DNA of 64,000 nucleotides from Crossiella sp. SN42. GTDB taxonomy: Bacteria > Actinomycetota > Actinomycetes > Mycobacteriales > Pseudonocardiaceae. The notes under the pieces were generated by a model that was given only the letters and a program-made list of their open reading frames with translations, searched no databases and was not told where the DNA came from. How positions within the stretch are numbered: position 1 is the first letter of the stretch; the number at the start of each line of letters is the position of its first letter. The position numbers and the translations under genes were made by a program. Location of the stretch: contig NZ_JAMHIV010000020.1 of assembly GCF_023897065.1 (NCBI RefSeq), positions 62,001 through 126,000 of the forward strand, given 5' to 3'. Shown here piece after piece: positions 1 through 64,000 of this stretch.

Positions 1-258
1 GTGGTGGGGATGCCGGGGCACACGCCGGGGAGCATCGCGGTGTGGCTGCCGGGCGGGGTGGTGTTCGTGGGGGACGCGGTGGCGAACGTGGGGGAGCTGA
101 GTGTTGGTGTGTTCAATGTGGACAGTCAGGTGGCGCGGCGGTCGGTGGTGGGGTTGAGCGGGCTGGAGTTCGAGGTGGTGTGTTTTGGGCATGGGCCGGC
201 GTTGCGCTCGGGTGGGGCTGATCGGCTCCGTGAGCTGGCGGCGGGGTTGGCTGTCTGA
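1..258 (+). CDS. MBL-fold metallo-hydrolase, C-terminal fragment cut by window start
   Basis: This frame is open from the first base and ends at a TGA at 256-258, so only the last 85 residues are visible. They carry late metallo-beta-lactamase-fold landmarks: HTPGS near residue 7, a GDAV segment (metal-bridging Asp) near residue 25, and CFGHG (last metal-ligand His) near residue 62. The family contains zinc or iron hydrolases of very varied substrate, such as lactones, thioesters and nucleotides. The substrate cannot be told from this fragment. No following gene is close enough to suggest an operon. Confidence 0.75.
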   Translation: MVGMPGHTPGSIAVWLPGGVVFVGDAVANVGELSVGVFNVDSQVARRSVVGLSGLEFEVVCFGHGPALRSGGADRLRELAAGLAV

Positions 259-725
259 GCCGCTGCTTGGCTGACCGCTTGGCCGGCCGACCGCTCGGCC
301 GACCAACCGGCCGAGCGACCGTCCGACCGACTAACCGGCCGAGCGCTCGACCTGCTGACCGCTCGACCGGCCAACCAGCCGCCCGGCCCGCGTTGCCCGG
401 CCGCATTGTTCGGGTCGCGCCGGTCGGCTTGCGCTGGTCTGGCCAGCTGAACCGTCGCCCACCCGGGCGGTGCGGCCCGGGTGGTTCGGCACGCGTTGTT
501 GGGCTTGCGCTGGTCGGCCCGCGTTGTTCGGCACGCGCCGGTCTGCTTGTGCTGGTCTGGCCGGCCGAATTGCCACCCGCCGGGCGGTGCGGCTCGCGCG
601 GTGCGGCTCGCGTTGTTTGGCTCGCGCCGGTCGGGTCGCGTTGGCCCGGCTGGCTGACCGCAGCCCGCCCGCGCTGGTCTGCTCGCGGTGTTCGGCTCGT
701 GCTGGTCGGCTCTCGGCCGCGCCGC
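259..725. repeat. Non-coding tract of decayed GC-rich direct repeats
   Basis: I find no convincing gene here; the open frames on both strands are low-complexity. The first part (about 265-385) is built from short variants of CCGACCGCTCGGCC. The second part holds a direct repeat of about 77 bp, with copies at about 402-479 and 520-596. Both copies contain a TTGTTCGG core, then CGCGCCGGTC, then GCTGGTCTGGCC, then CGGGCGGTGCGGC. Partial copies sit near 491 and 609. The copies have diverged by substitutions, so the array looks old. Confidence 0.6.
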
Positions 726-1634
726 CTAGACGGCCGCCCCGTCCTCCGTCAGCTCCGCCACCACCTGCTCGCACAGCTCGTGCGTCCGCAGCGCGTCCCG
801 CAGGTCCGGTAGCTCGCCCGCCAGGAACGCCGTGCACGCCTGCTCGATCCCGCGCCGCCGCGCCACCGGCGCCCACCCGTCCTCCGCCAGCCGGGTCACC
901 CGGCCGCCCTCGTGCCGGGTCACCTGGCCCAGGTCCGTCACCTCGACCTTCACCCCGCCGCCGGTGACCTCCAGCCGTTCCTGCTTGGCCCCGGCCCGCC
1001 GGTGCATGGTGCCGATCGCGGTGAACCCGCCGCCTACCACGGTCAGGCTGACCTGTTCGAGCTCGCCCTCGGTGACCACACCGGCGACCAAAGTTCGCTC
1101 GATCGGGCCCGGGGCCAGGAAGCGCAGGGTGTCCACCACGTGGATGAAGTCGTCGAAGACGATCTCGCGCACCCCGCCGCTTCCGCCGTCCTGGTTCTTC
1201 TGCAACACCACCAGGTCCCGTGGCCCGCGCGCGGCCTCGGTGTAGGCGGGCACGTGACGGCGGTTGAACCCGACCATGAGCGGCACCGCGAGCCGCTCGG
1301 CCAGCTCCACCAGTTCTCGCGCCCCGGCCAGGCTGTCGTCGAGGGGTTTGTCCACGTAGGTCGGCACCCCGGCGGCCAGCAACCGGCGCACCGTTTCCGC
1401 GTGCGCGGCGGTTGGCACGTGCACGAACGCCGCGTCAAGTCCGTGTGCCAGCAACTCACCCAGATCGGTGAACCGCCGCTGTTCGGGAACCCGGTACTGA
1501 TCGGCGACCTCGGCCAGCCGTGCCGGGTTCCTGGTCATCAGGTGCAGGTCCAGCCCCGCCCGGGCCGTGATCGTGGGCAGGTACGCCTTCCGCGCGATGT
1601 CGCCCAACCCGATCACCGCGACCTTGCCCGCCAA
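726..1634 (-). CDS. Gfo/Idh/MocA-family NAD(P)-dependent oxidoreductase
   Basis: A 302-residue soluble dehydrogenase. The N-terminal Rossmann fold starts with VAVIGLGDIARKAYLP (GxGxxA dinucleotide motif). Near residue 92 comes the family signature VDKPL, whose Lys is the catalytic residue of the EKP motif, followed by VGFNRR. These enzymes oxidise or reduce sugars, inositols and related polyols. The length is at the short end for the family. I place the start at a TTG at 1634 because GGGAGG lies 5 nt upstream. It overlaps the upstream P450-like gene by 22 nt, so the two are probably co-transcribed. The nearby GH4, PfkB and sugar ABC genes suggest a sugar substrate; that is inference. Confidence 0.8.
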   Translation of the reverse strand: MAGKVAVIGLGDIARKAYLPTITARAGLDLHLMTRNPARLAEVADQYRVPEQRRFTDLGELLAHGLDAAFVHVPTAAHAETVRRLLAAGVPTYVDKPLDDSLAGARELVELAERLAVPLMVGFNRRHVPAYTEAARGPRDLVVLQKNQDGGSGGVREIVFDDFIHVVDTLRFLAPGPIERTLVAGVVTEGELEQVSLTVVGGGFTAIGTMHRRAGAKQERLEVTGGGVKVEVTDLGQVTRHEGGRVTRLAEDGWAPVARRRGIEQACTAFLAGELPDLRDALRTHELCEQVVAELTEDGAAV

Positions 1635-2275
1635 CCCGGCCTCCCGTCCTTGGTCCGGCCGGGCGCGGCAAGGGACACCGGAACGGCACGGAGTTCGCGG
1701 ATCCCCAGCCGAGCCCGCCAGCGCAGCTCGTCCTCCTCCCCGGCCAACAGCACATCACACGCCAGCACCGCCCGGACCGCCGCCTCCGCGACCACCCCGG
1801 CGACCCCCGTGCTCCCGGCCCCGCCGTGCAGCACCTCCCGGACCACCCCGGCCAGCACCCGCGGATCGCGGCGCAGCACCGCCAGTTGTTGCGGGCAGCC
1901 GAGCAGCGTGAGCAGCGCACCGGTGATCAGGTCCACGATCCGGGCGTACCCGGCGACCACCTCCACCGCGGACACCCGCGCCGTGCCCTGGTGCGCGGCC
2001 AGTTCGGCCAGGTAGCCGTCCAGGTCCGCCCAGACCCGCGGCGTCACCGACCCCTCGACCTCGCAGGCAGCCCGCACCCAGCGGCGCACCTCGGCCCGGT
2101 CCGGCTCCGGCACCCCGGCCAGCTCCAGCACCACCCCCGCCGCCACCGGCTCGGCGAACTCCCGGACCAGCTCCGCCTCGCCCCGCGCCAGCAGCCCGTC
2201 AAGCACCCCGCCGACCAGCACCCTGACCCGCGCCCGCAACCGGCCGAGCCGCCCACTCACCGCGAACAAAGACAT
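1613..2275 (-). CDS. Truncated cytochrome P450-like protein lacking the haem-binding end
   Basis: About 220 residues resembling the middle of actinobacterial P450s: a stretch like LVREFAEPVAAGVVLELAGVPEPDR (helix C/D region), then ALLTLLGCPQQLAVLRRDP and VVREVLH (helices J/K region). The ExxR pair is not recognisable and the haem-ligand Cys loop (FGxGxHxCxG) is missing; the frame instead ends in Arg-rich sequence. It is therefore unlikely to bind haem normally. P450-like helper proteins without the Cys exist beside glycosyltransferases (EryCII/DesVIII type), but those are longer and no glycosyltransferase is nearby. The start is uncertain: ATG 2275, TTG 2269 (GGAGG 7 nt upstream) or ATG 2311. 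It may be a pseudogene. Confidence 0.5.
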   Translation of the reverse strand: MSLFAVSGRLGRLRARVRVLVGGVLDGLLARGEAELVREFAEPVAAGVVLELAGVPEPDRAEVRRWVRAACEVEGSVTPRVWADLDGYLAELAAHQGTARVSAVEVVAGYARIVDLITGALLTLLGCPQQLAVLRRDPRVLAGVVREVLHGGAGSTGVAGVVAEAAVRAVLACDVLLAGEEDELRWRARLGIRELRAVPVSLAAPGRTKDGRPGWRARSR

Positions 2276-2350
2276 GCCTCCATCGACGAGCAACGGGGCT
2301 GAGTGGTTCATCAATCACAGTTGATCGGCCGAAGGGCTGTGGCCGGAAGA

Positions 2351-2725
2351 TCAGGTTCGCCCGGCCCGCCACCGGACCACCGCGACCACCGCGCACGCCA
2401 CCGCCGCCACGGCGAAGACGAAGAAAGTCGGCATCACCCACCCGGGCACCAGGTCGTGGGAGGCGTTGCACTTGTAGCTGAGCGGAAAGAGCTCGACGTT
2501 GCCGAACGCCGGATCGAGGCGCCCACGGCACGCCTTGTCGACCCGCCAGACGAACAGGTGGCGCAGGCCCCAGCAGTACACGGCGGCCGTGGCCAGCCCC
2601 GCGAACCCGGCCGCCTCACCCCAGAGCCGGACCCCGGGCGACCATCTCGGCCCCAGCGAGGTGTGCAGCAGGATCCCGGCTATCAGTAAGAACGGAAGCG
2701 CGGTCAACGACACGACCAGAACCAC
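2351..2725 (-). CDS. Small integral membrane protein, function unknown
   Basis: About 125 residues with three likely membrane helices: VVLVVSLTALPFLLIAGILL near the N-terminus, a central AAGFAGLATAAVYCWGL, and a C-terminal VMPTFFVFAVAAVACAVVAV. The loop before the last helix contains two Cys, in ACRGRLDP and YKCN, that could form a disulfide on the outer face. I recognise no family. The frame is open as far as 2824, but the upstream part is Pro/Ala/Arg-rich with a shadow-like composition. I place the start near the GTG at 2725, downstream of a GGGGGG purine run. It lies between the GH4 gene and the P450-like gene on the same strand. Confidence 0.5.
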   Translation of the reverse strand: MVLVVSLTALPFLLIAGILLHTSLGPRWSPGVRLWGEAAGFAGLATAAVYCWGLRHLFVWRVDKACRGRLDPAFGNVELFPLSYKCNASHDLVPGWVMPTFFVFAVAAVACAVVAVVRWRAGRT

Positions 2726-2879
2726 ATCCCCCCGGATGTCATGTGTGGCTGGGGCACTTGCCCCGGCCGGTGCCAGTACACCGGCCCTGATCGGGTTCCA
2801 GCCGGGTCTGCACCGAACCCACACAAGATCCGCCCGCTTCCGCCACGAGCCCGGCGCCCACCCCCCCCCGCCCGCCGGG

Positions 2880-4202
2880 TCACCACTCGGTCGCGCCCAG
2901 CACCTTCCGCGCCGCCCGCACCGAATCCACCAGCGGATGCCCCGCCAGCGCCCGCAACGCCTTCTCCCTGCTCCCCGTCCGCGCCGCCGCGATCGTCTCC
3001 CGCTCCACCGCCTTCACCCGCTGCACCAAGCTCAACGCCGGCCCGTCCAGCGGATCCACCGCGATCGGCCGCGCCCCGTTGGAGTCCACCAGGCACGGCA
3101 GCTCCACCACCGCGTCCGCGTCCAGACCCGGTAGCGCGCCCCGGTTGCGGACGTTGAGGATCATCGTGGCCGTGCGGTTGGCGGTGATGGCGGCCATCAG
3201 GTCCAGGGCGACCTGTTCGTAGCCGCCGCCGTCGGTGTCGCAGGTTTCGCGGTCGCCGGCTTCGGCGATCTGGCGGGCTTCGGCCAGGTAGGTGCGTTCG
3301 CGTTCGGCGCGGGTTTCCTGCCAGGCCGTCAGGGCAGTGCTGGGGTCGGCCAGGGCGCGGTCGTAGAAGGCCGCCTGCTGGTGGCGGAGGTACTCGCCGC
3401 GGGGCTGGGGGTTGGCGGCGATCTCCGCGGTGGTTTCGCGGGCGTAGTAGTAATAGTGCAGGTACTCGTTGGGGATGGCGCCCAGGGCACGCAGCCAGTC
3501 CGGTTCGAACAGGCGGCCTTCCTCGAAGGAGCGGAGCTTGGTCTCATCCGCCAGGAGTTCGGGGAGGCGGTCGCGGCCGTTGACCTGGACGCCGCGCAGC
3601 CAGCCCAGGTGGTTGAGGCCCGCGTAGTCGAACCAGGCTTGCTCGACCGGGATGTCCAGGGCGGCGGCGACCCGGCGGCACAAACCGATGGGGGAGTCGC
3701 AGATGCCGATGACGCGGTCGCCCAACACCGCGGACATCGCCTCGGTGACGGTGCCTGCCGGGTTGGTGAAGTTGATCGTCCAGGCTTCGGGGCAGTAGCG
3801 GGCGATGCGTTCGGCGATGTCCATGGCCACCGGGACGGTGCGCAGCGCGTAGCTGATGCCGCCGGCGCCCACGGTCTCCTGGCCGAGCAGGCCCGCTTCG
3901 ATGGCGTGGCGTTCGTCGGCGCTGCGACCGGCCAGACCGCCGACGCGGATGGCGGAGAAGACCACGTCCGCGCCGCGCAGGGCGTCGTCGAGGTGGGTGC
4001 GGGTGACCAGCTTGGGCCGCCATGGCGCGTCGGCGGCCTGGGCGTCGAGCACCGCGGTCACCGCGGTGAGGCGGTCCTGGGACACATCATGCAGCACCAG
4101 CTCGTCGACCAGCCGGTCCGGATCGGCCAGCAACCGGCCGTGCACCAGGGGAACGCGGAAACCGCCACCGCCGAGGATCACCAGTCTCACGCGCACCGAC
4201 AT
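2880..4202 (-). CDS. Family 4 glycoside hydrolase (6-phospho-beta-glucosidase type)
   Basis: About 440 residues matching GH4, the NAD- and Mn-dependent glycosidases that work by oxidation and elimination. Visible landmarks in order are LVILGGGGFRVPLV (NAD site, N-terminus), AIRVGG, GQETVGAGGISYALRTVP, NFTNPAG, GICDSP (metal-ligand Cys), GLNHLGW (metal-ligand His) and NEYLHYYY. The 6-phospho-beta-glucosidase branch is the closest in overall pattern, but GH4 substrate calls from sequence alone are weak. I use the ATG at 4202; the frame continues to 4220. It is divergent from the PfkB kinase gene, and a sugar-phosphate glycosidase facing a sugar kinase and importer makes a coherent catabolic locus. 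Confidence 0.85.
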   Translation of the reverse strand: MSVRVRLVILGGGGFRVPLVHGRLLADPDRLVDELVLHDVSQDRLTAVTAVLDAQAADAPWRPKLVTRTHLDDALRGADVVFSAIRVGGLAGRSADERHAIEAGLLGQETVGAGGISYALRTVPVAMDIAERIARYCPEAWTINFTNPAGTVTEAMSAVLGDRVIGICDSPIGLCRRVAAALDIPVEQAWFDYAGLNHLGWLRGVQVNGRDRLPELLADETKLRSFEEGRLFEPDWLRALGAIPNEYLHYYYYARETTAEIAANPQPRGEYLRHQQAAFYDRALADPSTALTAWQETRAERERTYLAEARQIAEAGDRETCDTDGGGYEQVALDLMAAITANRTATMILNVRNRGALPGLDADAVVELPCLVDSNGARPIAVDPLDGPALSLVQRVKAVERETIAAARTGSREKALRALAGHPLVDSVRAARKVLGATEW

Positions 4203-4321
4203 TAACACTCTGGAACACACCGGGGCCGATCGTGGTTGTCAGTGTCGTCCGGGCGGGGGAGACTCTGCGCCTGATCAAAACGGGGTCAGCCCGAACGATG
4301 CGCGCAGCGGGGAGGGAAACG

Positions 4322-5359
4322 GTGTCGAGCCAGCCGCCTACCGAGTTCGACGTCCTGTTGTCCGGTCCGGTCTTCCTGGACCTGATCTTCACCGGACTGC
4401 CCCAGCTACCCGAGAGCGGCACCGAGGTGTGGGCCAGCGGCCTGGGCTCCAGCCCCGGCGGCATCGCCAACCTCGCCGTCGCGCTGGCCCGCCTCCAGCT
4501 GCGCACCACCCTGGCCTCGGCCTTCGGTGAGGACATGTACGGCGACTTCTGCTGGGACACCTTGGCCAACCAGGAACAGGTCGACCTCAGCCACTCCCGC
4601 CGCTTCTACGGCTGGCACTCCCCGGTCACCGTCTCCCTGGCCATCAACCGCGACCGCAGCATGGTCACCCACGGCCACCCCTCCCCGGTCACCGCGGACG
4701 AACTGCTCACCGACCCGCCGCGGGTGCGCGCCTGCTTCGTGCACGTCGACCACGAGAGCGACAACTGGGTGCGCACCGCCAAGGCCAACGGCGCGCTGCT
4801 GTTCGCCGACGTCGGCTGGGACCCCACCGACCAGTGGCGGCCCGAGCTGATCCAGCAGCTGCACGGCTACGACGTGTTCCTGCCGAACACGGTGGAGGCG
4901 TTGCGCTACACCCGCCAGGACGACGTTCGGGTGGCCGCGCGGCAGCTGTCGGAGGTGGTGCCGACCGTGGTGGTCACCAGGGCGGGCGGCGGGGCCTACG
5001 CGGTGGACTCGGCCACCGGCGAGGAGGCCGACGTGTGCGGCATCAACGTGGCCGCCATGGACCCCACCGGCGCGGGCGACGTCTTCGGCGCCGGGTTCAC
5101 CTACGGCACCCTGGCCGGCTGGCCGCTGGTGGACCGGGTGCGCTTCGCCAACCTGTGCGCCGCGCTGTCGGTGCAGCACTTCGGCGGTTCGCTGTCCGCG
5201 CCCGGCTGGTGCGATATCGCCGCCTGGTGGCGGCACCTGGGCCGGCGCGAGGACGAGGCACTGCGCGGATACCACTTCCTGGAAGACCTGCTTCCCACTC
5301 ATGGCTGTGCCACGGTGCGCAGGGCAAGTGCCACGATCGGACTGCGGGGCAGGCCGTAG
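4322..5359 (+). CDS. PfkB/ribokinase-family carbohydrate kinase
   Basis: 345 residues. The N-terminal half carries the PfkB first signature region (SSPGGIANLAVALARL) and the C-terminal half the second (DPTGAGDVFGAGF), whose Asp is the catalytic base and whose GAGD forms the anion hole. The family phosphorylates sugars or nucleosides from ATP. The start is the GTG at 4322, with GGAGGG at 4311-4316 just upstream; in-frame sequence further upstream is not coding-like. It is the first gene of a plus-strand run with an ABC sugar importer beginning 22 nt later, so it probably phosphorylates the imported sugar. The precise substrate is unknown. Confidence 0.85.
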   Translation: MSSQPPTEFDVLLSGPVFLDLIFTGLPQLPESGTEVWASGLGSSPGGIANLAVALARLQLRTTLASAFGEDMYGDFCWDTLANQEQVDLSHSRRFYGWHSPVTVSLAINRDRSMVTHGHPSPVTADELLTDPPRVRACFVHVDHESDNWVRTAKANGALLFADVGWDPTDQWRPELIQQLHGYDVFLPNTVEALRYTRQDDVRVAARQLSEVVPTVVVTRAGGGAYAVDSATGEEADVCGINVAAMDPTGAGDVFGAGFTYGTLAGWPLVDRVRFANLCAALSVQHFGGSLSAPGWCDIAAWWRHLGRREDEALRGYHFLEDLLPTHGCATVRRASATIGLRGRP

Positions 5360-5381
5360 CACCGGCGGAGGGAGGACGGGG

Positions 5382-6737
5382 ATGACGGGCTCCCGATGGC
5401 GGCACGCGCTGGCCGCGGTGACCGCGCTGGCGGTGCTGGCCGGGTGCGTGCCCGGCTCGAACCTGCCCAACACCCGGCCCAGCGACCGTCAGGCCCGCGA
5501 CATCAGGACCGATCCGGCGAGCCTGGGCGAGCTGACCCTGACCGTGTGGGACCAGGAGGTCCGCGGCGGGCAGGACAAGCAGATGACCGCGCTGAACGCG
5601 GAGTTCCAGCGCAAGTACCCGAACATCACCATCAACCGGGTGCCGCGGTCCTTCGACGACCTGCGCAACACCACCAGGCTCGGCCTGACCAGCGTGCAGG
5701 CCCCCGATGTCGTGCAGGTCAACAACGGCAGGCAGGACATGGGGGCCTTCGTCAAGGCCGGGCTGCTCCAGCCGCTGGACGGCTACGCCGAGGCCTACCG
5801 CTGGCAGCAGCGGTTCCCGGACTCGGTGCTGCGGCTGGCCCGCTACCCGAACTCGGGCAACCCGCTGGGCGAGGGCAAGCTGTACGGGCTGCCGCAGGGC
5901 GGTGAGCTGGTCGGCGTCTTCTACAACAAGGAGAAGCTGGCCAGGCTCGGCATCTCCCCGCCGCGCACCTGGGCGGAGTTCGACGCCGCGCTGCGCAAGG
6001 CCAAGGCCGCCCGCGAGGTGCCGATCCAGTTCGGCAACCTGGAGAAGAGCGCGGGCATCCACCTGTTCGGCTTCGCGCTCAACCGGTTCGCGCCCACCGA
6101 GGACGCCTTCAAGCTGGCCACCGGCAGGCAGGGTGTGTTCTGGTCCGACGTCAACCCGCGCTCAGCGGCCGAGTTGCTGGTGAGCTGGGTGGAGCAGGGC
6201 ATGCTGACGCCGGGGTTCTCCGGGCTCGGCTCGGACGCGGCGTGGCGGGAGTTCGCCGAGGGCAGAGGGGTTTTCCTGGTCAGCGGCACCTGGTTGATGG
6301 CCGATCTGGAGGCGGCGATGGGGGACAGGGTGGGTTTCGGACTGCCACCGATCGACAGTGGCAAGGTCGCGGTGACCGGGGGCACGAGCGTGCCGTTCGC
6401 GGTCAGCGCGCGCAGCAAGAACCCGGACGCGGCGGCGGCCTACATCGAGTTCGTGACCTCCTCGCGGGGCATGGCGCTGATGGCCGAGCACGCGAACCTG
6501 CCGGTGGTGGAGGCGGCCAGCCAACGGCCGCCGACGGCGTTGCGCGCCGAGGTGTTCGACTCCTGGGCGCAGGCCTCGGAGACCGGTGGCCTGGTGCCGT
6601 TCCTGGACTACGCCACCCCGACCGCCTACGACACGGTCACCAGCGTGGTGGAGCAGTTGCTGGCCAAGGGGTTGAGCCCGCAGGAGTTCCTGGCCAAGCT
6701 GCAGGCCGACGTGGACGCCTCCCGTGCCGGCCGGTGA
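5382..6737 (+). CDS. Sugar ABC transporter substrate-binding lipoprotein
   Basis: 451 residues, family 1 extracellular solute-binding protein. It begins with a lipoprotein signal peptide ending in a lipobox (VLAGC, Cys near residue 22), so the mature protein should be lipid-anchored outside the membrane. The body has the usual landmarks: LTLTVWDQE, a YPNITINRV strand, PDVVQVNN and LYGLPQGG, then the late GTWLMADLE and TSVPFAVSARSKNPDAAAAYIEF. The start ATG at 5382 follows GGAGGACGGGG. It overlaps the next gene by 14 nt, fixing it as the binding protein of the MalF/MalG-type permeases that follow. Specificity is unknown; the nearby PIG-L deacetylase hints at an amino sugar. Confidence 0.9.
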   Translation: MTGSRWRHALAAVTALAVLAGCVPGSNLPNTRPSDRQARDIRTDPASLGELTLTVWDQEVRGGQDKQMTALNAEFQRKYPNITINRVPRSFDDLRNTTRLGLTSVQAPDVVQVNNGRQDMGAFVKAGLLQPLDGYAEAYRWQQRFPDSVLRLARYPNSGNPLGEGKLYGLPQGGELVGVFYNKEKLARLGISPPRTWAEFDAALRKAKAAREVPIQFGNLEKSAGIHLFGFALNRFAPTEDAFKLATGRQGVFWSDVNPRSAAELLVSWVEQGMLTPGFSGLGSDAAWREFAEGRGVFLVSGTWLMADLEAAMGDRVGFGLPPIDSGKVAVTGGTSVPFAVSARSKNPDAAAAYIEFVTSSRGMALMAEHANLPVVEAASQRPPTALRAEVFDSWAQASETGGLVPFLDYATPTAYDTVTSVVEQLLAKGLSPQEFLAKLQADVDASRAGR

Positions 6738-7596
6738 GCCGCGCCGGGTCGGCTACCTGTACGTGGTGCCGGCCCTGGCCGTCTACGGCGTGTTCCTGCT
6801 GTTCCCGTTGCTGCACAGCGCGTGGATCTCGCTGTTCGAGTGGGACGGCCTCACCCTGGGCACCTGGGCGGGCCTGGACAACTACCTGACCCTGTTCGCC
6901 GAGGACGGTCTGCGCTCGGCGTTCGGGCACGCGCTGGTGCTGATCCTGTTCTTCGCGGTCCTGCCGGTGATCCTCGGTCTGGTGCTGGCCTCGGCGCTGC
7001 ACCGCAGCCGGGTGCGCGGGCTGGCCTTCTTCCGCACCGTGGTGTTCCTGCCGCAGGTGGTGGCCATGGTGGTGGTCGCCGTTGCCTGGCAACAGATCCT
7101 GGCCCCGGACGGCCCGCTCAACGCCGCGTTGCGCGCGGTCGGCCTGGACGCCCTGGCGCACAACTGGCTGGGCGAGGAGAGCACCGCGCTGATCGCGGTC
7201 GGGCTGGTCGGCACCTGGGTGCAGACCGGGCTGACCGTGGTGCTGTTCCTGGCCGGGATCGGCCGGATCTCCGGTGAGCTGTACGAGGCGGCGCGGCTGG
7301 ACGGGGCCGGGGTGTTCCGCGAGTTCCGCTCGGTGACGCTGCCCGCGCTGCGCCCGGACATCGCGGTCGCGCTGACCCTGACCGTGATCGCCTCGCTGCG
7401 CACCTTCGACCTGGTGTACGTGATGACCCCGCTGGGCGGACCGGGCGAGTCGACCACGGTGCCCGCCTACGAGATCTACTACCGCGCCTTCCAAGCGGGG
7501 CAGGTCGGTTCGGCCGCGGCGATCGGGGTGACGCTGACCGCGTTGGTGTTCGCCTTGAGCGCGGTGGTGCTGCGGGTGGCGGGAGGCAGGCGATGA
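6724..7596 (+). CDS. Sugar ABC transporter permease, MalF type
   Basis: 290 residues with about six membrane helices, starting at GYLYVVPALAVYGVFLLFPLL. The cytoplasmic EAA loop, which docks on the ATPase, reads YEAARLDGAGVFREFRSVTLPAL near residues 185-207. The GTG start lies inside the end of the binding-protein gene (14-nt overlap), and the stop overlaps the next permease by 4 nt. It forms the heterodimeric channel with that protein. No ATPase gene is present in this locus. Actinobacteria often energise several such importers with one shared MsiK-type ATPase encoded elsewhere, which I infer here. Confidence 0.9.
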   Translation: MPAGEPRRVGYLYVVPALAVYGVFLLFPLLHSAWISLFEWDGLTLGTWAGLDNYLTLFAEDGLRSAFGHALVLILFFAVLPVILGLVLASALHRSRVRGLAFFRTVVFLPQVVAMVVVAVAWQQILAPDGPLNAALRAVGLDALAHNWLGEESTALIAVGLVGTWVQTGLTVVLFLAGIGRISGELYEAARLDGAGVFREFRSVTLPALRPDIAVALTLTVIASLRTFDLVYVMTPLGGPGESTTVPAYEIYYRAFQAGQVGSAAAIGVTLTALVFALSAVVLRVAGGRR

Positions 7597-8399
7597 CGGT
7601 CTCCCGCTGGGAACGGGCAGGCACCTACCTGGTGCTGCTGCTCTTCGCCGGGTACGCGCTGTACCCGGTGCTGTGGATCCTGTTCACCGCACTGCGTTCG
7701 GACACCGCGGGCCAGGGCGGCTGGCACCCGGAGAACTTCCTCACCGCCTGGACGCAGGGCCGCTTCGGCGACTACCTGGGCACCAGCCTGATCGTCGCGG
7801 TCGCGGTGGTCGCGCTGTCCACGCTGCTGTCCGTGCTGGCCGGATATGCCTTCGGCACCATGCGTTTCCGCGGTTCGGGGGCGCTGTTCTACCTGCTGCT
7901 GCTCGGGGTCACCATTCCCAGCCAGGCCGTGGTGGTGCCGCTGTACTTCGACCTGCGCGATGTCGGCCTGCTCGACACCTACGCCGCGCTGGTGCTGCCG
8001 CAGGTCGCGCAGTCGGTGGCCTTCGGCGTGTTCTGGATGCGCGCCTACTTCCGGTCCAGCTCGGCCAGCGTGGTGGAGGCGGCCCGGCTGGACGGGGCCG
8101 GGCACTGGCAGATCCTGTGGCGGGTGCTGCTGCCGATGGGCAGGCCCGCGGTGCTGACCCTGGTGGTGCTGGTGTTCATGTGGACCTGGAACGAGTTCCT
8201 GCTCGCCCTGGTCATGGTCACCGACGAGGGCCTGCGCACGGCCCCGCTGGGACTGCGGTTCTTCCAGGGCAGGACGACCACCAGCGTGCCGCTGCTGGCG
8301 GCCGGATCGGTGCTGGTCGCGCTGCCGGTGGTGGTGCTCTACCTGTTCCTGCAACGACATTTCATCCGCGGCATGCTCGACGGCGCGGTCAAGGGTTGA
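7593..8399 (+). CDS. Sugar ABC transporter permease, MalG type
   Basis: 268 residues with six predicted membrane helices and the MalG-class EAA loop VEAARLDGAGHWQILWRVLLPM near residues 160-181. The C-terminus ends QRHFIRGMLDGAVKG, the typical tail of CUT1 MalG-like permeases. The ATG overlaps the MalF-type gene in an ATGA junction, indicating translational coupling. Together with the preceding two genes it makes a CUT1-family importer. The next gene, a secreted deacetylase, follows after 13 nt and is probably in the same transcript. Confidence 0.9.
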   Translation: MTVSRWERAGTYLVLLLFAGYALYPVLWILFTALRSDTAGQGGWHPENFLTAWTQGRFGDYLGTSLIVAVAVVALSTLLSVLAGYAFGTMRFRGSGALFYLLLLGVTIPSQAVVVPLYFDLRDVGLLDTYAALVLPQVAQSVAFGVFWMRAYFRSSSASVVEAARLDGAGHWQILWRVLLPMGRPAVLTLVVLVFMWTWNEFLLALVMVTDEGLRTAPLGLRFFQGRTTTSVPLLAAGSVLVALPVVVLYLFLQRHFIRGMLDGAVKG

Positions 8400-8412
8400 C
8401 TGAGGAGTACTG

Positions 8413-11094
8413 GTGAAGCGAGCTTGGCTGACCGGGCTGCTGCCGGTGGCCGCGGCGCTGGTCGCGTTGGTGGCCATGGAAGATCCGGCCACCGCGGTGG
8501 ACGAGCAGGCGGCCCGTCCCGCGGTGGACCTGGACGCGCTGTTCGTCGGCGCGCACCCCGACGACGAGGCGTTCGCGCTGTCCACCTTCGGGCAGTGGCA
8601 CGCCGACCACCAGGTCCGCGCCGGGGTGGTCACCATCACCCGCGGCGAGGGCGGCGGCAACGCGGCCGGGCCGGAGGAAGGCCCGGAGCTGGGCCGGTTG
8701 CGGGAGGCCGAGGAGCGCAGGGCGGTGGCCAGGGCCGGGATCACCGAGGTGCTCAACCTGGATGAGGCCGACTTCTACTACACGGTGAGCTCGCCGCTGA
8801 CCGAACAGGGCTGGCAGCACAAGGACGTGCTGGGCAAGCTGGTGCGCGCGATCCGGCAGACCCGGCCGGAGCTGGTGGTCACCATGGATCCCGCGCCCAC
8901 GCCCGGCAACCACGGCAACCACCAGTACGCGGCCCGCCTGGCCATCGAGGCCTACCGGGTGGCCGCGGACCCGGCCGCCTATCCGGAGCAGCTCCGCGAG
9001 GAGGGCCTGCGGCCGTGGGCGGTCAAGCGGCTGCTCACCGGCGGGGCGCGCGGCCAGCAGCCTGCCGGGCCGGACTGCGCGGCGAAGTTCACCCCGGCCG
9101 AGGTCACCGACCGGGTGTACGGGGTGTGGGACGGGCGTCCGTCCACTGTGGCCGGTCGAAGCTGGGCGCAGGAGGAGCGGTCCGCGCAGCGGGAGTACGT
9201 GACCCAGGGCTGGGCCGGGTTCCCCGACGTGCCAACGGATCCGAAGCTGATCGGCTGCGACTGGTTCACCCAGGTGGCCAGCCGGGTGCCGTTCTCACCG
9301 ACCGCGAACGGCCCGGACGGGCCCCTGCACGGCGCGCTCATCCCGGCCCCCGGCGGTCTGCCGCTGGGCACCGGGGCCGAGGTCGAGGCCGGGAAGTTCA
9401 GCCTGGTGGCCGGTACCCAGGTGCCGGTCAAGGTCACCGTCACCGCGCCGGAGAACCGGGCGCTGACCAGGGTTTCCGCCAAGCTCGGGCTGCCTGCCGA
9501 CTGGCAGGTCACCGGGTCCGGGCGGCTCGGGACTGTCCTTCCTGGACGGTCGGCGACCGCCGAGTTCACCGTCACCGTGCCCTCGGCGGCCAAACCCGGC
9601 CGGGTGCGGATTCCGGTGGAGCTGGGCAGTGGCAATGGAACCGGGTACACCGAGACCGTGATCGCGGTGGTGCCGGAGCTGACCGCCGAGCAGCAGCCGC
9701 TGCCGCAGGTCGCCCAGTTCCGCGACTGGGCGCAGCGCAGCGGGGTGCCCGCGCTGGCCGACCTGGTGCCGCCGGTGCTGACCCTGCCCTCCGGCGGCGA
9801 CCGCGAACTGCCGGTCCTGGTGCGCAACAACGCCTCCGCCACCCGCTCCGGCACGGTGACCATCACCCCGCCGACCGGGTTCAGCGCCACTGCCAGCCTG
9901 CCGTTCACCGGACTCGCGGCCGGGGCGAGCACCACCCTCTCCGGCAAGGTGACCAACACCGACGCCGGCCTGCGCACCGGCATGCAGGGCGGCGACTACC
10001 GGTACACCCTCGCCGTCACCGGCGTCAGCAGCAGCACCCCGGCCCTGGAACTGGTGCCGCGCACGACAATCCCGAAGGCCGCCACCGCGCCGGCAGTGGA
10101 CGGGGTGGTCGCGCCGGGGGAGTACGCCGGGCCGGAGCTGGACATCTCCACCCGCTGGGAAGGCGAGGAGTGCGCCGCCGCCGCGGACTGCTCGGCCAAG
10201 GCCAAGCTGGCCTGGCACAACGACACCCTGTACGCGGCGGTGACCGTCACCGACGACAAGCTGGGCAGCGTGCTGGCCGCCGCGGACTGCAAACGGCACT
10301 GGCGCACCGACGCCCTGGAACTGGCCATCGACCCGCGCGGCAAGTCCGAGAACACCTCCACCACGCTGAAGCTGGCCGTCTTCCCGACCACCACCGAGGG
10401 CAAGCCCTGCGCGGCCAGGGACGCGGACAACTTCCAGGGCCCGGCCGCGGAAACGGTGCCAGGACTGAAGATCGCGAGCAAGGTGAGCAGCCCCTACACC
10501 GGCTACACCATCGAGCTCGCACTGCCGCTGGCCGCGGTGCCCGGCGCGCTGGACCCGGCCAAGGTCGGGCTGAACCTGTTCGTCTACGACTCCGACACCC
10601 AGGACAAGACCGGCCAGACCCGGATCGGCTGGTCCACCTGGGGCGGCGTGCAGGGCGACCCCTACCGCTGGGGCCAGGCCACTTTCGACGGCTACACCCC
10701 GCCGTCGGGCCGCCCGGTGGAACCGCCACCGGCGAAGCTGCCACTGATCGCACTGTCCTCTGTGGACTCTGCCCAGTCGGTGGCCCAGTCCGCGCGCACC
10801 GGGATCTCCCTCGGCGGCAAGCCGATCGCCAGTGGCCGGGAGGCGGCGCGGGTGCGCTCGGCCAGGACGCACGGCGACACGGTCACCGCCGGTGTGCTCG
10901 GCGCGCGCGGCACGGCGCACGTGTTCGTGCTGGACAAGGACGGGAAACTGTTGGGGCGCAAGACGGTCGAGCTGTCCAGAGGCTGGCGGGAGGTGCCCGT
11001 CGCGGTGACCGGCGGGCGACCGGCCGAGGTGCTGCTCGGGTTCGAGACCCCGGACGGGAAGGTCGCCGCCTCCCGGGTCAGGGTTGGGTGGTGA
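8413..11094 (+). CDS. Secreted PIG-L deacetylase with NEW3 and CBM9-like domains
   Basis: 893 residues. An N-terminal signal peptide (TGLLPVAAALVALVAM) precedes a PIG-L/LmbE zinc de-N-acetylase domain (about 35-280). That domain has the AHPDDEAF zinc motif near residue 47 and the partner His in NHGNHQYAARLA near residue 170. A central NEW3-like beta domain (about 310-560) follows, then a CBM9-like carbohydrate-binding domain (about 565-770; YAGPELDISTRW, LKLAVFPTT, YTIELALPL). The last 100 residues are a beta-rich tail. PIG-L enzymes deacetylate GlcNAc-containing glycans or glycolipids. The GTG start has GAGGAG upstream. Its position just behind a sugar importer suggests it trims an N-acetylated glycan outside the cell. 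Its stop overlaps the convergent SARP gene by 17 nt. Confidence 0.85.
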   Translation: MKRAWLTGLLPVAAALVALVAMEDPATAVDEQAARPAVDLDALFVGAHPDDEAFALSTFGQWHADHQVRAGVVTITRGEGGGNAAGPEEGPELGRLREAEERRAVARAGITEVLNLDEADFYYTVSSPLTEQGWQHKDVLGKLVRAIRQTRPELVVTMDPAPTPGNHGNHQYAARLAIEAYRVAADPAAYPEQLREEGLRPWAVKRLLTGGARGQQPAGPDCAAKFTPAEVTDRVYGVWDGRPSTVAGRSWAQEERSAQREYVTQGWAGFPDVPTDPKLIGCDWFTQVASRVPFSPTANGPDGPLHGALIPAPGGLPLGTGAEVEAGKFSLVAGTQVPVKVTVTAPENRALTRVSAKLGLPADWQVTGSGRLGTVLPGRSATAEFTVTVPSAAKPGRVRIPVELGSGNGTGYTETVIAVVPELTAEQQPLPQVAQFRDWAQRSGVPALADLVPPVLTLPSGGDRELPVLVRNNASATRSGTVTITPPTGFSATASLPFTGLAAGASTTLSGKVTNTDAGLRTGMQGGDYRYTLAVTGVSSSTPALELVPRTTIPKAATAPAVDGVVAPGEYAGPELDISTRWEGEECAAAADCSAKAKLAWHNDTLYAAVTVTDDKLGSVLAAADCKRHWRTDALELAIDPRGKSENTSTTLKLAVFPTTTEGKPCAARDADNFQGPAAETVPGLKIASKVSSPYTGYTIELALPLAAVPGALDPAKVGLNLFVYDSDTQDKTGQTRIGWSTWGGVQGDPYRWGQATFDGYTPPSGRPVEPPPAKLPLIALSSVDSAQSVAQSARTGISLGGKPIASGREAARVRSARTHGDTVTAGVLGARGTAHVFVLDKDGKLLGRKTVELSRGWREVPVAVTGGRPAEVLLGFETPDGKVAASRVRVGW

Positions 11095-13255
11095 GTGTGC
11101 TGGGCAGCTGACTCAGGCTGTGCAGGCAGTGCGCGGTCACCCCGTGATCGCCGATGCGGCGGCTCAGCTCCAGCGCGCGGGTCAGGTGTTCCCTGGCCTG
11201 GGCCAAGGAGCCGAGCCGTCGTAGCGCTTCACCGAGGCTGGACAGCAGCCGCGCCTCGCCCGATGGTTCGTTGACCAGGCGCAGGCCGCGCTGGAAGTGC
11301 TGGATCGCCGCGTCCGGGCGGCCCAGCCGCTGGAAGCAGCCGCCCAGCAGGTCCAGGGTCAGCGCGTCCGGCGCGGCCCGGCCCAGCACCTCCACCGCCG
11401 CGCACAACCTCCCGGCGGCCAGGTAGGCCTCGCCGAGGCGGTGCGCGATGTCGGTGTCGCCGGTGCGGTCCCCGCTCACCCAGGCCTGGTGGTAGCGGGC
11501 GATCGCCCGGTCCAGCTGGCCACGCGAGCGGTGGATGGCGCCCGCGGTGGTCAGCAGGTCCACCGCCACCTCGTGCTGGCCGGTGCTGGTCGCGCTGTTC
11601 GCCGCGGCCACCAGGTTCAGCAGCTCGGTGTCGCACCAGCCGTGCCCGGGATCGGCGCCCGCGGCGCGGTAGAAGTCCAGCAGGCGGCGCACCGCGGCCA
11701 GCCGGTTGTTCGCGCCCTCCTCGCGCAGCGCCCGCTCCCCGGCGTAGCCGCGCAGCAGGTCGTGCAGCTGGAAGGCCCCGCGCGGACTCGGTTGCAGCAG
11801 ATGCGCTTTGGCCAGGTCCTGCAACAGCTTCGCCGCCTGATCGACGTCCATTCCGGACAGTGCGGCCGCGGCGGGGGCGTCGATGTCCACGCCCTGGTAG
11901 AGGCCCAGCAGCCGGAACATCCGCTGCGCGGGCAGCGGCAGCGCGCGGTAGGACCAGCGGAAGGTGCCGCGCATCGCGGCCGAGCCGTCGGTGTCCGGGG
12001 CCATCCGTTCCAGGCGCTGGCGTTCCTCGCGCAGCTCGCCGACCAGGTCGGCCAGGTAGGTGTGCGGGCGGGCGGCCACCCGGCGGCCGGCGATCCGCAG
12101 CGGCAGCGGCAGGTAGCCGCAGTAGCGGGCCAGATCGGCCAGCGCGCCGGCCTGGTTGGCCACCCGGCCGGGCCCGATCAGCTCCTTGAGCAGGCCGGTG
12201 GCATCGGCCGGGGACAGCGGCCCGAGGGTGACCCGCCGTCCCGGCAGGTCAAGGGGCTCGTGGCTGGTGATCACCACGGTCACCCCCGGCAGGCCGGGCA
12301 GCAGCGGTTCCACCTGGGCCAGGTCCCGCGCGCCGTCGAGCACCAGCAGCAGGCGGCGGCGGATCAGCAGGGTGCGGAACAGTTCCGCGCGGCAGCTCTC
12401 CGCCGCCGGGATCTTCGCCGGGGCCACACCGAGGCTGGTCAGGAAGTCGGCGAGCAGCTCGGTCGGCGGCACCGGCTCGCCGGGGCCGTGCCCGCGCAGC
12501 TCGGCGAACAGCGCGCCGTCGGGGTGCCGGTCGCTGATCCGGTGCGCCCAGGCCAGCGCGAGCGCGGTCTTGCCGCTGCCGGGCGGACCGTTGATCACCG
12601 TGACGGTGCCGGGCAGCGCGGTGCCCAGTGCGGCCAGTTCCTGTTCCCGGCCAACAAAATCGGCGATGCCCAGCGGCAGCTGCATGGGCACCGGGCCGCG
12701 TTCGACCTCGCTGCGGCGGGGCATCGGCACGAAGATCTGGCGGCCGGTGCAGGCCCGCCTGGCCGCGACCAGGCACTGCCGTGCGCTGCGCCGCTGGCGT
12801 TCCAGGTGCGCCCGGCAGCGGCGGGCCCAGTCGCCGTCCACATCGGCCAGCGCGTCCCCCTGCCACTCCGAGAGGGCCTGGGCCAGGATGTCCGCCGCGG
12901 CCTGGTAGCGGCCGCCGCGGGCGGCGGTGCGGCCGCGGCCGACCAGCTGGCGGAACCGGTGCCAGTCCAGCCGCTCCAGGTCCACCTGCAGCTGGTGCTT
13001 GCCGTGCGCGCTGTGCAGCTGGGCTTCTGTCAGTGGCAGGGTCTCGCTGAGCTGGGCGAACTGGCTGCGTAGCGCGCGAGCGGGCCGCAGCGGCGGCGCG
13101 CCGTCCCACAGGTCGGCGATGACCTGCTCCTTCGGTACCGGGCGACCGTCGGCGAGCAGCAGGATCGCGAGCAGCCGCCGCAGTTCGGGTTGACCGATGC
13201 CGATTTGGCGACCGTCGACCCAGACCGAGACAGGCCCGAGGATCCGGAAGTCCAC
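11078..13255 (-). CDS. SARP-family transcriptional regulator with NB-ARC and TPR domains
   Basis: 725 residues, AfsR/SARP architecture. Residues 1-90 form an OmpR-type winged helix (VDFRILGPVSVWVDG at the start). A short bacterial transcriptional activation domain follows (DLERLDWHRFRQLVGRGR, ALSEWQGDALADV). Then comes an NB-ARC ATPase with P-loop INGPPGSGKTALAL, Walker B RLLLVLDGARD and downstream GYLPLPLRIAG, and finally TPR-like repeats from about residue 560 to the end. Such proteins bind direct heptamer repeats and activate target operons, often secondary-metabolite ones. I choose the GTG at 13255, 7 nt after GGGGGA; the frame upstream to 13483 is not coding-like. The target is unknown; the HD-domain gene is divergent from it. 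Confidence 0.88.
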   Translation of the reverse strand: MDFRILGPVSVWVDGRQIGIGQPELRRLLAILLLADGRPVPKEQVIADLWDGAPPLRPARALRSQFAQLSETLPLTEAQLHSAHGKHQLQVDLERLDWHRFRQLVGRGRTAARGGRYQAAADILAQALSEWQGDALADVDGDWARRCRAHLERQRRSARQCLVAARRACTGRQIFVPMPRRSEVERGPVPMQLPLGIADFVGREQELAALGTALPGTVTVINGPPGSGKTALALAWAHRISDRHPDGALFAELRGHGPGEPVPPTELLADFLTSLGVAPAKIPAAESCRAELFRTLLIRRRLLLVLDGARDLAQVEPLLPGLPGVTVVITSHEPLDLPGRRVTLGPLSPADATGLLKELIGPGRVANQAGALADLARYCGYLPLPLRIAGRRVAARPHTYLADLVGELREERQRLERMAPDTDGSAAMRGTFRWSYRALPLPAQRMFRLLGLYQGVDIDAPAAAALSGMDVDQAAKLLQDLAKAHLLQPSPRGAFQLHDLLRGYAGERALREEGANNRLAAVRRLLDFYRAAGADPGHGWCDTELLNLVAAANSATSTGQHEVAVDLLTTAGAIHRSRGQLDRAIARYHQAWVSGDRTGDTDIAHRLGEAYLAAGRLCAAVEVLGRAAPDALTLDLLGGCFQRLGRPDAAIQHFQRGLRLVNEPSGEARLLSSLGEALRRLGSLAQAREHLTRALELSRRIGDHGVTAHCLHSLSQLPSTLTTQP

Positions 13256-13400
13256 CAGCGTTCCCCCTTCGCCGGTCGAAGGACAGCAGCGGAGCGTCTT
13301 CACTGAGTGTGACACAGGATTCACGTGATGTGGTCGTGAGCCGTGTCGCCCGATCTTGTGAGACCGGCGGTCACACTGGGTGGTGAGGAGAGGAGACACC

Positions 13401-14030
13401 GTGGTGCTGGACGCGTGGGTGACAGCGGTGACAAGGCTCGGCGGCGATTCGGACACGGCCCGGCGCAGCGGCGCGGAGCTCATCGAGCGGTATCGCGAGC
13501 CGCACCGCCGCTACCACGACCTCGCACACGTCGAGGCGGTGCTGCGCGACTCGGCCTGGCTCAGCGCGGAGCTCGGACTGTCCGAAGTGGACACAGCGGT
13601 GCTCGCGCTGGCCGCGGCCGCGCACGACGTGGTCTACGACGGCGTGCCGCGCCAGGACGAGCGGCGCAGCGCGGAGTGGGCGGGCGAGCGGCTCGGTGCG
13701 GCGGGGGTGGCGCGGGAGCACTGCGCCGCGGTCGAGCGGCTGGTGCTGGCGACCATCGACCACCTCGGCGAGGACCCGCTGACCCTGGCGCTGCTGGACG
13801 CCGACCTCGCGGTGCTGGGCGGCGCCGAGGCCGAGTACGACCGGTACGCGCGGGCGGTGCGCGCGGAGTACGCGCACGTGCCCGAGCCGGACTGGCGGCG
13901 CGGGCGGGGCGCGGTGCTGGCCGGGCTGATCGCGCGGGAGCCGCTGTACCGCAGCGCGCCGGCCCGGGCGCGCTGGGAGGCGCGGGCCAAGGCCAACCTA
14001 AAACGTGAAGAACATTCATTCGGCGGGTGA
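13401..14030 (+). CDS. HD-superfamily metal-dependent phosphohydrolase (predicted)
   Basis: 209 residues. The N-terminal half contains RRYHDLAHVEAVL (about residues 33-45), then LALAAAAHDVVYDG (about 65-78). These give the His...His-Asp metal-binding set of small stand-alone HD-domain proteins. This group is usually annotated as predicted metal-dependent phosphohydrolases; the natural substrate is unknown. The GTG start at 13401 has AGGAG 5 nt upstream. It is divergent from the SARP regulator across about 145 bp. The C-terminal 20 residues are basic and charged. Confidence 0.8.
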   Translation: MVLDAWVTAVTRLGGDSDTARRSGAELIERYREPHRRYHDLAHVEAVLRDSAWLSAELGLSEVDTAVLALAAAAHDVVYDGVPRQDERRSAEWAGERLGAAGVAREHCAAVERLVLATIDHLGEDPLTLALLDADLAVLGGAEAEYDRYARAVRAEYAHVPEPDWRRGRGAVLAGLIAREPLYRSAPARARWEARAKANLKREEHSFGG

Positions 14031-14050
14031 CGGCGGCCTGGCCGGGGCCG

Positions 14051-14056
14051 TAGCGT
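14051..14056 (+). promoter_or_regulatory. Possible -10 element TAGCGT, near-leaderless start of the GH5 gene
   Basis: TAGCGT fits TANNNT and would place transcription start at about 14063, two bases before the ATG at 14065. The ATG has no Shine-Dalgarno sequence. No clear -35 element is visible. Confidence 0.35.
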
Positions 14057-14064
14057 CGACAGGC

Positions 14065-15921
14065 ATGTGGCGCAGCGTGGTCACCGGGATGCTGACAGTG
14101 GTGCTCGGACTCGCGGCGGTGCCCGGCGCACCCGCCCAGTCCGCGCGATGGTGGTTCGACGACGGCAGGGCCGAGGTGGTCACCGTCTCGCCGGAGGGCA
14201 CCTTCCGGGACGGGCACGGCCGCGAGGTGCTGCTGCGCGGCTACAACGTCTCCGGCACCGCCAAGCTCGCCGAGCACGGCGGCCTGCCCTTCCCCAGCAC
14301 CGCCGAGGCCGCGGTGTCGGCGAGCAGCCTGCGCAGGCTGACCGGGGCCAACGCGGTGCGCTTCCTGATCACCTGGGAACGGGTCGAGCCCCGCTCGGGG
14401 CAGATCGACCGGGGCTACCTGGACCGGGTGGCCGCGCAGGTCAAGGAGTTCCTCAACGCCGGGCTGTTCGTCTTCCTGGACTACCACCAGGACCTGTACT
14501 CCCGCTATCTGTTCAATGTGGACAGTTGGTACACCGGGGACGGCGCGCCGGAGTGGGTGGTGCGGGCCGGCGGCTATCCCAAGGAGTACTGCGAGGGCTG
14601 CGTCAACTGGGGCCAGAACATGAAGAACAACAAGGCGGTCACCATGGCCACCTACGACTTCTGGCACAACCGGCGGATCGAGACCGAGGCCGGGCCGCGC
14701 GGCATCCTGGACGCCTTCCTGGCGCAGACCGAGACCGCGCTGAACCACCTACGAAACTCCTTGAGCGCCAACGAGTTCCGCCGGATCGTCGGCTTCAACC
14801 CGCTGAACGAGCCCTACGCGGGCCGCTACGACGAGGGCCAGCAGGGCCCGGCCTGGGAGCGCGACCTGCTGACCCCGTTCTACCACCGGGTGCGTGCGGC
14901 CATGGACCGCGCGGGCTGGACCGCCAAGCCGCTGTTCGCCGAACCGCTGGTGTACTGGAACATCAACACCTCCGTCTTCCAGGAGCCGGGCGGGCTGACC
15001 GAGATCCCGCCGCTGGGCCAGCGGTTCGTGTTCAACGCGCACTTCTACGACGCCAAGGCCCGCTCCGGCATCCTCAAGCCGGGCAAGGCCGGTGACGGCG
15101 AGTACACCGCGGACATCCGCGCGGTGCGGGAACGCGCGCAGTACCACCGGACCGCGCCGATCCTCACCGAGTTCGGCCACCCGCTCACCGGCTTCACCTC
15201 GGACAAGACGCCCAGCATCCTCAAGGCCGCCTACCAGTCCCTGGACTCCGGGCTGGCCGGGAAGAACTGGTGGCGGGAGGCGCGCAACGCGGCCCCGCCG
15301 ATGTCGGCCACCCAGTGGCAGTGGGACACCAACAGCGGGCGGCACCGGGAGCTGATGAACGGCAACCCGAACAAGGTGCTCACCGAGGCCGACGCGTGGA
15401 TGGACGAGGACTTCTCCCCGGTGCACAAGGACAACAGCGGCACCGTGGTGCCCAGGCTGGACCGGCGGGTGATCGACCGGGCCTACCCGCGCGCGGTGGC
15501 CGGGCGCACGCTGGCCTTCAGCTTCGAGGACCTCAGCCGGGACGGCGGCACCGTGCAGCAGTGGCAGCGGGTGCCTGCCGAACACCCCGCGATGGCCCGG
15601 CTGACCGCGGACCGGCGGCACGCGGTGCTGGTCTGGCGCAGCACCGGCTCGGCCGCGCCCACCGAGGTGCAACTGCCGGAGGACCTGGCCGCGGGCGCGC
15701 TGGTCTCCGACCTTGGAACCTTCGGCACGCTGCCCGCCTACAACGGCAGCGGGATCGGCGTGGAACGGCACGCCGGGGCCGCGCGGCTGCTGCTGCCAGG
15801 GGGACCCGCGGGCACCTTGCACGCGGCGCTCATCGCCCCGGCCACCACGGACACCGCCCTGCTGGCCCAGGCCAAGACGGAACTCACCACCTGGGCGGCG
15901 GCCAGTTTCGGCAGCAGGTGA
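14065..15921 (+). CDS. Secreted GH5 glycoside hydrolase, endoglycosylceramidase-like
   Basis: 618 residues. A signal peptide ([20 protein letters not shown], cleavage near APAQSA) precedes a GH5 TIM barrel: [28 protein letters not shown] and [12 protein letters not shown]. The acid/base Glu is in [11 protein letters not shown] (about residue 249) and the nucleophile Glu in ILTEFGHP (about residue 369). The segment [16 protein letters not shown] followed by the DYHQD motif resembles endoglycosylceramidases and related GH5 enzymes, which cleave glycolipid headgroups. The C-terminal 170 residues form a beta-rich accessory domain. The start at ATG 14065 begins the signal peptide directly. Confidence 0.85.
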
Positions 15922-15965
15922 CGCCCCGGCGTGCAGCCGAACGGAGCAACCGCCAGACTCGTGAC

Positions 15966-16904
15966 GTGTCCCCGCTGACCACCACCGAACTGGACGCCGC
16001 AGGCGTGCTCGAACCGTCGCTGCGCACCGCCTACCGCCGCTGCCGGGAAATCAACGCCCGCTACGGCCGCACCTACTTCCTGGCCACCCGGATGCTCACC
16101 CCGGCCCAGCGCCCGGCCGTGCACGCCCTCTACGGCTTCGCCCGCTGGGCGGATGAGATCGTCGACGACCAGGGCGACGGGCGCACCCTGGCCCAGCGCC
16201 GGGCCGCGCTGGCGGAGCTGGGCGCGGACCTGGCCGAGGGGTTCGCGCAGGGGCACAGCAGGCATCCGGTGCTGGCCGCGGTGGTGGACACGGTGGCGCG
16301 CTACGACATCGACCGCGGCTACTTCGCCGACTTCCTCACCTCGATGCGGATGGACACCGAGGTCCGCGAGTACGCCACCTTCGCCGAGCTGGCCCGCTAC
16401 GTGCGCGGCTCGGCCGAGGTGATCGGCTTGCAGGTGCTGCCGGTGCTGGGCACCGTGACGCCGAGGGCGGAGGCCGAACCGCACGCCGCCGCGCTGGGCG
16501 AGGCCTTCCAGCTCACCAACTTCCTCCGCGACGTCGGCGAGGACCTCGACCGGGACCGGGTCTACCTGCCGCTGGAGGAGCTGGCCGCCTTCGGCGTGGA
16601 CCGCGAGCGCCTCCAGCACTGCCGGCAGCGCGGCCACACCGACCACGCGCTGCGCGCCGCACTGGCCCACCTGGTCTCCCGCACCCGGGCCACCTACCGC
16701 CGCGCCGCACCGGGCATCGCCATGCTGGCCCCGGTCTCCCGCCCCTGCGTGGCGACCGCTTTCGATCTCTACCAAGGCATCCTGGACGAGATCGAGGCCG
16801 CCGACTACCGGGTCCTGGACCGCCGCGTGGTGGTCCCCAAGACCCGCCGCTTGGCCGTGGCCCTGCCCGGATTCGGCCGAGCCGTACTGGCCCGATGGGC
16901 CTAA
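15966..16904 (+). CDS. crtB: Phytoene/squalene synthase family protein
   Basis: 312 residues, trans-isoprenyl diphosphate synthase head-to-head family. It has both Asp-rich motifs: [10 protein letters not shown] (about residues 59-68) and [19 protein letters not shown] (about 181-199). Between them lie DFLTSMRMD and [13 protein letters not shown], typical of CrtB. The enzyme joins two geranylgeranyl diphosphates to phytoene, the first committed carotenoid step. No other carotenoid gene is in the window, so a squalene- or hopanoid-type role cannot be excluded. The GTG at 15966 opens the conserved frame. The stop overlaps the convergent cebR stop by 4 nt. Confidence 0.8.
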
Positions 16905-17923
16905 GCCGAGTCCCGGCGGATCAGCTCGACCGGGAGCATGCGGTTGGGCTGGGCGACCTCGTTGCCGCGCAGGCGTTCGCGCAGGATGGCGACCATCTCG
17001 CGGACCTGCGCGCCGGGGTCCTGGCGGATGGTGGTCAGGCTCGGCTGGGCCTGCTGCACCACCGAGGGCAGGTCGTCGAAGCCCACCACCGCCACGTCCT
17101 CGGGCACCCGGCGGCCGGCCGCGCGCAGCACCCGCAGCGCGCCCACCGCCATCAGGTCGCTGGCCGCGACCACCCCGTCCAGGTCCGGCACCCGGGCCAG
17201 CAGCTCGGCCATCGCGCGCTCGCCGCCCTCCCGGTTGAACTCCGCGGGCGCGGCGCAGCGCTCGGCCTCGGCCGGGGTCAGGCCCAGTGCGGTGCGCCAG
17301 CCGGTGAGCCGGTCCACCGCGGCGGCCTGGTCGGCGGGGCCGCAGACCGTCACGATCCGCTTGCGGCCCTGGGCCAGCAGCAGTTCGGTGGCCGCGCGGG
17401 CGCCGCCCTCGTTGTCCACCGTGACCACGTCCAGGCCCTGCTCGCCGCGCCACGGGCGGCCGCCGAAGACCACCGGGACGCCCAGCGAGCGCACCGCCTC
17501 CGGCAACGGGTCGCCGCGGCGCGGGGTGAACAGCAGCGCGCCGTCGGTGTGCCCGGAGCCCAGGAACCGCACCACCCGCTCGACCTCCTCGGGGGAGCGG
17601 GCGATCAGCAGCGCCATCTGGGCGTCCACAGTGGACAGTTCGTGGTGCGCGGCGCGGATCACCGCGGCGAAGAACGGGTCCTCGAACAGCTTCTCGCCCG
17701 GTTCGGAGAGCACCACCGCCAGGGTGCCGGTGCGCCGGGTGACCAGCGAGCGCGCGGCCTGGTTGGGCCGGTAGCCCAGTTCGGCCACCGCGCGCTGCAC
17801 GGTCTCCCTGGTCCGCGCGCTCACCCGGCTCGCGCCGTTGACCACGCGGGAGACGGTCGCCCTGGAGATGCCCGCGTGCGCGGCGACATCCTCCAGTGTC
17901 GGCCGGGCCGGTCGTTCCGCCAC
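16901..17923 (-). CDS. cebR: LacI-family repressor of cellobiose genes (CebR-like)
   Basis: 340 residues. The N-terminal LacI helix-turn-helix reads [22 protein letters not shown] (about residues 9-30), followed by the hinge [11 protein letters not shown]. The rest is a periplasmic-binding-protein-like effector domain ending with [27 protein letters not shown]. It is divergent from a binding protein, two permeases and a GH1 beta-glucosidase, the exact gene order of the Streptomyces cebR/cebEFG-bglC locus. There CebR binds TGGGAGCGCTCCCA and releases it on cellobiose. Two such boxes lie in the intergenic region here. The GTG start at 17923 has AGGGGTG upstream; the open frame to 18088 runs through operator DNA. 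Confidence 0.9.
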
Positions 17924-17992
17924 GTGCGCACCCCTGTTCCCGCTGTCGTGTTCCCGCCAAGCGTAACTGGTCGATCTACCGGCCCACCTGCA

Positions 17993-18006
17993 CGGAAGCG
18001 CTCCCA
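17993..18006. promoter_or_regulatory. CebR box 2, near cebR
   Basis: CGGAAGCGCTCCCA differs from the Streptomyces CebR consensus TGGGAGCGCTCCCA at two positions. It lies about 70 nt upstream of the cebR start, where it could mediate autoregulation. Confidence 0.6.
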
Positions 18007-18068
18007 CATCCAGGCTGTGAGCTGGGCGGAACCGGTCACGGAACGATGTCGGATCTTCGGTCGTGACT

Positions 18069-18097
18069 TGACATGTGACCCCGGCCACCCAAGAGTG
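18069..18097 (+). promoter_or_regulatory. Candidate cebE promoter
   Basis: A consensus -35 TTGACA at 18069-18074 is followed after 17 nt by a weak -10 (AAGAGT, 18092-18097). The 20-bp CebR operator overlaps the -10, as expected for repression. Confidence 0.5.
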
Positions 18098-18113
18098 AGA
18101 GCGCTCTCACTCA
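18094..18113. promoter_or_regulatory. CebR box 1: 20-bp perfect palindrome before cebE
   Basis: GAGTGAGAGCGCTCTCACTC is a perfect 20-bp inverted repeat. Its core TGAGAGCGCTCTCA matches the CebR consensus with one symmetric change in each arm. It sits 56 nt upstream of the cebE start, overlapping the probable -10. Confidence 0.85.
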
Positions 18114-18168
18114 GTATCGCCGATCCCGATGCCGATCAACAGCTCGACACCCCGGTCGAGGAGGACCA

Positions 18169-19443
18169 ATGACCAACATCGCGACGCGCCGGGCGGTGGC
18201 GCTCGCGGCTGCCGCCGTCCTGGCCACCGGAACCGCCGCCTGTGGTGGTTCCGCGGACGACGGCAAGATCAAGATCACCGTGGGCACGTTCAGCGACTTC
18301 GGCTACGAGGCGCTGTTCGCCGACTACGAGAAGGCGCACCCCAACATCAAGCTGGAGGCGCGCAAGCTGGAGTTCGACGCCCACCACTCGCAGCTGGCCA
18401 CCCAGCTCGCCGGGGGCAGGGGCGCCGCCGACGTGGTCGCCATCGAGGAGGGCTGGCTGGCCCAGTTCCGCAGCTCGAAGGACAAGTTCGTCAACCTGGC
18501 CGACCTGGGCGCCAAGGACCTCAAGGACCAGTGGGTGTCCTGGAAGTGGAACCAGGGCATCCTGGACGACGGCAACTTCGTCATGGGCCTGGGCACCGAC
18601 ATGGGCAGCCTGGCGCTGTGCTACCGCAAGGACCTCTTCGCCGCCGCCGGTCTGCCCACCGAGCGCAACGAGGTGGCCAAGCTGTGGCCGACCTGGGAGG
18701 ACTACGCCAAGGTCGCCGACCGCTTCAAGGAGAAGACCCCGAACGTCAAGTTCGCCGGGTCCGCGGAGAACGTCTTCACCGCCAAGCTCTACCAGAGCGA
18801 GGAGGGCTACTTCGCCAAGGCCGACGACAGCTTCATCGCCGACACCAACCCCAAGGTCAAGGAAGCCTTCCTGCTGGCCGGCGGCATGGGCGCCAAGGGC
18901 CACACCGCGGGCGTCAAGCCGTTCACCCCGGAGTGGACCATCGGGCTCAAGCAGGGCAGCTTCGCCACCGAGACCTGCGCGGCCTGGGCGCTGGCCCAGA
19001 TCAAGTCCGGCGCGGGCGATGAGGCCGCGGACAAGTGGGACGTCACCTCGGTGCCCGGCGGCAGCGGCAACTGGGGCGGCTCGTTCCTGACCGTGCCCAA
19101 GCAGGGCAAGAACACCAAGGAAGCCTACGAGGTCGCCAAGTACCTCACCGCGCCCGAGCAGCAGAAGAAGATCTTCGCCAAGACCGGCAACCTGCCCAGC
19201 GAGCCCACGGTCTACAAGGACCCCGAGGTGCTGAACAAGGTCGACCCGTACTACAACGACGCGCCGGTCGGCCAGATCTTCGCCGCCGCCGCGGACAGCC
19301 TCAAGCCCAACTACCGCGGCACCAAGGACTCCAAGGTGCGTCCGCGCTTCAACGAGGCGCTGTCCAGGATCGAGCAGGGCAAGGCCACCCCGGAGGCGGC
19401 CTTCGGCGAGGCGGTCACCCAGTCCCGCAACGAGGTGAAGTAG
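18169..19443 (+). CDS. cebE: Cellobiose/cello-oligosaccharide ABC binding lipoprotein
   Basis: 424 residues, family 1 solute-binding protein. The signal peptide ends in a lipobox (TAACGG, Cys near residue 25). The mature body has the typical KIKITVGTFSDFGYEALF opening and ADVVAIEEGWLAQF, then late SFLTVPKQGKNTKEAYEVAKYL. The ATG at 18169 follows GAGGA. It is first in the cebEFG-bglC operon directly behind the CebR box, so it should capture cellobiose or cellotriose outside the cell for the two permeases downstream. The assignment to cello-oligosaccharides rests on gene order and operator, not on binding-site residues. Confidence 0.85.
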   Translation: MTNIATRRAVALAAAAVLATGTAACGGSADDGKIKITVGTFSDFGYEALFADYEKAHPNIKLEARKLEFDAHHSQLATQLAGGRGAADVVAIEEGWLAQFRSSKDKFVNLADLGAKDLKDQWVSWKWNQGILDDGNFVMGLGTDMGSLALCYRKDLFAAAGLPTERNEVAKLWPTWEDYAKVADRFKEKTPNVKFAGSAENVFTAKLYQSEEGYFAKADDSFIADTNPKVKEAFLLAGGMGAKGHTAGVKPFTPEWTIGLKQGSFATETCAAWALAQIKSGAGDEAADKWDVTSVPGGSGNWGGSFLTVPKQGKNTKEAYEVAKYLTAPEQQKKIFAKTGNLPSEPTVYKDPEVLNKVDPYYNDAPVGQIFAAAADSLKPNYRGTKDSKVRPRFNEALSRIEQGKATPEAAFGEAVTQSRNEVK

Positions 19444-19447
19444 CTCG

Positions 19448-20413
19448 ATGGCGGCCCCGGTCACCGACCGTCCACTTCGGACATCCCAGCAGCCATCGCC
19501 GCGCAAGCGGCGGTGGCCGCTGGCCCGTCTGGACACCAAGGTCACCCCGTACCTGCTCGTGGCCCCGTTCTTCCTGATCTTCGGGGCGTTCGGGCTGTTC
19601 CCGCTGCTCTACACCGCCTGGGTGTCCCTGCACGACTGGCAGCTCGTGGACGGCGAGCAGGGCTTCGCCGGCCTGGACAACTACACCGCGCTCTTCGGCG
19701 ATCCGAACTTCTACAACGCGCTGGGCAACACGGTGAGCATGTTCCTGCTCTCCACCGTGCCCCAGCTGCTGGCCGCGCTCGGCCTGGCCGCGCTGCTGGA
19801 CCGGGGGCTGCGCGGGCGCACCTTCTGGCGGGCCGGGCTGCTGCTGCCCAACGTGGTCTCGGTGGTCGCGGTCGCGCTGGTGTTCACCCAGATCTTCGGC
19901 CGCGACTTCGGCGTGGTGAACTACCTGCTGGAGCTCATCGGCCTGGACCGGGTCAACTGGCAGGCCGACTCCTGGTCCTCGCACCTGGCGGTCAGCGCGA
20001 TGGTGATGTGGCGCTGGACCGGCTACAACGCGCTGCTCTACCTGGCCGCGATGCAGTCGGTGCCACGGGAGCAGTACGAGGCGGCCACCGTGGACGGCGC
20101 CTCCCGGTGGCGGATGTTCTGGTCCATCACCGTGCCCAGCATCCGGCCCACCATCATGTTCACCGTGGTGGTCTCCACCATCGCCGGCATGCAGCTGTTC
20201 GTGGAGCCGACCCTGTTCGACCCCAAGGGCGCCTCCGGGGTCGGCGGCAGCGACCGGCAGTTCCAGACGCTGACGATGTACCTGTACGAGAAGGGTTTCC
20301 GGTTGTTCGACGCCGGATACGCCTCCGCCATCGCCTGGGTGCTGTTCCTGGTGGTGCTGGTCTTCGCACTGGTCAACTTCACGCTGGCGCGGCGTATCGC
20401 GTCGAAGGGGTGA
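19448..20413 (+). CDS. cebF: Cellobiose ABC transporter permease, MalF type
   Basis: 321 residues. A basic N-terminal tail (RKRRWPLARLDTK) leads into six membrane helices starting VTPYLLVAPFFLIFGAFGLFPLLYTAWVSL. The EAA loop reads REQYEAATVDGASRWRMFWSITVP near residues 207-230. The gene starts 4 nt after the cebE stop and ends overlapping or abutting cebG, so the three are co-translated. It forms the channel with CebG. No dedicated ATPase is encoded in the locus; in Streptomyces the shared ATPase MsiK powers this importer, and a similar arrangement is likely. Confidence 0.88.
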   Translation: MAAPVTDRPLRTSQQPSPRKRRWPLARLDTKVTPYLLVAPFFLIFGAFGLFPLLYTAWVSLHDWQLVDGEQGFAGLDNYTALFGDPNFYNALGNTVSMFLLSTVPQLLAALGLAALLDRGLRGRTFWRAGLLLPNVVSVVAVALVFTQIFGRDFGVVNYLLELIGLDRVNWQADSWSSHLAVSAMVMWRWTGYNALLYLAAMQSVPREQYEAATVDGASRWRMFWSITVPSIRPTIMFTVVVSTIAGMQLFVEPTLFDPKGASGVGGSDRQFQTLTMYLYEKGFRLFDAGYASAIAWVLFLVVLVFALVNFTLARRIASKG

Positions 20414-20418
20414 GGCCG

Positions 20419-21246
20419 GTGCCGACCACTCGACGGCCGGGGTTCCTGGTCTACGGACTGCTTTCGGCGGTCCTGCTCGCCTCGGTGTTCCCGCTGTACT
20501 TCTCCTTCGTGGTGGCCTCCAAGGACAACTCCGCGATCGGCGACAAGGTGCCGCCGCTGATCCCCGGCGGGAACCTCTTCGCCAACATCGCCAGGGTCTT
20601 CGACACCGTGGACTTCTGGCTGGCCATCCAGAACTCGCTGATCATCGCCTCCACGGTGGCGGTGGCCAACGTGCTGCTGTCCTCGCTGGCCGGCTTCGCC
20701 TTCGCCCGCCTGCGTTTCCGCGGCCGGGACTCGCTGTTCCTGGTGGTGGTCGGCACCGCGATGGTGCCCACCCAGCTGGGCGTGATCCCGCTGTACCTGC
20801 TGATGGCCGAACTGGACTGGTACGGCCAGCTCCAGGCGGTCATCCTGCCCGCGCTGGTGGGCGCGCTCGGTGTGTTCATGATGCGCCAGGCCTGCGAGGA
20901 GACCGTGCCGCACGAGCTGATCGAGGCGGCCAGGGTGGACGGCTGCTCGGTGCTGCGCACCTTCTTCACCGTGGCCCTGCCCGCGATCCGCCCGCAGGCC
21001 GCGGTGCTGGGCATGCTCACCTTCATGACCGCCTGGAACGACTACTTCTGGCCGCTGATCGTGCTGGACCCCAACGACAGCCCGACCGTGCAGGTCGCGG
21101 TGTCCACGCTGGCCAGTGGCTACTACACCGACTACTCGCTGATGCTGACCGGGGCCACGCTGGGTGTGCTGCCGGTGATCGCGCTGTTCCTGCTGCTCGC
21201 CCGGCACATCGTCGGCGGGATCATGCAGGGCGCCGTCAAGGGATGA
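20419..21246 (+). CDS. cebG: Cellobiose ABC transporter permease, MalG type
   Basis: 275 residues with six membrane helices beginning RPGFLVYGLLSAVLLASVFPLYFSFVVASKD. The EAA loop reads HELIEAARVDGCSVLRTFFTVALP near residues 160-183. The C-terminus RHIVGGIMQGAVKG is typical of CUT1 MalG-like subunits. Two in-frame GTG codons are possible. The one at 20419 has AAGGGGTGAG about 7 nt upstream and is preferred; the one at 20410 would give a GTGA overlap with cebF. It is followed after 7 nt by bglC. Confidence 0.88.
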   Translation: MPTTRRPGFLVYGLLSAVLLASVFPLYFSFVVASKDNSAIGDKVPPLIPGGNLFANIARVFDTVDFWLAIQNSLIIASTVAVANVLLSSLAGFAFARLRFRGRDSLFLVVVGTAMVPTQLGVIPLYLLMAELDWYGQLQAVILPALVGALGVFMMRQACEETVPHELIEAARVDGCSVLRTFFTVALPAIRPQAAVLGMLTFMTAWNDYFWPLIVLDPNDSPTVQVAVSTLASGYYTDYSLMLTGATLGVLPVIALFLLLARHIVGGIMQGAVKG

Positions 21247-21253
21247 GGGGAAC

Positions 21254-22687
21254 TTGACCACAACCGACTCTGCCGACCGCTCCGTCGCGGCGCCGGCCGC
21301 CAGTCCAGCGCCATTGACCTTCCCGCCGGGATTCGTCTGGGGCACCGCGACCTCGGCGTTCCAGATCGAGGGCGCGACCACAGTGGACGGTCGAGGGCCG
21401 TCCATCTGGGACACCTTCGCGGCCACTCCCGGCAAGGTGGAGGGTGGTGACACCGGCGAACCCGCCTGCGAGCACTACACCCGGTACCCCGAGGACATCG
21501 CGCTGATGAAGCGGCTCGGCGTCTCCAGCTACCGGTTCTCCCTGGCCTGGCCCCGGATCCAGCCCACCGGCACCGGTCCGGCCGAGCCGCGCGGACTGGC
21601 CTTCTACGACCGGCTGGTGGACGCCTTACTGGAAGCCGGCATCGAGCCGATGGTGACGCTCTACCACTGGGACCTGCCGCAGGCGTTGCAGGACAAGGGC
21701 GGCTGGGTCAACCGGGACACCGTGGACCACTTCACCGAGTACGCCCGGATCGCGCACGCCCACCTCGGCGACCGGGTCAAGCAGTGGACCACGCTCAACG
21801 AGCCGTTCTGCCCGGCCTACCTGGGCTACGGCATCGGCATCCACGCCCCCGGCATCGTCGACCCGGCCTCGGCGCTGGTGGCCGCGCACCACCTGCTGCT
21901 GGCGCACGGGCGGGCGATGACCGCGATGCGCGCGCAGGCCCGGCCGGGCCAGCAGTTCTCGCTGGTGCTCAACTTCAGCACGGCCAGGGTCGCGGTGGCC
22001 GACGAGGCGCACCTGGCGGCCGCGCGCAAGGTCGAGGGCCTTTCCGGCAGGCTGTTCCTGGAACCGGTGCTGCGCGGGGTCTACCCGGCCGACGTGCTCT
22101 CCGAGGTGGCCCACCTCAACGCGCTGGCCCCGGCGATCCGGGAGGGCGACCTGGCCGAGATCGCCGCGCCGATCGACTGGCTCGGCGTGAACTACTACAA
22201 CCCCACCAGGGTGGCCCCCGCGGCCGACCCGTTGTACGAGACCCCCGGCGCGCTGCCGGGCCTGCGCGGGGTGGAGATCCTGCCGCCGGAGGGTCCGCTG
22301 ACCCACACCGGCTGGGAGCAGGAGGCCGCCGCGCTGACCGACCTGCTGCGCTGGCTGGCCGAGCAGGCGCCGGGCATGCCGTTGCTGGTCACCGAGAACG
22401 GCTCGGCCTTCCCCGATGAGGTCAGCCCGGACGGCCAGGTGCACGACCCCGAGCGCACCGCCTACCTGCTGGCGCACCTGCGCGCGGTGCACGCCGCCAT
22501 CCAGGCCGGGGTGGACGTGCGCGGCTACCTGGCCTGGTCGCTGCTGGACAACTTCGAGTGGGCCTTCGGCTACGACAAGCGCTTCGGCCTGGTGCACGTG
22601 GACTTCGCCACCCAGGCGCGCACCTTCAAGGACTCCGCACACGCCTACGCCAAGGTGGTCGCGGCCAACGCGGTGGCGCCGGAGTAG
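21254..22687 (+). CDS. bglC: Family 1 beta-glucosidase (cytoplasmic)
   Basis: 477 residues, GH1 TIM barrel. N-terminal PPGFVWGTATSAFQIEGA and YRFSLAWPRIQPTG are class signatures. The acid/base Glu is in WTTLNEPFCPAYLGYG (about residue 180) and the nucleophile Glu in LLVTENGSAFPDE (about residue 381), with GYLAWSLLDNFEWAFGYDKRFGLV near the end. No signal peptide is present, so it hydrolyses imported cellobiose to glucose in the cytosol. A TTG start at 21254 with GAGGGG upstream is required to include the N-terminal segment. It closes the cebEFG-bglC operon. Confidence 0.92.
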   Translation: MTTTDSADRSVAAPAASPAPLTFPPGFVWGTATSAFQIEGATTVDGRGPSIWDTFAATPGKVEGGDTGEPACEHYTRYPEDIALMKRLGVSSYRFSLAWPRIQPTGTGPAEPRGLAFYDRLVDALLEAGIEPMVTLYHWDLPQALQDKGGWVNRDTVDHFTEYARIAHAHLGDRVKQWTTLNEPFCPAYLGYGIGIHAPGIVDPASALVAAHHLLLAHGRAMTAMRAQARPGQQFSLVLNFSTARVAVADEAHLAAARKVEGLSGRLFLEPVLRGVYPADVLSEVAHLNALAPAIREGDLAEIAAPIDWLGVNYYNPTRVAPAADPLYETPGALPGLRGVEILPPEGPLTHTGWEQEAAALTDLLRWLAEQAPGMPLLVTENGSAFPDEVSPDGQVHDPERTAYLLAHLRAVHAAIQAGVDVRGYLAWSLLDNFEWAFGYDKRFGLVHVDFATQARTFKDSAHAYAKVVAANAVAPE

Positions 22688-22710
22688 TGCCCCGGCGGGC
22701 GGGGGAGCAC
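22687..22710. terminator. Hairpin between convergent bglC and the sigma-factor gene
   Basis: GTGCCCC at 22687 pairs with GGGG-A-GCAC ending at 22710 (one bulged A). It sits in the 30-bp gap between the two stops and could end transcription from both sides. Confidence 0.5.
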
Positions 22711-22717
22711 GCTGTCG

Positions 22718-23317
22718 TCACGGCGTGATCCCCCGCTCCTGGAGCAGCTGGTTGAGCATGCGCAGGCCGTAGTAGACCCGGGACTTCACCGTTCCCGGTG
22801 GCACGCCGAGGATGCGGGCCGCCTCGTTGACCGTGCGGTCGCGCAGGTAGGTCTCCCGGATGGCCTCCCGGTGCTCCTTGCTCAGCTGGTTGAGCGCCTC
22901 GGCCACGGTGATGCTGATGACCACGTGCTCGGCCTCGTCGCGCACGGTGGCCTCGCCCAGCTGGGTCAGGTCCACCTCGGTCGGCCGGGCTTTGCGGTGG
23001 CGGATCCCGTCCACCACGATCCGCCTGGCCACGGTGAACAGCCACGGCAGCACCTCATCGGCCTCCGGCCGCAGCTTCGCGGCGTTGCGCCAGGCGCGCA
23101 GCAAGGTCTCCTGAACCACGTCCTCGGCCCACTGGCGGTCGCCGCCGGTGAGTGAGGTGGTGAACCGCAACAGTCGTCTGCCGAAGTTGAGGTCGAGCCA
23201 TTCGAGGAGTTCCGCGCCCGGATGCGCGGGGCCGTGGGCTCTGCGGTGGTGGACGCGAAGTTGCTCTGGCATGGCGACATCGTGCGGTGCCCCGGGCATG
23301 ACCCAGCGTAGTTTCAT
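22718..23317 (-). CDS. ECF RNA polymerase sigma factor, SigL-like
   Basis: About 199 residues. Region 2 reads LLRFTTSLTGGDRQWAEDVVQETLLRAWRNAAKL...VLPWLFTVARRIVVDGIRHRKARP. Region 4 reads ALNQLSKEHREAIRETYLRDRTVNEAARILGVPPGTVKSRVYYGLRML. The pattern resembles actinobacterial SigL/SigK-type ECF factors. Possible starts are ATG 23317 (GAGG close upstream), 23299 or 23272; the conserved domain needs only the last. No anti-sigma gene is adjacent, unlike the sigL-rslA pair in Mycobacterium. The divergent lipoprotein gene has a promoter matching the SigL consensus, so this factor probably drives the redox module to its right. Confidence 0.85.
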   Translation of the reverse strand: MKLRWVMPGAPHDVAMPEQLRVHHRRAHGPAHPGAELLEWLDLNFGRRLLRFTTSLTGGDRQWAEDVVQETLLRAWRNAAKLRPEADEVLPWLFTVARRIVVDGIRHRKARPTEVDLTQLGEATVRDEAEHVVISITVAEALNQLSKEHREAIRETYLRDRTVNEAARILGVPPGTVKSRVYYGLRMLNQLLQERGITP

Positions 23318-23368
23318 ACCTCGTATGTGACCCAGATCACCTTTTTTCGGTAATCGCGGATTTGGTCC

Positions 23369-23396
23369 TGAACCACCCCTGAGGGAGATCCGTAGT
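23369..23396 (+). promoter_or_regulatory. ECF (SigL-type) promoter TGAACC-N16-CGTAGT
   Basis: TGAACC at 23369-23374 and CGTAGT at 23391-23396 are separated by 16 nt. This fits the mycobacterial SigL consensus as I recall it (TGAACC-N16-17-CGT). It lies 43 nt upstream of the lipoprotein start and faces away from the SigL-like gene. Confidence 0.65.
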
Positions 23397-23438
23397 CCTG
23401 GGCATCGGGCGTGATGTGCAGTGGGAAAGGTGACCGAG

Positions 23439-23978
23439 ATGAAAATCAGCGGCAGTAAGGTCCCCGCGTTGGCGGCGATAGCCTTCGCCGCCGCATTGTC
23501 CGCCGCCGCCTGTGGCGGGGACGCCGCCCCCAGGGCCGGCGGCAGCGGCGATTCCGGCGAGGCCCCGGCGAGTTTCCAGCCCGGCCACGAAAGTTCGTTG
23601 ATGCACGCCAGAGAGGTCGCCGGACTGGGTTCGGTAATCACCGACCACGAGGGCTACACCCTGTACCGATTCGACAAGGACACCGCCAAACCGGCGAAGT
23701 CCAACTGCGTCGACGCCTGCGCCGCGCAGTGGCCACCCGTGCTCGCCAACGGCAACTTCCAGGTCGAGGGGATCGACCCGGCGCTGGTCAACACGATCCT
23801 GCGCGCCGACGGCGAACAGCAGGTCACCGTGGGCGGCTGGCCGCTGTACCGCTTCGCCAAGGACGCCAGGCCCGGCGAGTCCAACGGACACGGCAAGGGC
23901 GGCACCTGGCACGCGGCCACCCCCGACGGCAAGAAGGCGGCGGCACCGGCGAATGGAGGCAACGCAAGTGGCAACTGA
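23439..23978 (+). CDS. COG4315-type secreted-repeat lipoprotein
   Basis: 179 residues. The signal peptide ends in a lipobox (SAAACGG, Cys near residue 25). The mature part carries two copies of the Y-x-aromatic-x-x-D repeat of this family: GYTLYRFDKD (about residues 71-80) and GWPLYRFAKD (about 130-139). Between them, NCVDACAAQWPPVL holds a Cys pair. The function is unknown, but such proteins recur beside redox and copper or haem proteins. The ATG at 23439 has AAAGGTGA 6 nt upstream. The stop overlaps the next gene by 11 nt. It is the first gene behind the SigL-type promoter. Confidence 0.8.
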   Translation: MKISGSKVPALAAIAFAAALSAAACGGDAAPRAGGSGDSGEAPASFQPGHESSLMHAREVAGLGSVITDHEGYTLYRFDKDTAKPAKSNCVDACAAQWPPVLANGNFQVEGIDPALVNTILRADGEQQVTVGGWPLYRFAKDARPGESNGHGKGGTWHAATPDGKKAAAPANGGNASGN

Positions 23979-24966
23979 CCGATCCGTCCGCACCCGGCTC
24001 TTACGGGGCAGCGCGCTCACCGTCGCCGCCGCGGCCGTCGCGCTCGCCCCCGCGGGGGCCGCGCTGGCCGATGAGACCACCACGCCGCCACCCCCCGCCA
24101 GCTCCAAACCGGCCGCCCCACCGCCATCGGCCAAACCGGCGCCCACGCAGCCGGTCACCGAGCCGGACGACGAGACCTCCGGCCCCGGCTGGGAGCAGAC
24201 CAACTACGGCCCGCTCGGGCCCGCCGACCGCGACCTGCTGGTCAAGGTGCGCCAGGCCGGGCTCTGGGAGATGCCCATGGGCGATGAAGCCCAGGTCAGG
24301 GCGGCCGCGCCGCGGGTGAAGGAGGTGGGCAGGCTGATCATGAAGGACCACGAGGTGCTGGACACCAGGGTCAAGAAGGTGGCCGCCACCCTCGGCGTCC
24401 CGCTGCCCGATGAGGCCAGCGCGGACCAGCAGGGCTGGATGGCCGAGCTGCGCGGGGCCACCGGCGAGGCCTTCGACCAGCTCTTCGCCGACCGGCTGCG
24501 CGCCGCGCACGGCAAGGTCTTCACCGTGGTCGCCGCGGTCCGCTCCGGCAGCCGCAACAACCTGGTCCGCGAGTTCGCCCAGGAGGGCATCAACGCGGTG
24601 ATGCGGCACATGACGCTGCTGGAGAGCACCAAGCTGGTCAACTTCCAGGACCTGCCGCTGCCGCCCGGCCCCGCCGCCGCGCCACCGCCCTCGGCCGCGC
24701 CCAGCACCAGTGCCGGGGCCGCCGCGCCGCCGGGCACCACCAAGGCGCCCGCCGCGCCCAAACCCTCGGTGCGGGCCAAGCCGACCCCGGCCGCGCCGGC
24801 CGGCGAGCCGGTGGAGCCGCCGCAGCAGCGGGACGTGGCCAACGCCAGCTCCTCCTCCTGGGCCGACGACGCCGGTGGCGGCGGAATGATCCTGCTGGTG
24901 CTGCTGCTGTGCACCGGGCTGGCCGCGGCCACCATCGGGGTGGTCCGGTTCGTGCAGTCCAGATAG
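23968..24966 (+). CDS. DUF4142-domain secreted/membrane-anchored protein
   Basis: 332 residues. An N-terminal signal peptide (SALTVAAAAVALAPAGAALADE) is followed by a Pro-rich spacer. A helical DUF4142 domain (about residues 75-220) contains ADRDLLVKVRQAGLWEMPMG, RLIMKDHEVLDTRVKKVAATLG and MRHMTLLEST. A second long Pro/Ala spacer and one C-terminal helix (MILLVLLLCTGLAAATIGVV) follow. DUF4142 is a ferritin-like helical fold of unknown role. The GTG at 23968 has GGAGG 8 nt upstream and lies inside the lipoprotein gene. The topology suggests a domain held at the outer face by its C-terminal helix. Confidence 0.8.
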   Translation: MATDRSVRTRLLRGSALTVAAAAVALAPAGAALADETTTPPPPASSKPAAPPPSAKPAPTQPVTEPDDETSGPGWEQTNYGPLGPADRDLLVKVRQAGLWEMPMGDEAQVRAAAPRVKEVGRLIMKDHEVLDTRVKKVAATLGVPLPDEASADQQGWMAELRGATGEAFDQLFADRLRAAHGKVFTVVAAVRSGSRNNLVREFAQEGINAVMRHMTLLESTKLVNFQDLPLPPGPAAAPPPSAAPSTSAGAAAPPGTTKAPAAPKPSVRAKPTPAAPAGEPVEPPQQRDVANASSSSWADDAGGGGMILLVLLLCTGLAAATIGVVRFVQSR

Positions 24967-25196
24967 GCACGCATTTTCTGGAGCGAGTCCAACCATGGAA
25001 TTGTTCCAGTCGAGCTCGCCTCCACATTTCGTTCAGTGCGCCGGCCAGGTAATCGAGCTGCTGAAAGAGGGGAGGTATTGACTCTCATTCGCACTGCCCG
25101 GCCGTGCCTCCCCGTTCGCCACGGCCGGGCAGGCGCCCACCACGCCGCCCGGGTTTCGCCTCGCCCCATTTTCTCCCGAGTCGCTGGAGGCATCCG
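24967..25196. other. Intergenic region with terminator hairpin and possible operator
   Basis: This 230-bp gap is less GC-rich than its surroundings. It contains the short inverted repeat TGGAATTGTTCCA at 24995-25007, a possible regulator site, and the strong hairpin at 25095-25131 listed separately. No gene is visible. Confidence 0.5.
25095..25131 (+). terminator. Strong 12-bp stem hairpin
   Basis: TGCCCGGCCGTG (25095-25106) pairs perfectly with CACGGCCGGGCA (25120-25131) around a 13-nt loop. It probably ends the lipoprotein-DUF4142 transcript, or attenuates into the next gene 66 nt on. Confidence 0.7.
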
Positions 25197-26066
25197 GTGT
25201 TGAGCCCACTCGCCGACATCACCGCGTTGGACGCGATTCTCGCCCAGATCTCCCCGCACGACACCGGCGTCCGTCAGGTGGCCGCGCTCTCCGCGAGGCT
25301 GGCCTACGCCATGATGTGCTTCACCCTCGTCTGGGGCGTGCTCACCGCCACCGGGTGGGTGCGGCGCACCACCAGCAGACAGGCCCTGCGCAGCGGCCAC
25401 ATGATGCTGGCGGTGATGACCATCGCCTTCGGCTCCCTGCACGGCTTCGCCTTCGTCTTCGTCACCGACATCGACTTCGGCCTGTTCAAGGTCATGGTCC
25501 CGTTCGCCGGCGGCGGCCTGGCCCGGCACGCCGCCGGGATCATCGGGTTGCAGCTGATGACCGCGGTGGCCATCTCGGTGGCGGTGCGCCGGTGGCTGGT
25601 CTACCGGCACTGGCTGCGCTTCCACCAGCTCGGCTACCTCGCGGTCGGGCTGACCGTGATCCACGCCTGGCTGGGCGCGGCCGCCAACGGCAACCTCGCG
25701 CTGCTGCAGACCGCCGGGATCACCCTGGTGGTGCCGGTGATCACGCTGACCGCGCTGCGCTTCCTGCCGCCGAGGCTGCTCACCAAGGTCGGCCTGGTCT
25801 CGGCCGAACCGGCGGTCCAGCCGGTGCAGCAGGACCCGGCCGCGCCGCCCAACCCGCGCGCCGGGAAGGTCGGGGTCAGCGTGGACAACGAGCGGTGCCA
25901 GCGGTACGGGATCTGCGAGACCGCGGCCCCGGAGGTGTTCCAGCTGGTGGAGGACGGGCGGCTGCGGTACGACACCAGCCCGCACGCGCAGTTCGCCAGC
26001 CAGGCCAAGGCCGCGGCGCGCTGCTGCCCGATGCGCGCGATCACCGTTCAGGAGCGTGTCAAGTGA
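25197..26066 (+). CDS. Ferric-reductase-like membrane protein fused to a ferredoxin
   Basis: 289 residues. Residues about 25-200 contain six membrane helices with paired His suited to bind haem across the membrane (GHMMLAVMTIAFGSLHGF; RFHQLGYLAVGLTVIHAWLG), the ferric-reductase/cytochrome-b-like fold. After a Pro/Ala linker, residues about 225-285 are a small ferredoxin with ERCQRYGICETAAPEVFQL and a late RCCPMRAI, the 3Fe-4S-type pattern of actinobacterial P450 ferredoxins. The GTG at 25197 has GGAGG 6 nt upstream. A GTGA overlap couples it to an FAD reductase. I infer that electrons pass from NAD(P)H through that reductase and the ferredoxin to the membrane haems. Confidence 0.8.
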   Translation: MLSPLADITALDAILAQISPHDTGVRQVAALSARLAYAMMCFTLVWGVLTATGWVRRTTSRQALRSGHMMLAVMTIAFGSLHGFAFVFVTDIDFGLFKVMVPFAGGGLARHAAGIIGLQLMTAVAISVAVRRWLVYRHWLRFHQLGYLAVGLTVIHAWLGAAANGNLALLQTAGITLVVPVITLTALRFLPPRLLTKVGLVSAEPAVQPVQQDPAAPPNPRAGKVGVSVDNERCQRYGICETAAPEVFQLVEDGRLRYDTSPHAQFASQAKAAARCCPMRAITVQERVK

Positions 26067-27592
26067 GGAAGAAGGAACGCGTGGTGGTGGTCGGCGCCGG
26101 CGTGGCCGGCCTGCGCACCGCGGAACGCCTGCGGGAGCTGGGCTACGCCGACGAGATCGTCCTGGTCGGCGCCGAGCAGACCCGGCCGTACCACCGGCCG
26201 CCGCTGTCCAAGCAGCTGCTCTGCGGCAAGCTGCGGCCCAGCGACCTGCTGCTGCCCAGCTACACCGAGCTGGACGCGGTGTGGCGGCTGGCCACCCCGG
26301 TGCTGGGCCTGGACCCGCGCCGCCAGGTGGTGCACCTGCCCGGCGGCGAGGAGCTGCGCTACGACGGCCTGGTGATCGCCACCGGCGTGGAGCCCCGCCA
26401 CCTGCCGGGGGTTCCGGTGCACGACCCCAGGGTGCACTTCCTGCACACCGTCGAGGAAGCGCTGGCCCTGCGGCAGAACCTGCAGCGGACCCGCCGTCCG
26501 CTGGTGGTGCTCGGCGCCGGGTTCATCGGCTGCGAGCTGGCCTCCACCGCGCACCACCTCGGCGGCGAGGTCACCATCGTCGGCCGGTCGAAGGTGTTGC
26601 TGGGCAAGGCCGTCGGCCCGCAGCTGGCCGAGCGGATCACCGAGCTGCACCGCGGCAACGGGGTCGACCTGGCGCTGGGGGAGCGGGTGCTGCACTGGCT
26701 GCCGCAGCAGCAGGGCGTGGTGCTCAACCTCTCCAGCGGCCAGGTGATCGTGGCCGGCGCGGTGGTGGTGTGCGCCGGTTCGGTGCCCGCGGTCAACTGG
26801 CTGCGCGGCTCCGGCCTGACCATCGACGACGGCGTGCTCTGCGAACCGACCTGCCACGTGCTCGGCCGCGGCGACATCGTGGCCGCCGGGGATGTGGCCC
26901 GCTGGCCCAACCTGCGCTTCGACGCCCGCCCCCGCCGGGTCGAACACTGGCTCAACGCGATCGAGATGGGCCGCCACGCCGCGGAAAGCCTGCTGGCCGG
27001 CCGGGCCGCGGCCAAGCCGTTCACCCCGGTGCCCAGGTTCTGGTCCGAGCAGCACGGCATGCGCATCCAGGGCGCGGGCATCCCCGCCCTCGGCGAGGAC
27101 ACCGTCCAGCTGCTGCCCTCCTCCCGGCCGGACCAGAGCGTGACCGGCTTCGTCGCCGGTGGCCGCCTGGTCGGCCTGGTCGCGCTGAACAGCCCGCAGG
27201 CCCTGCTCACCTGGACCGCCGAGCTCGACCGCCAGACCAGGCCGCGCCTGCACGCCCCCGCGCCGGCCTCGGTCGCCACCATCACCCCCGCGCGTCCTCC
27301 CGCCGCGCGGGGCCGGGTGCCGGGACCGGTCACCCCACCGCCGTTCCCGGCGCCCACCCTGGCCCAGTCCACCCCGCCGTCATTCCCGCCGCCCCAAGGG
27401 ATCCCGGTCCCGGTGGCCGCACCCCGCCCCGGCGGCCCGGCCTCCGGCCCGATCCCGATGCCCCCGGCCCGCCCGGTCCCGCGGACGGCCCCCGAACCCT
27501 TGACCCGCCAGTGGTCCTTCACCGAACCCGCCGAGCTCGACGCCCCCGCCAACGGCATCTCCCGTCAACTGCGCCGCCGCCGCACCAGCTAG
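26063..27592 (+). CDS. FAD-dependent ferredoxin/rubredoxin reductase-type oxidoreductase
   Basis: 509 residues. The N-terminal FAD site reads VVVVGAGVAGLRTAERL, followed by RPYHRPPLSKQLL. The NAD(P) site reads PLVVLGAGFIGCELASTAHHLG (about residues 147-168), and the second FAD motif is GDIVAAGDVARWPN. This is the ferredoxin reductase family typical of P450 and dioxygenase electron chains. After about residue 410 there is an unusual Pro/Ala tail of about 100 residues ending in a basic RQLRRRRTS. The GTG start overlaps the ferric-reductase/ferredoxin gene by 4 nt, so the two gene products should be partners. Confidence 0.85.
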   Translation: MRKKERVVVVGAGVAGLRTAERLRELGYADEIVLVGAEQTRPYHRPPLSKQLLCGKLRPSDLLLPSYTELDAVWRLATPVLGLDPRRQVVHLPGGEELRYDGLVIATGVEPRHLPGVPVHDPRVHFLHTVEEALALRQNLQRTRRPLVVLGAGFIGCELASTAHHLGGEVTIVGRSKVLLGKAVGPQLAERITELHRGNGVDLALGERVLHWLPQQQGVVLNLSSGQVIVAGAVVVCAGSVPAVNWLRGSGLTIDDGVLCEPTCHVLGRGDIVAAGDVARWPNLRFDARPRRVEHWLNAIEMGRHAAESLLAGRAAAKPFTPVPRFWSEQHGMRIQGAGIPALGEDTVQLLPSSRPDQSVTGFVAGGRLVGLVALNSPQALLTWTAELDRQTRPRLHAPAPASVATITPARPPAARGRVPGPVTPPPFPAPTLAQSTPPSFPPPQGIPVPVAAPRPGGPASGPIPMPPARPVPRTAPEPLTRQWSFTEPAELDAPANGISRQLRRRRTS

Positions 27593-27597
27593 CCGAT

Positions 27598-27624
27598 CCC
27601 GCCCCGCCGGCCCGGTGGGGCGGG
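27598..27624. terminator. Bidirectional hairpin between convergent genes
   Basis: CCCGCCCC (27598-27605) pairs with GGGGCGGG (27617-27624) around an 11-nt loop. It exactly fills the gap between the reductase stop and the LAL regulator stop. Confidence 0.7.
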
Positions 27625-27625
27625 C

Positions 27626-30370
27626 TCAGTTCGCCTTGGCCAGGGCTTCGGCCAGCTGGGTGCGGCCGCGGATGCCGAGCTTGCGGTAGGCGTGGGTCAG
27701 GTGGATCTCCACCGTGCGCAGGCCGACGTGGAAGCGTTCGGCGATCTCCTGGTTGGTGTGCCCCTCGGCGGCCAGCGCGGCCACCCGCAGCTCGGTGCGG
27801 CTGAGCTCACCGCCGCCGTCGGCCCGGAAACCGTACTCCCGCAACAGGGTCCGCGCCCTGGTCACCACCCGCGGCGCGGCGCAGCGCTCGCCAAGCCGCA
27901 GCGCCTCGCGCAGCGACTCGTCCGCACCGGCCACCCCCAGCCGCTGCCGCGCCTTGCCGCGCTGGATCAGCGCCCGCGCCAGCTCCAGCCTGCTGGTCCG
28001 CCCGCGCAGCACCGTCACCGCCTCGTCCAGGTACCGCAGCCCGGCCCGCTCCCCGGTCAGCCGCGCCGCCGTGCACAGCGCCACCCCCAGCGGTTCCGGC
28101 GAACCCCAGCTGCGGGTCAGCGCCAGCTCCTCCTCCACCAGCGACCAGGCCTCCCGGGACTGGTCCATCATCAGGTGCGCGATCGCGGCCACCGAACGCC
28201 ATGGCACACAACCGGGATAGGTCCAGCCGACCTCGGCCAGCCGCCGGCCGCACTCCAGCGCGTCCCGCAGCGCGCCGGTGGCGTCCTTCTGCACCAGGCG
28301 GATCCGGCCGGAGAGCGCGAAAACCTGGTCCCACTCCCGGAATCCGACCCCGCGCCCGGTGACGTACTTGTGCACCACCGCCGCGGCCCGCTCCGGCCGC
28401 CCGTTCTCCAGCAGCGCGCCGCCCAGCGCGATCACCACCGCGCCCCGGTTCGGGTGCTCCGGCACCGTGCGCAGCAGCCGCGCGGCCATCCGCGCCTCGC
28501 CGATCGCGTCCTGCACCCGGCCCTGCCGGATCAGCATCATCGCCCGGTAGCTCAACCCGGTCACCAGCCGCGCGGTGGACCCCTTGCGCTGGGCGTCCAC
28601 GATCGGCGCGTCCAGCGCGGCCATCGCCTCCGGCAGGTCGTCGGTCAGCGCCAGCGCGACCCCGCCGTAGAGCAGCGGCGAGGTCAGGTACTCCGCGGTG
28701 TCCGGCGCGTCGGTGAGGGAAAGCCTGGCCAGCGCCCGGATCTGCTCGATCTCCCCGGAGCACCGGATGGCCTGGTTGTAGGCCTCCACCGCGAGCAGCT
28801 GCCGTCCGACCCTGGTGGCCTTGAGGTTGTTCCACTGCTGGTGCACGCTCCGCCGCACCGAGCCGTAGCGGCTGTCCGCGTCCTGCGGGTCGGTGGCGGG
28901 CACCAGCGCCAGCAGCCGCGCCGCGGTCAGCAGCGGCGAGGGCTCCCCACTGCCCTCACCCGGCCACAGCTGCGGCACGATCCGCTTGACCACGCCCACC
29001 AGCGCCGGCGTCGAGCTGATCACGCTGGGATGCGGGTAGTTGGTCAGCAGCGCGGCCTGCGCGTGCGGGGTCGGCGCCAGCGCGAGGGCGTCCAGCAGGC
29101 TGTCCGCGGCCGCGCCAGGATCGGTGTGGTAGCGCGCCGCGGACAGCTCGGTGAGCACCGTGGCCCGCAGCGAACCCGTTGGCGGCTCGGCCAAAGCCCG
29201 CCGCAGGTAACCGGTGGCCGAGCGGTGGTCCCCGCGCCGCAACGCGTTCCCGGCCGCGGTGCGCAGCACGTCCACCGCCTGCTGGTCGCCCTCCGGCCGC
29301 GCCGAGACCAGGTGCGGCGCGATCAGGTCGGGGGACTCCCCGTGCTCCCGCAACAGTTTCGCCGCCTGCACCCGCAGCCGGTGGTGGTCGTGCGAGGGCA
29401 GCCAGCGCAGCACGGTCTGGCGCACCTTGGGATCGCTGACGGTCAGCCGCTGGCCCTGACCGAAGATGGACAGCTGCCGCAGCCGGGCCGCGGCCCGTTC
29501 CGCCTGCTCGGGCGCCAGCCCGATCAGCTCGCCCACCACGGCCAGGCTGGTGGACTCGCCCAGCAGCGCGATCACCTCGGCCAGTCGCCGCACCGCCCGG
29601 GACTCCGCGCGCAACCGGGCCACCGCGAGCCCGGTGCGCAGCTGGCCGACGATCGCGCGCAGCGCGAACAGCTGCTCGGGCTGCGGTTCGATCCCCTTGC
29701 GCCGCAAGGAGTCCAGCACCGAGTTGAGCAGCTGCGGCTCGCCGCCGGTCAACCGGTGACAGGCCGAGGTGAAGGCCTCGGCCGGCTGCTGGTTGAGCCG
29801 GTTGCGCAGCAGCTGGCCGACCCCGCGCTCGGTCAAGGGCTCCGGCCGGATCGGCTCACCGCCCATGGCCTCAATCAGCTCGGCCGCCTCCGGCGCGCGC
29901 GCCTCGCCGCCGCCCGCCCGCGCGGTGACCACCAGCGCGATCGGCAGCGCCGCGGTGCGCCCGGCGCAGCGCACCAGCAGCTCCAGCGAGGCCCGGTCGG
30001 CCCACTGCACGTCGTCGGCGAAGACGCACAGCGGGCCGGGCGCGGCCGGTCCGGTCAGCAGGTGGCCCAACCGGCCCAACACCGTGATATCGGGGCCGGA
30101 GAACAACTCCAGCCCGTTCTCCCCTTCCCGGAGCAGCGGCGCCACCAGCTGCGCGGCCAGCCCCAGCTCGGTCTCCTGCTCCGCCGCCCGGCACCCGCCG
30201 CGCAGCACGTGACAGCCCGCGGTGACGGCGTGCTCGGCCGCCGCGTCCAGCAGCGCCGTCTTGCCGATCCCGCTGGGTCCTTCGATGACCACGGTCCGGC
30301 CCACGCCGGACTGGGCACTGTGCACCGCGGCCCGAAGTGCGGACAGCTCAGATGACCGCTCCACCAACAC
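27626..30370 (-). CDS. LuxR-family LAL regulator (large ATP-binding)
   Basis: 914 residues. The N-terminus is an AAA-type ATPase: Walker A IEGPSGIGKTALLDAAA near residues 29-45 and Walker B GPLCVFADDVQWADRASLELLVRC near 113-136. A long helical, TPR-like middle follows, and a C-terminal LuxR helix-turn-helix (about 850-914: LSRTELRVAALAAEGHTNQEIAERFHVGLRTVEIHLTHAYRKLGI). LAL proteins activate catabolic or secondary-metabolite operons in response to ligand and ATP. The GTG at 30370 follows AAGGAG at 5 nt. The neighbours do not reveal a target. Confidence 0.88.
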   Translation of the reverse strand: MLVERSSELSALRAAVHSAQSGVGRTVVIEGPSGIGKTALLDAAAEHAVTAGCHVLRGGCRAAEQETELGLAAQLVAPLLREGENGLELFSGPDITVLGRLGHLLTGPAAPGPLCVFADDVQWADRASLELLVRCAGRTAALPIALVVTARAGGGEARAPEAAELIEAMGGEPIRPEPLTERGVGQLLRNRLNQQPAEAFTSACHRLTGGEPQLLNSVLDSLRRKGIEPQPEQLFALRAIVGQLRTGLAVARLRAESRAVRRLAEVIALLGESTSLAVVGELIGLAPEQAERAAARLRQLSIFGQGQRLTVSDPKVRQTVLRWLPSHDHHRLRVQAAKLLREHGESPDLIAPHLVSARPEGDQQAVDVLRTAAGNALRRGDHRSATGYLRRALAEPPTGSLRATVLTELSAARYHTDPGAAADSLLDALALAPTPHAQAALLTNYPHPSVISSTPALVGVVKRIVPQLWPGEGSGEPSPLLTAARLLALVPATDPQDADSRYGSVRRSVHQQWNNLKATRVGRQLLAVEAYNQAIRCSGEIEQIRALARLSLTDAPDTAEYLTSPLLYGGVALALTDDLPEAMAALDAPIVDAQRKGSTARLVTGLSYRAMMLIRQGRVQDAIGEARMAARLLRTVPEHPNRGAVVIALGGALLENGRPERAAAVVHKYVTGRGVGFREWDQVFALSGRIRLVQKDATGALRDALECGRRLAEVGWTYPGCVPWRSVAAIAHLMMDQSREAWSLVEEELALTRSWGSPEPLGVALCTAARLTGERAGLRYLDEAVTVLRGRTSRLELARALIQRGKARQRLGVAGADESLREALRLGERCAAPRVVTRARTLLREYGFRADGGGELSRTELRVAALAAEGHTNQEIAERFHVGLRTVEIHLTHAYRKLGIRGRTQLAEALAKAN

Positions 30371-30531
30371 GAGTACTCCTTGACGGGCTCAGGTCAGTTT
30401 GCGCAGGGCGGCGGTCCACGCGTGGCGTCTGGCCCCTCACCGTAACCGCCCACACGGTTCCCGGTGGTCAAGAAGGCACCCAAATCTGGCCGGATCCGCG
30501 GCTTTCGGTGCTCCGGTAACGCGTGACCGCT

Positions 30532-31539
30532 CTAGCCGTCGGTGCTGAGCACCTTGTCACCACCGGCGACCCCGCTGGGGCCGTTGGAGGTCAGCACCCA
30601 CAGCGTCCGGTCCGGCGCGACCGCCGCGTCCCGCAGCCGGCCGTAAGTGCCCTGGTAGAGCGCGGTCGGGTTGCCCACGCCGGAGTCGGTCAGCGGCACC
30701 TTCCACAGCCGCTGCCCGCGCAGCGCGGTCACGTAGACGTTGTTGTTGTAGACCGCGATCCCGCTCGGCGAGGCCTCCGCGGTGGTCCAGGTCAGCAGCG
30801 GGTTGCGGAACCGGGTGTCGTTGCAGCGGCCCTCACAGGTCGGCCAGCCGTAGTTGGATCCGGCCACGATCTGGTTCAGCTCGTCCTGCCGGTTCTGCCC
30901 CAGCTCGGAGGCGAACATCCGGCCCCTGCTGTCCCAGGCCAGTCCCTGCACGTTGCGGTGTCCCAGCGTGTAGACCAGGGTGCCGGAGGGGTTGCCCGGC
31001 GCGGGTTTGCCGTCCAGGGTCATCCGCAGGATCTTGCCGCCGAGGGAGTTCGGGTTCTGCGAGTTGGCGGTGTTGGCCGCGTCGCCGGTGCCCGCGTAGA
31101 GGTGGCCGTCGGGCCCGAAGGCCAGCCGCCCGCCGTTGTGGATGTTGGCCTTCGGGATGCCGGTGACGATGGGCTGCGGCGCCTGGCCGAGCTTGAACCG
31201 GGCGATCCGGTTGTCGCTGGCCGAGGTGTAGTAGACGAAGATCCAGCCGTCACTGGCGTAGTTCGGCGACACCGCGATGCCCAGCAGCCCGCCCTCACCG
31301 CCCGGGCGCACCCCGGGAATGGTGGCCGCGGTGCTGACCGCGGTGCCCTTGATGGACAGCACCCGCGCGCTGTTGCGCTCGGTCACCAGCGCGGAGCCGT
31401 CGGGCAGGAAGCCGACGCCCCAGGTGTAGGCCAGGTTCTGCGCGATCACCCGGACCGCGGCCGGTTCGGCGGCGGCGGTTCCCAGGGGCAGGGCCGCGAC
31501 AGCGGTCGCGGCGAGCAGCAGCCGAAGTCGTCTCCTCAT
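30532..31539 (-). CDS. Secreted PQQ-dependent sugar dehydrogenase (GSDH family)
   Basis: 335 residues. The signal peptide MRRRLRLLLAATAVAALPLG ends near TAAAEP. The six-bladed propeller of soluble glucose/sorbosone dehydrogenases follows: TWGVGFLPDGSALVTER, GGEGGLLGIAVSPNY, a catalytic-His-type segment NIHNGGRLAFGPDGHLYAGTGD, GHRNVQGLAWDSRGRMF and GSNYGWPTCEG. These enzymes oxidise sugars outside the cell with a PQQ cofactor. No PQQ synthesis genes are in the window. The ATG at 31539 has GGGGAG about 7 nt upstream; the longer open frame lacks coding character. Confidence 0.85.
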   Translation of the reverse strand: MRRRLRLLLAATAVAALPLGTAAAEPAAVRVIAQNLAYTWGVGFLPDGSALVTERNSARVLSIKGTAVSTAATIPGVRPGGEGGLLGIAVSPNYASDGWIFVYYTSASDNRIARFKLGQAPQPIVTGIPKANIHNGGRLAFGPDGHLYAGTGDAANTANSQNPNSLGGKILRMTLDGKPAPGNPSGTLVYTLGHRNVQGLAWDSRGRMFASELGQNRQDELNQIVAGSNYGWPTCEGRCNDTRFRNPLLTWTTAEASPSGIAVYNNNVYVTALRGQRLWKVPLTDSGVGNPTALYQGTYGRLRDAAVAPDRTLWVLTSNGPSGVAGGDKVLSTDG

Positions 31540-31669
31540 GGTGGACTCCCCAATCGGCGGCAGTAGGAGGGTTGTCCACCCAGCCAACACGCCTGCCCGC
31601 GCACCGGCCACCGGAGAAGGCAGCCCCCGGCCACGACTTTCGTCGGAAAGGTCCGGTGTGGACAGAAGG

Positions 31670-32914
31670 TCAACTCGAATGCGACCAGACCAGCTCCACG
31701 CAGGTCCCGCTGTCGGCCATCGAGTCGACCTGCACACTCCCGCCGATCTCCCGCATCCGCCCGCCGATGGAGGAGGTCAGCCCCTGCCCGCGCGGGGTGC
31801 GGATCGGGTCGAACCCCCGGCCGCGGTCCACCACCCGCACGCTGAGGGTGCCCTCGACCCAGGACACGGTCACCCAGGCCTGGTCGGTGCCGGCGTGCTT
31901 GGCCACGTTGTTCAGCGCCTCCCGGCAGGCGTCGGCCACCGCCTCCACCACGTGGTGCGGCAGGTGCCCCGGCACGGTGTCCGGGATGTAGCGCACCCGC
32001 AGGTCAAGGGCTTCGGCGTCGGTGACCACCTCGGCCAGCCGGTCACCGAGCCCGGTGAAGGAGTTGGTGGTGTCGGCCGCGATCAGCCGCCGCACGTACT
32101 CGGCGTCCTTGCCACAGCGCTTGCGCACCTCCTCCGACCGGTGGTCCAGCCCGCCCATGGAGATCGCGGTCAGCGTGGCCAGCGCGTTGTCGTGCAGGGC
32201 CCGGTAGTGCCGCGTCCTGGTCTCGAACCGGGCCCGCTCGGCGGCCTGCCTGGTCTCCGCGCGCAGCCGCGCCTCGGTCTGCTCGTCCAGGTACTGGGCC
32301 TGCGCGGTCAGGTACCGGGTCATGAAGTAGAGGATCGCGCCGAAGAAGATGCACGAGTTGAGGTGCCCGACCACCGCGGGCAGCAGTGGCTGGCCCGGCT
32401 GGGTCTCCGCGCTGAGGGTGAGCACGTACCAGGCCATCGGCACCGCGTTGAGCGCCACCGCCCAGCGCAGCGGCAGCACCGCCCCGATCAGCGCCGCGGT
32501 GCCCAGGGCGTACTTCGGCGCCCAGTTGACCGTGGTGAACTCGAACCCGGCTTGCACGTTGGAGGTCACCACGGTCATCAGCGCACAGGCCAGCACGATG
32601 TCCACACCGACGTGCCGGTAGGTGAACCAGCCGTGCTTGCGCACGTAGTAGCCGAGATAGCCCTGCCACACCCAGGCCACCCCGAGCAGCGCCCCGTTGA
32701 GCGCCGGGCTGGAGTGCCGGTGCAGGTCGGCGCTGGCCATCGCGATCGAGGCCGGGATCAGGTAGGAGGCCCGCTGCACGAACAAGATGACCGCGATGAA
32801 CCACCGCGTCCGCTGCTCCCCGTTCTCCGCGAGCATGTACCGCGGATCAAGCCAGGCCCATCGCCTGCGTTTGGTCTCGCCGGGTTCCTGCTGTGCCTCA
32901 GTCCGCGGATGCAC
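31670..32914 (-). CDS. Orphan sensor histidine kinase (NarL/DesK-type)
   Basis: 414 residues. Five or six membrane helices occupy about 40-210 (RWFIAVILFVQRASYLIP, LLGVAWVWQGYLGYYV, VGVDIVLACALMTVV, YALGTAALIGAVLPLRWAVALNAVPMAW, CIFFGAILYFMTRYL). A coiled linker follows, then a HisKA_3-like motif HYRALHDNALATLTAI with the phospho-acceptor His near residue 243. The HATPase domain has CREALNNVAKHAGTDQAWV (N box), DRGRGFDP and RGQGLTSSIGGRMREIGG. No response-regulator gene adjoins it on either side, so its partner is encoded elsewhere. The GTG at 32914 has GGGGAG 10 nt upstream. Confidence 0.82.
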   Translation of the reverse strand: MHPRTEAQQEPGETKRRRWAWLDPRYMLAENGEQRTRWFIAVILFVQRASYLIPASIAMASADLHRHSSPALNGALLGVAWVWQGYLGYYVRKHGWFTYRHVGVDIVLACALMTVVTSNVQAGFEFTTVNWAPKYALGTAALIGAVLPLRWAVALNAVPMAWYVLTLSAETQPGQPLLPAVVGHLNSCIFFGAILYFMTRYLTAQAQYLDEQTEARLRAETRQAAERARFETRTRHYRALHDNALATLTAISMGGLDHRSEEVRKRCGKDAEYVRRLIAADTTNSFTGLGDRLAEVVTDAEALDLRVRYIPDTVPGHLPHHVVEAVADACREALNNVAKHAGTDQAWVTVSWVEGTLSVRVVDRGRGFDPIRTPRGQGLTSSIGGRMREIGGSVQVDSMADSGTCVELVWSHSS

Positions 32915-33037
32915 CGCTACCGCACTCCCCTACCTCGCCCCTGAACCCAGATTCCATGCCAGTCACCCGGTCCGGGGCAAGTCGCCGAATGGCGTACCAC
33001 CGTGCGGCAACGCACACAACGGCCGAACTAACCGGCA

Positions 33038-33050
33038 TAGCCTCTGCCGG
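33038..33050 (+). promoter_or_regulatory. -10 element placing transcription start at the NACHT1 GTG
   Basis: TAGCCT at 33038-33043 fits TANNNT and predicts transcription starting at 33050, the G of the GTG start codon. No Shine-Dalgarno sequence is present, so NACHT1 is probably translated from a leaderless mRNA. No clear -35 is visible. Confidence 0.5.
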
Positions 33051-36000
33051 TGACCGGCATCGAGAACGCACTGCTCCGCGCAGCCACCCAAGTGGTAGGC
33101 CAGGTGGTCCGCCCCCTCCTGCCGGATCTGAAGGCCCGCAAACACCGCTTCACCGAGCTGTCTGACCTGGTCAACGCGAGTGTCGGCGACTTCTTGACTC
33201 GCCGGAAGGTGCGCGAGCAGTTGGAGCGGATGGTCACGGACGTCTTCGAGCGGTTCCAGGATCGGGCGGGGCAGGAGTTCCGCCATTTGCCGGAACACGA
33301 GATGACGGCGGCGTTGGCGGCTGTTAGCGAAGCGTTGTCAGGGCATGAGCTGACGGATGAAGCGCTGTTCGAGACTGATCTTGATCATCGCAAGCTGGCC
33401 AGGTCGGTTCGGGACCGGACGACTCCGCCAGATGGCCTGTCCGCTGATGCCGAGATTGTTTACTCCCGACTCTTGGACATCGCCTGCCTGTGCCTGGTCC
33501 GGTTGGTCATCCAACTGGAACCTTTCCAGCCGCGGGCGTCGGTCGAGACGCTGTCCCGGCTCACCGCGCTGGCAGATGACGTCGAGCGTGTGCTGGATCG
33601 GCTGCCCTTCACCAGCCTGGATGCGCCGGAGGGGGCGGAGAAGGACGAGGATTTCCGGTTTCGTTACCTGGAATTTGTCACGTCGACCATGGACCGGCTG
33701 GACCTGCTCGGCGTGCCGGTCAGCCAGCGGTCCTCGGTCCGGCTCAGCGTGGCCTACCTCAACCTGCGGGCCGATGACAGCCACGACAGCCGTCTCTCGA
33801 AGGTTCTGGGTGCTCATCGCCGTACCTTCGTGCGCGGAGAGGCGGGCTGCGGCAAGAGCACGCTGCTGCGGTGGCTGGCGGTGACGGCGGCGGGCAGCCG
33901 GTTCAGGGAGGAGCTGGCGCAGTGGAATGGCCGGGTCCCGCTGCTGATCAAACTTCGTAGCTTCGCCGAGGCCGAGCGGTTGCCGCGTCCGGACGAGTTC
34001 TTCGCCAAGGAGACCGATCCGCTGTTCCAACTCCTCCCGGCTGGCTGGGTGCACCGGCAGATGCTGGCGGGCGGGGCAATCCTGTTGGTCGACGGTGTGG
34101 ACGAGTTGCCGCACGGCCGCAGGGAACAGGTTCGGTCCTGGCTGGACGGGTTGATCCGCACCTATCCGCATTGTCTCTTCGTCATCACTTCCCGGCCCGC
34201 GGCGGCGGCCCAGGACTGGCTCAGCGGGCTGGAGTTCCACTCGGCCACGGTCCAGCCGATGGGGCGGAACGAGGTGCGCGTCTTCGTCCGGCGGTGGCAC
34301 GAGGCCATCCGCGGGCGGGCCAGCTGCGCCGACGACGAGCTTCCCGCGTTTCAGGCCGCGCTGGTGCGCCAGCTCTCGATCCAGGACCACCTCCGGGCAC
34401 TGGCCGTCAGCCCGCTGCTGTGCGCCATGTTGTGCGCGCTGAACCTGGATCGGGAGACCCAGCTGCCGAAGGACCGCACCAGTCTGTACCAGGCGGCCCT
34501 GGAGATGCTGCTGGTGAACCGGGACCAGAGCCGGAACATCCGAACCGAACTGGACCAGCTGCTGGACCTGCAAGCCAAACAGACCCTGTTGCAACGGTTG
34601 GCCTGGCACCTGACTTTGAACGAACTGTCCGAAATGGACAGAAAGCAGGTTGAGCAGAAGTTCGCCGAAGCCGCAAAGTCGATGATCCGTCTGGCAGGCA
34701 AGGATCTCAGCGGGAAGACCATCCTCAACTACCTGATCGAGCGCAGCGGAGTGATCCGCGAGCCGGTGGTCGGCCGGATCGACTTCGTGCACCTGACCCT
34801 GCAGGAGTTCCTGGCCGCGAAGGAGATCGTCGAGGAGAACCACATCCCGCGACTGGTGAAGGAGGCGCACGAGCCCTCCTGGCGTGAGGTTCTGCTGATG
34901 ACACCGGGACAGGCGACCAACCCGCAGCGTGTCGAGCTGTTCAGCGGTCTGCTCGACCGAGCCGACCGGGAAGCTCCGGACCTCGCGCGCAGGCTGCGAC
35001 TGTTGGTGATCACGGCAACGGCCAATCCCCGACCGATTCGGGAAGAGCTGCGGCGGCGGATCGAACAGGTCGCGACAGAGTTGCTGCCGCCGAAGAAGCC
35101 GGATGAGGTCCGTGAGCTGGCTGCCGCGGGAGAATGGCTGCTGGACTTCATGCCCGCTCGAACCGAGCCTCTGGGCAGCCTCGGTGCCAGGTTCTGCGTC
35201 GAACTGGCTGCCATGATCGGCGGGCCGAAAGCGCTGCGGCTGCTGGCAGGTTACGCGGCTGACGCGCGTGAGCAAGTCCAGGTCGAATTGGTGGCCGGCT
35301 GGGCAAGCTTCGACCATGGCCAGTACGCCCGAGACATCCTCGCCAACGCGCCACTTCATCCAGGCTGGGTCAGGGTCGAGGCCCCAGGTATGTATCCCCA
35401 CCTACCGCTTCTCCAGAAGCTCCGTCGACTCGAAATCGCTGGATCCGCAGATCTACCGCCCCTGCCACTGCTGACCGGCCTCTGCCTCGCCAGGGGCGGC
35501 GAGGTCGATCTGGATCGGCTCGTGGATCAATTTCCGGTTCTCGACACCGTGGCGCTCGTCAACGTCCGGAGGGTCACCGGCATCCCCGCGCTGACTCGGC
35601 TGCCGAATCTTCGTGTCTTGACACTCCTCAGTCTGGATGTCCTGCCGAGCTTGGCCCCACTCAAGCAACTGCGTGGACTGGAGGTGCTGACCTTGGGGCG
35701 CACGTGTACGGGCATGGACCTCCAGTTGGTCGCCGAGTTGCCGAAGCTGCGCGAGCTGATGGTGTTCGGCCTCCGCGACCCGCAGGCTCTCGAAGTGCTC
35801 CAGCGGGCGAAGAAGCTGGATCACTTCGGACTCGATGGTGGCTTCGACTCACTTGACTTGGCTCCCTTGGCACGGTGCGGCAACCTTCGTTCCTTGACCT
35901 TGTGGAACCTCGCGCCTGACGCCGACCTCAGCCCCCTGCTCGCACTGCCACTGTTGGAAACGGTCCACACCAACAACAAACTCGATGAGCAGGACCTCCG

Positions 36001-36067
36001 GCCGTTGCTGAGACGAGGAGTGAAGCTGAACGTCGGGCCCAGGAGCGGGCCGCTGATCCGGGACTAG
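33050..36067 (+). CDS. NACHT-domain STAND NTPase with C-terminal LRR-like repeats (NACHT1)
   Basis: 1005 residues. Residues 1-240 are an all-helical N-terminal domain like the NACHT N-terminal helical domain 7. The NACHT core follows: Walker A RGEAGCGKSTLLRWLAV (about 261-277), Walker B AILLVDGVDELPHGRR (about 342-357), sensor LFVITSRPAA, then winged-helix segments (CAMLCALNLDRE; GVIREPVVGRIDFVHLTLQEFLAAKEIVEENHI). Residues about 780-1000 are irregular leucine-rich repeats (LTRLPNLRVLTLLSLDVLPSLAPLKQLRGLEVLTL). Bacterial NACHT proteins are implicated in anti-phage defence, with the C-terminus as sensor and the N-terminus as effector. It has more A/T-ending codons than its neighbours and its paralogue NACHT2. 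The phage role is family knowledge, not shown here. Confidence 0.88.
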   Translation: MTGIENALLRAATQVVGQVVRPLLPDLKARKHRFTELSDLVNASVGDFLTRRKVREQLERMVTDVFERFQDRAGQEFRHLPEHEMTAALAAVSEALSGHELTDEALFETDLDHRKLARSVRDRTTPPDGLSADAEIVYSRLLDIACLCLVRLVIQLEPFQPRASVETLSRLTALADDVERVLDRLPFTSLDAPEGAEKDEDFRFRYLEFVTSTMDRLDLLGVPVSQRSSVRLSVAYLNLRADDSHDSRLSKVLGAHRRTFVRGEAGCGKSTLLRWLAVTAAGSRFREELAQWNGRVPLLIKLRSFAEAERLPRPDEFFAKETDPLFQLLPAGWVHRQMLAGGAILLVDGVDELPHGRREQVRSWLDGLIRTYPHCLFVITSRPAAAAQDWLSGLEFHSATVQPMGRNEVRVFVRRWHEAIRGRASCADDELPAFQAALVRQLSIQDHLRALAVSPLLCAMLCALNLDRETQLPKDRTSLYQAALEMLLVNRDQSRNIRTELDQLLDLQAKQTLLQRLAWHLTLNELSEMDRKQVEQKFAEAAKSMIRLAGKDLSGKTILNYLIERSGVIREPVVGRIDFVHLTLQEFLAAKEIVEENHIPRLVKEAHEPSWREVLLMTPGQATNPQRVELFSGLLDRADREAPDLARRLRLLVITATANPRPIREELRRRIEQVATELLPPKKPDEVRELAAAGEWLLDFMPARTEPLGSLGARFCVELAAMIGGPKALRLLAGYAADAREQVQVELVAGWASFDHGQYARDILANAPLHPGWVRVEAPGMYPHLPLLQKLRRLEIAGSADLPPLPLLTGLCLARGGEVDLDRLVDQFPVLDTVALVNVRRVTGIPALTRLPNLRVLTLLSLDVLPSLAPLKQLRGLEVLTLGRTCTGMDLQLVAELPKLRELMVFGLRDPQALEVLQRAKKLDHFGLDGGFDSLDLAPLARCGNLRSLTLWNLAPDADLSPLLALPLLETVHTNNKLDEQDLRPLLRRGVKLNVGPRSGPLIRD

Positions 36068-36165
36068 CCGTCGCTGGGCCGAACGGCGGCACCCCCGCGC
36101 GGCAGGTTTGGCCAGGTGTGGGGCCGGTAATCCCCGAAGCGTCCCCACCAGAAAGGGAGGCAACA

Positions 36166-36321
36166 GTGATCATTCTCGGTGCGATCCTGCTCCTCATTGG
36201 GTTTCTTGCCGACATCTCCGTCCTGTGGACGATCGGCATGGTGCTGGTCGTGATCGGGCTGGTCCTGGCGGTCCTCGGCGGAACCGGCCGAGCCGTGGGT
36301 GGCCGGCCGCATTGGTACTGA
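36166..36321 (+). CDS. Small hydrophobic membrane protein (DUF6131-like)
   Basis: 51 residues that are almost entirely two membrane helices (IILGAILLLIGFLADISVLW; TIGMVLVVIGLVLAVLGG) ending in a short polar tail, GRAVGGRPHWY. The GTG at 36166 has GGGAGG 6 nt upstream, a good ribosome site supporting a real gene. It resembles a widespread family of tiny actinobacterial membrane proteins of unknown function. Sitting 98 nt behind NACHT1 and ahead of a terminator, it could be co-transcribed with NACHT1. A membrane partner for the STAND protein is possible but speculative. Confidence 0.75.
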   Translation: MIILGAILLLIGFLADISVLWTIGMVLVVIGLVLAVLGGTGRAVGGRPHWY

Positions 36322-36333
36322 CGCCCTTGATCT

Positions 36334-36373
36334 CCCGTGGGCGCGCCGTCTGTCAGCCCGGCGCGCCCACGGG
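36334..36373. terminator. 14-bp perfect stem, bidirectional terminator
   Basis: CCCGTGGGCGCGCC (36334-36347) pairs perfectly with GGCGCGCCCACGGG (36360-36373) across a 12-nt loop. It separates the small membrane protein gene from the convergent Lrp/AsnC gene and overlaps the latter's last codons. Confidence 0.75.
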
Positions 36374-36826
36374 TCCAGGGTGTCCACAGTGGACTGGCCG
36401 CTCGAACATGGTCTCCAGGGACATCACCGTCTGGGTGCCGGAGACTCCTTTGACCGCGAAGACGCGGCGCAGCACGTCCTGCAACTCTTCCGTGGTGCCG
36501 GTGCGCACCTTCAGCATCACCGAGGCCGCGCCCGCCACGATGTGCGCTTCCTGAACCTCCGGTATCGCCGTGAAGGCCTTCCGGGTGGCCGCTTCGCCCA
36601 TCCAGGCCTTGGCCTCCACCAGTACGAAGGACAGCACGCCCGCGCCGACCGCGGCCGGGTCGACCTCGACGGTGGTGCGGCGGATGATCCCACGTTCCTT
36701 CAGTTTCCGGACCCGCTCGTGTGCCGCGCCTGCGGACAGGCCCACCGCGGCGCCCAGTGCGGCATAGGACTGGGTGGCGTCGTGCTGTAGCTCCGCGAGC
36801 AGACTGCGATCTGTGTCGTCCATCAT
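36353..36826 (-). CDS. Lrp/AsnC-family transcriptional regulator
   Basis: 157 residues. The N-terminal AsnC helix-turn-helix reads DDTDRSLLAELQHDATQSYAALGAAVGLSAGAAHERVRKLKERGII (residues 3-48). A RAM ligand-binding domain follows (VLSFVLVEAKAW..IPEVQEAHIVAGAASVMLKVRTGTTEELQDVLRRVFAVKGVSGTQTVMSLETMFER). Such regulators sense amino acids or related small molecules and often control a divergent gene. The SMP-30-type lactonase starts 61 bp away on the other strand and is the likely target. Confidence 0.88.
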   Translation of the reverse strand: MMDDTDRSLLAELQHDATQSYAALGAAVGLSAGAAHERVRKLKERGIIRRTTVEVDPAAVGAGVLSFVLVEAKAWMGEAATRKAFTAIPEVQEAHIVAGAASVMLKVRTGTTEELQDVLRRVFAVKGVSGTQTVMSLETMFERPVHCGHPGPVGAPG

Positions 36827-36887
36827 CGACAGAACCTCATGTGGTCATGCTAGCTTATCGCCGAACCTGATTCAGGAAGAGGCGGAG

Positions 36888-37787
36888 ATGGCTGACCGAG
36901 TGCGGGCTGTGTACGAGGTGCTGGACGAGCGGTTCCAGCGGGTCGCGGGGGATGACTACCTGGAGGTCCTCTTCGACGGTGGGCGCTGGCTGGAAGGGCC
37001 CGCCTACTTCCCGGCCGGGCGGTACCTGGTGTTCAGCGACATCCCCAATGACCGGATGATGCGCTGGGACGAGACCACCGGTGCCGTCGGCGTTTTCCGG
37101 CAGCCGGCCAACTACAGCAACGGCCACACCGTGGACCGGCAGGGCCGCCTGGTCAGCTGTGAGCAGGGCGCGCGGCGGGTCACCCGGACCGAACCGGACG
37201 GGACCATCACCGTGCTCGCCGACCAGTGGCAGGGGCGGAAGCTCAACAGCCCCAACGACATCGTCCAACGATCGGACGGGTCGCTCTGGTTCACCGATCC
37301 CAGCTACGGCATCGACAGCGACTACGAGGGCAACCGGGCCGAGAGCGAGACCGACGGCTGCCACGTCTACCGCATCGACCCCAGTGGCGAGGTCACCAGG
37401 GTCGCCGACGATTTCGCGCGCCCCAACGGATTGGCCTTCTCCGCCGATGAGCGGCAGCTGTACGTGGCCGACACCCGGCACCGGCACATCCGCCGATTCA
37501 CCGTGGGGGACAACGGAACCCTCAGCGGCGGCGAGGTCTTCGCCGAGTGCACCGCGGGCAACCCGGACGGCGTCCGGCTGGACGAGCTGGGCCGGGTCTG
37601 GCTGGCCGCGGGGGACGGGCTGCACTGCTTCGCCCCGGACGGCACGCTGATCGGCAAGCTGCGGGTGCCCGAGGTCTGCGCCAACTTCACTTTTGGTGGT
37701 CCCAAAAGGAATAACCTATACATCTGCGCGACCAGCTCGGTGTACTCGATTCGAGTCAACTTCAACGGAATCCGCTACCCGCGCTGA
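36888..37787 (+). CDS. SMP-30/gluconolactonase/LRE family protein
   Basis: 299 residues, a six-bladed propeller of the SMP-30 lactonase family. Metal-site residues are visible in WLEGPAYF (Glu), LNSPNDIVQRSDGSLWFTDPSYG (Asn) and ARPNGLAFSADERQLYVADT, with the late Asp in GNPDGVRLDELGRVWLA. The family opens sugar lactones such as gluconolactone. No signal peptide is seen, so it should be cytoplasmic. The ATG at 36888 has GGCGGAG upstream. It is divergent from the AsnC-type regulator. The PQQ sugar dehydrogenase at 30.5 kb would make aldonolactones, a possible but unproven link. Confidence 0.85.
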   Translation: MADRVRAVYEVLDERFQRVAGDDYLEVLFDGGRWLEGPAYFPAGRYLVFSDIPNDRMMRWDETTGAVGVFRQPANYSNGHTVDRQGRLVSCEQGARRVTRTEPDGTITVLADQWQGRKLNSPNDIVQRSDGSLWFTDPSYGIDSDYEGNRAESETDGCHVYRIDPSGEVTRVADDFARPNGLAFSADERQLYVADTRHRHIRRFTVGDNGTLSGGEVFAECTAGNPDGVRLDELGRVWLAAGDGLHCFAPDGTLIGKLRVPEVCANFTFGGPKRNNLYICATSSVYSIRVNFNGIRYPR

Positions 37788-37797
37788 CCCGGGTCAC

Positions 37798-37812
37798 TAC
37801 GCTCGGTTGCCA
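37798..37812 (+). promoter_or_regulatory. -10 element giving a near-leaderless NACHT2 transcript
   Basis: TACGCT at 37798-37803 fits TANNNT and predicts transcription starting at about 37810, two bases before the ATG at 37812. No Shine-Dalgarno sequence is present. The layout mirrors that of NACHT1. Confidence 0.5.
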
Positions 37813-40676
37813 TGATCGACCTGGGCGGGTCCGCCCTCAAGGCGGCCAACGCGGTGGTCCTACAGGCCGCCCGCACCTTGCTGGCCGACCACCGCGACCG
37901 GGCCGAACGGCACACCGACCTGGCCGAGCTGGTGCGCGGTCACTGGACGGACACCCTCACCCGGCGCAAGGTCCTCGCCCAGCTGGACCGGATGGTCACC
38001 GAGGTGCTGGAGCGCCTGCTGGACCGCGCCCGCGAGGACTTCCGCGCCCTGGACGAACAGGAGCTCACCGCCGCCGCGTTCGCCGTCGGCGACACCTTGG
38101 CCGAGGCCGACCTGTCCGACGACCGGTTGTTCGCCGCCGATGCCGACGCGCGCAAGCTGGCCATCGCCATCCGGGCCAAGGTGCCCGCGCCCACCGGCCT
38201 CAGCGCCGACGCGCACACCGTCTACGACCGGCTGCTGGACCTGGCCTGCCTGTGCCTGGTCCGCATGATCACCCAGCTGAAACCCTTCCCCGCCAGGGCT
38301 TCCGCGGAGACCCTTGCCCGGCTCACCGACCTGGCCGGGCAGCTCGCGCTGATCCTGGACCGCCTGCCCTACACCACCCTGGACGCGCCGGCCGGGGCCG
38401 ACCACGACGAGGACTTCCGCTTCCGCTACCTGGAGCTGATCAGCACCCGCTGGGACGTGCTGGAGCTCTTCGGCCTGCCGCTGCGGCACCGGGCCAGGGT
38501 CAAGCTCAGCATCGCCTACCTCAACCTCACCGCCACCGGCGCCACCCGCCTGTCCGCCACCCTGGCCGGGCACCCGCGCACCTTCGTCCGCGGCGAGGCG
38601 GGCTGCGGCAAGACCACCCTGTTGCGCTGGCTCGCGGTCACCGCCGCGCGCAACGCCTTCGACGGCGACCTGGCCGCCTGGAACGGGTGCGTGCCGTTCC
38701 TGGTCAAGCTGCGCAGCTTCGCCGACGCCCCGCGCTTCCCCCGGCCCGGCGAGCTGTTCACCGGCGCCGACGACCCGCTTTTTGAGCTACAGCCGCCGAA
38801 CTGGGTGCACCGCACGCTAGACTCCGGCCGGGCGCTGGTGCTCATCGACGGCGTGGACGAGCTGCCCGCGGTGCGGCGCAAGGAAGTCCGGGCCTGGCTG
38901 GACTCCTGGCTGCACGCCTACCCGCGGGCCAAGTTCGTCATCACCTCCCGGCCCGCCGCGGTGGCCGAAAACTGGCTGGCCGCCGAGGACTTCCACACCG
39001 TGACCGTGGAACCCATGGCGCGCGCGGACATCCGCGCCTTCATCCGCCAGTGGCACGAGGCCATGGCCACCCTCGCCCCGCCCGACCTGGAAACCGAACT
39101 GTCCGCCTGCCAGGCGGAACTGCTGCGCAAGCTGGACACCCAGCACCACCTCGCCCAGCTGGCCACCAGCCCGCTGTTGTGCGCCATGCTGTGCGCGCTC
39201 AACCTGGACCGCGAGTCCCGGCTGCCGCAGGACCGCAACGGCCTGTACCAGGCGGCGCTGGAGATGTTCCTGGAACACCGGGACGACCGGCGCGGCATCC
39301 GGATGCCGCTGGACAAGGTGCTCGACTACCGCGGCAAGGTGACGCTGCTGCGCGACCTGGCCTGGCGGCTGACCCTCAACGAACAGTCCGAACTGGACCG
39401 TGGCCAGGTGGAGGCCACCATGGCCCGCAAGCTCCAGCTGATGCCCAGCTTCCGGGCGAACCAGCTGGCGCCCAGGGAGGTGCTGGACCACCTGTTGGTC
39501 CGAAGTGGACTGATCAGGGAACCGGTGGTGGGCCGGATCGACTTCGTGCACCGCACCTTCCAGGAGTACCTGGCAGCCGGTGAGATCGCGGAGGAGAACC
39601 ACATTCCCATGCTCATCAAGCGGGCGCACGAGGTGGCCTGGCGGGAGGTGGTGCTGATGACCCCCGGCCAGGCCAACCTGGCGCAGCGCGCCGAGCTGAT
39701 CCGCGGCCTGCTCAGCCGGGCCAAGCGCAGTCCCGACCACGCCACCACGCTGCGCATGCTCGCGGTGGCCGCGGGCGGCGGCGCGTCCACACTGCCTGCC
39801 GAGCTGCTGGAGCGGGTGCGGCTGGCCACGGAGAAGCTGTTGCCGCCCAAGGACGCCAAGGCCGCGGCCGAGCTGGCCGTGGTCGGCGAGGTGGTGCTGG
39901 ACCACCTCCCGCCCGGCATCGCCTCCTATCCCGAGGAGACCGCGGTGGCCTGCGTGCTGGCCGCCGCGCACGTCGGCGGCCCGCGGGCGCTGGCCCTGCT
40001 GCGCGAGTACGCGGCCCACCCGTCGCCGGAGGTGCAGCGGGTGCTGGTGGACTGCTGGCGCTACTACGATCCCGAGGACTACGCCAGGCAGGTGCCGTTC
40101 CGGCCGGACGGCCCGGTCCAGGTCAACGCGGCCCAAGCCGCCTGGGCGCACCTGGTGCCGGGGTTGCGCGAGCTGCACATCATCAACGAGAACCCGGTCC
40201 GGCTGCGCTTCCACGGCGACCTGCCGGAGCTGGCGCAGCTGACCGTGCGGGCCCCCGGCCTGACCGGACTGCCCGCGCTGCACCGGATCCCGAACCTGAC
40301 CCGGCTCGACCTGCCCATCAGCGGCCGCTGGAACGGGCTGGAGGCCCTGTGCGCGCTGACCTCGCTGCGCACGCTGGTGCTGCGTGGCGCGATCGCGCTC
40401 GGTGGGCTGGCCGTGCTGCGCCCGCTGCTGCCCCGGCTTACCCGGCTGGAACTCTGGGACTCCGGCCTGGCCATGGACCTGAGCGCGCTGGCCGCGGCCG
40501 AGTCGCTGGAACAGCTCGTCCTGCTCGACGACCACGGCAGGCACACACTCGACCTGACACCGCTGACCGGGTTGGTCCGGTTGCGCTACGTGATCATCGA
40601 TGGCTGGGCAGATGTGCGCGGGGTTCGTCAACTGGAGCGCAAAGGTGTCTATGTGGAAGGGCTGTCCAAGACGTAG
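37812..40676 (+). CDS. NACHT-domain STAND NTPase, paralogue of NACHT1 (NACHT2)
   Basis: 954 residues with the same plan as NACHT1. A helical N-terminal domain covers residues 1-240 (YDRLLDLACLCLVRMITQLKPF matches the same segment in NACHT1). Then come Walker A RGEAGCGKTTLLRWLAV (about 259-275), Walker B ALVLIDGVDELPAVRR (about 340-355), sensor KFVITSRPAA, and the FVHRTFQEYLAAGEIAEENHIPMLIKRAHE segment. The C-terminal third is LRR-like (LPALHRIPNLTRLDLPISG; LCALTSLRTLVLRGAIALGGL) but diverged from NACHT1. Conserved core with variable sensor is what a duplicated recognition pair would show. Unlike NACHT1, its codon use is as GC-biased as its surroundings. A defence role is inferred from the bacterial NACHT family. 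Confidence 0.88.
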   Translation: MIDLGGSALKAANAVVLQAARTLLADHRDRAERHTDLAELVRGHWTDTLTRRKVLAQLDRMVTEVLERLLDRAREDFRALDEQELTAAAFAVGDTLAEADLSDDRLFAADADARKLAIAIRAKVPAPTGLSADAHTVYDRLLDLACLCLVRMITQLKPFPARASAETLARLTDLAGQLALILDRLPYTTLDAPAGADHDEDFRFRYLELISTRWDVLELFGLPLRHRARVKLSIAYLNLTATGATRLSATLAGHPRTFVRGEAGCGKTTLLRWLAVTAARNAFDGDLAAWNGCVPFLVKLRSFADAPRFPRPGELFTGADDPLFELQPPNWVHRTLDSGRALVLIDGVDELPAVRRKEVRAWLDSWLHAYPRAKFVITSRPAAVAENWLAAEDFHTVTVEPMARADIRAFIRQWHEAMATLAPPDLETELSACQAELLRKLDTQHHLAQLATSPLLCAMLCALNLDRESRLPQDRNGLYQAALEMFLEHRDDRRGIRMPLDKVLDYRGKVTLLRDLAWRLTLNEQSELDRGQVEATMARKLQLMPSFRANQLAPREVLDHLLVRSGLIREPVVGRIDFVHRTFQEYLAAGEIAEENHIPMLIKRAHEVAWREVVLMTPGQANLAQRAELIRGLLSRAKRSPDHATTLRMLAVAAGGGASTLPAELLERVRLATEKLLPPKDAKAAAELAVVGEVVLDHLPPGIASYPEETAVACVLAAAHVGGPRALALLREYAAHPSPEVQRVLVDCWRYYDPEDYARQVPFRPDGPVQVNAAQAAWAHLVPGLRELHIINENPVRLRFHGDLPELAQLTVRAPGLTGLPALHRIPNLTRLDLPISGRWNGLEALCALTSLRTLVLRGAIALGGLAVLRPLLPRLTRLELWDSGLAMDLSALAAAESLEQLVLLDDHGRHTLDLTPLTGLVRLRYVIIDGWADVRGVRQLERKGVYVEGLSKT

Positions 40677-40773
40677 GGGAATCCGGCACAGTACGGGCGG
40701 GCAGGCGAACCGTAGTGCGACGAGCTTCGCTAGCGCCGAGTCGATCGGGGCCGTGATCGTCATCATAAAATCG

Positions 40774-40783
40774 AAACCGGTTT
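40774..40783. promoter_or_regulatory. Palindrome AAACCGGTTT upstream of the metallophore promoter
   Basis: A 10-bp perfect palindrome in an A/T-rich patch just upstream of the probable -35. It could be a second regulator site. It does not resemble a Zur or iron box. Confidence 0.3.
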
Positions 40784-40812
40784 GAACAACGGACAAAAGC
40801 TCAGGTTAGGCT
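40782..40812 (+). promoter_or_regulatory. Candidate promoter of the metallophore operon
   Basis: A -35-like TTGAAC (40782-40787) and a -10-like TAGGCT (40807-40812) are 19 nt apart. This predicts a start near 40819 and a 45-nt leader. The leader includes a 6-bp stem (TCACTC/GAGTGA, 40824-40839) and GGGG about 7 nt before the GTG. Confidence 0.5.
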
Positions 40813-40819
40813 GCCCTAA
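40801..40819. promoter_or_regulatory. Iron box (IdeR/DmdR-type) before the NRPS operon
   Basis: TCAGGTTAGGCTGCCCTAA matches the actinobacterial iron-box consensus TTAGGTTAGGCTAACCTAA at 16 of 19 positions, the best match being in the TTAGGCT core. It overlaps the -10, so an iron-loaded DtxR-family repressor would block transcription. This predicts induction of the whole operon under iron limitation. Confidence 0.8.
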
Positions 40820-40863
40820 GTACTCACTCTGGTGAGTGACGTCGATGGGGATGGGGTGCCTGT

Positions 40864-43800
40864 GTGGGCGGGGCGTTGACGCGCGATGCGGTCCGGGAGA
40901 CGGTCGCCGCGGTGCTGGGGGTGGCGCCGGAGAGCCTGGCGGAGCAGGACGATCTGCTCCAGCTGGGACTGGACTCGATCCGGCTGATGCAGCTGGTCGG
41001 GCGGTGGCGGCGATCCGGGATCCGGGTCTCGGCCGCGGAACTGGCCGAGCACCCGACGCTTGGCGAGTGGTGCCGACGCCTTGGCGAGAGTCAGGAAGTG
41101 GCCACTCCGGCCGTGGTGCGCGCGGTTGATCCGGCTGCGCCGTTTGGCCTAACCCCGGTGCAGCACGCGTACTGGATCGGTCGGCGGGATGACCAGCGGC
41201 TCGGCGGGGTCGGCTGCCACGCCTGCGTGGAGCTGACCGGATCACCGCTGGATGCCGGACGCCTGGAGGCGGCGGTGCGGGCGCTGGCGGCGCGGCATCC
41301 GATGCTGCGGGCGCGGTTCCACGAGGACGGCACCCAGCAGGTGTGGCCGGAGAGCCCGTGGCCGGGGCTGACCGTGCGTGATCTCACCGGGCTGGCCGAA
41401 CCCGTTGCGGCGCTTCGGCTGGCCGAGGTGCGCGAGCAGCTCGGGCACCGGCGGCTGGCGGTGGAGCGGGGCGAGGTGTTCGACGTCCAGCTCAGCCAGC
41501 TCGACCGCGGCTCGGTGCTGCACCTCAACATCGACCTGCTGGTCGCCGACGTGCTCAGCATCCAGATCCTGTTGGCCGACCTGGCCGAGCTGTACGCCGG
41601 CCGCGGCGAAGCCCTGCCGCCGCTGGACTTCGGCTTCCCGCAGTACCTCGCCCAGCGCGAGGCCACCCGCGCCACCGACCGCGAGCGCGCCAAGGCCTAC
41701 TGGCAGGACCAGCTGGACGAGCTGCCCGGCGGGCCAGAGCTGCCACTGGCCACCGCCCCGGAAACCGTGCACCGGCCGCGGTTCCGCCGCCGCACCAACC
41801 GACTGTCCACAACGGACTGGCAGCGGTTCCAGGAACGGGCGCGTGCCCGCGGGGTCACCGTCGCCATGGCGCTGGCCACCGCCTACGCCGAGGCATTGGG
41901 CCGGTGGAGCGCCGCGCCGCGGTTCCTGCTCAACCTGCCGCTGTTCGACCGGCAGCAGTTGCACGCCCAGGTCCCGCACCTGGTCGCCGACTTCACCAAC
42001 CTGGTGCTGTTACCTGTCGACGTGTCCGCACCACAGTCCTTTGTGGACCGCGCGAAGGCCGTGCAGACCACCTTGCGGCGCAACGCCGAGCACGCCGACT
42101 ACTCCGGCATCGAGGTGCTGCGCGACCTGGCCAGGGCAGACGCCGGACGGGAGCGCAGCGCGCCGGTGGTCTTCGCCTGCAACCTGGGCGGCGAGTTCAT
42201 CCCGCCCCGGGTGCGCGCGGAGCTGGGGGAGTGGAGCTGGATGCTGTCCCAGACCCCGCAGGTCTGGCTGGACCACCAGGTCTATGAGGACAACGGCGAG
42301 CTGTTGCTGGCCTGGGATGCGGTGGACGAGCTGTTCCCCGAGGGTCTCATTGACGACCTGTTCGACGGTTACACCCGCCTGGTCGGCCACCTCGCCGCGG
42401 AGGCCGACACCTGGGACCAGCAAGCGCCACTGGAGCTGCCTGCCGCGCAGCGAGCGGTGCGCCAGGCCGTCAACGCGAGCACCCGGGTCGAGTCCGGCAA
42501 ACTGCTGCACGAGGACTTCTTCGCCTGGGCTCAACGGGATCCGCGCCGGACCGCGATCCGTGGCGCGGACGGCGACCTGGACTACGGCACGGTCGCCGCC
42601 CGCGCGCTGCGCCTGGCCGCCTGGCTGACCGCCACCGGGGTGTGCGCCGGTGACCCGGTCGCGGTGACCCTGCCCAAGGGCGCGGACCAGATCATCGGTG
42701 TGCTCGGGGTGCTCGCCGCGGGCGGCATGTACGTGCCGATCGGGGTGGACCAGCCGCCGCTGCGCCGCGCGCGAATCCTGGCCAGGGCCGGGGTTTCCGT
42801 CACGGTGGACGCCGCCGCGCTCACCGCCGCCGCCGGGTGCATGCCACTGCCCGCGCCGGTCGGGCTGGCCGGGGACGCCTCCGCGTACGTGATCTTCACC
42901 TCCGGCTCGACCGGGGAACCCAAGGGTGTCGAGGTGTCGCACCGGGCCGCGGTGAACACCGTCGAGGAGGTCAACGAGCGCTTCGACATCGGCCCCGGCG
43001 ACCGGGTGCTCGCGGTGTCCGCACTGGACTTCGACCTCTCCGTGTACGACATCTTCGGGCCGCTCGCCGCCGGCGGCTCGATCGTCACCATCACCGAGGA
43101 CGAACGCCGGGACGCCGCTCGCTGGGCGGAACTGGTGCGACGGCACGGGATCACGGTGTGGAACACGGTGCCCGCCCTGCTGGACATGCTGCTGGTCGCG
43201 GCGGGGGAGCGCGGGCTGCGGGACAGTTTGCGGCTTGCCCTGGTCTCCGGGGACTGGGTGGGCCTGGACCTCCAGCCCCGGCTGAGCGCGGCCAGCGACG
43301 GGCACTGCCTGCTGGTCGCCCTCGGCGGCGCCACCGAGGCGGCGATCTGGTCCAACGCGCTGGAGATCGAGCGGGTGCCCGCCGAGTGGGTGTCGGTGCC
43401 CTACGGCTTCCCGTTGCGCAACCAGCGTTACCGGGTGGTCGACGAGAGCGGCCGGGACCGGCCGGACTGGGTGCCCGGTGAGCTGTGGATCGGCGGCGCG
43501 GGGGTGGCCACCGGCTACCGCGGTGATGCCGAGCTGACCGCGAAGTCCTTTGTGGAATATGACGGAGGACGCTGGTACCGCACCGGTGACCTGGGCCGGT
43601 ACTGGCCGGACGGCACCCTGGAGTTCCTCGGCCGGGCCGACCACCAGGTCAAGATCCGCGGCCACCGGATCGAGCTGGGCGAGGTCGAGCACGCTCTGGA
43701 GCAGTGCGCCGGGGTGCGGCGCGCGGTGGTGACGCCGAGCGCGGACCGCCGCCGCCTGCTCGCCGCGATCACTGCGGAGTCCAAAGTGGACACCGCTGAA

Positions 43801-46800
43801 GTGCTGGCGTCCGTGGCCGAACGACTGCCCGCGCACATGGTGCCCGACCTGCTGGTGGTGCTGCCGGAGCTCCCGCTCACCGGCAACGGCAAGATCGACC
43901 GCGCCCGGGTGTGCCGCGAGCTCACCGCGCACGCCGCGCCGGAGCAGCTGCTCACCCCGCCGCAGGGGGAGACCGAGATCGCGGTGGCCGCGGTGTGGGC
44001 CGAGGTGCTCGGGGTCGATGCGATCGGTCGCGAGTCCGACTTCTTCCTGCTCGGCGGGGACAGCCTGGTCGCCACCCGGCTGATCGCCCGGCTGGCCGCG
44101 GCCGGGTTCGCCGACGCCGGACTGGACCGGCTCTTCGGCAACCCCCGGCTCGCCGACTTCGCCGCCACCGTCCACAGTGGCCGGACCGAGGACGAGCCTT
44201 CGGTTGCGCTGCGGCCCGACCCGGCCAACCGGCACGAACCCTTCCCGTGCACCGACGTGCAGCGCGCCTACCTGCTCGGCCGCAGCGGCGAGTTCGTGCT
44301 CGGCGGGGTCGGCGCGCACTCCTACTTCGAGTTCGACGGCGTGGACGTGGACCCCGAACGCCTGGCCCAGGTGTGGAACCGGCTGATCCGGCGGCACGAG
44401 ATGCTGCGCGCGGTCTTCGACGCCGACGGCCGCCAGCGCGTCCTGGCCGAGGTGCCCCGCTTCACCATCGAGGTCACCGAGGCCGGGACCGACGAGCAGG
44501 CCGCGCTGGCCGCACTGCGCGAGGAGCTGTCACACCGGGTCACCGACCTTTCCACCTGGCCGCTGTTCGACATCCGCGCAGTCCGGCACGGCGGCAACCG
44601 GCTGCGCATCGGCATCAGCCTGGACAACATCGTCTTCGACGGCATGAGCACCTTCATCGTGCTCTCCGAGGCGGCCAGGCTCTACGTCGACCCGGACGCC
44701 GAACTGTCCACAGTGGACGTCTCCTTCCGGGACTACCTGCTCGCGGTGGAAGGCGTGGACCTGGCCAGGCAGTCCTCTGTGGACTACTGGCTGGACCGGC
44801 TGCCCGCGCTGCCCGCCGCCCCGCAGCTGCCACTGGCCGTGGACCCGGCGACCGTGGTGCGACCGCGGTTCACCCGCCGCTCCGCCCGGCTGCCCGCGCG
44901 GGACTGGCAGCGGATCAAGGACCTCGCCCGCGCGCACCGCCTCACCCCGTCCGCGGTGCTGCTGCACTGCTACGCCGAGGTGCTGGCCGCCTGGAGCGCG
45001 CAGCAGGAGCTGACGGTCAACCTGACCCTGTTCGACCGCAGGGACCTGCACCCCGACCTGGCCAACATCGTCGGCGACTTCACCTCGCTGGCCCTGTTCG
45101 CGCACCGGCCCGAACCCGGGGAGAGCTGGGTCGCCGCGGTGCGCCGCACCCAGGGCCAGCTGGCCAGGGACCTGGAGCACCGGGACTTCTCCGCGGTGCG
45201 GGTGCAGCGCGAACTGGCCAGGCGGCTGGGCAGTGTGGCCGCGGCCGCGATGCCGGTGGTGTTCACCAGCGCGCTCGGCCTCGACCAGTCCATGTGGGAG
45301 AACCTGGCCGCGGCCCGGCTGGAACAGGTCTGGGCCATCTCGCAGACCCCGCAGGTGTGGCTGGACCAGCAGGTCTACGAGGCCGCGGGCGACCTGGTCT
45401 GCCACTGGGACGCGGTGGCCGAGCTGTTCCCGGCCGGGCTGCTGGACGCGATGTTCACCGCCTACCGCGACCTGGTGTGGCGGCTGGCCGAGGATCCGGC
45501 GGTCTGGGAGCAGCCGCTGCCGGAGCTGCTGCCCGCCGACCAGCGAACCGTGCGGCAGCGGGTCAACCAGACCGAAGGTCCGGAGCCGGACCGGTTGCTG
45601 CACGAGGGTTTCTTCGCCGCGGCCGCGGCAGCGCCGGAGCGGATCGCGCTGTGCTGGGACGGCGGCGAGCTGACCTACCGCGAACTGGCCGAACGTGCGC
45701 TGCGGGTGGCCGGGCACCTGGTCGCGGCGGGCGTCCAGCCCGGTGACTCGGTGGCGGTCACCCTGCCCAAGGGGCCGGCGCAGATCACCGCCGTGCTCGG
45801 CGCGCTCGCCGCCGGTGGCAGTTACGTGCCGATCGGCGTAGACCACCCGGCGGAGCGCCGGGAGCGGATCCGGCGGATCGCCAACGTGGTCACCAGCCTG
45901 GATGAAGAGTCCATTGTGGACGCTCAGCGAGCCGTGCCGCTGCCCGCGCCGATCAGGGTGGACCGCGCGAGCACCGCGTACCTGATCGCCACCTCCGGCT
46001 CCACCGGCGAGCCCAAGGGCGTTGAGGTCTCGCACCGGGCCGCGGTCAACACCGTCGAGGACATCAACGAGCGCTTCGGCGTTGGTCCCGAGGACCGGGT
46101 GCTCGCGGTGTCGGGGCTGGAGTTCGACCTGTCCGTCTACGACATCTTCGGCCTGCTCGCCGCCGGTGGCGCGCTGGTGCTCATCGGCGAGGAGGAGCGG
46201 CGCGAGGCCGGGCGCTGGCTCCAGCTGTGCCGCGAGCACCGGGTCACGGTGTGGAACACGGTGCCCGCGCTGCTGGACATGCTGCTGGTCGCGGGGGAGA
46301 CCGCGGAGGTCCCGCCGTTGCGGCTGGCCCTGCTCAGCGGTGACTGGGTCGGCCTGGACCTGCCGGCGCGGCTGCGCGCGGTCACCCCCGACTGCCGTCT
46401 GGTCGCGCTCGGGGGCGCGACCGAGGCGGCCATCTGGTCCAACGCGCTGACCGTGCGCGAGGTGCCGCGGCACTGGACGTCGGTGCCCTACGGCTTCCCG
46501 CTGCGCAACCAGCGCTACCGGGTGGTCGACGAACGCGGCCGGGACCGCCCGGACTGGGCACCCGGTGAACTGTGGATCGGCGGCGTGGGGGTGGCCACCG
46601 GTTACCGCGGCGATCCCGAGCGCACCGCGGCCCGGTTCGTCGAGCACGATGGGCAGCGCTGGTACCGCACCGGCGACCTGGGCCGCTACTGGCCGGACGG
46701 CACCCTGGAGTTCGTCGGCCGGGTCGACCACCAGGTCAAGATCCGCGGCCACCGGATCGAGCTCGGGGAGGTGGAGGCCGCGATCGAGGCGCATCCGTTG

Positions 46801-47310
46801 GTGCGCCAGGCGGTGGCCATCGCCCTCGGCGAACGCGGTCAGCAGCGCCTGCACGCCTTCGTGCTGGAGCAGGTGAATCTGGACACCACCGGCATGCACG
46901 CCTTCCTCGGTGAACGCCTGCCCGCCTACGCGGTGCCGCCCCGGATCGACCAGGTCGCCGAGTTTCCGTTGACCGCCAACGGAAAGGTCGACCGCAAGGC
47001 GCTGGCCCAGCTGGCCGAGGCCACCGGCGACCAGGGCGGTGACGAGCCGAGGGGCGAGCTGGAGACCCGGCTGGCCGCGCTGTGGGTCAGGCTGCTCGGC
47101 CTGCCCGGCCTGGGACGGCAGGAGAACTTCTTCGCCCTCGGTGGCGACTCGGTGCTGGCCATGAAGCTGGTCGCCATGGTGCACAACGAGTTCGGCCTTG
47201 AGCTGAGCCTGCGCCAGCTCTTCGCCGCCCCCACCATCGCCGCGCTCGCGGCACTCACCCAGACCCAGCAGCTCGACCCTGAGCTGTCCTTCGAAGAAGG
47301 TGCCCTGTGA
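40864..47310 (+). CDS. Siderophore NRPS: ArCP-Cy-A(Cys)-PCP-Cy-A(Cys)-PCP
   Basis: 2148 residues. It starts with an aryl-carrier domain (LGLDSIRLM, pantetheine Ser38). Cyclization domain 1 (about 95-510) has DLLVADVLS, the Cy-specific replacement of HHxxxDG. Adenylation domain 1 (about 550-1040) has TSGSTGEPKG and specificity residues that read DLYNLSLIWK, the cysteine code of pyochelin and yersiniabactin synthetases. A PCP follows (GGDSL, about 1065), then Cy2 (DNIVFDGMS, about 1252), A2 (about 1577-2040, same Cys code) and a PCP (GGDSV, about 2090). Each Cy domain condenses and cyclises Cys to a thiazoline. The N-terminal ArCP implies an aryl acid starter such as salicylate, but no aryl-activating enzyme is encoded here. 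The GTG start has GGGG 7 nt upstream; the end overlaps NRPS2 by 4 nt. Confidence 0.92.
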   Translation: MGGALTRDAVRETVAAVLGVAPESLAEQDDLLQLGLDSIRLMQLVGRWRRSGIRVSAAELAEHPTLGEWCRRLGESQEVATPAVVRAVDPAAPFGLTPVQHAYWIGRRDDQRLGGVGCHACVELTGSPLDAGRLEAAVRALAARHPMLRARFHEDGTQQVWPESPWPGLTVRDLTGLAEPVAALRLAEVREQLGHRRLAVERGEVFDVQLSQLDRGSVLHLNIDLLVADVLSIQILLADLAELYAGRGEALPPLDFGFPQYLAQREATRATDRERAKAYWQDQLDELPGGPELPLATAPETVHRPRFRRRTNRLSTTDWQRFQERARARGVTVAMALATAYAEALGRWSAAPRFLLNLPLFDRQQLHAQVPHLVADFTNLVLLPVDVSAPQSFVDRAKAVQTTLRRNAEHADYSGIEVLRDLARADAGRERSAPVVFACNLGGEFIPPRVRAELGEWSWMLSQTPQVWLDHQVYEDNGELLLAWDAVDELFPEGLIDDLFDGYTRLVGHLAAEADTWDQQAPLELPAAQRAVRQAVNASTRVESGKLLHEDFFAWAQRDPRRTAIRGADGDLDYGTVAARALRLAAWLTATGVCAGDPVAVTLPKGADQIIGVLGVLAAGGMYVPIGVDQPPLRRARILARAGVSVTVDAAALTAAAGCMPLPAPVGLAGDASAYVIFTSGSTGEPKGVEVSHRAAVNTVEEVNERFDIGPGDRVLAVSALDFDLSVYDIFGPLAAGGSIVTITEDERRDAARWAELVRRHGITVWNTVPALLDMLLVAAGERGLRDSLRLALVSGDWVGLDLQPRLSAASDGHCLLVALGGATEAAIWSNALEIERVPAEWVSVPYGFPLRNQRYRVVDESGRDRPDWVPGELWIGGAGVATGYRGDAELTAKSFVEYDGGRWYRTGDLGRYWPDGTLEFLGRADHQVKIRGHRIELGEVEHALEQCAGVRRAVVTPSADRRRLLAAITAESKVDTAEVLASVAERLPAHMVPDLLVVLPELPLTGNGKIDRARVCRELTAHAAPEQLLTPPQGETEIAVAAVWAEVLGVDAIGRESDFFLLGGDSLVATRLIARLAAAGFADAGLDRLFGNPRLADFAATVHSGRTEDEPSVALRPDPANRHEPFPCTDVQRAYLLGRSGEFVLGGVGAHSYFEFDGVDVDPERLAQVWNRLIRRHEMLRAVFDADGRQRVLAEVPRFTIEVTEAGTDEQAALAALREELSHRVTDLSTWPLFDIRAVRHGGNRLRIGISLDNIVFDGMSTFIVLSEAARLYVDPDAELSTVDVSFRDYLLAVEGVDLARQSSVDYWLDRLPALPAAPQLPLAVDPATVVRPRFTRRSARLPARDWQRIKDLARAHRLTPSAVLLHCYAEVLAAWSAQQELTVNLTLFDRRDLHPDLANIVGDFTSLALFAHRPEPGESWVAAVRRTQGQLARDLEHRDFSAVRVQRELARRLGSVAAAAMPVVFTSALGLDQSMWENLAAARLEQVWAISQTPQVWLDQQVYEAAGDLVCHWDAVAELFPAGLLDAMFTAYRDLVWRLAEDPAVWEQPLPELLPADQRTVRQRVNQTEGPEPDRLLHEGFFAAAAAAPERIALCWDGGELTYRELAERALRVAGHLVAAGVQPGDSVAVTLPKGPAQITAVLGALAAGGSYVPIGVDHPAERRERIRRIANVVTSLDEESIVDAQRAVPLPAPIRVDRASTAYLIATSGSTGEPKGVEVSHRAAVNTVEDINERFGVGPEDRVLAVSGLEFDLSVYDIFGLLAAGGALVLIGEEERREAGRWLQLCREHRVTVWNTVPALLDMLLVAGETAEVPPLRLALLSGDWVGLDLPARLRAVTPDCRLVALGGATEAAIWSNALTVREVPRHWTSVPYGFPLRNQRYRVVDERGRDRPDWAPGELWIGGVGVATGYRGDPERTAARFVEHDGQRWYRTGDLGRYWPDGTLEFVGRVDHQVKIRGHRIELGEVEAAIEAHPLVRQAVAIALGERGQQRLHAFVLEQVNLDTTGMHAFLGERLPAYAVPPRIDQVAEFPLTANGKVDRKALAQLAEATGDQGGDEPRGELETRLAALWVRLLGLPGLGRQENFFALGGDSVLAMKLVAMVHNEFGLELSLRQLFAAPTIAALAALTQTQQLDPELSFEEGAL

Positions 47311-50300
47311 CCGCACGCCAACCCGTTGCCGCACTGCTCGCCGAGCTCGGCGCCCTGGGCGTCCGGCTGTGGGCCGACGAGGGGCAGCTGCGCTACCGCG
47401 CCCCCGCCGGAGTGCTCACCGGCGACCTGCTCGCCCGGCTGAAGGCGCACAAGAGCACCGTGCTCGCCCACCTCACCGAGCAGGCAGGCGAGGCCGCGCT
47501 CACCGCCCGGCCCGAGGAGCGCACCGAACCCTTCCCGCTCACCGACATCCAGGCCGCCTACCTGCTCGGCCGCCAGGACGCCTTCGACTACGGCGGCGTG
47601 TCCTGCCACGGCTACCTGGAGCTGACCTTCCCCGACCTGGACCCGGACCGGCTCTCCGCCGCCTGGGCGATCCTGGTGCGCCGCCACGACATGCTCCGCG
47701 CGGTCGTGCACCCCGGCGGCTACCAGCAGGTGCTGGCCGAGGTGCCGGACCGTCCGATCAGGACGAACGACCTGCGGGGCAGGCCGGAGACCGAGGTGGC
47801 CGAGGCGATCGAGCGCACCAGGATGGCCCTGGCCGACCACATCTACCAGCCGGATCAGTGGCCGCTCTACGACCTGAGGCTCACCCGCGCCGATGACCGC
47901 GCGGTGCTGCACATCTCGGTGGACCTGCTCATCGCCGACTACCTCAGCGTCAACCGGCTGCTCACCGAGCTGGGCAGGCTCTACCACCACCCGGACCGGC
48001 CGCTGCCCGAGCTGGAGATCACCTTCCGGGACTACGTGCTGGCCGAACGCGCCCTCGGCGACAGCGGCTCCGCGCACGCCGCGGCCCGCGCCCGCGACCA
48101 CGCCTACTGGTGGGGCCGCATCGACAGCCTGCCCGGCGCGCCCGAGCTGCCCCTGGCCGACAACGCCCGCAGCCGCGGCCGGGCCGAGTTCACCAGGCAC
48201 CGGATCACACTGTCCACAGTGGAATGGTCCGCGCTGCGCGGCCTGGCCGCCCGGCACGGGGTCACCGCCTCGGCCGCGGTGCTCTCGGTGTTCGCCGAGG
48301 TGATCGGCCGGTGGAGCCGCAACCCGCGGTTCACCCTCAACGTCACCCTGCTCAACCGGCTGCCGCTGCACCCGCAGGTGGACCAGCTGATCGGCGACTT
48401 CACCTCGGTCAACCTGCTGGAGGTCGACCGCACCGAACCCCGTGACCTGGCCGGGCTCACCCAGGCCCTGCAAGCGAGGCTGTGGGCGGACATGGACCAC
48501 CGGCTGTGCACCGGCGTGGAGGTGCTCCGCGAGCTGGCCCGCCGCCGCGGCCGGGCCGCCGCGCTGATGCCGGTGGTGTTCACCAGCATGATCGGTCTGG
48601 GCGACGACTCTGACGAGGCGCACGCCAACGGCCTGCTCGCCTTGGGCGAACTGGGTTTTGGCATCACCCAGACCCCGCAGGTGTGGATCGACTGTCAGGC
48701 CATGGAGGCCAAGGGGCAGCTGCTGCTCAACTGGGACGTGCGCACCGGCCTGTTCCCGGACGGCCTGGTCGAGGACGCCTTCGCCGCCTTCGCCGACCTG
48801 CTCCGGAGCCTGGCCGCCGAGGAGACCGCCTGGACCGCGGCCGACCCGATCGCCCTGCCCGCGAGCCAGCGCGCGGTCCGCGAGCGGGTCAACGCCACGA
48901 CGGCTCCGCTGCCGACTGGATTGCTGCACGAGGACTTCGTGCGGTCGGCACTGTCCACACCGGACGCTCCGGCGCTGTTCGCCGGGGACCGGGTGGTCAG
49001 CTTCGGCGAGCTGCTGCGCCAGGCCACCGCGGTCGCCCGGACCGTGCACGCGGCCGGGGGTGGCCGGGTCGCGGTGGTGATGGACAAGGGGATCGAGCAG
49101 GTCGCCGCCGTGCTCGGCGTGCTGCTCGGCGGCGGCGCGTACGTGCCGGTGGACACCAACCAGCCCGCCGCCCGTCGCGACCTGGTGCTGGCCGACGCGG
49201 GCTGCCGCCTGGTGCTCACCCAGTCCTGGCTCGCCGCCGGCACCTGGCCGGAGACCGTGCAGGTGGTCGCGGTCGACGCGCTCGAACCGGCCGGAACCGT
49301 TCTGCCGCAACTGGACACGCATCCGGACGAACTGGCCTACGTCATCTACACCTCCGGCTCCACCGGCACGCCCAAGGGCGTCATGATGAGCCACCGCGCC
49401 GTGCTCAACACCGTGCGCGACATCAACCATCGCTTCGCGGTGACCGGCGCGGACCGGGTGCTCGGCCTGGCCGGCCTGGGCTTCGACCTGTCCGTCTACG
49501 ACATCTTCGGCGTGCTCGGTGCCGGTGGCGCGCTGGTGCTGCCCGCCGCCGACCGCAAGGGGGACCCTTCGCACTGGGCGGAACTTGTTGCCAGGCACGG
49601 CGTCACGGTGTGGAACTCGGTGCCCGCGCAGCTGGAGATGCTCCAGCACTACCTGGAGGCCGAACCCGGGGTCGAGCTGCCCAGCCTGCGCACCGCGCTG
49701 CTCTCCGGCGACTGGATCCCGGTCACCCTGCCCGACCGGGTGCGCGCCCGCATCCCCCAGCTCCAGCTGACCAGCCTCGGTGGCGCCACCGAGGCCGCCA
49801 TCTGGTCCATCCACCACCCCATCGGCGAGGTCCCGGCCGGGGTGCGCAGCATCCCCTACGGCACCCCGCTGACCAACCAGACCTTCCACGTGCTCGACCA
49901 CGCCCTGCGGCCCTGCCCGGACTGGGTGCCCGGTGAGCTGTACATCGGCGGCCATGGCCTCGCCCTCGGCTACCTCGGTGACGCCGAGCGCACCGCGGAA
50001 CGCTTCCGCAGGCACCCGGTCACCGGGGAACGCCTGTACCGCACCGGTGATCTCGGCCGCTACCGGGAACAGGGCGTGATCGAGTTCCTCGGCCGGGAGG
50101 ACAACCAGGTCAAGATCCGCGGCCACCGGATCGAGCTGGCCGAGGTGGAGTCCGCGCTGACCACCCACCCGGCCGTCGGCTCGGCCGCCGCACTGGTCGT
50201 CGGCGACACCACCTTGGACCGCAGGCTGGTCGCCTTCGCCACCCCGGCCGCCAAGTCCACATCGGACAGTGCACTGCCCGCGGAGCTGGCCGACCGGGCC

Positions 50301-52742
50301 GCAGCCAGGGCGAACGCGGTGGTCGCCGACCGCGACCCGGACCGCTACGCCGCGTTCACCGCCGCCTTCGACCGGGTCACCCTGCGCATCATGGCCGGGA
50401 CGCTGCACGACGCCGGATTATTCTCCGCCGGGGCAAGGCACTCCGCCGCCGAAGTGATCGAGGCGCTTGGCGCGGTGCCCCGGCACCACGACCTCGTGCA
50501 CCGCTGGCTGCACGCGCTCACCGCAGCCGGACTGCTGCACCGCGACGGCGAGCACTACCACGGCCTGCGCGCCGAGGGCGAGACCGACGCTCTCTGGTCC
50601 ACAGTGGACGAACTCCAGGTCGAGCTCCGCTACGGGCGCGAGCTGGTCGACTACGTGCGGGACAGCGCCGCGCACCTGCCCGCGCTGTTCCGGGACGAGA
50701 TCGACCCGCTCACCCTGCTGTTCCCGCAGGGCAAGCTCACCGTGGCGGAGGCGATCTACCAGACCAACCTGATCGGCCGGTACATCAACCAGTTCGTGGT
50801 GGGCGCGGTCCGGGAGATCGCCGCGGCGCACCAAGGGCCGGAACCGCTGCGGATCCTGGAGGTCGGCGCGGGCATCGGCGGCACCAGCACCGACCTCATC
50901 CCGGCGCTGGCCGGGTTCGACGTGCGCTACCGGTTCACCGACCTGTCCCAGTTCTTCCTCACCGAGGCGAGCAAGCGCTACGCCGGCTACCCCTGGGTGG
51001 ACTACGGGATCTTCGACCTCAACGTGGACCTGGTCCGGCAGGACGTGCGGCCGAACTCGGTGGACGTGGTGCTGTGCGCCAACGTGCTGCACAACGCCAA
51101 GCACATCCCGACCGTGCTGGCCCGGCTCCGCGAGGTGCTGCGGCCCGGCGGGCACCTGGTGTTCATCGACGCCACCGGCGACAACCACCCGCTGCTGATC
51201 TCCAAGGAGTTCCACGAGGGCCTGACCGGCTATGAGGACCTGCGGCGGCACGACCACCGGGTGTTCCTCTCCGCGCCGGAGTGGCGCGAGCAGCTCGATG
51301 GCGTCGGCGCGGAGGTCCTGGCCTGCCTGCCCCGGCCGCAGGACCACTTCCCCGAGGTGGGCCAGCACGTGTTCGTGGCCAGGGTGAAGACCGACCGGCA
51401 GCCGGTCACCGAGACCGCGCTGCGCCGCCACCTCGCCGAGCGGCTGCCCGAGCACATGCTGCCCGCCCAGCTGTACATCGTGGACGAGCTGCCGTTGTCC
51501 GCCAACGGCAAGCTCGACCGTGCCGCGTTGAAGTCCCGGCTGCCGGTGGAGTCCGGCGCGCCGGAGGCCAGCGCCGAACCGCCGCGCGACGAGTTGGAGA
51601 CCGCGCTGGCCCAGGTGTGGGCCGAACTGCTCAACCGGGACCGGGTCGGCCGGGACGAGGACTTCTTCGCCCTCGGCGGTGACTCGCTGCTGGCCGCCAA
51701 GGTGGTCGGCCGGATGCGCGAGCAGGTCCCCGCGGCCGCCGCCCTTGACTGGGAGACCCAGCTGCGGATCGTGCTGCGCGGCACCACCGTGGCCGACTAC
51801 GCCGACCACCTCCGCGCCGCGCCCGCCACCACCGGCCAGCACGGCGGTGGCAGTTCGCTGGTCGAGCTGGTGCCGGGCCACGAGGAACCCGCGCTGGTGC
51901 TGGTGCACGACGGCAGCGGCACCCTCGCGCCCTACCGCGCCATGGTCGAGCAGCTGCGCCGCGGCGGGCGCACCGTGCTCGGCCTGGAACCGGCAGTGTC
52001 CTATGTGGACATTCCGGCGGAGGTGCTGCTGCCCAGGCTGGCCGCCGACTACGCCAGGGAGTTGCGCGCGGCCGGGCACAACCGGGTGGACGTGGTCGGC
52101 TACTGCATGGGCGGCCTGCTGGCCACCGAGCTGGCCCGCACCCTCACTGAGTCCGGGACCGAGGTGGACAGCCTCACCGTGATCAGCTGCTACCGCATGC
52201 CCTACCGCATCGAGGATCAGCTGCTGCTGGAATATGCCTTCGCCAGGTTGCTGGAGGTCGACCCGGCCCGGCTCGGCTATCCCGAGGACGAGCAGCGGCT
52301 CGGCGCGGCCGTGCAGGCCGTGCTCCGGCACAGCCCCGGCCTGCTGCCCGACGGCTGCTTCGCCGCGCTGGACGGCGAGTTCGCCGAGGTCGCCGCCCGG
52401 TTCGGCGCGCTGGCCCTGCGCCCGCACGAGCAGCGGCTGGCCGCGATCGGCGCGCTGCTGGCCGAACCGGTCGACCTGGCGGGCAGCTTCGCGGTGTTCG
52501 CGCACAGCCTGCGTGCGGTCACCACGTTCGAGGCCGAGCCCTACGCCGGGGACATCACCTTCCTGATGGACCGCGGCGACGTGCACTTCGTGCCCGACCT
52601 GCACGCCGGCATGACCGCGTACTGGCAGGAACTGTGCCTCGGCGAGCTGCGGATCGAGGAGATCCCCGGCGACCACTTCACCTGCCTCGGCCCGGCCAAC
52701 GCCGCCGGTGTGCTCGCCCTGCTGCCAGGGGCGGGCCGGTGA
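47307..52742 (+). CDS. Siderophore NRPS: docking-Cy-A(Cys)-MT-PCP-TE
   Basis: 1811 residues. Residues 1-50 resemble a TubC-type docking domain (LGALGVRLWADEGQLRYRAPAG). A Cy domain (about 75-500) has DLLIADYLS. The A domain (from about 538) has TSGSTGTPKG and again the Cys code DLYNLSLIWK. Between A8 (VKIRGHRIELAEVE, about 934) and the A10 Lys (LSANGKLDR) sits a SAM methyltransferase with ILEVGAGIGGTS (about 1183), the embedded layout of PchF and yersiniabactin synthetases. A PCP (GGDSL, about 1454) and a thioesterase (about 1520-1811) follow. The TE nucleophile motif reads GYCMGG, with Cys1600 in place of Ser, and the late His is in PGDHFTCL. This module adds, cyclises and methylates the third Cys and releases the product. 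Confidence 0.92.
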   Translation: MTARQPVAALLAELGALGVRLWADEGQLRYRAPAGVLTGDLLARLKAHKSTVLAHLTEQAGEAALTARPEERTEPFPLTDIQAAYLLGRQDAFDYGGVSCHGYLELTFPDLDPDRLSAAWAILVRRHDMLRAVVHPGGYQQVLAEVPDRPIRTNDLRGRPETEVAEAIERTRMALADHIYQPDQWPLYDLRLTRADDRAVLHISVDLLIADYLSVNRLLTELGRLYHHPDRPLPELEITFRDYVLAERALGDSGSAHAAARARDHAYWWGRIDSLPGAPELPLADNARSRGRAEFTRHRITLSTVEWSALRGLAARHGVTASAAVLSVFAEVIGRWSRNPRFTLNVTLLNRLPLHPQVDQLIGDFTSVNLLEVDRTEPRDLAGLTQALQARLWADMDHRLCTGVEVLRELARRRGRAAALMPVVFTSMIGLGDDSDEAHANGLLALGELGFGITQTPQVWIDCQAMEAKGQLLLNWDVRTGLFPDGLVEDAFAAFADLLRSLAAEETAWTAADPIALPASQRAVRERVNATTAPLPTGLLHEDFVRSALSTPDAPALFAGDRVVSFGELLRQATAVARTVHAAGGGRVAVVMDKGIEQVAAVLGVLLGGGAYVPVDTNQPAARRDLVLADAGCRLVLTQSWLAAGTWPETVQVVAVDALEPAGTVLPQLDTHPDELAYVIYTSGSTGTPKGVMMSHRAVLNTVRDINHRFAVTGADRVLGLAGLGFDLSVYDIFGVLGAGGALVLPAADRKGDPSHWAELVARHGVTVWNSVPAQLEMLQHYLEAEPGVELPSLRTALLSGDWIPVTLPDRVRARIPQLQLTSLGGATEAAIWSIHHPIGEVPAGVRSIPYGTPLTNQTFHVLDHALRPCPDWVPGELYIGGHGLALGYLGDAERTAERFRRHPVTGERLYRTGDLGRYREQGVIEFLGREDNQVKIRGHRIELAEVESALTTHPAVGSAAALVVGDTTLDRRLVAFATPAAKSTSDSALPAELADRAAARANAVVADRDPDRYAAFTAAFDRVTLRIMAGTLHDAGLFSAGARHSAAEVIEALGAVPRHHDLVHRWLHALTAAGLLHRDGEHYHGLRAEGETDALWSTVDELQVELRYGRELVDYVRDSAAHLPALFRDEIDPLTLLFPQGKLTVAEAIYQTNLIGRYINQFVVGAVREIAAAHQGPEPLRILEVGAGIGGTSTDLIPALAGFDVRYRFTDLSQFFLTEASKRYAGYPWVDYGIFDLNVDLVRQDVRPNSVDVVLCANVLHNAKHIPTVLARLREVLRPGGHLVFIDATGDNHPLLISKEFHEGLTGYEDLRRHDHRVFLSAPEWREQLDGVGAEVLACLPRPQDHFPEVGQHVFVARVKTDRQPVTETALRRHLAERLPEHMLPAQLYIVDELPLSANGKLDRAALKSRLPVESGAPEASAEPPRDELETALAQVWAELLNRDRVGRDEDFFALGGDSLLAAKVVGRMREQVPAAAALDWETQLRIVLRGTTVADYADHLRAAPATTGQHGGGSSLVELVPGHEEPALVLVHDGSGTLAPYRAMVEQLRRGGRTVLGLEPAVSYVDIPAEVLLPRLAADYARELRAAGHNRVDVVGYCMGGLLATELARTLTESGTEVDSLTVISCYRMPYRIEDQLLLEYAFARLLEVDPARLGYPEDEQRLGAAVQAVLRHSPGLLPDGCFAALDGEFAEVAARFGALALRPHEQRLAAIGALLAEPVDLAGSFAVFAHSLRAVTTFEAEPYAGDITFLMDRGDVHFVPDLHAGMTAYWQELCLGELRIEEIPGDHFTCLGPANAAGVLALLPGAGR

Positions 52743-53842
52743 TCGGGCTGCTCGGCGCCTCCGGCGCGGTCGGCTCGGCCGCCGCCGAGTTGCTCCCGTT
52801 GCCGCTGCGCCTGGGTTTTCGGCGGCGGCCGGCGCAGGTCAGGCCGGGTGCCGAGGTGGTGGAGACGGACATCACGGACGAGGCCCGGCTGGCCGAGTTC
52901 TGCCGAGGGTGTACGGTAGTCCTCAACTGCGCTGGCCCGTCCGCCATCCTCGGGGACCGGGTCGCCAGGGCCGCACTGGTCGCCGGCGCGTCCTATGTGG
53001 ACGCTTTTGGTGATGACGTGGTGCACGAAGCTCTCCGGTCCGCTGTTCTCCCAGTGGACTTCATCGCGGTGCTGTCCGCTGGCACCGTGCCAGGTCTGTC
53101 CGGCGTGCTGCCGATTTGGTTGACCCGCAGAGGTATTGCCAGCCTTGACCGGGTGTCGGCGCACGCCGGCGGGCTGGAACGCTGCACGCCAGCCGCCGCG
53201 GCCGACATGCTGCTCAGCGTGACCGGGACCGATGGCGCGGGCGGCTCCTACGGGCAGGCACTGGCCGCCTGGCAGGACGGGACGGTGCGGCCAGGGGCGC
53301 TGCGGGTCACCGAGGACACCCGGCTGCCGTTCTTCCCGGACCCGGTCACCGTCCAGCCCTACCTCAGCACCGAGGCCCAGCGCCTGGCTCACACCCTCGG
53401 CGCGGCCAGGGTGGAGTGGCACACCGTCTTCCCCGGCTCCCGCGCCCGGATGTCCCTGGCCCGCTGGCGCGCCGAACCGCCGAACTCACCGTCCACAATG
53501 GACCGCGCCGTGGCCGACCTGGTCACCGCGGCCGAGGTGGACCTGGCCGGTCGCAGCCCGTACTACGTGATCACCGTGCGTGCCGAGGGCCGCACCGCCG
53601 ACGGCGCCCCGCACCGGGTCACCGCCGTGCTGCGCACCGAGGACAGCTACCGGCTCACCGCCACCGTCGCGGTCGCCGCGGTGGAACAGGTGCTGGCCGG
53701 CGCCATCCCGCCGGGCGTGCACTTCGCCGCCCAGGCGCTGGAACCGGAAGTCCTGATCGAGCGGGTTCGTTCCGCTGGCGTGGTCACCGCGCTGGAGGCG
53801 ATCATCGACACCGGGGCCGAGGACGAGGAGGGCGTGCTGTGA
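52739..53842 (+). CDS. Saccharopine-dehydrogenase-like NAD(P)-dependent oxidoreductase
   Basis: 367 residues. It opens with a Rossmann motif, IGLLGASGAVGSAAAELLPLP, followed by VVETDITDEARLAEFCRGCTVVLNCAGPS and YVDAFGDDVVHEALRS, the pattern of saccharopine-dehydrogenase-type NADP-binding proteins. A mixed C-terminal domain follows. It lies between NRPS2 and the thiazolinyl imide reductase with GTGA overlaps on both sides, so it is an intrinsic part of the pathway. Possible roles are reduction of a second ring, reduction or transamination at the carboxyl end, or an opine-like tailoring step. None of these is shown by the sequence. Confidence 0.75.
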   Translation: MIGLLGASGAVGSAAAELLPLPLRLGFRRRPAQVRPGAEVVETDITDEARLAEFCRGCTVVLNCAGPSAILGDRVARAALVAGASYVDAFGDDVVHEALRSAVLPVDFIAVLSAGTVPGLSGVLPIWLTRRGIASLDRVSAHAGGLERCTPAAAADMLLSVTGTDGAGGSYGQALAAWQDGTVRPGALRVTEDTRLPFFPDPVTVQPYLSTEAQRLAHTLGAARVEWHTVFPGSRARMSLARWRAEPPNSPSTMDRAVADLVTAAEVDLAGRSPYYVITVRAEGRTADGAPHRVTAVLRTEDSYRLTATVAVAAVEQVLAGAIPPGVHFAAQALEPEVLIERVRSAGVVTALEAIIDTGAEDEEGVL

Positions 53843-54918
53843 AGGTGGTGGTGGCAGGCGGCTCGTTCGGCCGCTTCTACGCCCGCGGCATCCGGCTCGC
53901 CCCGGAGCTCGAGCTGGCCGGCATCCTGGGCAGGGGCGGGCCGCAGTCCACCGCCACCGCCGAGGAGTTCGGCGTGCCGCTCTACGGCAGCGTCGCCGAG
54001 GTGCCGGCTGAGGTGCGGATCGCCTGTGTGGTGGTGCGTTCCGGCGTGGTCGGCGGGCGCGGCACCGAGCTCGCGCAGGAGTTCCTGGCCAGGGGAGTGC
54101 ACGTGCTGCAGGAGCAGCCGGTGCACCAGGACGAGCTGACCGCCTGCCTGAAACTGGCGCGGGCCAACAAGGTCCAGTACCAGCTCAACGCCTTCTACCC
54201 GCATGTCGAGCCGATCGCCCGCTTCCTGGCCGCCGCGGCCCGGCTGCGCGCCGCCCAGGAGCCGGTGTTCCTGGACGCCGCGTGCAGCGTGCAGGTCAGC
54301 TACCCGATGGTCGAGCTGCTCGGCCGCACCCTGGGCACACTGCGCCCCTGGGCCTGGGAGGCGCTGCCGCAGCCCGGTGCGGAGCTGCGCGCGCTGACCC
54401 GGCAGGACCCGCCGTTCCGCCTGGCGCAGGGCGTGCTCGGCGGGGTGCCGGTGACGCTGCGGGTGCAGAACCAGATCAACCCGGACGACCCGGACAACCA
54501 CGGCCATTTCCTGCACCGCATCGCCTTGGGCATGCCCGGCGGCGTGCTCACCCTGGCCGACACGCACGGCCCGGTGGTCTGGACCCCGAGGCTGCACGCC
54601 GACCGGGACGCCCACGGCGCGCTGGAGCTGGCCGGGCCGCGGCTCGCCCTGCCCACCGGCACCCTGCTCGGACCGGTCAGCCCCGGCAGCTACCAGGACG
54701 TCTTCAACCAGACCTGGCCCGCCGCCGCGGCCGCCGCCGTGCGCGAGCTGGCCGCCGCGATCGAGGCGGACCGGGACCCGTTGCGGCACGGGCAGTTCAC
54801 GCTGGGCGCGGTCCGGGCCTGGCAGGACCTCACCGGCCGGCTCGGCCAGCCTGACCTGGTGCGCGGCCAGGATCCCGATCCGGTCACCGCGCACGAACAA
54901 CTGGGGTGCACGACATGA
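53839..54918 (+). CDS. Thiazolinyl imide reductase (PchG/Irp3/YbtU family)
   Basis: 359 residues. A Rossmann start (VKVVVAGGSFGRFYARGI) is followed by an EQPVHQDE motif near residue 92 in the position of the Gfo/Idh EKP motif, and by YQLNAFYPHVEPIARFLAAA. Overall order and length fit the NADPH-dependent reductases of pyochelin and yersiniabactin synthesis. These reduce a carrier-bound thiazoline to thiazolidine, which is then N-methylated in pyochelin. With a methyltransferase in the last A domain, an N-methylthiazolidine end is likely. Both ends overlap neighbours by 4 nt. Confidence 0.85.
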   Translation: MKVVVAGGSFGRFYARGIRLAPELELAGILGRGGPQSTATAEEFGVPLYGSVAEVPAEVRIACVVVRSGVVGGRGTELAQEFLARGVHVLQEQPVHQDELTACLKLARANKVQYQLNAFYPHVEPIARFLAAAARLRAAQEPVFLDAACSVQVSYPMVELLGRTLGTLRPWAWEALPQPGAELRALTRQDPPFRLAQGVLGGVPVTLRVQNQINPDDPDNHGHFLHRIALGMPGGVLTLADTHGPVVWTPRLHADRDAHGALELAGPRLALPTGTLLGPVSPGSYQDVFNQTWPAAAAAAVRELAAAIEADRDPLRHGQFTLGAVRAWQDLTGRLGQPDLVRGQDPDPVTAHEQLGCTT

Positions 54919-56516
54919 ACGACAGGAGCTTCACGGTGGACAGGAACCTGAGTCGCCGCACAGTGTTGCGCGGCCTCGCCGTGGCTGCCGCGGGGGTGGC
55001 CGGCGGGTCGGTGCTGGCCGGATGCTCCGGTGGCCCGGCCACCTCGCCGACGACCACCGCGGGCCCCGCCAAGCCCGGCGGCACCCTGCGCGCCGCGCTG
55101 GTCGGCTCCGGCGCGGCCGAGACGCTGCAACCGTTCCAGCAGTCCAGCACCCTGGACACCGCGCGCGCCAAGGCTCTGCACGGCGTGCTCGGCACCCTGG
55201 ACCCGAACGCCCCCGACGGCGTGCGCTACCAGGTGCTGACCGGCATCGACCGGGCCGCCGACCTGTCCAGCTACACCCTGCGCGTGCGCAAGGGACTGAA
55301 GTTCACCGACGGCAGCCCGGTCACCTCCCGCGACGTGCTCGCCTCGCTCGCGCTGGCCGCGAGCACCGGCACCGGGCACTACGTGCGGCTGCTGGCCGAC
55401 TTCGATCTCGACCGCGCCAGGGCCGACGGGGACGACAAGGTGCTGCTGCCCACCCGCAAGCCCATCGCGGACGGGCACCTGGTGCTGTGCATGGGCACCG
55501 CCTACGTGCTCAAGGCGGGCACCACCAACGTGACCAAGGAGCTGCCCACCTGCGGGCCGTTCAAGCTCATCGAGTTCGAGCCCGGCCGCGGCAGCAAGCT
55601 GGCCAGGCACGACGGGTTCGCCGGTGACGATCTCAGCCCGCCCCGGCTGGACGGGGTGGAGCTGCTGTCCATCGCCGACCCCGAGGCGCGGCTGAACGCC
55701 CTGCGCGGCCACCAGGTCGACTTCGTGCACGACCTGACCCCGGTGCAGGCCAAGGTGCTGGCCACCGACAACAGCGTCCGGGTGCTGGAGTCGGCGATGG
55801 CGCTGTCCACCGGCCTGGTCTTCGAGCTGAACCTGGGCCACCAGCCGTTCCAGGACCTGCGGGTGCGGCAGGCGTTCAAGTACGCCATCGACCGACGGTC
55901 CATTGTGGACAATGTGTTGTTCGGGCGCGGGCACATCGGCAACGACCTGTTCTCGCTAGGTTTTCCCGACTACGCGGGCGAGGTGGAGCAGCTCAACTAC
56001 GACCCGGACCGCGCCCGCGCGCTGCTGCGCGAGGCCGGGGCGGCGAACCTGCCGATCACCCTGACCACCGGCCCGGAGACCGCGGGCATGGTGGAGGCGG
56101 CGACCCTGGTGGTGGAGCACCTGAGCAAGGTCGGGGTGCGCGCGAAGCTGGACGCCCGCCCGCCGGGGCAGCTGTTCACCGACTACATGGCCTACACCCA
56201 GCTGCCGTTCGCGGGCAGCTACTCGGTGGCGGTGCCCGCGATGCTGTACTACCAGTCGCTGTTCACCGCGGGCTCGCCCGGCGGGTTCGGCTGGAACCGG
56301 CCCGATGTGGACGCACTCGTCGTGCAGGCCAGGGGCACCGCGGACGCGGGCAAGAGCAAGGCGGCCGCGGTGGCCGCGCAGCGCCTGCTGTGGGCCGAGG
56401 GCAACACCATCGTGCCCGCGTTCCGGCCGATGCTGTGCGCGGCCAACCCCAGCGTGGCCCCCGGCGACGGGTTGCTGGAGCAGTACCCCGGCTTCCTGCA
56501 CACCGGTCTGCGGTGA
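54915..56516 (+). CDS. Opp/Dpp/Cnt-type ABC substrate-binding lipoprotein (Tat-exported)
   Basis: 533 residues, family 5 (peptide/nickel) solute-binding protein. A twin-arginine signal (LSRRTVLRGLAVAAAG) is combined with a lipobox (LAGCSGG, Cys near residue 37), so it is a folded-export lipoprotein. The body has YTLRVRKGLKFTDGSPVTSRDV and LVFELNLGHQPFQDLRVRQAFKYAIDRRSIVDNVL, the classic family 5 signatures. Family members bind peptides, nickel-chelator complexes or opine metallophores (NikA, CntA). Its position in the metallophore operon suggests it captures the metal-loaded product. The ATG at 54915 forms an ATGA overlap with the reductase gene. Confidence 0.88.
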   Translation: MNDRSFTVDRNLSRRTVLRGLAVAAAGVAGGSVLAGCSGGPATSPTTTAGPAKPGGTLRAALVGSGAAETLQPFQQSSTLDTARAKALHGVLGTLDPNAPDGVRYQVLTGIDRAADLSSYTLRVRKGLKFTDGSPVTSRDVLASLALAASTGTGHYVRLLADFDLDRARADGDDKVLLPTRKPIADGHLVLCMGTAYVLKAGTTNVTKELPTCGPFKLIEFEPGRGSKLARHDGFAGDDLSPPRLDGVELLSIADPEARLNALRGHQVDFVHDLTPVQAKVLATDNSVRVLESAMALSTGLVFELNLGHQPFQDLRVRQAFKYAIDRRSIVDNVLFGRGHIGNDLFSLGFPDYAGEVEQLNYDPDRARALLREAGAANLPITLTTGPETAGMVEAATLVVEHLSKVGVRAKLDARPPGQLFTDYMAYTQLPFAGSYSVAVPAMLYYQSLFTAGSPGGFGWNRPDVDALVVQARGTADAGKSKAAAVAAQRLLWAEGNTIVPAFRPMLCAANPSVAPGDGLLEQYPGFLHTGLR

Positions 56517-57460
56517 GCGCGTTCCGTTATGTGCTGCACCGGTTGCTGCCCGCCGCGCTGACCATGGTGGCGCTCTCGATCGCGGTGTTCGCCGCCACCG
56601 AGGTGCTGCCGGGCGACGCGGTCGGTGTGGTCGCCGGACCGAACGCCACCCCCGCGCAGCTGGCGCGGGTCCGGGCCGAGCTGGGCCTGGACCGTCCCGC
56701 GGTGGACCGGTACCTGGAGTGGGCAGGCGGTGCGCTGCACGGGGATCTCGGACGCTCGCTGATCGGCGGGCGGCCGGTGGCCGACATCCTCGGCGACAGC
56801 CTGCCCAACAGCCTGCTGCTGGCCGGGGTGGTGTACGCGCTGCTGATCCCGTTGGCGCTGCTGCTCGGGGTCACCGCGGGGCTGCGGCCGGGCAGCGTGC
56901 AGGACCGGCTGATCTCCGGCGCGACCCTGCTCGGCGTGGGCGTGCCCGAGTTCCTCACCGCCGGACTGCTGCTGGCCCTGCTCACCCACACCCTGGGCCT
57001 GGTGCCGGGGGTGGCGGTGGTGCCGCTGGGCGGTTCCGCGCTGGACGCCCCGGAGACGCTGGTGCTGCCGGTGCTCACCCTGCTGCTGCTCAGCCTGGCC
57101 GCCACCACCCGGCTGATCCGGGCCGCGGTGGCCGGGATCCTGGCCGCGCCGTACCTGGAAACCGCGCGGCTCAACGGGATCCGCGGCCGGCGCCTGGTGC
57201 TGCGGCACATCCTGCCGAACACCCTGGCGCCCGCGGTGCAGGTGCTGGCCACCGGCGCGGGCGGCCTGCTCGGCGGCGCGGTGGTGGTGGAGACGGTGTT
57301 CAACTACCCGGGCCTCGGCTCGGCGCTGACCACCGCGGTGACCCTGCGCGATGTGCCCACCCTGCAAGGGGTCGCGCTGCTGCTGTGCGCGATCACGTTG
57401 CTGGCGCTGCTGTTGGGTGATGTGTGCACCCGGTTGCTCACCCCGTGGGCGGCCTCGTGA
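56513..57460 (+). CDS. Opp/Dpp-type ABC permease, DppB/CntB class
   Basis: 315 residues. The N-terminus YVLHRLLPAALTMVALSIAVFAATEVLPGDA is typical of DppB-class subunits. Later come YLEWAGGALHGDLGRSLIGGRPV and the EAA-type loop APYLETARLNGIRGRRLVLRHILPNTLAPAVQVLA near residues 214-248. About six membrane helices are predicted. It pairs with the next gene to form the channel. GTGA overlaps exist on both sides. Confidence 0.88.
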   Translation: MSAFRYVLHRLLPAALTMVALSIAVFAATEVLPGDAVGVVAGPNATPAQLARVRAELGLDRPAVDRYLEWAGGALHGDLGRSLIGGRPVADILGDSLPNSLLLAGVVYALLIPLALLLGVTAGLRPGSVQDRLISGATLLGVGVPEFLTAGLLLALLTHTLGLVPGVAVVPLGGSALDAPETLVLPVLTLLLLSLAATTRLIRAAVAGILAAPYLETARLNGIRGRRLVLRHILPNTLAPAVQVLATGAGGLLGGAVVVETVFNYPGLGSALTTAVTLRDVPTLQGVALLLCAITLLALLLGDVCTRLLTPWAAS

Positions 57461-58239
57461 TCCGCCGCTGGACCGCGTTCTCGGTGTGCGCGCTGGTGGT
57501 CGCGGTGGCACTGCTCGGCCCGTTCCTGGGGGCCGGGTCGCCGACCACCCCGGTCGGCGCGCCGTTCCAGCCGCCGGACCACCACTGCCTGCTGGGCACC
57601 GACAAGCTCGGCCGGGACGTGCTGACCCGGCTGCTGCACGGCGGTTACCTGGTGCTCGGCCTGTCCGCGCTGGCCACTGTGGTCTCCACCGCGCTCGGCG
57701 GGCTGGCCGGGATGCTCGCCGGGCTGTACCCGAACCGCTGGGGCCGGTTGGCGATCCGGGTGCTGGACGCGCTCACCGTGGCCCCGCCGCTGCTGGTGCT
57801 GCTGGTGCTGGCGGCCGGATTTCCCGGCTGTGACCTGGTGATCGTGCTGGCCGTGGTGCTCACCACCGCGCCGATGAGCGCCAGGGTGGTGCGCGCGGCG
57901 ACCAGCGCGGTCGCCGCCCAGGGCTACGTCGAGGTGGCCCGCGCCCGGGGCGACAGCGTGTTCTCCCTGCTGCGGCACGACATCCTGCCCAACATCCGCG
58001 GCCAACTGCTCGCCGACGCGGGAGTGCGCTTCGTGGCCGCGATCTACCTCAGCTCCACCGCGGGCTTCCTCGGCCTCGGCCACGGCGCGCCGGCGCCGAA
58101 CTGGGGCCAGATGGTCGCGGAGAACCTGGCCGGGCTGTCGCTGACCGCCTGGCCGGTGCTCGCGCCCGCGATGCTGTTGGCGGCCTTCGTGATCGGAGTC
58201 AACCTGCTGGCCGACCAGTGGGGCAGGGTGGCCACGTGA
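57457..58239 (+). CDS. Opp/Dpp-type ABC permease, DppC/CntC class
   Basis: 260 residues, somewhat short for the class. It has an N-terminal helix, the LLGTDKLGRDVLTRLLHGGYLVLGLS segment that marks DppC-type permeases, and the EAA-type loop GYVEVARARGDSVFSLLRHDILPNIRGQLLADAG near residues 161-194. The LGLGHGAPAPNWGQMVAENLAG motif near the end is also class-typical. It forms the channel with the DppB-like subunit. GTGA overlaps join it to the genes on both sides. Confidence 0.88.
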   Translation: MIRRWTAFSVCALVVAVALLGPFLGAGSPTTPVGAPFQPPDHHCLLGTDKLGRDVLTRLLHGGYLVLGLSALATVVSTALGGLAGMLAGLYPNRWGRLAIRVLDALTVAPPLLVLLVLAAGFPGCDLVIVLAVVLTTAPMSARVVRAATSAVAAQGYVEVARARGDSVFSLLRHDILPNIRGQLLADAGVRFVAAIYLSSTAGFLGLGHGAPAPNWGQMVAENLAGLSLTAWPVLAPAMLLAAFVIGVNLLADQWGRVAT

Positions 58240-59666
58240 TCGCCTCGGTGACCGACCTGGTGATCACCTGCCCCGCCGGTCGCCGCCTGGTCGACGGGCT
58301 GTCCTTCGCGCTGGCCGAGGGAGAGGTGCTCGCGCTGGTCGGCCGCTCCGGCTCGGGCAAGACCACCGCCGCACTCGCCCTGCTCGGCCACCTCCGCCCC
58401 GGCCTGTCCGTCCACAGTGGAATCGTCAAGGTGGCCGGAACCGACATGTTCGCTGATCCCTCGGCACACGACCTGCGCGGCCAGGTGATCAGCTATCTCG
58501 GCCAGGACCCCAAGGCGGGCCTCAACCCCGCCCGCCGCCTGCGCAACCAGCTCGCCGACACCGCCCGAGACCCGGCCGAGACCACCGCGCTGCTGCACCG
58601 GCTGAACCTGCCCGCCGATCCCGGGTTCCTGCGCCGCTACCCGCACCAGGTCTCCGGCGGGCAGGCGCAGCGGATCGCGCTGGCCATCGCGCTGGCGGCG
58701 ATGCCGAGGCTGCTGGTGCTGGACGAGCCGACCAGCGGGCTGGACGCGCGGCTGGCGGTGGAGTTCCGCGCGGTGCTCCAGGACCACCTGCGCCGCACCA
58801 AGGCCGCGGCGGTGGTGATCAGCCACGACGCGAACCTGGTCCGGGACCTGGCGCGGAAGGTGGTGTCGCTGGACCGATCCCCGGCAGAACCAGCCCCGCT
58901 CGCACGCCCGGCCGCCGCTCGGCCCGCAGAGCCCGCGCACCCGGCCGCCGCTCGGCCCGCCGTCCCCGGTCAACCGGCCACCGCTCGGCCCGCCCCGGCC
59001 GATCGCCCAGCCCCCGCTCCGCCCGCCGCGCCCGCACATCCGGCCGCCCGCTCGCCCCGCCCGCTGCTCAGCGTCCGCGAGCTCTCCGCCACCCACGACC
59101 ACACCCCGGTCCTCCGCGACCTCTCCTTCGACCTGGCAGCGGGCGAATGCCTGGCTCTCACCGGACCTTCCGGCTCCGGCAAGACCACCGCCGCCCGCTG
59201 CCTGGTCGGCCTGCACCGCCCCAGCCGCGGCCGCATCACCCTGCACAGCCCGGCCCCGCGCCGCCGCGCGATCGCCTTGGTGGCGCAGGACTCCCTCGGC
59301 GCGCTGAACCCCCGCGAGCCCGTGCGCACCGCGCTGTCCCGCCCGCTGCGCCTGCCCAGGGCCGACCGCGCGGCCGAGGTGACCCGGCTGTTGCGCCGGG
59401 TGCACCTGGACCCCGGGCTGGCCGAGCACCGCCCGGCCCGGCTCTCCGGCGGGGAACGCCAGCGGGTCAACCTGGCCAGGGCGCTGGCCGCGGGGCCGGA
59501 AGTGCTGGTGTGCGACGAGATCACCTCGGCGCTGGACCCCGGCACCAGGACCGCGATCCTGGACCTGCTCGACGAGTTGCGCGACACCCTCGGCCTGGCC
59601 ATCGTGCTGATCAGTCACGATGAGGCGGTGGTGGACCGGATGGCCGACCGGGTGGTGCGGCTGTGA
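58236..59666 (+). CDS. Fused double ABC ATPase of the Opp/Cnt-type importer
   Basis: 476 residues containing two complete nucleotide-binding domains. Domain 1 (about 1-210) has Walker A GRSGSGKTT, signature VSGGQAQRIAL and Walker B LLVLDEPTSGLD. Domain 2 (about 275-476) has GPSGSGKTT, LSGGERQRVNL and LVCDEITSALD. They correspond to DppD and DppF (CntD and CntF), usually separate proteins. The 60-residue Ala/Pro/Arg linker is encoded by near-repeats of CCGCCGCTCGGCCCGC. It is the last gene of the operon and is followed by a terminator hairpin. Confidence 0.88.
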   Translation: MIASVTDLVITCPAGRRLVDGLSFALAEGEVLALVGRSGSGKTTAALALLGHLRPGLSVHSGIVKVAGTDMFADPSAHDLRGQVISYLGQDPKAGLNPARRLRNQLADTARDPAETTALLHRLNLPADPGFLRRYPHQVSGGQAQRIALAIALAAMPRLLVLDEPTSGLDARLAVEFRAVLQDHLRRTKAAAVVISHDANLVRDLARKVVSLDRSPAEPAPLARPAAARPAEPAHPAAARPAVPGQPATARPAPADRPAPAPPAAPAHPAARSPRPLLSVRELSATHDHTPVLRDLSFDLAAGECLALTGPSGSGKTTAARCLVGLHRPSRGRITLHSPAPRRRAIALVAQDSLGALNPREPVRTALSRPLRLPRADRAAEVTRLLRRVHLDPGLAEHRPARLSGGERQRVNLARALAAGPEVLVCDEITSALDPGTRTAILDLLDELRDTLGLAIVLISHDEAVVDRMADRVVRL

Positions 59667-59674
59667 ATCCGGTT

Positions 59675-59707
59675 GCTACACCGAGAAGACCAGCTCTTCG
59701 GTGTAGC
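59675..59707. terminator. Bidirectional terminator after the metallophore operon
   Basis: GCTACACCGA at 59675-59684 pairs perfectly with TCGGTGTAGC at 59698-59707, with partial pairing (AGA/TCT) continuing inside. It lies 9 nt after the ATPase stop and overlaps the last codons of the convergent C45 gene. Confidence 0.8.
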
Positions 59708-60803
59708 GGCCGTCGGCGAGGTAGAACTTCGCCGACATGGTGCCCGCGCCCAGGTCGAACACCGTGCGCCACAGCGTGCGGATCGGGTAGTCGGTCGGCG
59801 AGCTGGCGTCGAAGCCGATGTCGGCCAGCGCGGCGCGCAGCGAGTCCGCGGACATGGTCGCCCCGGTGCTCTTGGTCAGCTGCTGGTAGCGCTGGAAGGT
59901 GAACAGCGTCTCCACGTTGTCCTCGGGCAGGTTCTCCGCGCTGGGGTGCCGGTGCAGCAGGTGGTTGGTCACGCACAGCGCGCCGTCGCCGTCGGTGATG
60001 TGCTCGTTCCCGCCCGGCCCGCGCTCCCAGACGAAGGCGTCCCCGCCGGCGTCGGCGACCAGGTAGTGCAGGGGAGTGCCCATGTCGTACTGCTTGGCGT
60101 GCAGCAGCGCGGCCCGGGCCTCCTCGGCGGTCCGGCAGGTGTCCAGCAGGAACCGGGGCAGCTGCACGCTGTTCACGCCGACCTGCGGACCCTCGTCCAC
60201 CGGGGCGGTGGCGTTCTCCGCGTCGGCGATCAGCAGCACCACCGCGAGGCCGTGCTCGTTGATGCCGTCCATGCAGCCGTCCAGGGTGTCCATGGTCAGC
60301 ACCAGCGTGGCCGGGCCGTCGACCGGCCTGCTGTGCACCAGGGTCGGCCGGGAGGCCATCGGCGGGTCGGTCGAGGGCGGCACCTGGGCGCCGGTCATCA
60401 TCGCGAACAGCTCGGCCTGGCTGGTGGTGAAGAAGTCGTAGTTGCGGGCGAGCAGCCCACGGCCCTCCTCGGTCTGGTTCGGCGGCACGTGCGTCGCCGA
60501 ACAGGCCGAGCCGCCGGGCACCGGGCTCAGACCGTCCACATAGTACTCAGCCGCGTCGAAATCCAGGCCGAGAGCCGTTGCCGCGCCCCGCATCCGCTCG
60601 TGGTGCTGCGGCCAGTTCAGCTGGAACCAGCGCCGCCGGGCCAGCTCCTTGCGCCGGTCCGCCGGAATCGGCCGCCAGCCATAGGTCTGCTGCGCCGCCT
60701 CGGCCAGCGTGCCGCCGATCGCGGCCTGGTCACCGCTGGCGCTCACCTGGCGCAGGGTCAGGAAGTCCGAGCCGCCGCCACCGGCGACGATCGTGTTCGA
60801 CAT
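59676..60803 (-). CDS. Peptidase C45-type autoproteolytic acyltransferase/hydrolase
   Basis: 375 residues, Ntn-hydrolase fold of the C45 family (isopenicillin N acyltransferase type). The likely self-cleavage site and nucleophile is Cys101 in GGSACSATHVPPNQTEEGRG. LLARNYDF follows, then DGCMDGINEHGLAVVLLIADAEN and FLLDTCRTAEEARAALLHAKQ. Cys101 is close to Cys103 of the Penicillium enzyme. The family cleaves or forms amide bonds of small acylated molecules. It is convergent with the metallophore operon and forms an operon with the GNAT gene (1-nt gap). A link to the metallophore is possible but unsupported. Confidence 0.82.
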   Translation of the reverse strand: MSNTIVAGGGGSDFLTLRQVSASGDQAAIGGTLAEAAQQTYGWRPIPADRRKELARRRWFQLNWPQHHERMRGAATALGLDFDAAEYYVDGLSPVPGGSACSATHVPPNQTEEGRGLLARNYDFFTTSQAELFAMMTGAQVPPSTDPPMASRPTLVHSRPVDGPATLVLTMDTLDGCMDGINEHGLAVVLLIADAENATAPVDEGPQVGVNSVQLPRFLLDTCRTAEEARAALLHAKQYDMGTPLHYLVADAGGDAFVWERGPGGNEHITDGDGALCVTNHLLHRHPSAENLPEDNVETLFTFQRYQQLTKSTGATMSADSLRAALADIGFDASSPTDYPIRTLWRTVFDLGAGTMSAKFYLADGRYTEELVFSV

Positions 60804-60804
60804 G

Positions 60805-61359
60805 TCAGTTCTCCTTGGTATCGCGCCACATCGGCCACACGGTCGGGCCGTCGGGCAGTTCGATCGGGTTCCCCAGCTGCCGGAAGCCGTGCCGCTCGTA
60901 CAGCGGCAGGTTCCGGCTTGAGCTGGCCTCCAGGTACGCGGGCAGCCCCTCGGCCTCGGCCCGGCGCAGGCCCTCGGCCAGCAGCGCCCCGCCGAGACCG
61001 AGTCCCTGCTTGCCTGGCGTCACCCCCAGGAACGCCAGGTACAGGTGCGGTTGCTCGATGGGATGCCGCTGGGCCAACAGGTCCACCAGGATCCGCAGCC
61101 GGGCGGGCAGTTCGACCTCCGGCGGCGGGGCGATCCGCGCGTCAGCCGGGACCGGCAGCCACACCGCGGCCGCGTCCGCGCCGGCGACGTCCAGGGTTCC
61201 GGCCTTCGCCGACTCCGCCACCGCCTGCTCGAACAACCTGCCCGCGCTGACCCGCCGCTGCTCGGGCGGAGCGGGGAACATCCACCGCGTCAGCGCCTCC
61301 TCCAGGAAGGCGTCGCACAGGATCTCGACGGCGTCTTGCGTACGCTGTATCGGTGCCAT
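60805..61359 (-). CDS. GNAT-family N-acetyltransferase
   Basis: 184 residues. The acetyl-CoA site reads LGVTPGKQGLGLGGALLAEGLRRAEAEGLPAYLEASS (about residues 112-148), the Q/RxxGxG/A signature region, followed by NLPLYERHGFRQLG. The N-terminal half matches the GNAT subgroup that begins with AVEILCDAFLEEALTRWMFP. The substrate is unknown. Its stop is one base before the C45 start, so the two are co-transcribed, and both diverge from the GntR-TetR regulator. Confidence 0.85.
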   Translation of the reverse strand: MAPIQRTQDAVEILCDAFLEEALTRWMFPAPPEQRRVSAGRLFEQAVAESAKAGTLDVAGADAAAVWLPVPADARIAPPPEVELPARLRILVDLLAQRHPIEQPHLYLAFLGVTPGKQGLGLGGALLAEGLRRAEAEGLPAYLEASSSRNLPLYERHGFRQLGNPIELPDGPTVWPMWRDTKEN

Positions 61360-61433
61360 GACTGAACTGTGCCGAGTTCGCGCGGTTCACCGCAACGAAA
61401 TCGAACGGACAGGGGAGATAACTCCACCAATCC

Positions 61434-61443
61434 GTACTAGTAC
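61434..61443. promoter_or_regulatory. GntR-type operator palindrome GTACTAGTAC
   Basis: A perfect 10-bp palindrome flanked by CCAA (61427-61430) and TTGG (61446-61449), in the divergent promoter between the GNAT-C45 operon and the GntR-TetR gene. It overlaps the -10 TACACT at 61441-61446, whose predicted start (61453) makes the regulator mRNA leaderless. Confidence 0.55.
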
Positions 61444-61453
61444 ACTTGGGCTC

Positions 61454-62362
61454 GTGAGCGAGATCGAACCGCCGTTCCGGCGCATTGCCGCCGCCATTGC
61501 CGCGCGGATCACCGCAGGTGAGCTGGGACCGGGTGACCGGGTGCCGTCCACCCGCGCGGTGATGCGCGCGTGGGGGGTCGCGCTGGCCACCGCGGCCAAG
61601 GCGCTGGACCTGTTGCGGCAACAAGGACTTGTCGAGACCCATCCGGGCGCGGGCACCGTGGTCCGCGCCCCCGCCGGTGCGCCCCGGCGGTCCTCAGCTG
61701 CCGCGCCGAGCTTGACCAGGGCCCGGATCACCACCGCGGCGATCCGGCTGGCCGATGCCGAGGGCCTGGACGCGGTGTCCATGCGCCGCCTGGCCACCGA
61801 GCTGGGCACGGGGCCGATGTCGCTGTACCGGCACCTGGCCGGCAAGGACGAGCTGGTGTACCTGATGATGCGCCGGGTCTTCGCCGGCCGCCCGCTGCCG
61901 GTGCCGCCACCGCCCGGCTGGCGCGCGCGGCTGACCGTGGTCTCCCGCACCCAGTGGGCGCTCTACCGCGCGCATCCCTGGCTGGCCGAGCTGGTCTCGA
62001 TCACCCGGCCGCGGCTGGTGCCGGAGGCCATGGCGCACACCGAGTGGACGCTGGCCGCGCTGGCCGGGCTCAAGCTCAGTCTGACCGAGCGCCTGCGTGA
62101 GGCGATCACCCTGCCCGCCTACGTCCGCGGCGTGGCCCTCGCGCACTCCGCCGAGCTGGCCGCGACCAAGGACACCGGGCTGACCAGCAGCGAGTGGTGG
62201 GGGGAACGGGAGCAGGAGGTCATGGCGCACCTGAACTCCGGCCGCTATCCCCATCTGTCCACAATGGACGCAGCGGTGGTGGAGGACCTGGACGGGTTGT
62301 TCGAGCACGGCCTGGCCCGGCACCTGGACGGGTTGGCGGCCCGGCTACGGTTGGGCGCATGA
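61454..62362 (+). CDS. GntR-TetR fusion transcriptional regulator
   Basis: 302 residues with two DNA-binding domains. Residues 1-75 are a GntR winged helix (FRRIAAAIAARITAGELGPGDRVPSTRAVMRAWGVALATAAKALDLLRQQGLVETHPGAGTVV). Residues about 85-150 are a TetR helix-turn-helix (ITTAAIRLADAEGLDAVSMRRLATELGTGPMSLYRHLAGKDELVYLMM). A TetR C-terminal ligand domain follows. The GTG at 61454 starts at the GntR domain. A leaderless transcript is likely. An operator-like palindrome overlaps its -10, so it probably represses itself and the divergent GNAT-C45 operon. An ATGA overlap joins it to the methyltransferase gene. Confidence 0.85.
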   Translation: MSEIEPPFRRIAAAIAARITAGELGPGDRVPSTRAVMRAWGVALATAAKALDLLRQQGLVETHPGAGTVVRAPAGAPRRSSAAAPSLTRARITTAAIRLADAEGLDAVSMRRLATELGTGPMSLYRHLAGKDELVYLMMRRVFAGRPLPVPPPPGWRARLTVVSRTQWALYRAHPWLAELVSITRPRLVPEAMAHTEWTLAALAGLKLSLTERLREAITLPAYVRGVALAHSAELAATKDTGLTSSEWWGEREQEVMAHLNSGRYPHLSTMDAAVVEDLDGLFEHGLARHLDGLAARLRLGA

Positions 62363-63165
62363 GCGAGGAGCGGCTCGACCTGACCGGCGTCGCCGACGAC
62401 GACGTCACCTGGACCCTGCTCGGCACGCTGTACCTGCGGGCCTGGGAAAGCGGCTCACCACAGCCGATACTGGGCGACCACCATGCCGCCGAGGCGATCC
62501 GGCGGATCGACTACGACTTCGCCAAGCTGCACCGGCGGGTCCGCCCGGAGGCCAACCAGTACCTGGTCGCCCTGCGCGCCACCCAGTTCGACGACTGGGC
62601 CGCCGACTTCCTGCGCCGCCACCCCGATGCCGTGGTGCTGCACCTGGGCTGCGGCCTGGACAGCCGCGCGCTCCGGCTGACCCCGCCGTCCACTGTGGAC
62701 TGGTTCGACCTGGACCAGCCCAAGGTGATCGAGCTGCGCCGCAAGCTGTACCCGGAACGCGAGCACTACCACCTGATCGGTTCCTCAGTCACCGACCCGT
62801 CCTGGCTGACCGGTGTCCCGGCCGACCGCCCGGCCCTGGTCATCGCCGAGGGCCTGCTGCCCTATCTGGGCGAGGCTGAGGTGCGGCAGCTGCTCCAGCG
62901 CCTGGTGACGCACTTCGGCTCCGGTGAACTGCACTTCGACGCCGGGGCGCGCTGGCTGGCCAAGCTCTCCCCGCTGGGTGCCTGGGGCCTGCGCGAGGCC
63001 GGCGAGGTGGAGCGCTGGCACCCGCGACTGCGCTGCCGGGAAGAGGTCGCCTTCACCGCTCGGTACGCCAAGATCCCGTCCCCGGCCTACCGGCGGCTCT
63101 ATCAGGTCATGAACGCGATCCCGTTCTGCCGCAACATCTTCCGCGAGTACCGGTTCAGCTTCTGA
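62359..63165 (+). CDS. LCMT/TcmP-like SAM-dependent methyltransferase
   Basis: 268 residues. The SAM site reads AVVLHLGCGLDSRALRL (about residues 91-107), followed by VDWFDLDQPKVIELRRKLYPE and LVIAEGLLPYLGEAEVRQLLQRLV. This is the Ppm1/LCMT-like class of O-methyltransferases found in actinobacterial secondary metabolism (TcmP type). The acceptor is unknown. The ATG overlaps the regulator stop by 4 nt, so the gene is under the same control. It converges on, and overlaps by 11 nt, the carboxypeptidase gene. Confidence 0.8.
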   Translation: MSEERLDLTGVADDDVTWTLLGTLYLRAWESGSPQPILGDHHAAEAIRRIDYDFAKLHRRVRPEANQYLVALRATQFDDWAADFLRRHPDAVVLHLGCGLDSRALRLTPPSTVDWFDLDQPKVIELRRKLYPEREHYHLIGSSVTDPSWLTGVPADRPALVIAEGLLPYLGEAEVRQLLQRLVTHFGSGELHFDAGARWLAKLSPLGAWGLREAGEVERWHPRLRCREEVAFTARYAKIPSPAYRRLYQVMNAIPFCRNIFREYRFSF

Positions 63166-64000
63166 GCACCGCCGCCGCGGCCAGCACCGCGCCCAGCTGT
63201 GCCGCGACCTGCTGCCGCAACGGGATCGGTGTGCCCGGCAGCTCCTCGCCCGCCCGCAGCCATTCGGTGAACAGCTCCTCCGCCTGCGCCCGTGCCGCGC
63301 GCAGCGGCGGGCGCACGTTGCCCGTGGCGCGCTCGGCGTCCAGCAGCCGGAGCAGGGTGCCTGCCATGCGCGGCACCATGGTGTGCGGCAGCGACTGGAA
63401 GGAACAGACTTCGGCCACGGTCGCCGGGCGCGCCCCGTCCGGGCCTGCCGCGATCCGCTGCCAGCCCGCGTGCATCCGGTGGGCAGCGCTCAGCATGCCG
63501 CGCAGGCCCCGGTGGTGCGGGGTGTCCAGGCGCAACGCGGGTTCGGCCACCGTCAGCGCCGACTCGACCGCCTCGGTTCCGGCCGAGAGAGCAGCCAAGC
63601 AGGCGGTCAGGGTTTCCGCGAGGTGCTGCCCGGCCGGGCTGGTGTCGGCGGCACGCGGATCGGCCCATATCGGCACCTCGGTGATCACGGTGACCGTGCC
63701 GTGCCGGGCCGCGTACTCCGCGCTGCTCGCGCCGAACGCGCCCTCGCCGGCGGGCGCGCCCTCGGTCAGCTCGGCCACCGGCGGCAGGCGCAACACGCCG
63801 GGGGCCAGCTCGTTGACGGCCGGGATCTCCCACACCGTGTGCTGTCCCGGCAGGCCGGTCCACTCCGCCACCGCGGCCAGCGCGGCCACCACCTCGGGGC
63901 TCGCGCCGGTGGTGTAGTGGAACAGCCCGCCGTACTCGGCGTTGTGCAGCGAGGCTTGCACCACCGGGCGCAGCTCGTCGATCAGCCGGGACAGCGCGAC
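63155..64000 (-). CDS. M14-type zinc carboxypeptidase, C-terminal part (cut by window end)
   Basis: The frame is open to the window edge, so the N-terminal part, including the first zinc motif, is missing. The visible 281 residues begin RLIDELRPVVQASLHNAEYGGLFHYTT, resembling the third zinc-ligand His segment of M14 carboxypeptidases. TVITEVPIWADPR could hold the catalytic Glu. The rest is helical and not diagnostic. Assignment rests on these two segments only; a related zinc hydrolase is possible. Confidence 0.55.
   Translation of the reverse strand, partial: VALSRLIDELRPVVQASLHNAEYGGLFHYTTGASPEVVAALAAVAEWTGLPGQHTVWEIPAVNELAPGVLRLPPVAELTEGAPAGEGAFGASSAEYAARHGTVTVITEVPIWADPRAADTSPAGQHLAETLTACLAALSAGTEAVESALTVAEPALRLDTPHHRGLRGMLSAAHRMHAGWQRIAAGPDGARPATVAEVCSFQSLPHTMVPRMAGTLLRLLDAERATGNVRPPLRAARAQAEELFTEWLRAGEELPGTPIPLRQQVAAQLGAVLAAAAVLRS

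Follow-up and report, generated by a model that had tools for sequence, protein, structure and literature searches.

A palindromic word recurs across the chromosome

The 64,000-nucleotide stretch analysed here (the window) raises the question of why one 13-bp word recurs in gene after gene at the expense of preferred codons. The motif is a dyad in which GTCC and GGAC enclose a 5-bp A/T-centred spacer, at its best ACWGT, with weak AnT flanks on the outside; its pattern can also be written GTCCACWGTGGAC. An earlier note, made from the letters alone, had listed 22 positions, and our scan found an exact match at all 22 and at no others (27 stranded matches, the 5 palindromic sites matching on both strands). 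Its expectation of less than one copy agrees with dinucleotide shuffles of the window (n = 100), which averaged 0.10 with a maximum of 2. The near matches it gave (9141, 21376, 43545, 44170, 48212 and 58410) each differ by one mismatch, and in the relative G003 the one at 48212 matches perfectly. Its count of about 14 copies between 41.8 and 56 kb comes to 13.

The motif is a feature of the genome and not of the window. The whole genome (9.72 Mb) holds 844 forward and 850 reverse stranded matches, against 5 and 2 for a control pattern that was reversed and not complemented, and the chromosome carries an estimated 1,270 sites or about one per 7.7 kb. The window, which was itself chosen for its density, has 22 sites where the genome mean predicts 8.4, and its two NRPS genes hold 10 of these 22.

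Along the window, the forward-strand site GTCCTCTGTGGAC at 10755..10767 lies in the gene 8413-11094 as the codons CTG TCC TCT GTG GAC, and G003 does not keep it but reads GTCCTCCGTGGAC, with a G/C centre; GTCCGAAGTGGAC at 13580..13592 (+, gene 13401-14030) reads GTCCACAGAGGAC in G003, still a motif despite 3 changes. The palindromic GTCCACAGTGGAC, whose G/C-centred counterpart is GTCCACGGTGGAC, is identical in G003 at 17624..17636 (gene 16901-17923, reverse strand), and GTCCGAAGTGGAC at 19470..19482 (−, gene 19448-20413) is not kept there. GTCCGGTGTGGAC at 31651..31663 (+) stands between called genes. A second palindromic GTCCACAGTGGAC, at 36382..36394, falls in the called gene 36353-36826 (reverse strand), around which no alignment above 1.5 kb to the G003 region compared was found, and GTCCGAAGTGGAC at 39498..39510 (+) lies in a NACHT gene (37812-40676).

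The NRPS gene 40864-47310 carries GTCCGTTGTGGAC at 41805..41817 (−), which in G003 is GTCCGCAGTGGAC on the opposite strand, with the motif kept despite 3 changes. In the same gene the motif is also kept at GTCCAAAGTGGAC (43779..43791, +) and at the palindromic GTCCACAGTGGAC (44706..44718), and it is not kept at GTCCTTTGTGGAC (42036..42048, +), GTCCTCTGTGGAC (44772..44784, +) and GTCCATTGTGGAC (45909..45921, +). Within the NRPS gene 47307-52742 the palindromic GTCCACAGTGGAC at 50597..50609 is identical in G003, and GTCCGGTGTGGAC (48953..48965, −), GTCCGATGTGGAC (50255..50267, −) and GTCCTATGTGGAC (51998..52010, +) are not kept. The gene 52739-53842 has GTCCTATGTGGAC at 52990..53002 (+), identical in G003, and GTCCATTGTGGAC at 53491..53503 (−), where the motif is kept. 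GTCCATTGTGGAC recurs at 55898..55910 (+) in an SBP_bac_5 gene (54906-56516), where it is not kept, and at 62257..62269 (−) in a gene with GntR and TetR domains (61454-62362); the last site, the palindromic GTCCACTGTGGAC, is at 62688..62700 in the LCM-domain gene 62359-63165.

Symmetry, spacer and flanks

The palindromic nature of the full form was confirmed by a dyad in the position profile and by 46 fully palindromic sites among 138. For these, GTCC-N5-GGAC was counted with the centre left open and AC/GT required in one half or both; over 959 kb of the source genome this gave 138 A/T-centred and 10 G/C-centred sites. The earlier claim that the base before GTGGAC is always A or T needs correcting in that A/T was built into the pattern; the preference is nevertheless strong, and it holds over the 959 kb. 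A and T are about equally frequent at the centre. In a scan of 464 kb only the 5-bp spacer was enriched, with 102 sites against 12-30 for spacers of 0-4 and 6-11, and the other half in 184 stranded sites followed a graded preference (AC 92, GA 24, AT 14, TC 12, TA 8). Soft symmetrical A-n-T flanks were seen in the source genome, G011 and G039, and the flank in G003 deviates, with C at +3 at a frequency of 0.50. The graded spacer and soft flanks resemble those of an operator that is read by contact plus DNA flexibility, and the motif might be recognised in a similar way.

Selection acts on the DNA word

The earlier note held that the motif overrides codon preference, and it proposed a codon-shuffled null as a check. 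Over 864 kb such a null gave 2.6 ± 1.7 sites, against 118 observed coding sites, and the claim withstands it. Where S-x-V-D is written TCC-x-GTG-GAC, the x codon ends in A or T in 90 of 107 cases, against 5 of 48 when it is written otherwise; over the 959 kb only 5.8% of third codon positions are A or T. Such codons are thus nearly confined to TCC, GTG and GAC occurring together, and therefore it is the DNA that is selected and not the protein, as the earlier note had proposed.

One frame is shared by 105 of the 118 coding sites; intergenic copies and copies in other frames also occur. Within called genes lie 125 of the 138 sites and between genes 11, with similar densities (154 per Mb coding, 105 per Mb intergenic), and the asymmetric coding sites divide 42 to 35 by sense strand, a small asymmetry. 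The sites are mostly intragenic, and there the frame nnG-TCC-NNW-GTG-GAC accommodates the motif with only one rare codon; selection probably maintains the roughly 1,270 copies. Codon choices in motif-bearing genomes are set in part by selection on DNA words.

Chromosomal placement and conservation

The earlier note had also suggested a segregation mark. In its replication-polar or terminus-restricted form this is not supported by G003, where one asymmetric variant has 71 copies across the 9.44-Mb chromosome, with a sole gap at 2.88-4.05 Mb, and only 46 of the 71 are co-oriented. Such a mild bias is not the strong strand skew with replication of KOPS, and such a spread is not the restriction to one domain seen for matS. 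Density near oriC is low (84 and 43 per Mb), and so dnaA loci, of which 5 of 80 named ones had any site, are poor for mapping. Positions within genes are even and clustering is slight (in 10-kb windows the mean is 1.43 and the variance 2.12). PKS/NRPS genes are the densest, with 22 sites in 41.8 kb (7 genes); relaxed constraint could also produce such a density.

Between G001 and G002 (92.7% identity) all 9 of 9 sites are kept, compared with 229 of 978 A/T-centred control windows (23%) and 5,124 of 10,704 in-frame windows overall (48%). The comparison of closely related strains covered 35 kb. Between the source genome and G003 (82.5% identity) 11 of 25 sites are kept and 14 are not, compared with 166 of 1,873 A/T-centred windows and 9,955 of 38,919 in-frame windows, the excess over this laxer control being weak (P = 0.035). 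Four of the 11 kept sites retain the motif although 3-4 core bases differ. The three outer codons are no better conserved at sites than elsewhere (7/17 against 2,017/5,949, P = 0.61), which implies that single sites are dispensable. A DNA search placing the source contig C1 in G003 returned no long colinear stretch.

A candidate operator for a chromosome-wide protein

The genome-wide excess, DNA-level selection, dyad symmetry, A/T centre, above-control retention and patchy presence among lineages were all observed, and from them we infer reading by a protein dimer and an architectural role. We regard it as about an even call that the motif is a dispersed dyad operator for a candidate dimeric, sequence-specific DNA-binding protein acting chromosome-wide. 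The repetition of a mostly intragenic palindrome at rare-codon cost suggests that a DNA-reading protein needs it there. Such a protein would be of a nucleoid-associated or chromosome-organising type rather than a promoter regulator, and a general nucleoid-protein site is the best fit among the roles listed in the earlier note.

Short dyads are also read in other systems (matS by MatP, the SlmA and Noc sites, parS and KorB operators), and matS and the KorB operator are likewise 13-bp dyads serving chromosome- or plasmid-wide proteins. Those sites, unlike the present motif, come in tens of copies or are regionally restricted. A precedent for a sequence-specific actinobacterial nucleoid protein is Gbn (SCO1839) of Streptomyces, a GATC-binding protein found at more than 2,800 regions (PMC9239103); its target GATCWT differs from the motif, and the available text of that paper makes no claim that GATCWT is overrepresented. 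REP elements are dispersed palindromic repeats too, but are extragenic according to the available text of PMC12306157, unlike a motif with nine tenths of its sites within called genes. No description of the motif was found among the matches listed in the open-access literature searched.

The search for the binder, through HTH_ParB paralogues and full 19-bp consensus sites, found no protein. A ParB/KorB-type protein was rejected since additional PF17762 (HTH_ParB) matches do not track motif count among 45 genomes: 39 have one match, five have two (G009, G013, G026, G033 and G035) and G059 has none, so that motif-rich genomes carry no consistent extra paralogue. Among 10 genomes, the full 19-bp consensus occurred once each in G000 and G001, inside unrelated genes and not at promoters, and zero times in the other 8; it was not found at an autoregulated gene. 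One half resembles the DnaA box TTGTCCACA, and this reading was rejected because position -2 has no T preference (0.14) and GTCCGAAGTGGAC and similar forms occur often.

Alternative explanations

A HIP1-like by-product of methylation, in which the palindrome is the target of an orphan methyltransferase and its sites arise and persist through mark-biased repair or mutation, is in our judgement unlikely, even though HIP1 is likewise an iterated palindrome and the source genome and G039 each have one further iterated palindrome. Most methyltransferases have strict recognition sites, unlike the graded spacer and flank preference seen here, and MutS/MutL are, to our knowledge, generally missing from Actinobacteria. 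It is rare for a 13-bp dyad to be selected within genes across a whole genome; the nearest known case is HIP1, whose function is debated. In the available text of PMC4390886, HIP1 (GCGATCGC) of cyanobacteria is a palindrome far above expectation genome-wide, at about one per kb, that some related genomes do not have, and HIPs have been linked to cognate methyltransferases, with mark-directed mismatch repair proposed (Elhai 2015, available text). The motif shares the great overrepresentation across the genome, coding DNA included; however, it occurs in another phylum and is sparser, and it is a 13-bp word whose A/T-centred spacer is degenerate and whose flanks are soft, whereas HIP1 is a solid 8-bp word and alternate HIPs too are short words without a multi-base spacer.

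We give a smaller chance to a DNA-exchange signal, by which motif-bearing fragments would enter or recombine more readily and the motif would accumulate by drive. The uptake sequences of Neisseria and Haemophilus, tied to natural competence, are 9-12-bp words with about a thousand or more copies, many of them in genes, and the estimated copy number and intragenic placement are alike here; the peak density in often-mobile PKS/NRPS genes and the high turnover at 82.5% identity would also agree. Nevertheless, we know of no uptake sequence that is a dyad, these being directional words, while a third of the motif's sites are fully palindromic, and orthologous sites are kept above control windows, an excess that would not have to follow from drive alone.

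If the sites were sporadic promoter elements or the ordinary operators of one pathway regulator, the dyad architecture typical of HTH dimers would be expected, but the scarcity of intergenic sites, the even spread along genes and the sheer number of copies make this very improbable. An RNA hairpin acting in transcripts has less standing still: GUCC and GGAC could pair around a 5-nt loop, yet -2/+14 pairing is not in excess (41/138 against 46 ± 5 in shuffled sites), A and T serve about equally as centres, intergenic density approaches coding density and the sense strand matters little. Chance, codon usage or a protein S-x-V-D motif, to which the common frame could point, is refuted by the codon-shuffle null and the A/T-ending x codons, and the intergenic and out-of-frame copies speak against it as well.

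Distribution among relatives

Of 35 relatives within the family, 29 have the motif frequently, as do 5 of 24 genomes from elsewhere in the order; in the phylum sample it stays close to background. Genera of one family differ, some being rich in the motif and some close to background, and so do even two members of a single genus (530 stranded matches in G056, 39 in G043), which makes its function testable by genetics and pull-down. It is possible, and we offer it tentatively, that Pseudonocardiaceae and some neighbours have an undescribed chromosome-wide protein-DNA system, in which a dimer would read more than 1,000 selected intragenic sites, densest in PKS/NRPS clusters, and could there serve to organise antibiotic genes or keep them silent; the system would come and go as a whole between genera. 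If the binding protein is indeed architectural or silencing, the PKS/NRPS sites would bear on the control of antibiotic clusters.

In the motif-poor G008, GTCC-N5-GGAC is mildly raised without a codon null (21 against 8.0), which argues against a clean absence there; under the codon null it is absent from the 16 top rows. Scans of G008 and G025, 200 kb from each, revealed no clear replacement palindrome. The CAGT/CTGT-N2 palindromes of G003 are largely the flank of the motif, 13 of 21 containing it exactly. A viral scan for TGTCCACWGTGGACA gave 87 stretches; among the 80 counted as loci, 72 list no host and have a single site.

Abundance and architecture of the motif

The motif, a 13-bp dyad in which GTCC and GGAC enclose a 5-bp A/T-centred spacer with at least one AC/GT half, was found in the window at exactly the 22 positions that an earlier note had assigned to it, giving 27 stranded matches (a palindromic site counts twice) against 0.10 in dinucleotide shuffles; all six near matches of that note are one-mismatch sites, and its figure of about 14 copies between 41.8 and 56 kb came to 13 on counting. 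The whole genome of Crossiella sp. SN42 (9,719,922 bases, 82 contigs) matches the pattern 844 times on the forward and 850 times on the reverse strand; the reversed, non-complemented pattern occurs 5 and 2 times. Since the 959,113 bases read, about one tenth of the genome, hold 138 distinct sites, of which 46 are full palindromes, we estimate a total of about 1,270 sites from these matches, or one per 7.7 kb. The window, bases 62001-126000 of contig C13, is motif-rich, with 22 sites against 8.4 expected.

GTCC and GGAC separated by five bases occur 102 times in 464 kb, compared with 12-30 times for each other spacer from 0 to 11. Of 148 sites in which at least one spacer half is AC/GT, 138 have A or T at the centre. 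ACWGT is the best spacer; the other half can also read GA, AT, TC, TA or TT and, rarely, G/C only. Weak symmetrical A-n-T flanks accompany the motif in Crossiella and in the related genomes G011 and G039, and the flank in the relative G003 deviates at +3. When every 4-base half-site was ranked by gap in these four genomes, GTCC-N5-GGAC or its inner form TCCA-N3-TGGA took the top two ranks in Crossiella, G003 and G011; in G039 they ranked second and fourth. In a codon-shuffled scan, covering coding sequence and counting any spacer centre, GTCC-N5-GGAC topped the list for G003 and G011 and came third by z for Crossiella and seventh for G039; it was absent from the 16 rows listed for each of the motif-poor G008 and G025, and without the codon null it was mildly raised in G008 (21 vs 8.0).

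Selection on DNA and turnover of sites

With genes called by a codon-model script alone, without comparison to annotation, 118 of 130 sites in 864 kb lie inside genes, 10 between them and 2 across a gene edge (154 per Mb coding, 105 per Mb intergenic). Sixty shuffles that preserved each protein and all codon counts yielded 2.6 +/- 1.7 coding sites (maximum 7) against the 118 observed, and G/C-centred forms fell below expectation (9 vs 23). The frame nnG-TCC-NNW-GTG-GAC, by reasoning the least costly in codons, accounts for 105 of the 118. Where S-x-V-D is written TCC-x-GTG-GAC, codon x ends in A/T in 90 of 107 cases, against 5 of 48 in other spellings and 5.8% A/T at third positions overall. 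Together with the excess over the codon shuffles, this tie bears out the main claim of the earlier note, that selection acts on DNA rather than protein.

Between the relatives G001 and G002 (35 kb aligned at 92.7% identity, a single region with NRPS-like matches), 9/9 sites were retained whichever genome was taken as the starting point; one of them shows a tolerated change, and flanks vary. Same-frame control windows were retained in 229/978 cases if A/T-centred (P = 2e-6) and in 5,124/10,704 overall (P = 0.0013). Between Crossiella and G003 (137 kb, 82.5% identity), 11 of 25 Crossiella sites were retained and 14 were not, and 4 of 15 G003 sites were missing from Crossiella; control windows were retained in 166/1,873 (A/T-centred; P = 4e-6) and 9,955/38,919 cases (all; P = 0.035). 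Four of the 11 retained pairs (two in the window, at 13580 and 41805, and two in contig C35, at 71383 and 72514) are still motifs despite 3-4 core-base differences. The central codon remained A/T-ending at 12/22 sites vs 581/2,013 controls (P = 0.016), but codons 1, 3 and 4 were jointly identical at 7/17 sites vs 2,017/5,949 control words (P = 0.61), which counts against strong per-site constraint. Sites are therefore under selection yet replaceable.

Distribution among genomes and along chromosomes

Among named loci, the DnaA of Crossiella comes closest to those of Saccharopolyspora (86%) and Amycolatopsis (80%, best segments), in line with a place in the family Pseudonocardiaceae. At least 100 stranded matches were present in 29 of 35 family relatives (maximum 2,178, in G011), the other six having 30-86. 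In other families of the order, 5 of 24 genomes reached this level (G039 917, G056 530, G046 179, G054 129, G059 117) and the rest had 0-39; the congeneric G043 and G056 diverge, with 39 vs 530. Of the 106 distinct sites in the low genomes G005, G008 and G025, only 2 are palindromes, and GC-rich spacers predominate, so these sites look like background. A phylum sample with Crossiella as sole family member gave at least one match in 260/396 genomes, the highest other count being 17.

Sites are spread evenly along gene length, with slight clustering. They are fewer in the most codon-biased genes (13 in 233 kb at GC3 > 0.96) and more frequent in genes above 1,000 aa (31 in 90.6 kb), where seven PKS/NRPS genes, the domains of two coming from partial scans, hold 22 in 41.8 kb, compared with 9 in the 48.8 kb of the remaining 14 long genes. 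Density close to oriC is 84 per Mb in Crossiella and 43 per Mb in G003. On the single contig of G003 (dnaA at 4.84 Mb), 71 copies of GTCCGAAGTGGAC are dispersed, 46 of them co-directional with replication, and none falls in C1 2.88-4.05 Mb (1.17 Mb); ten sampled 20-kb pieces from 3.0-3.92 Mb hold 15 sites of any form (0-4 each, about 75 per Mb), so the gap is a thinning of the motif, not an absence.

Possible mechanism

Dyad symmetry, one fixed spacing, a graded spacer preference, the A/T centre and soft flanks suggest that a protein dimer would contact the GTCC/GGAC halves and sense the flexibility of the intervening DNA. Copy number and spread inside genes point to a putative binder acting chromosome-wide, for which Gbn of Streptomyces, with more than 2,800 bound regions (PMC9239103), is a precedent. 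The alternative closest to hand, by analogy with HIP1 (PMC4390886), is that methylation-directed repair may create the sites. We file the motif with the highly iterated palindromes; its operator-like build is absent from HIP1. ParB paralogues were rejected as the general binder, since HTH_ParB matches one protein in 39 of 45 genomes, motif-rich or motif-poor alike (two in five, none in one). No description of the motif was found among the matches listed in the open-access literature.

Other repeats and loci

A second iterated dyad, STTGC-N3-GCAAS (7082, 26597, 29697 and 42073 in the window, at the start of TTGC), often contains the rare codon TTG and has 33 coding copies vs 1.95 expected in 852 kb of Crossiella. 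Copies outnumber the reversed control genome-wide (334 vs 87), as in G001 (394/85), G002 (347/82) and G011 (294/112), and lie under it in G005, G007, G008 and G025; they track the first motif loosely (G004 48/119, G009 81/105). In G039, GCGTACGC, like HIP1 an 8-bp palindrome, has 46 coding copies vs 8.1 expected in 90.6 kb (C1:80001-200000, L175-L180).

Three perfect sites lie inside 91 bp at L228:3239-3329 and at L327 (G046), where the ends of a ddl-like gene and parB converge, both named by eye and both with ORFs passing through STVD; the 21-kb locus holds no further site. The ParB protein of G046 is the same as that of L228, and G003 has one site adjoining the ddl-like gene next to parB. 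On the phage-like contig L084, GTCCGATGTGGACGG recurs at 2202, 5054 and 6719 among many small ORFs, two copies overlapping apparent ATG starts by eye; these could be phage operators, or the pattern, noticed after viewing 80 loci, may be chance. Three of eight L084 proteins match PHROG families, all of unknown function.

In the window, 31650-40640 carries NNH1-NACHT genes and has no long counterpart in the syntenic region of G003; defence-type genes were probably inserted or deleted here. An NRPS cluster at 40864-57460, which possibly makes a siderophore, includes SBP_bac_5/BPD_transp_1 transport genes and a gene resembling thiazolinyl imine reductase; its 47307-56516 stretch has an orthologue at 1,778,634-1,787,846 in G003 (78% identity). 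At 61454-62362, one gene combines GntR and TetR DNA-binding domains with TetR_C_1.
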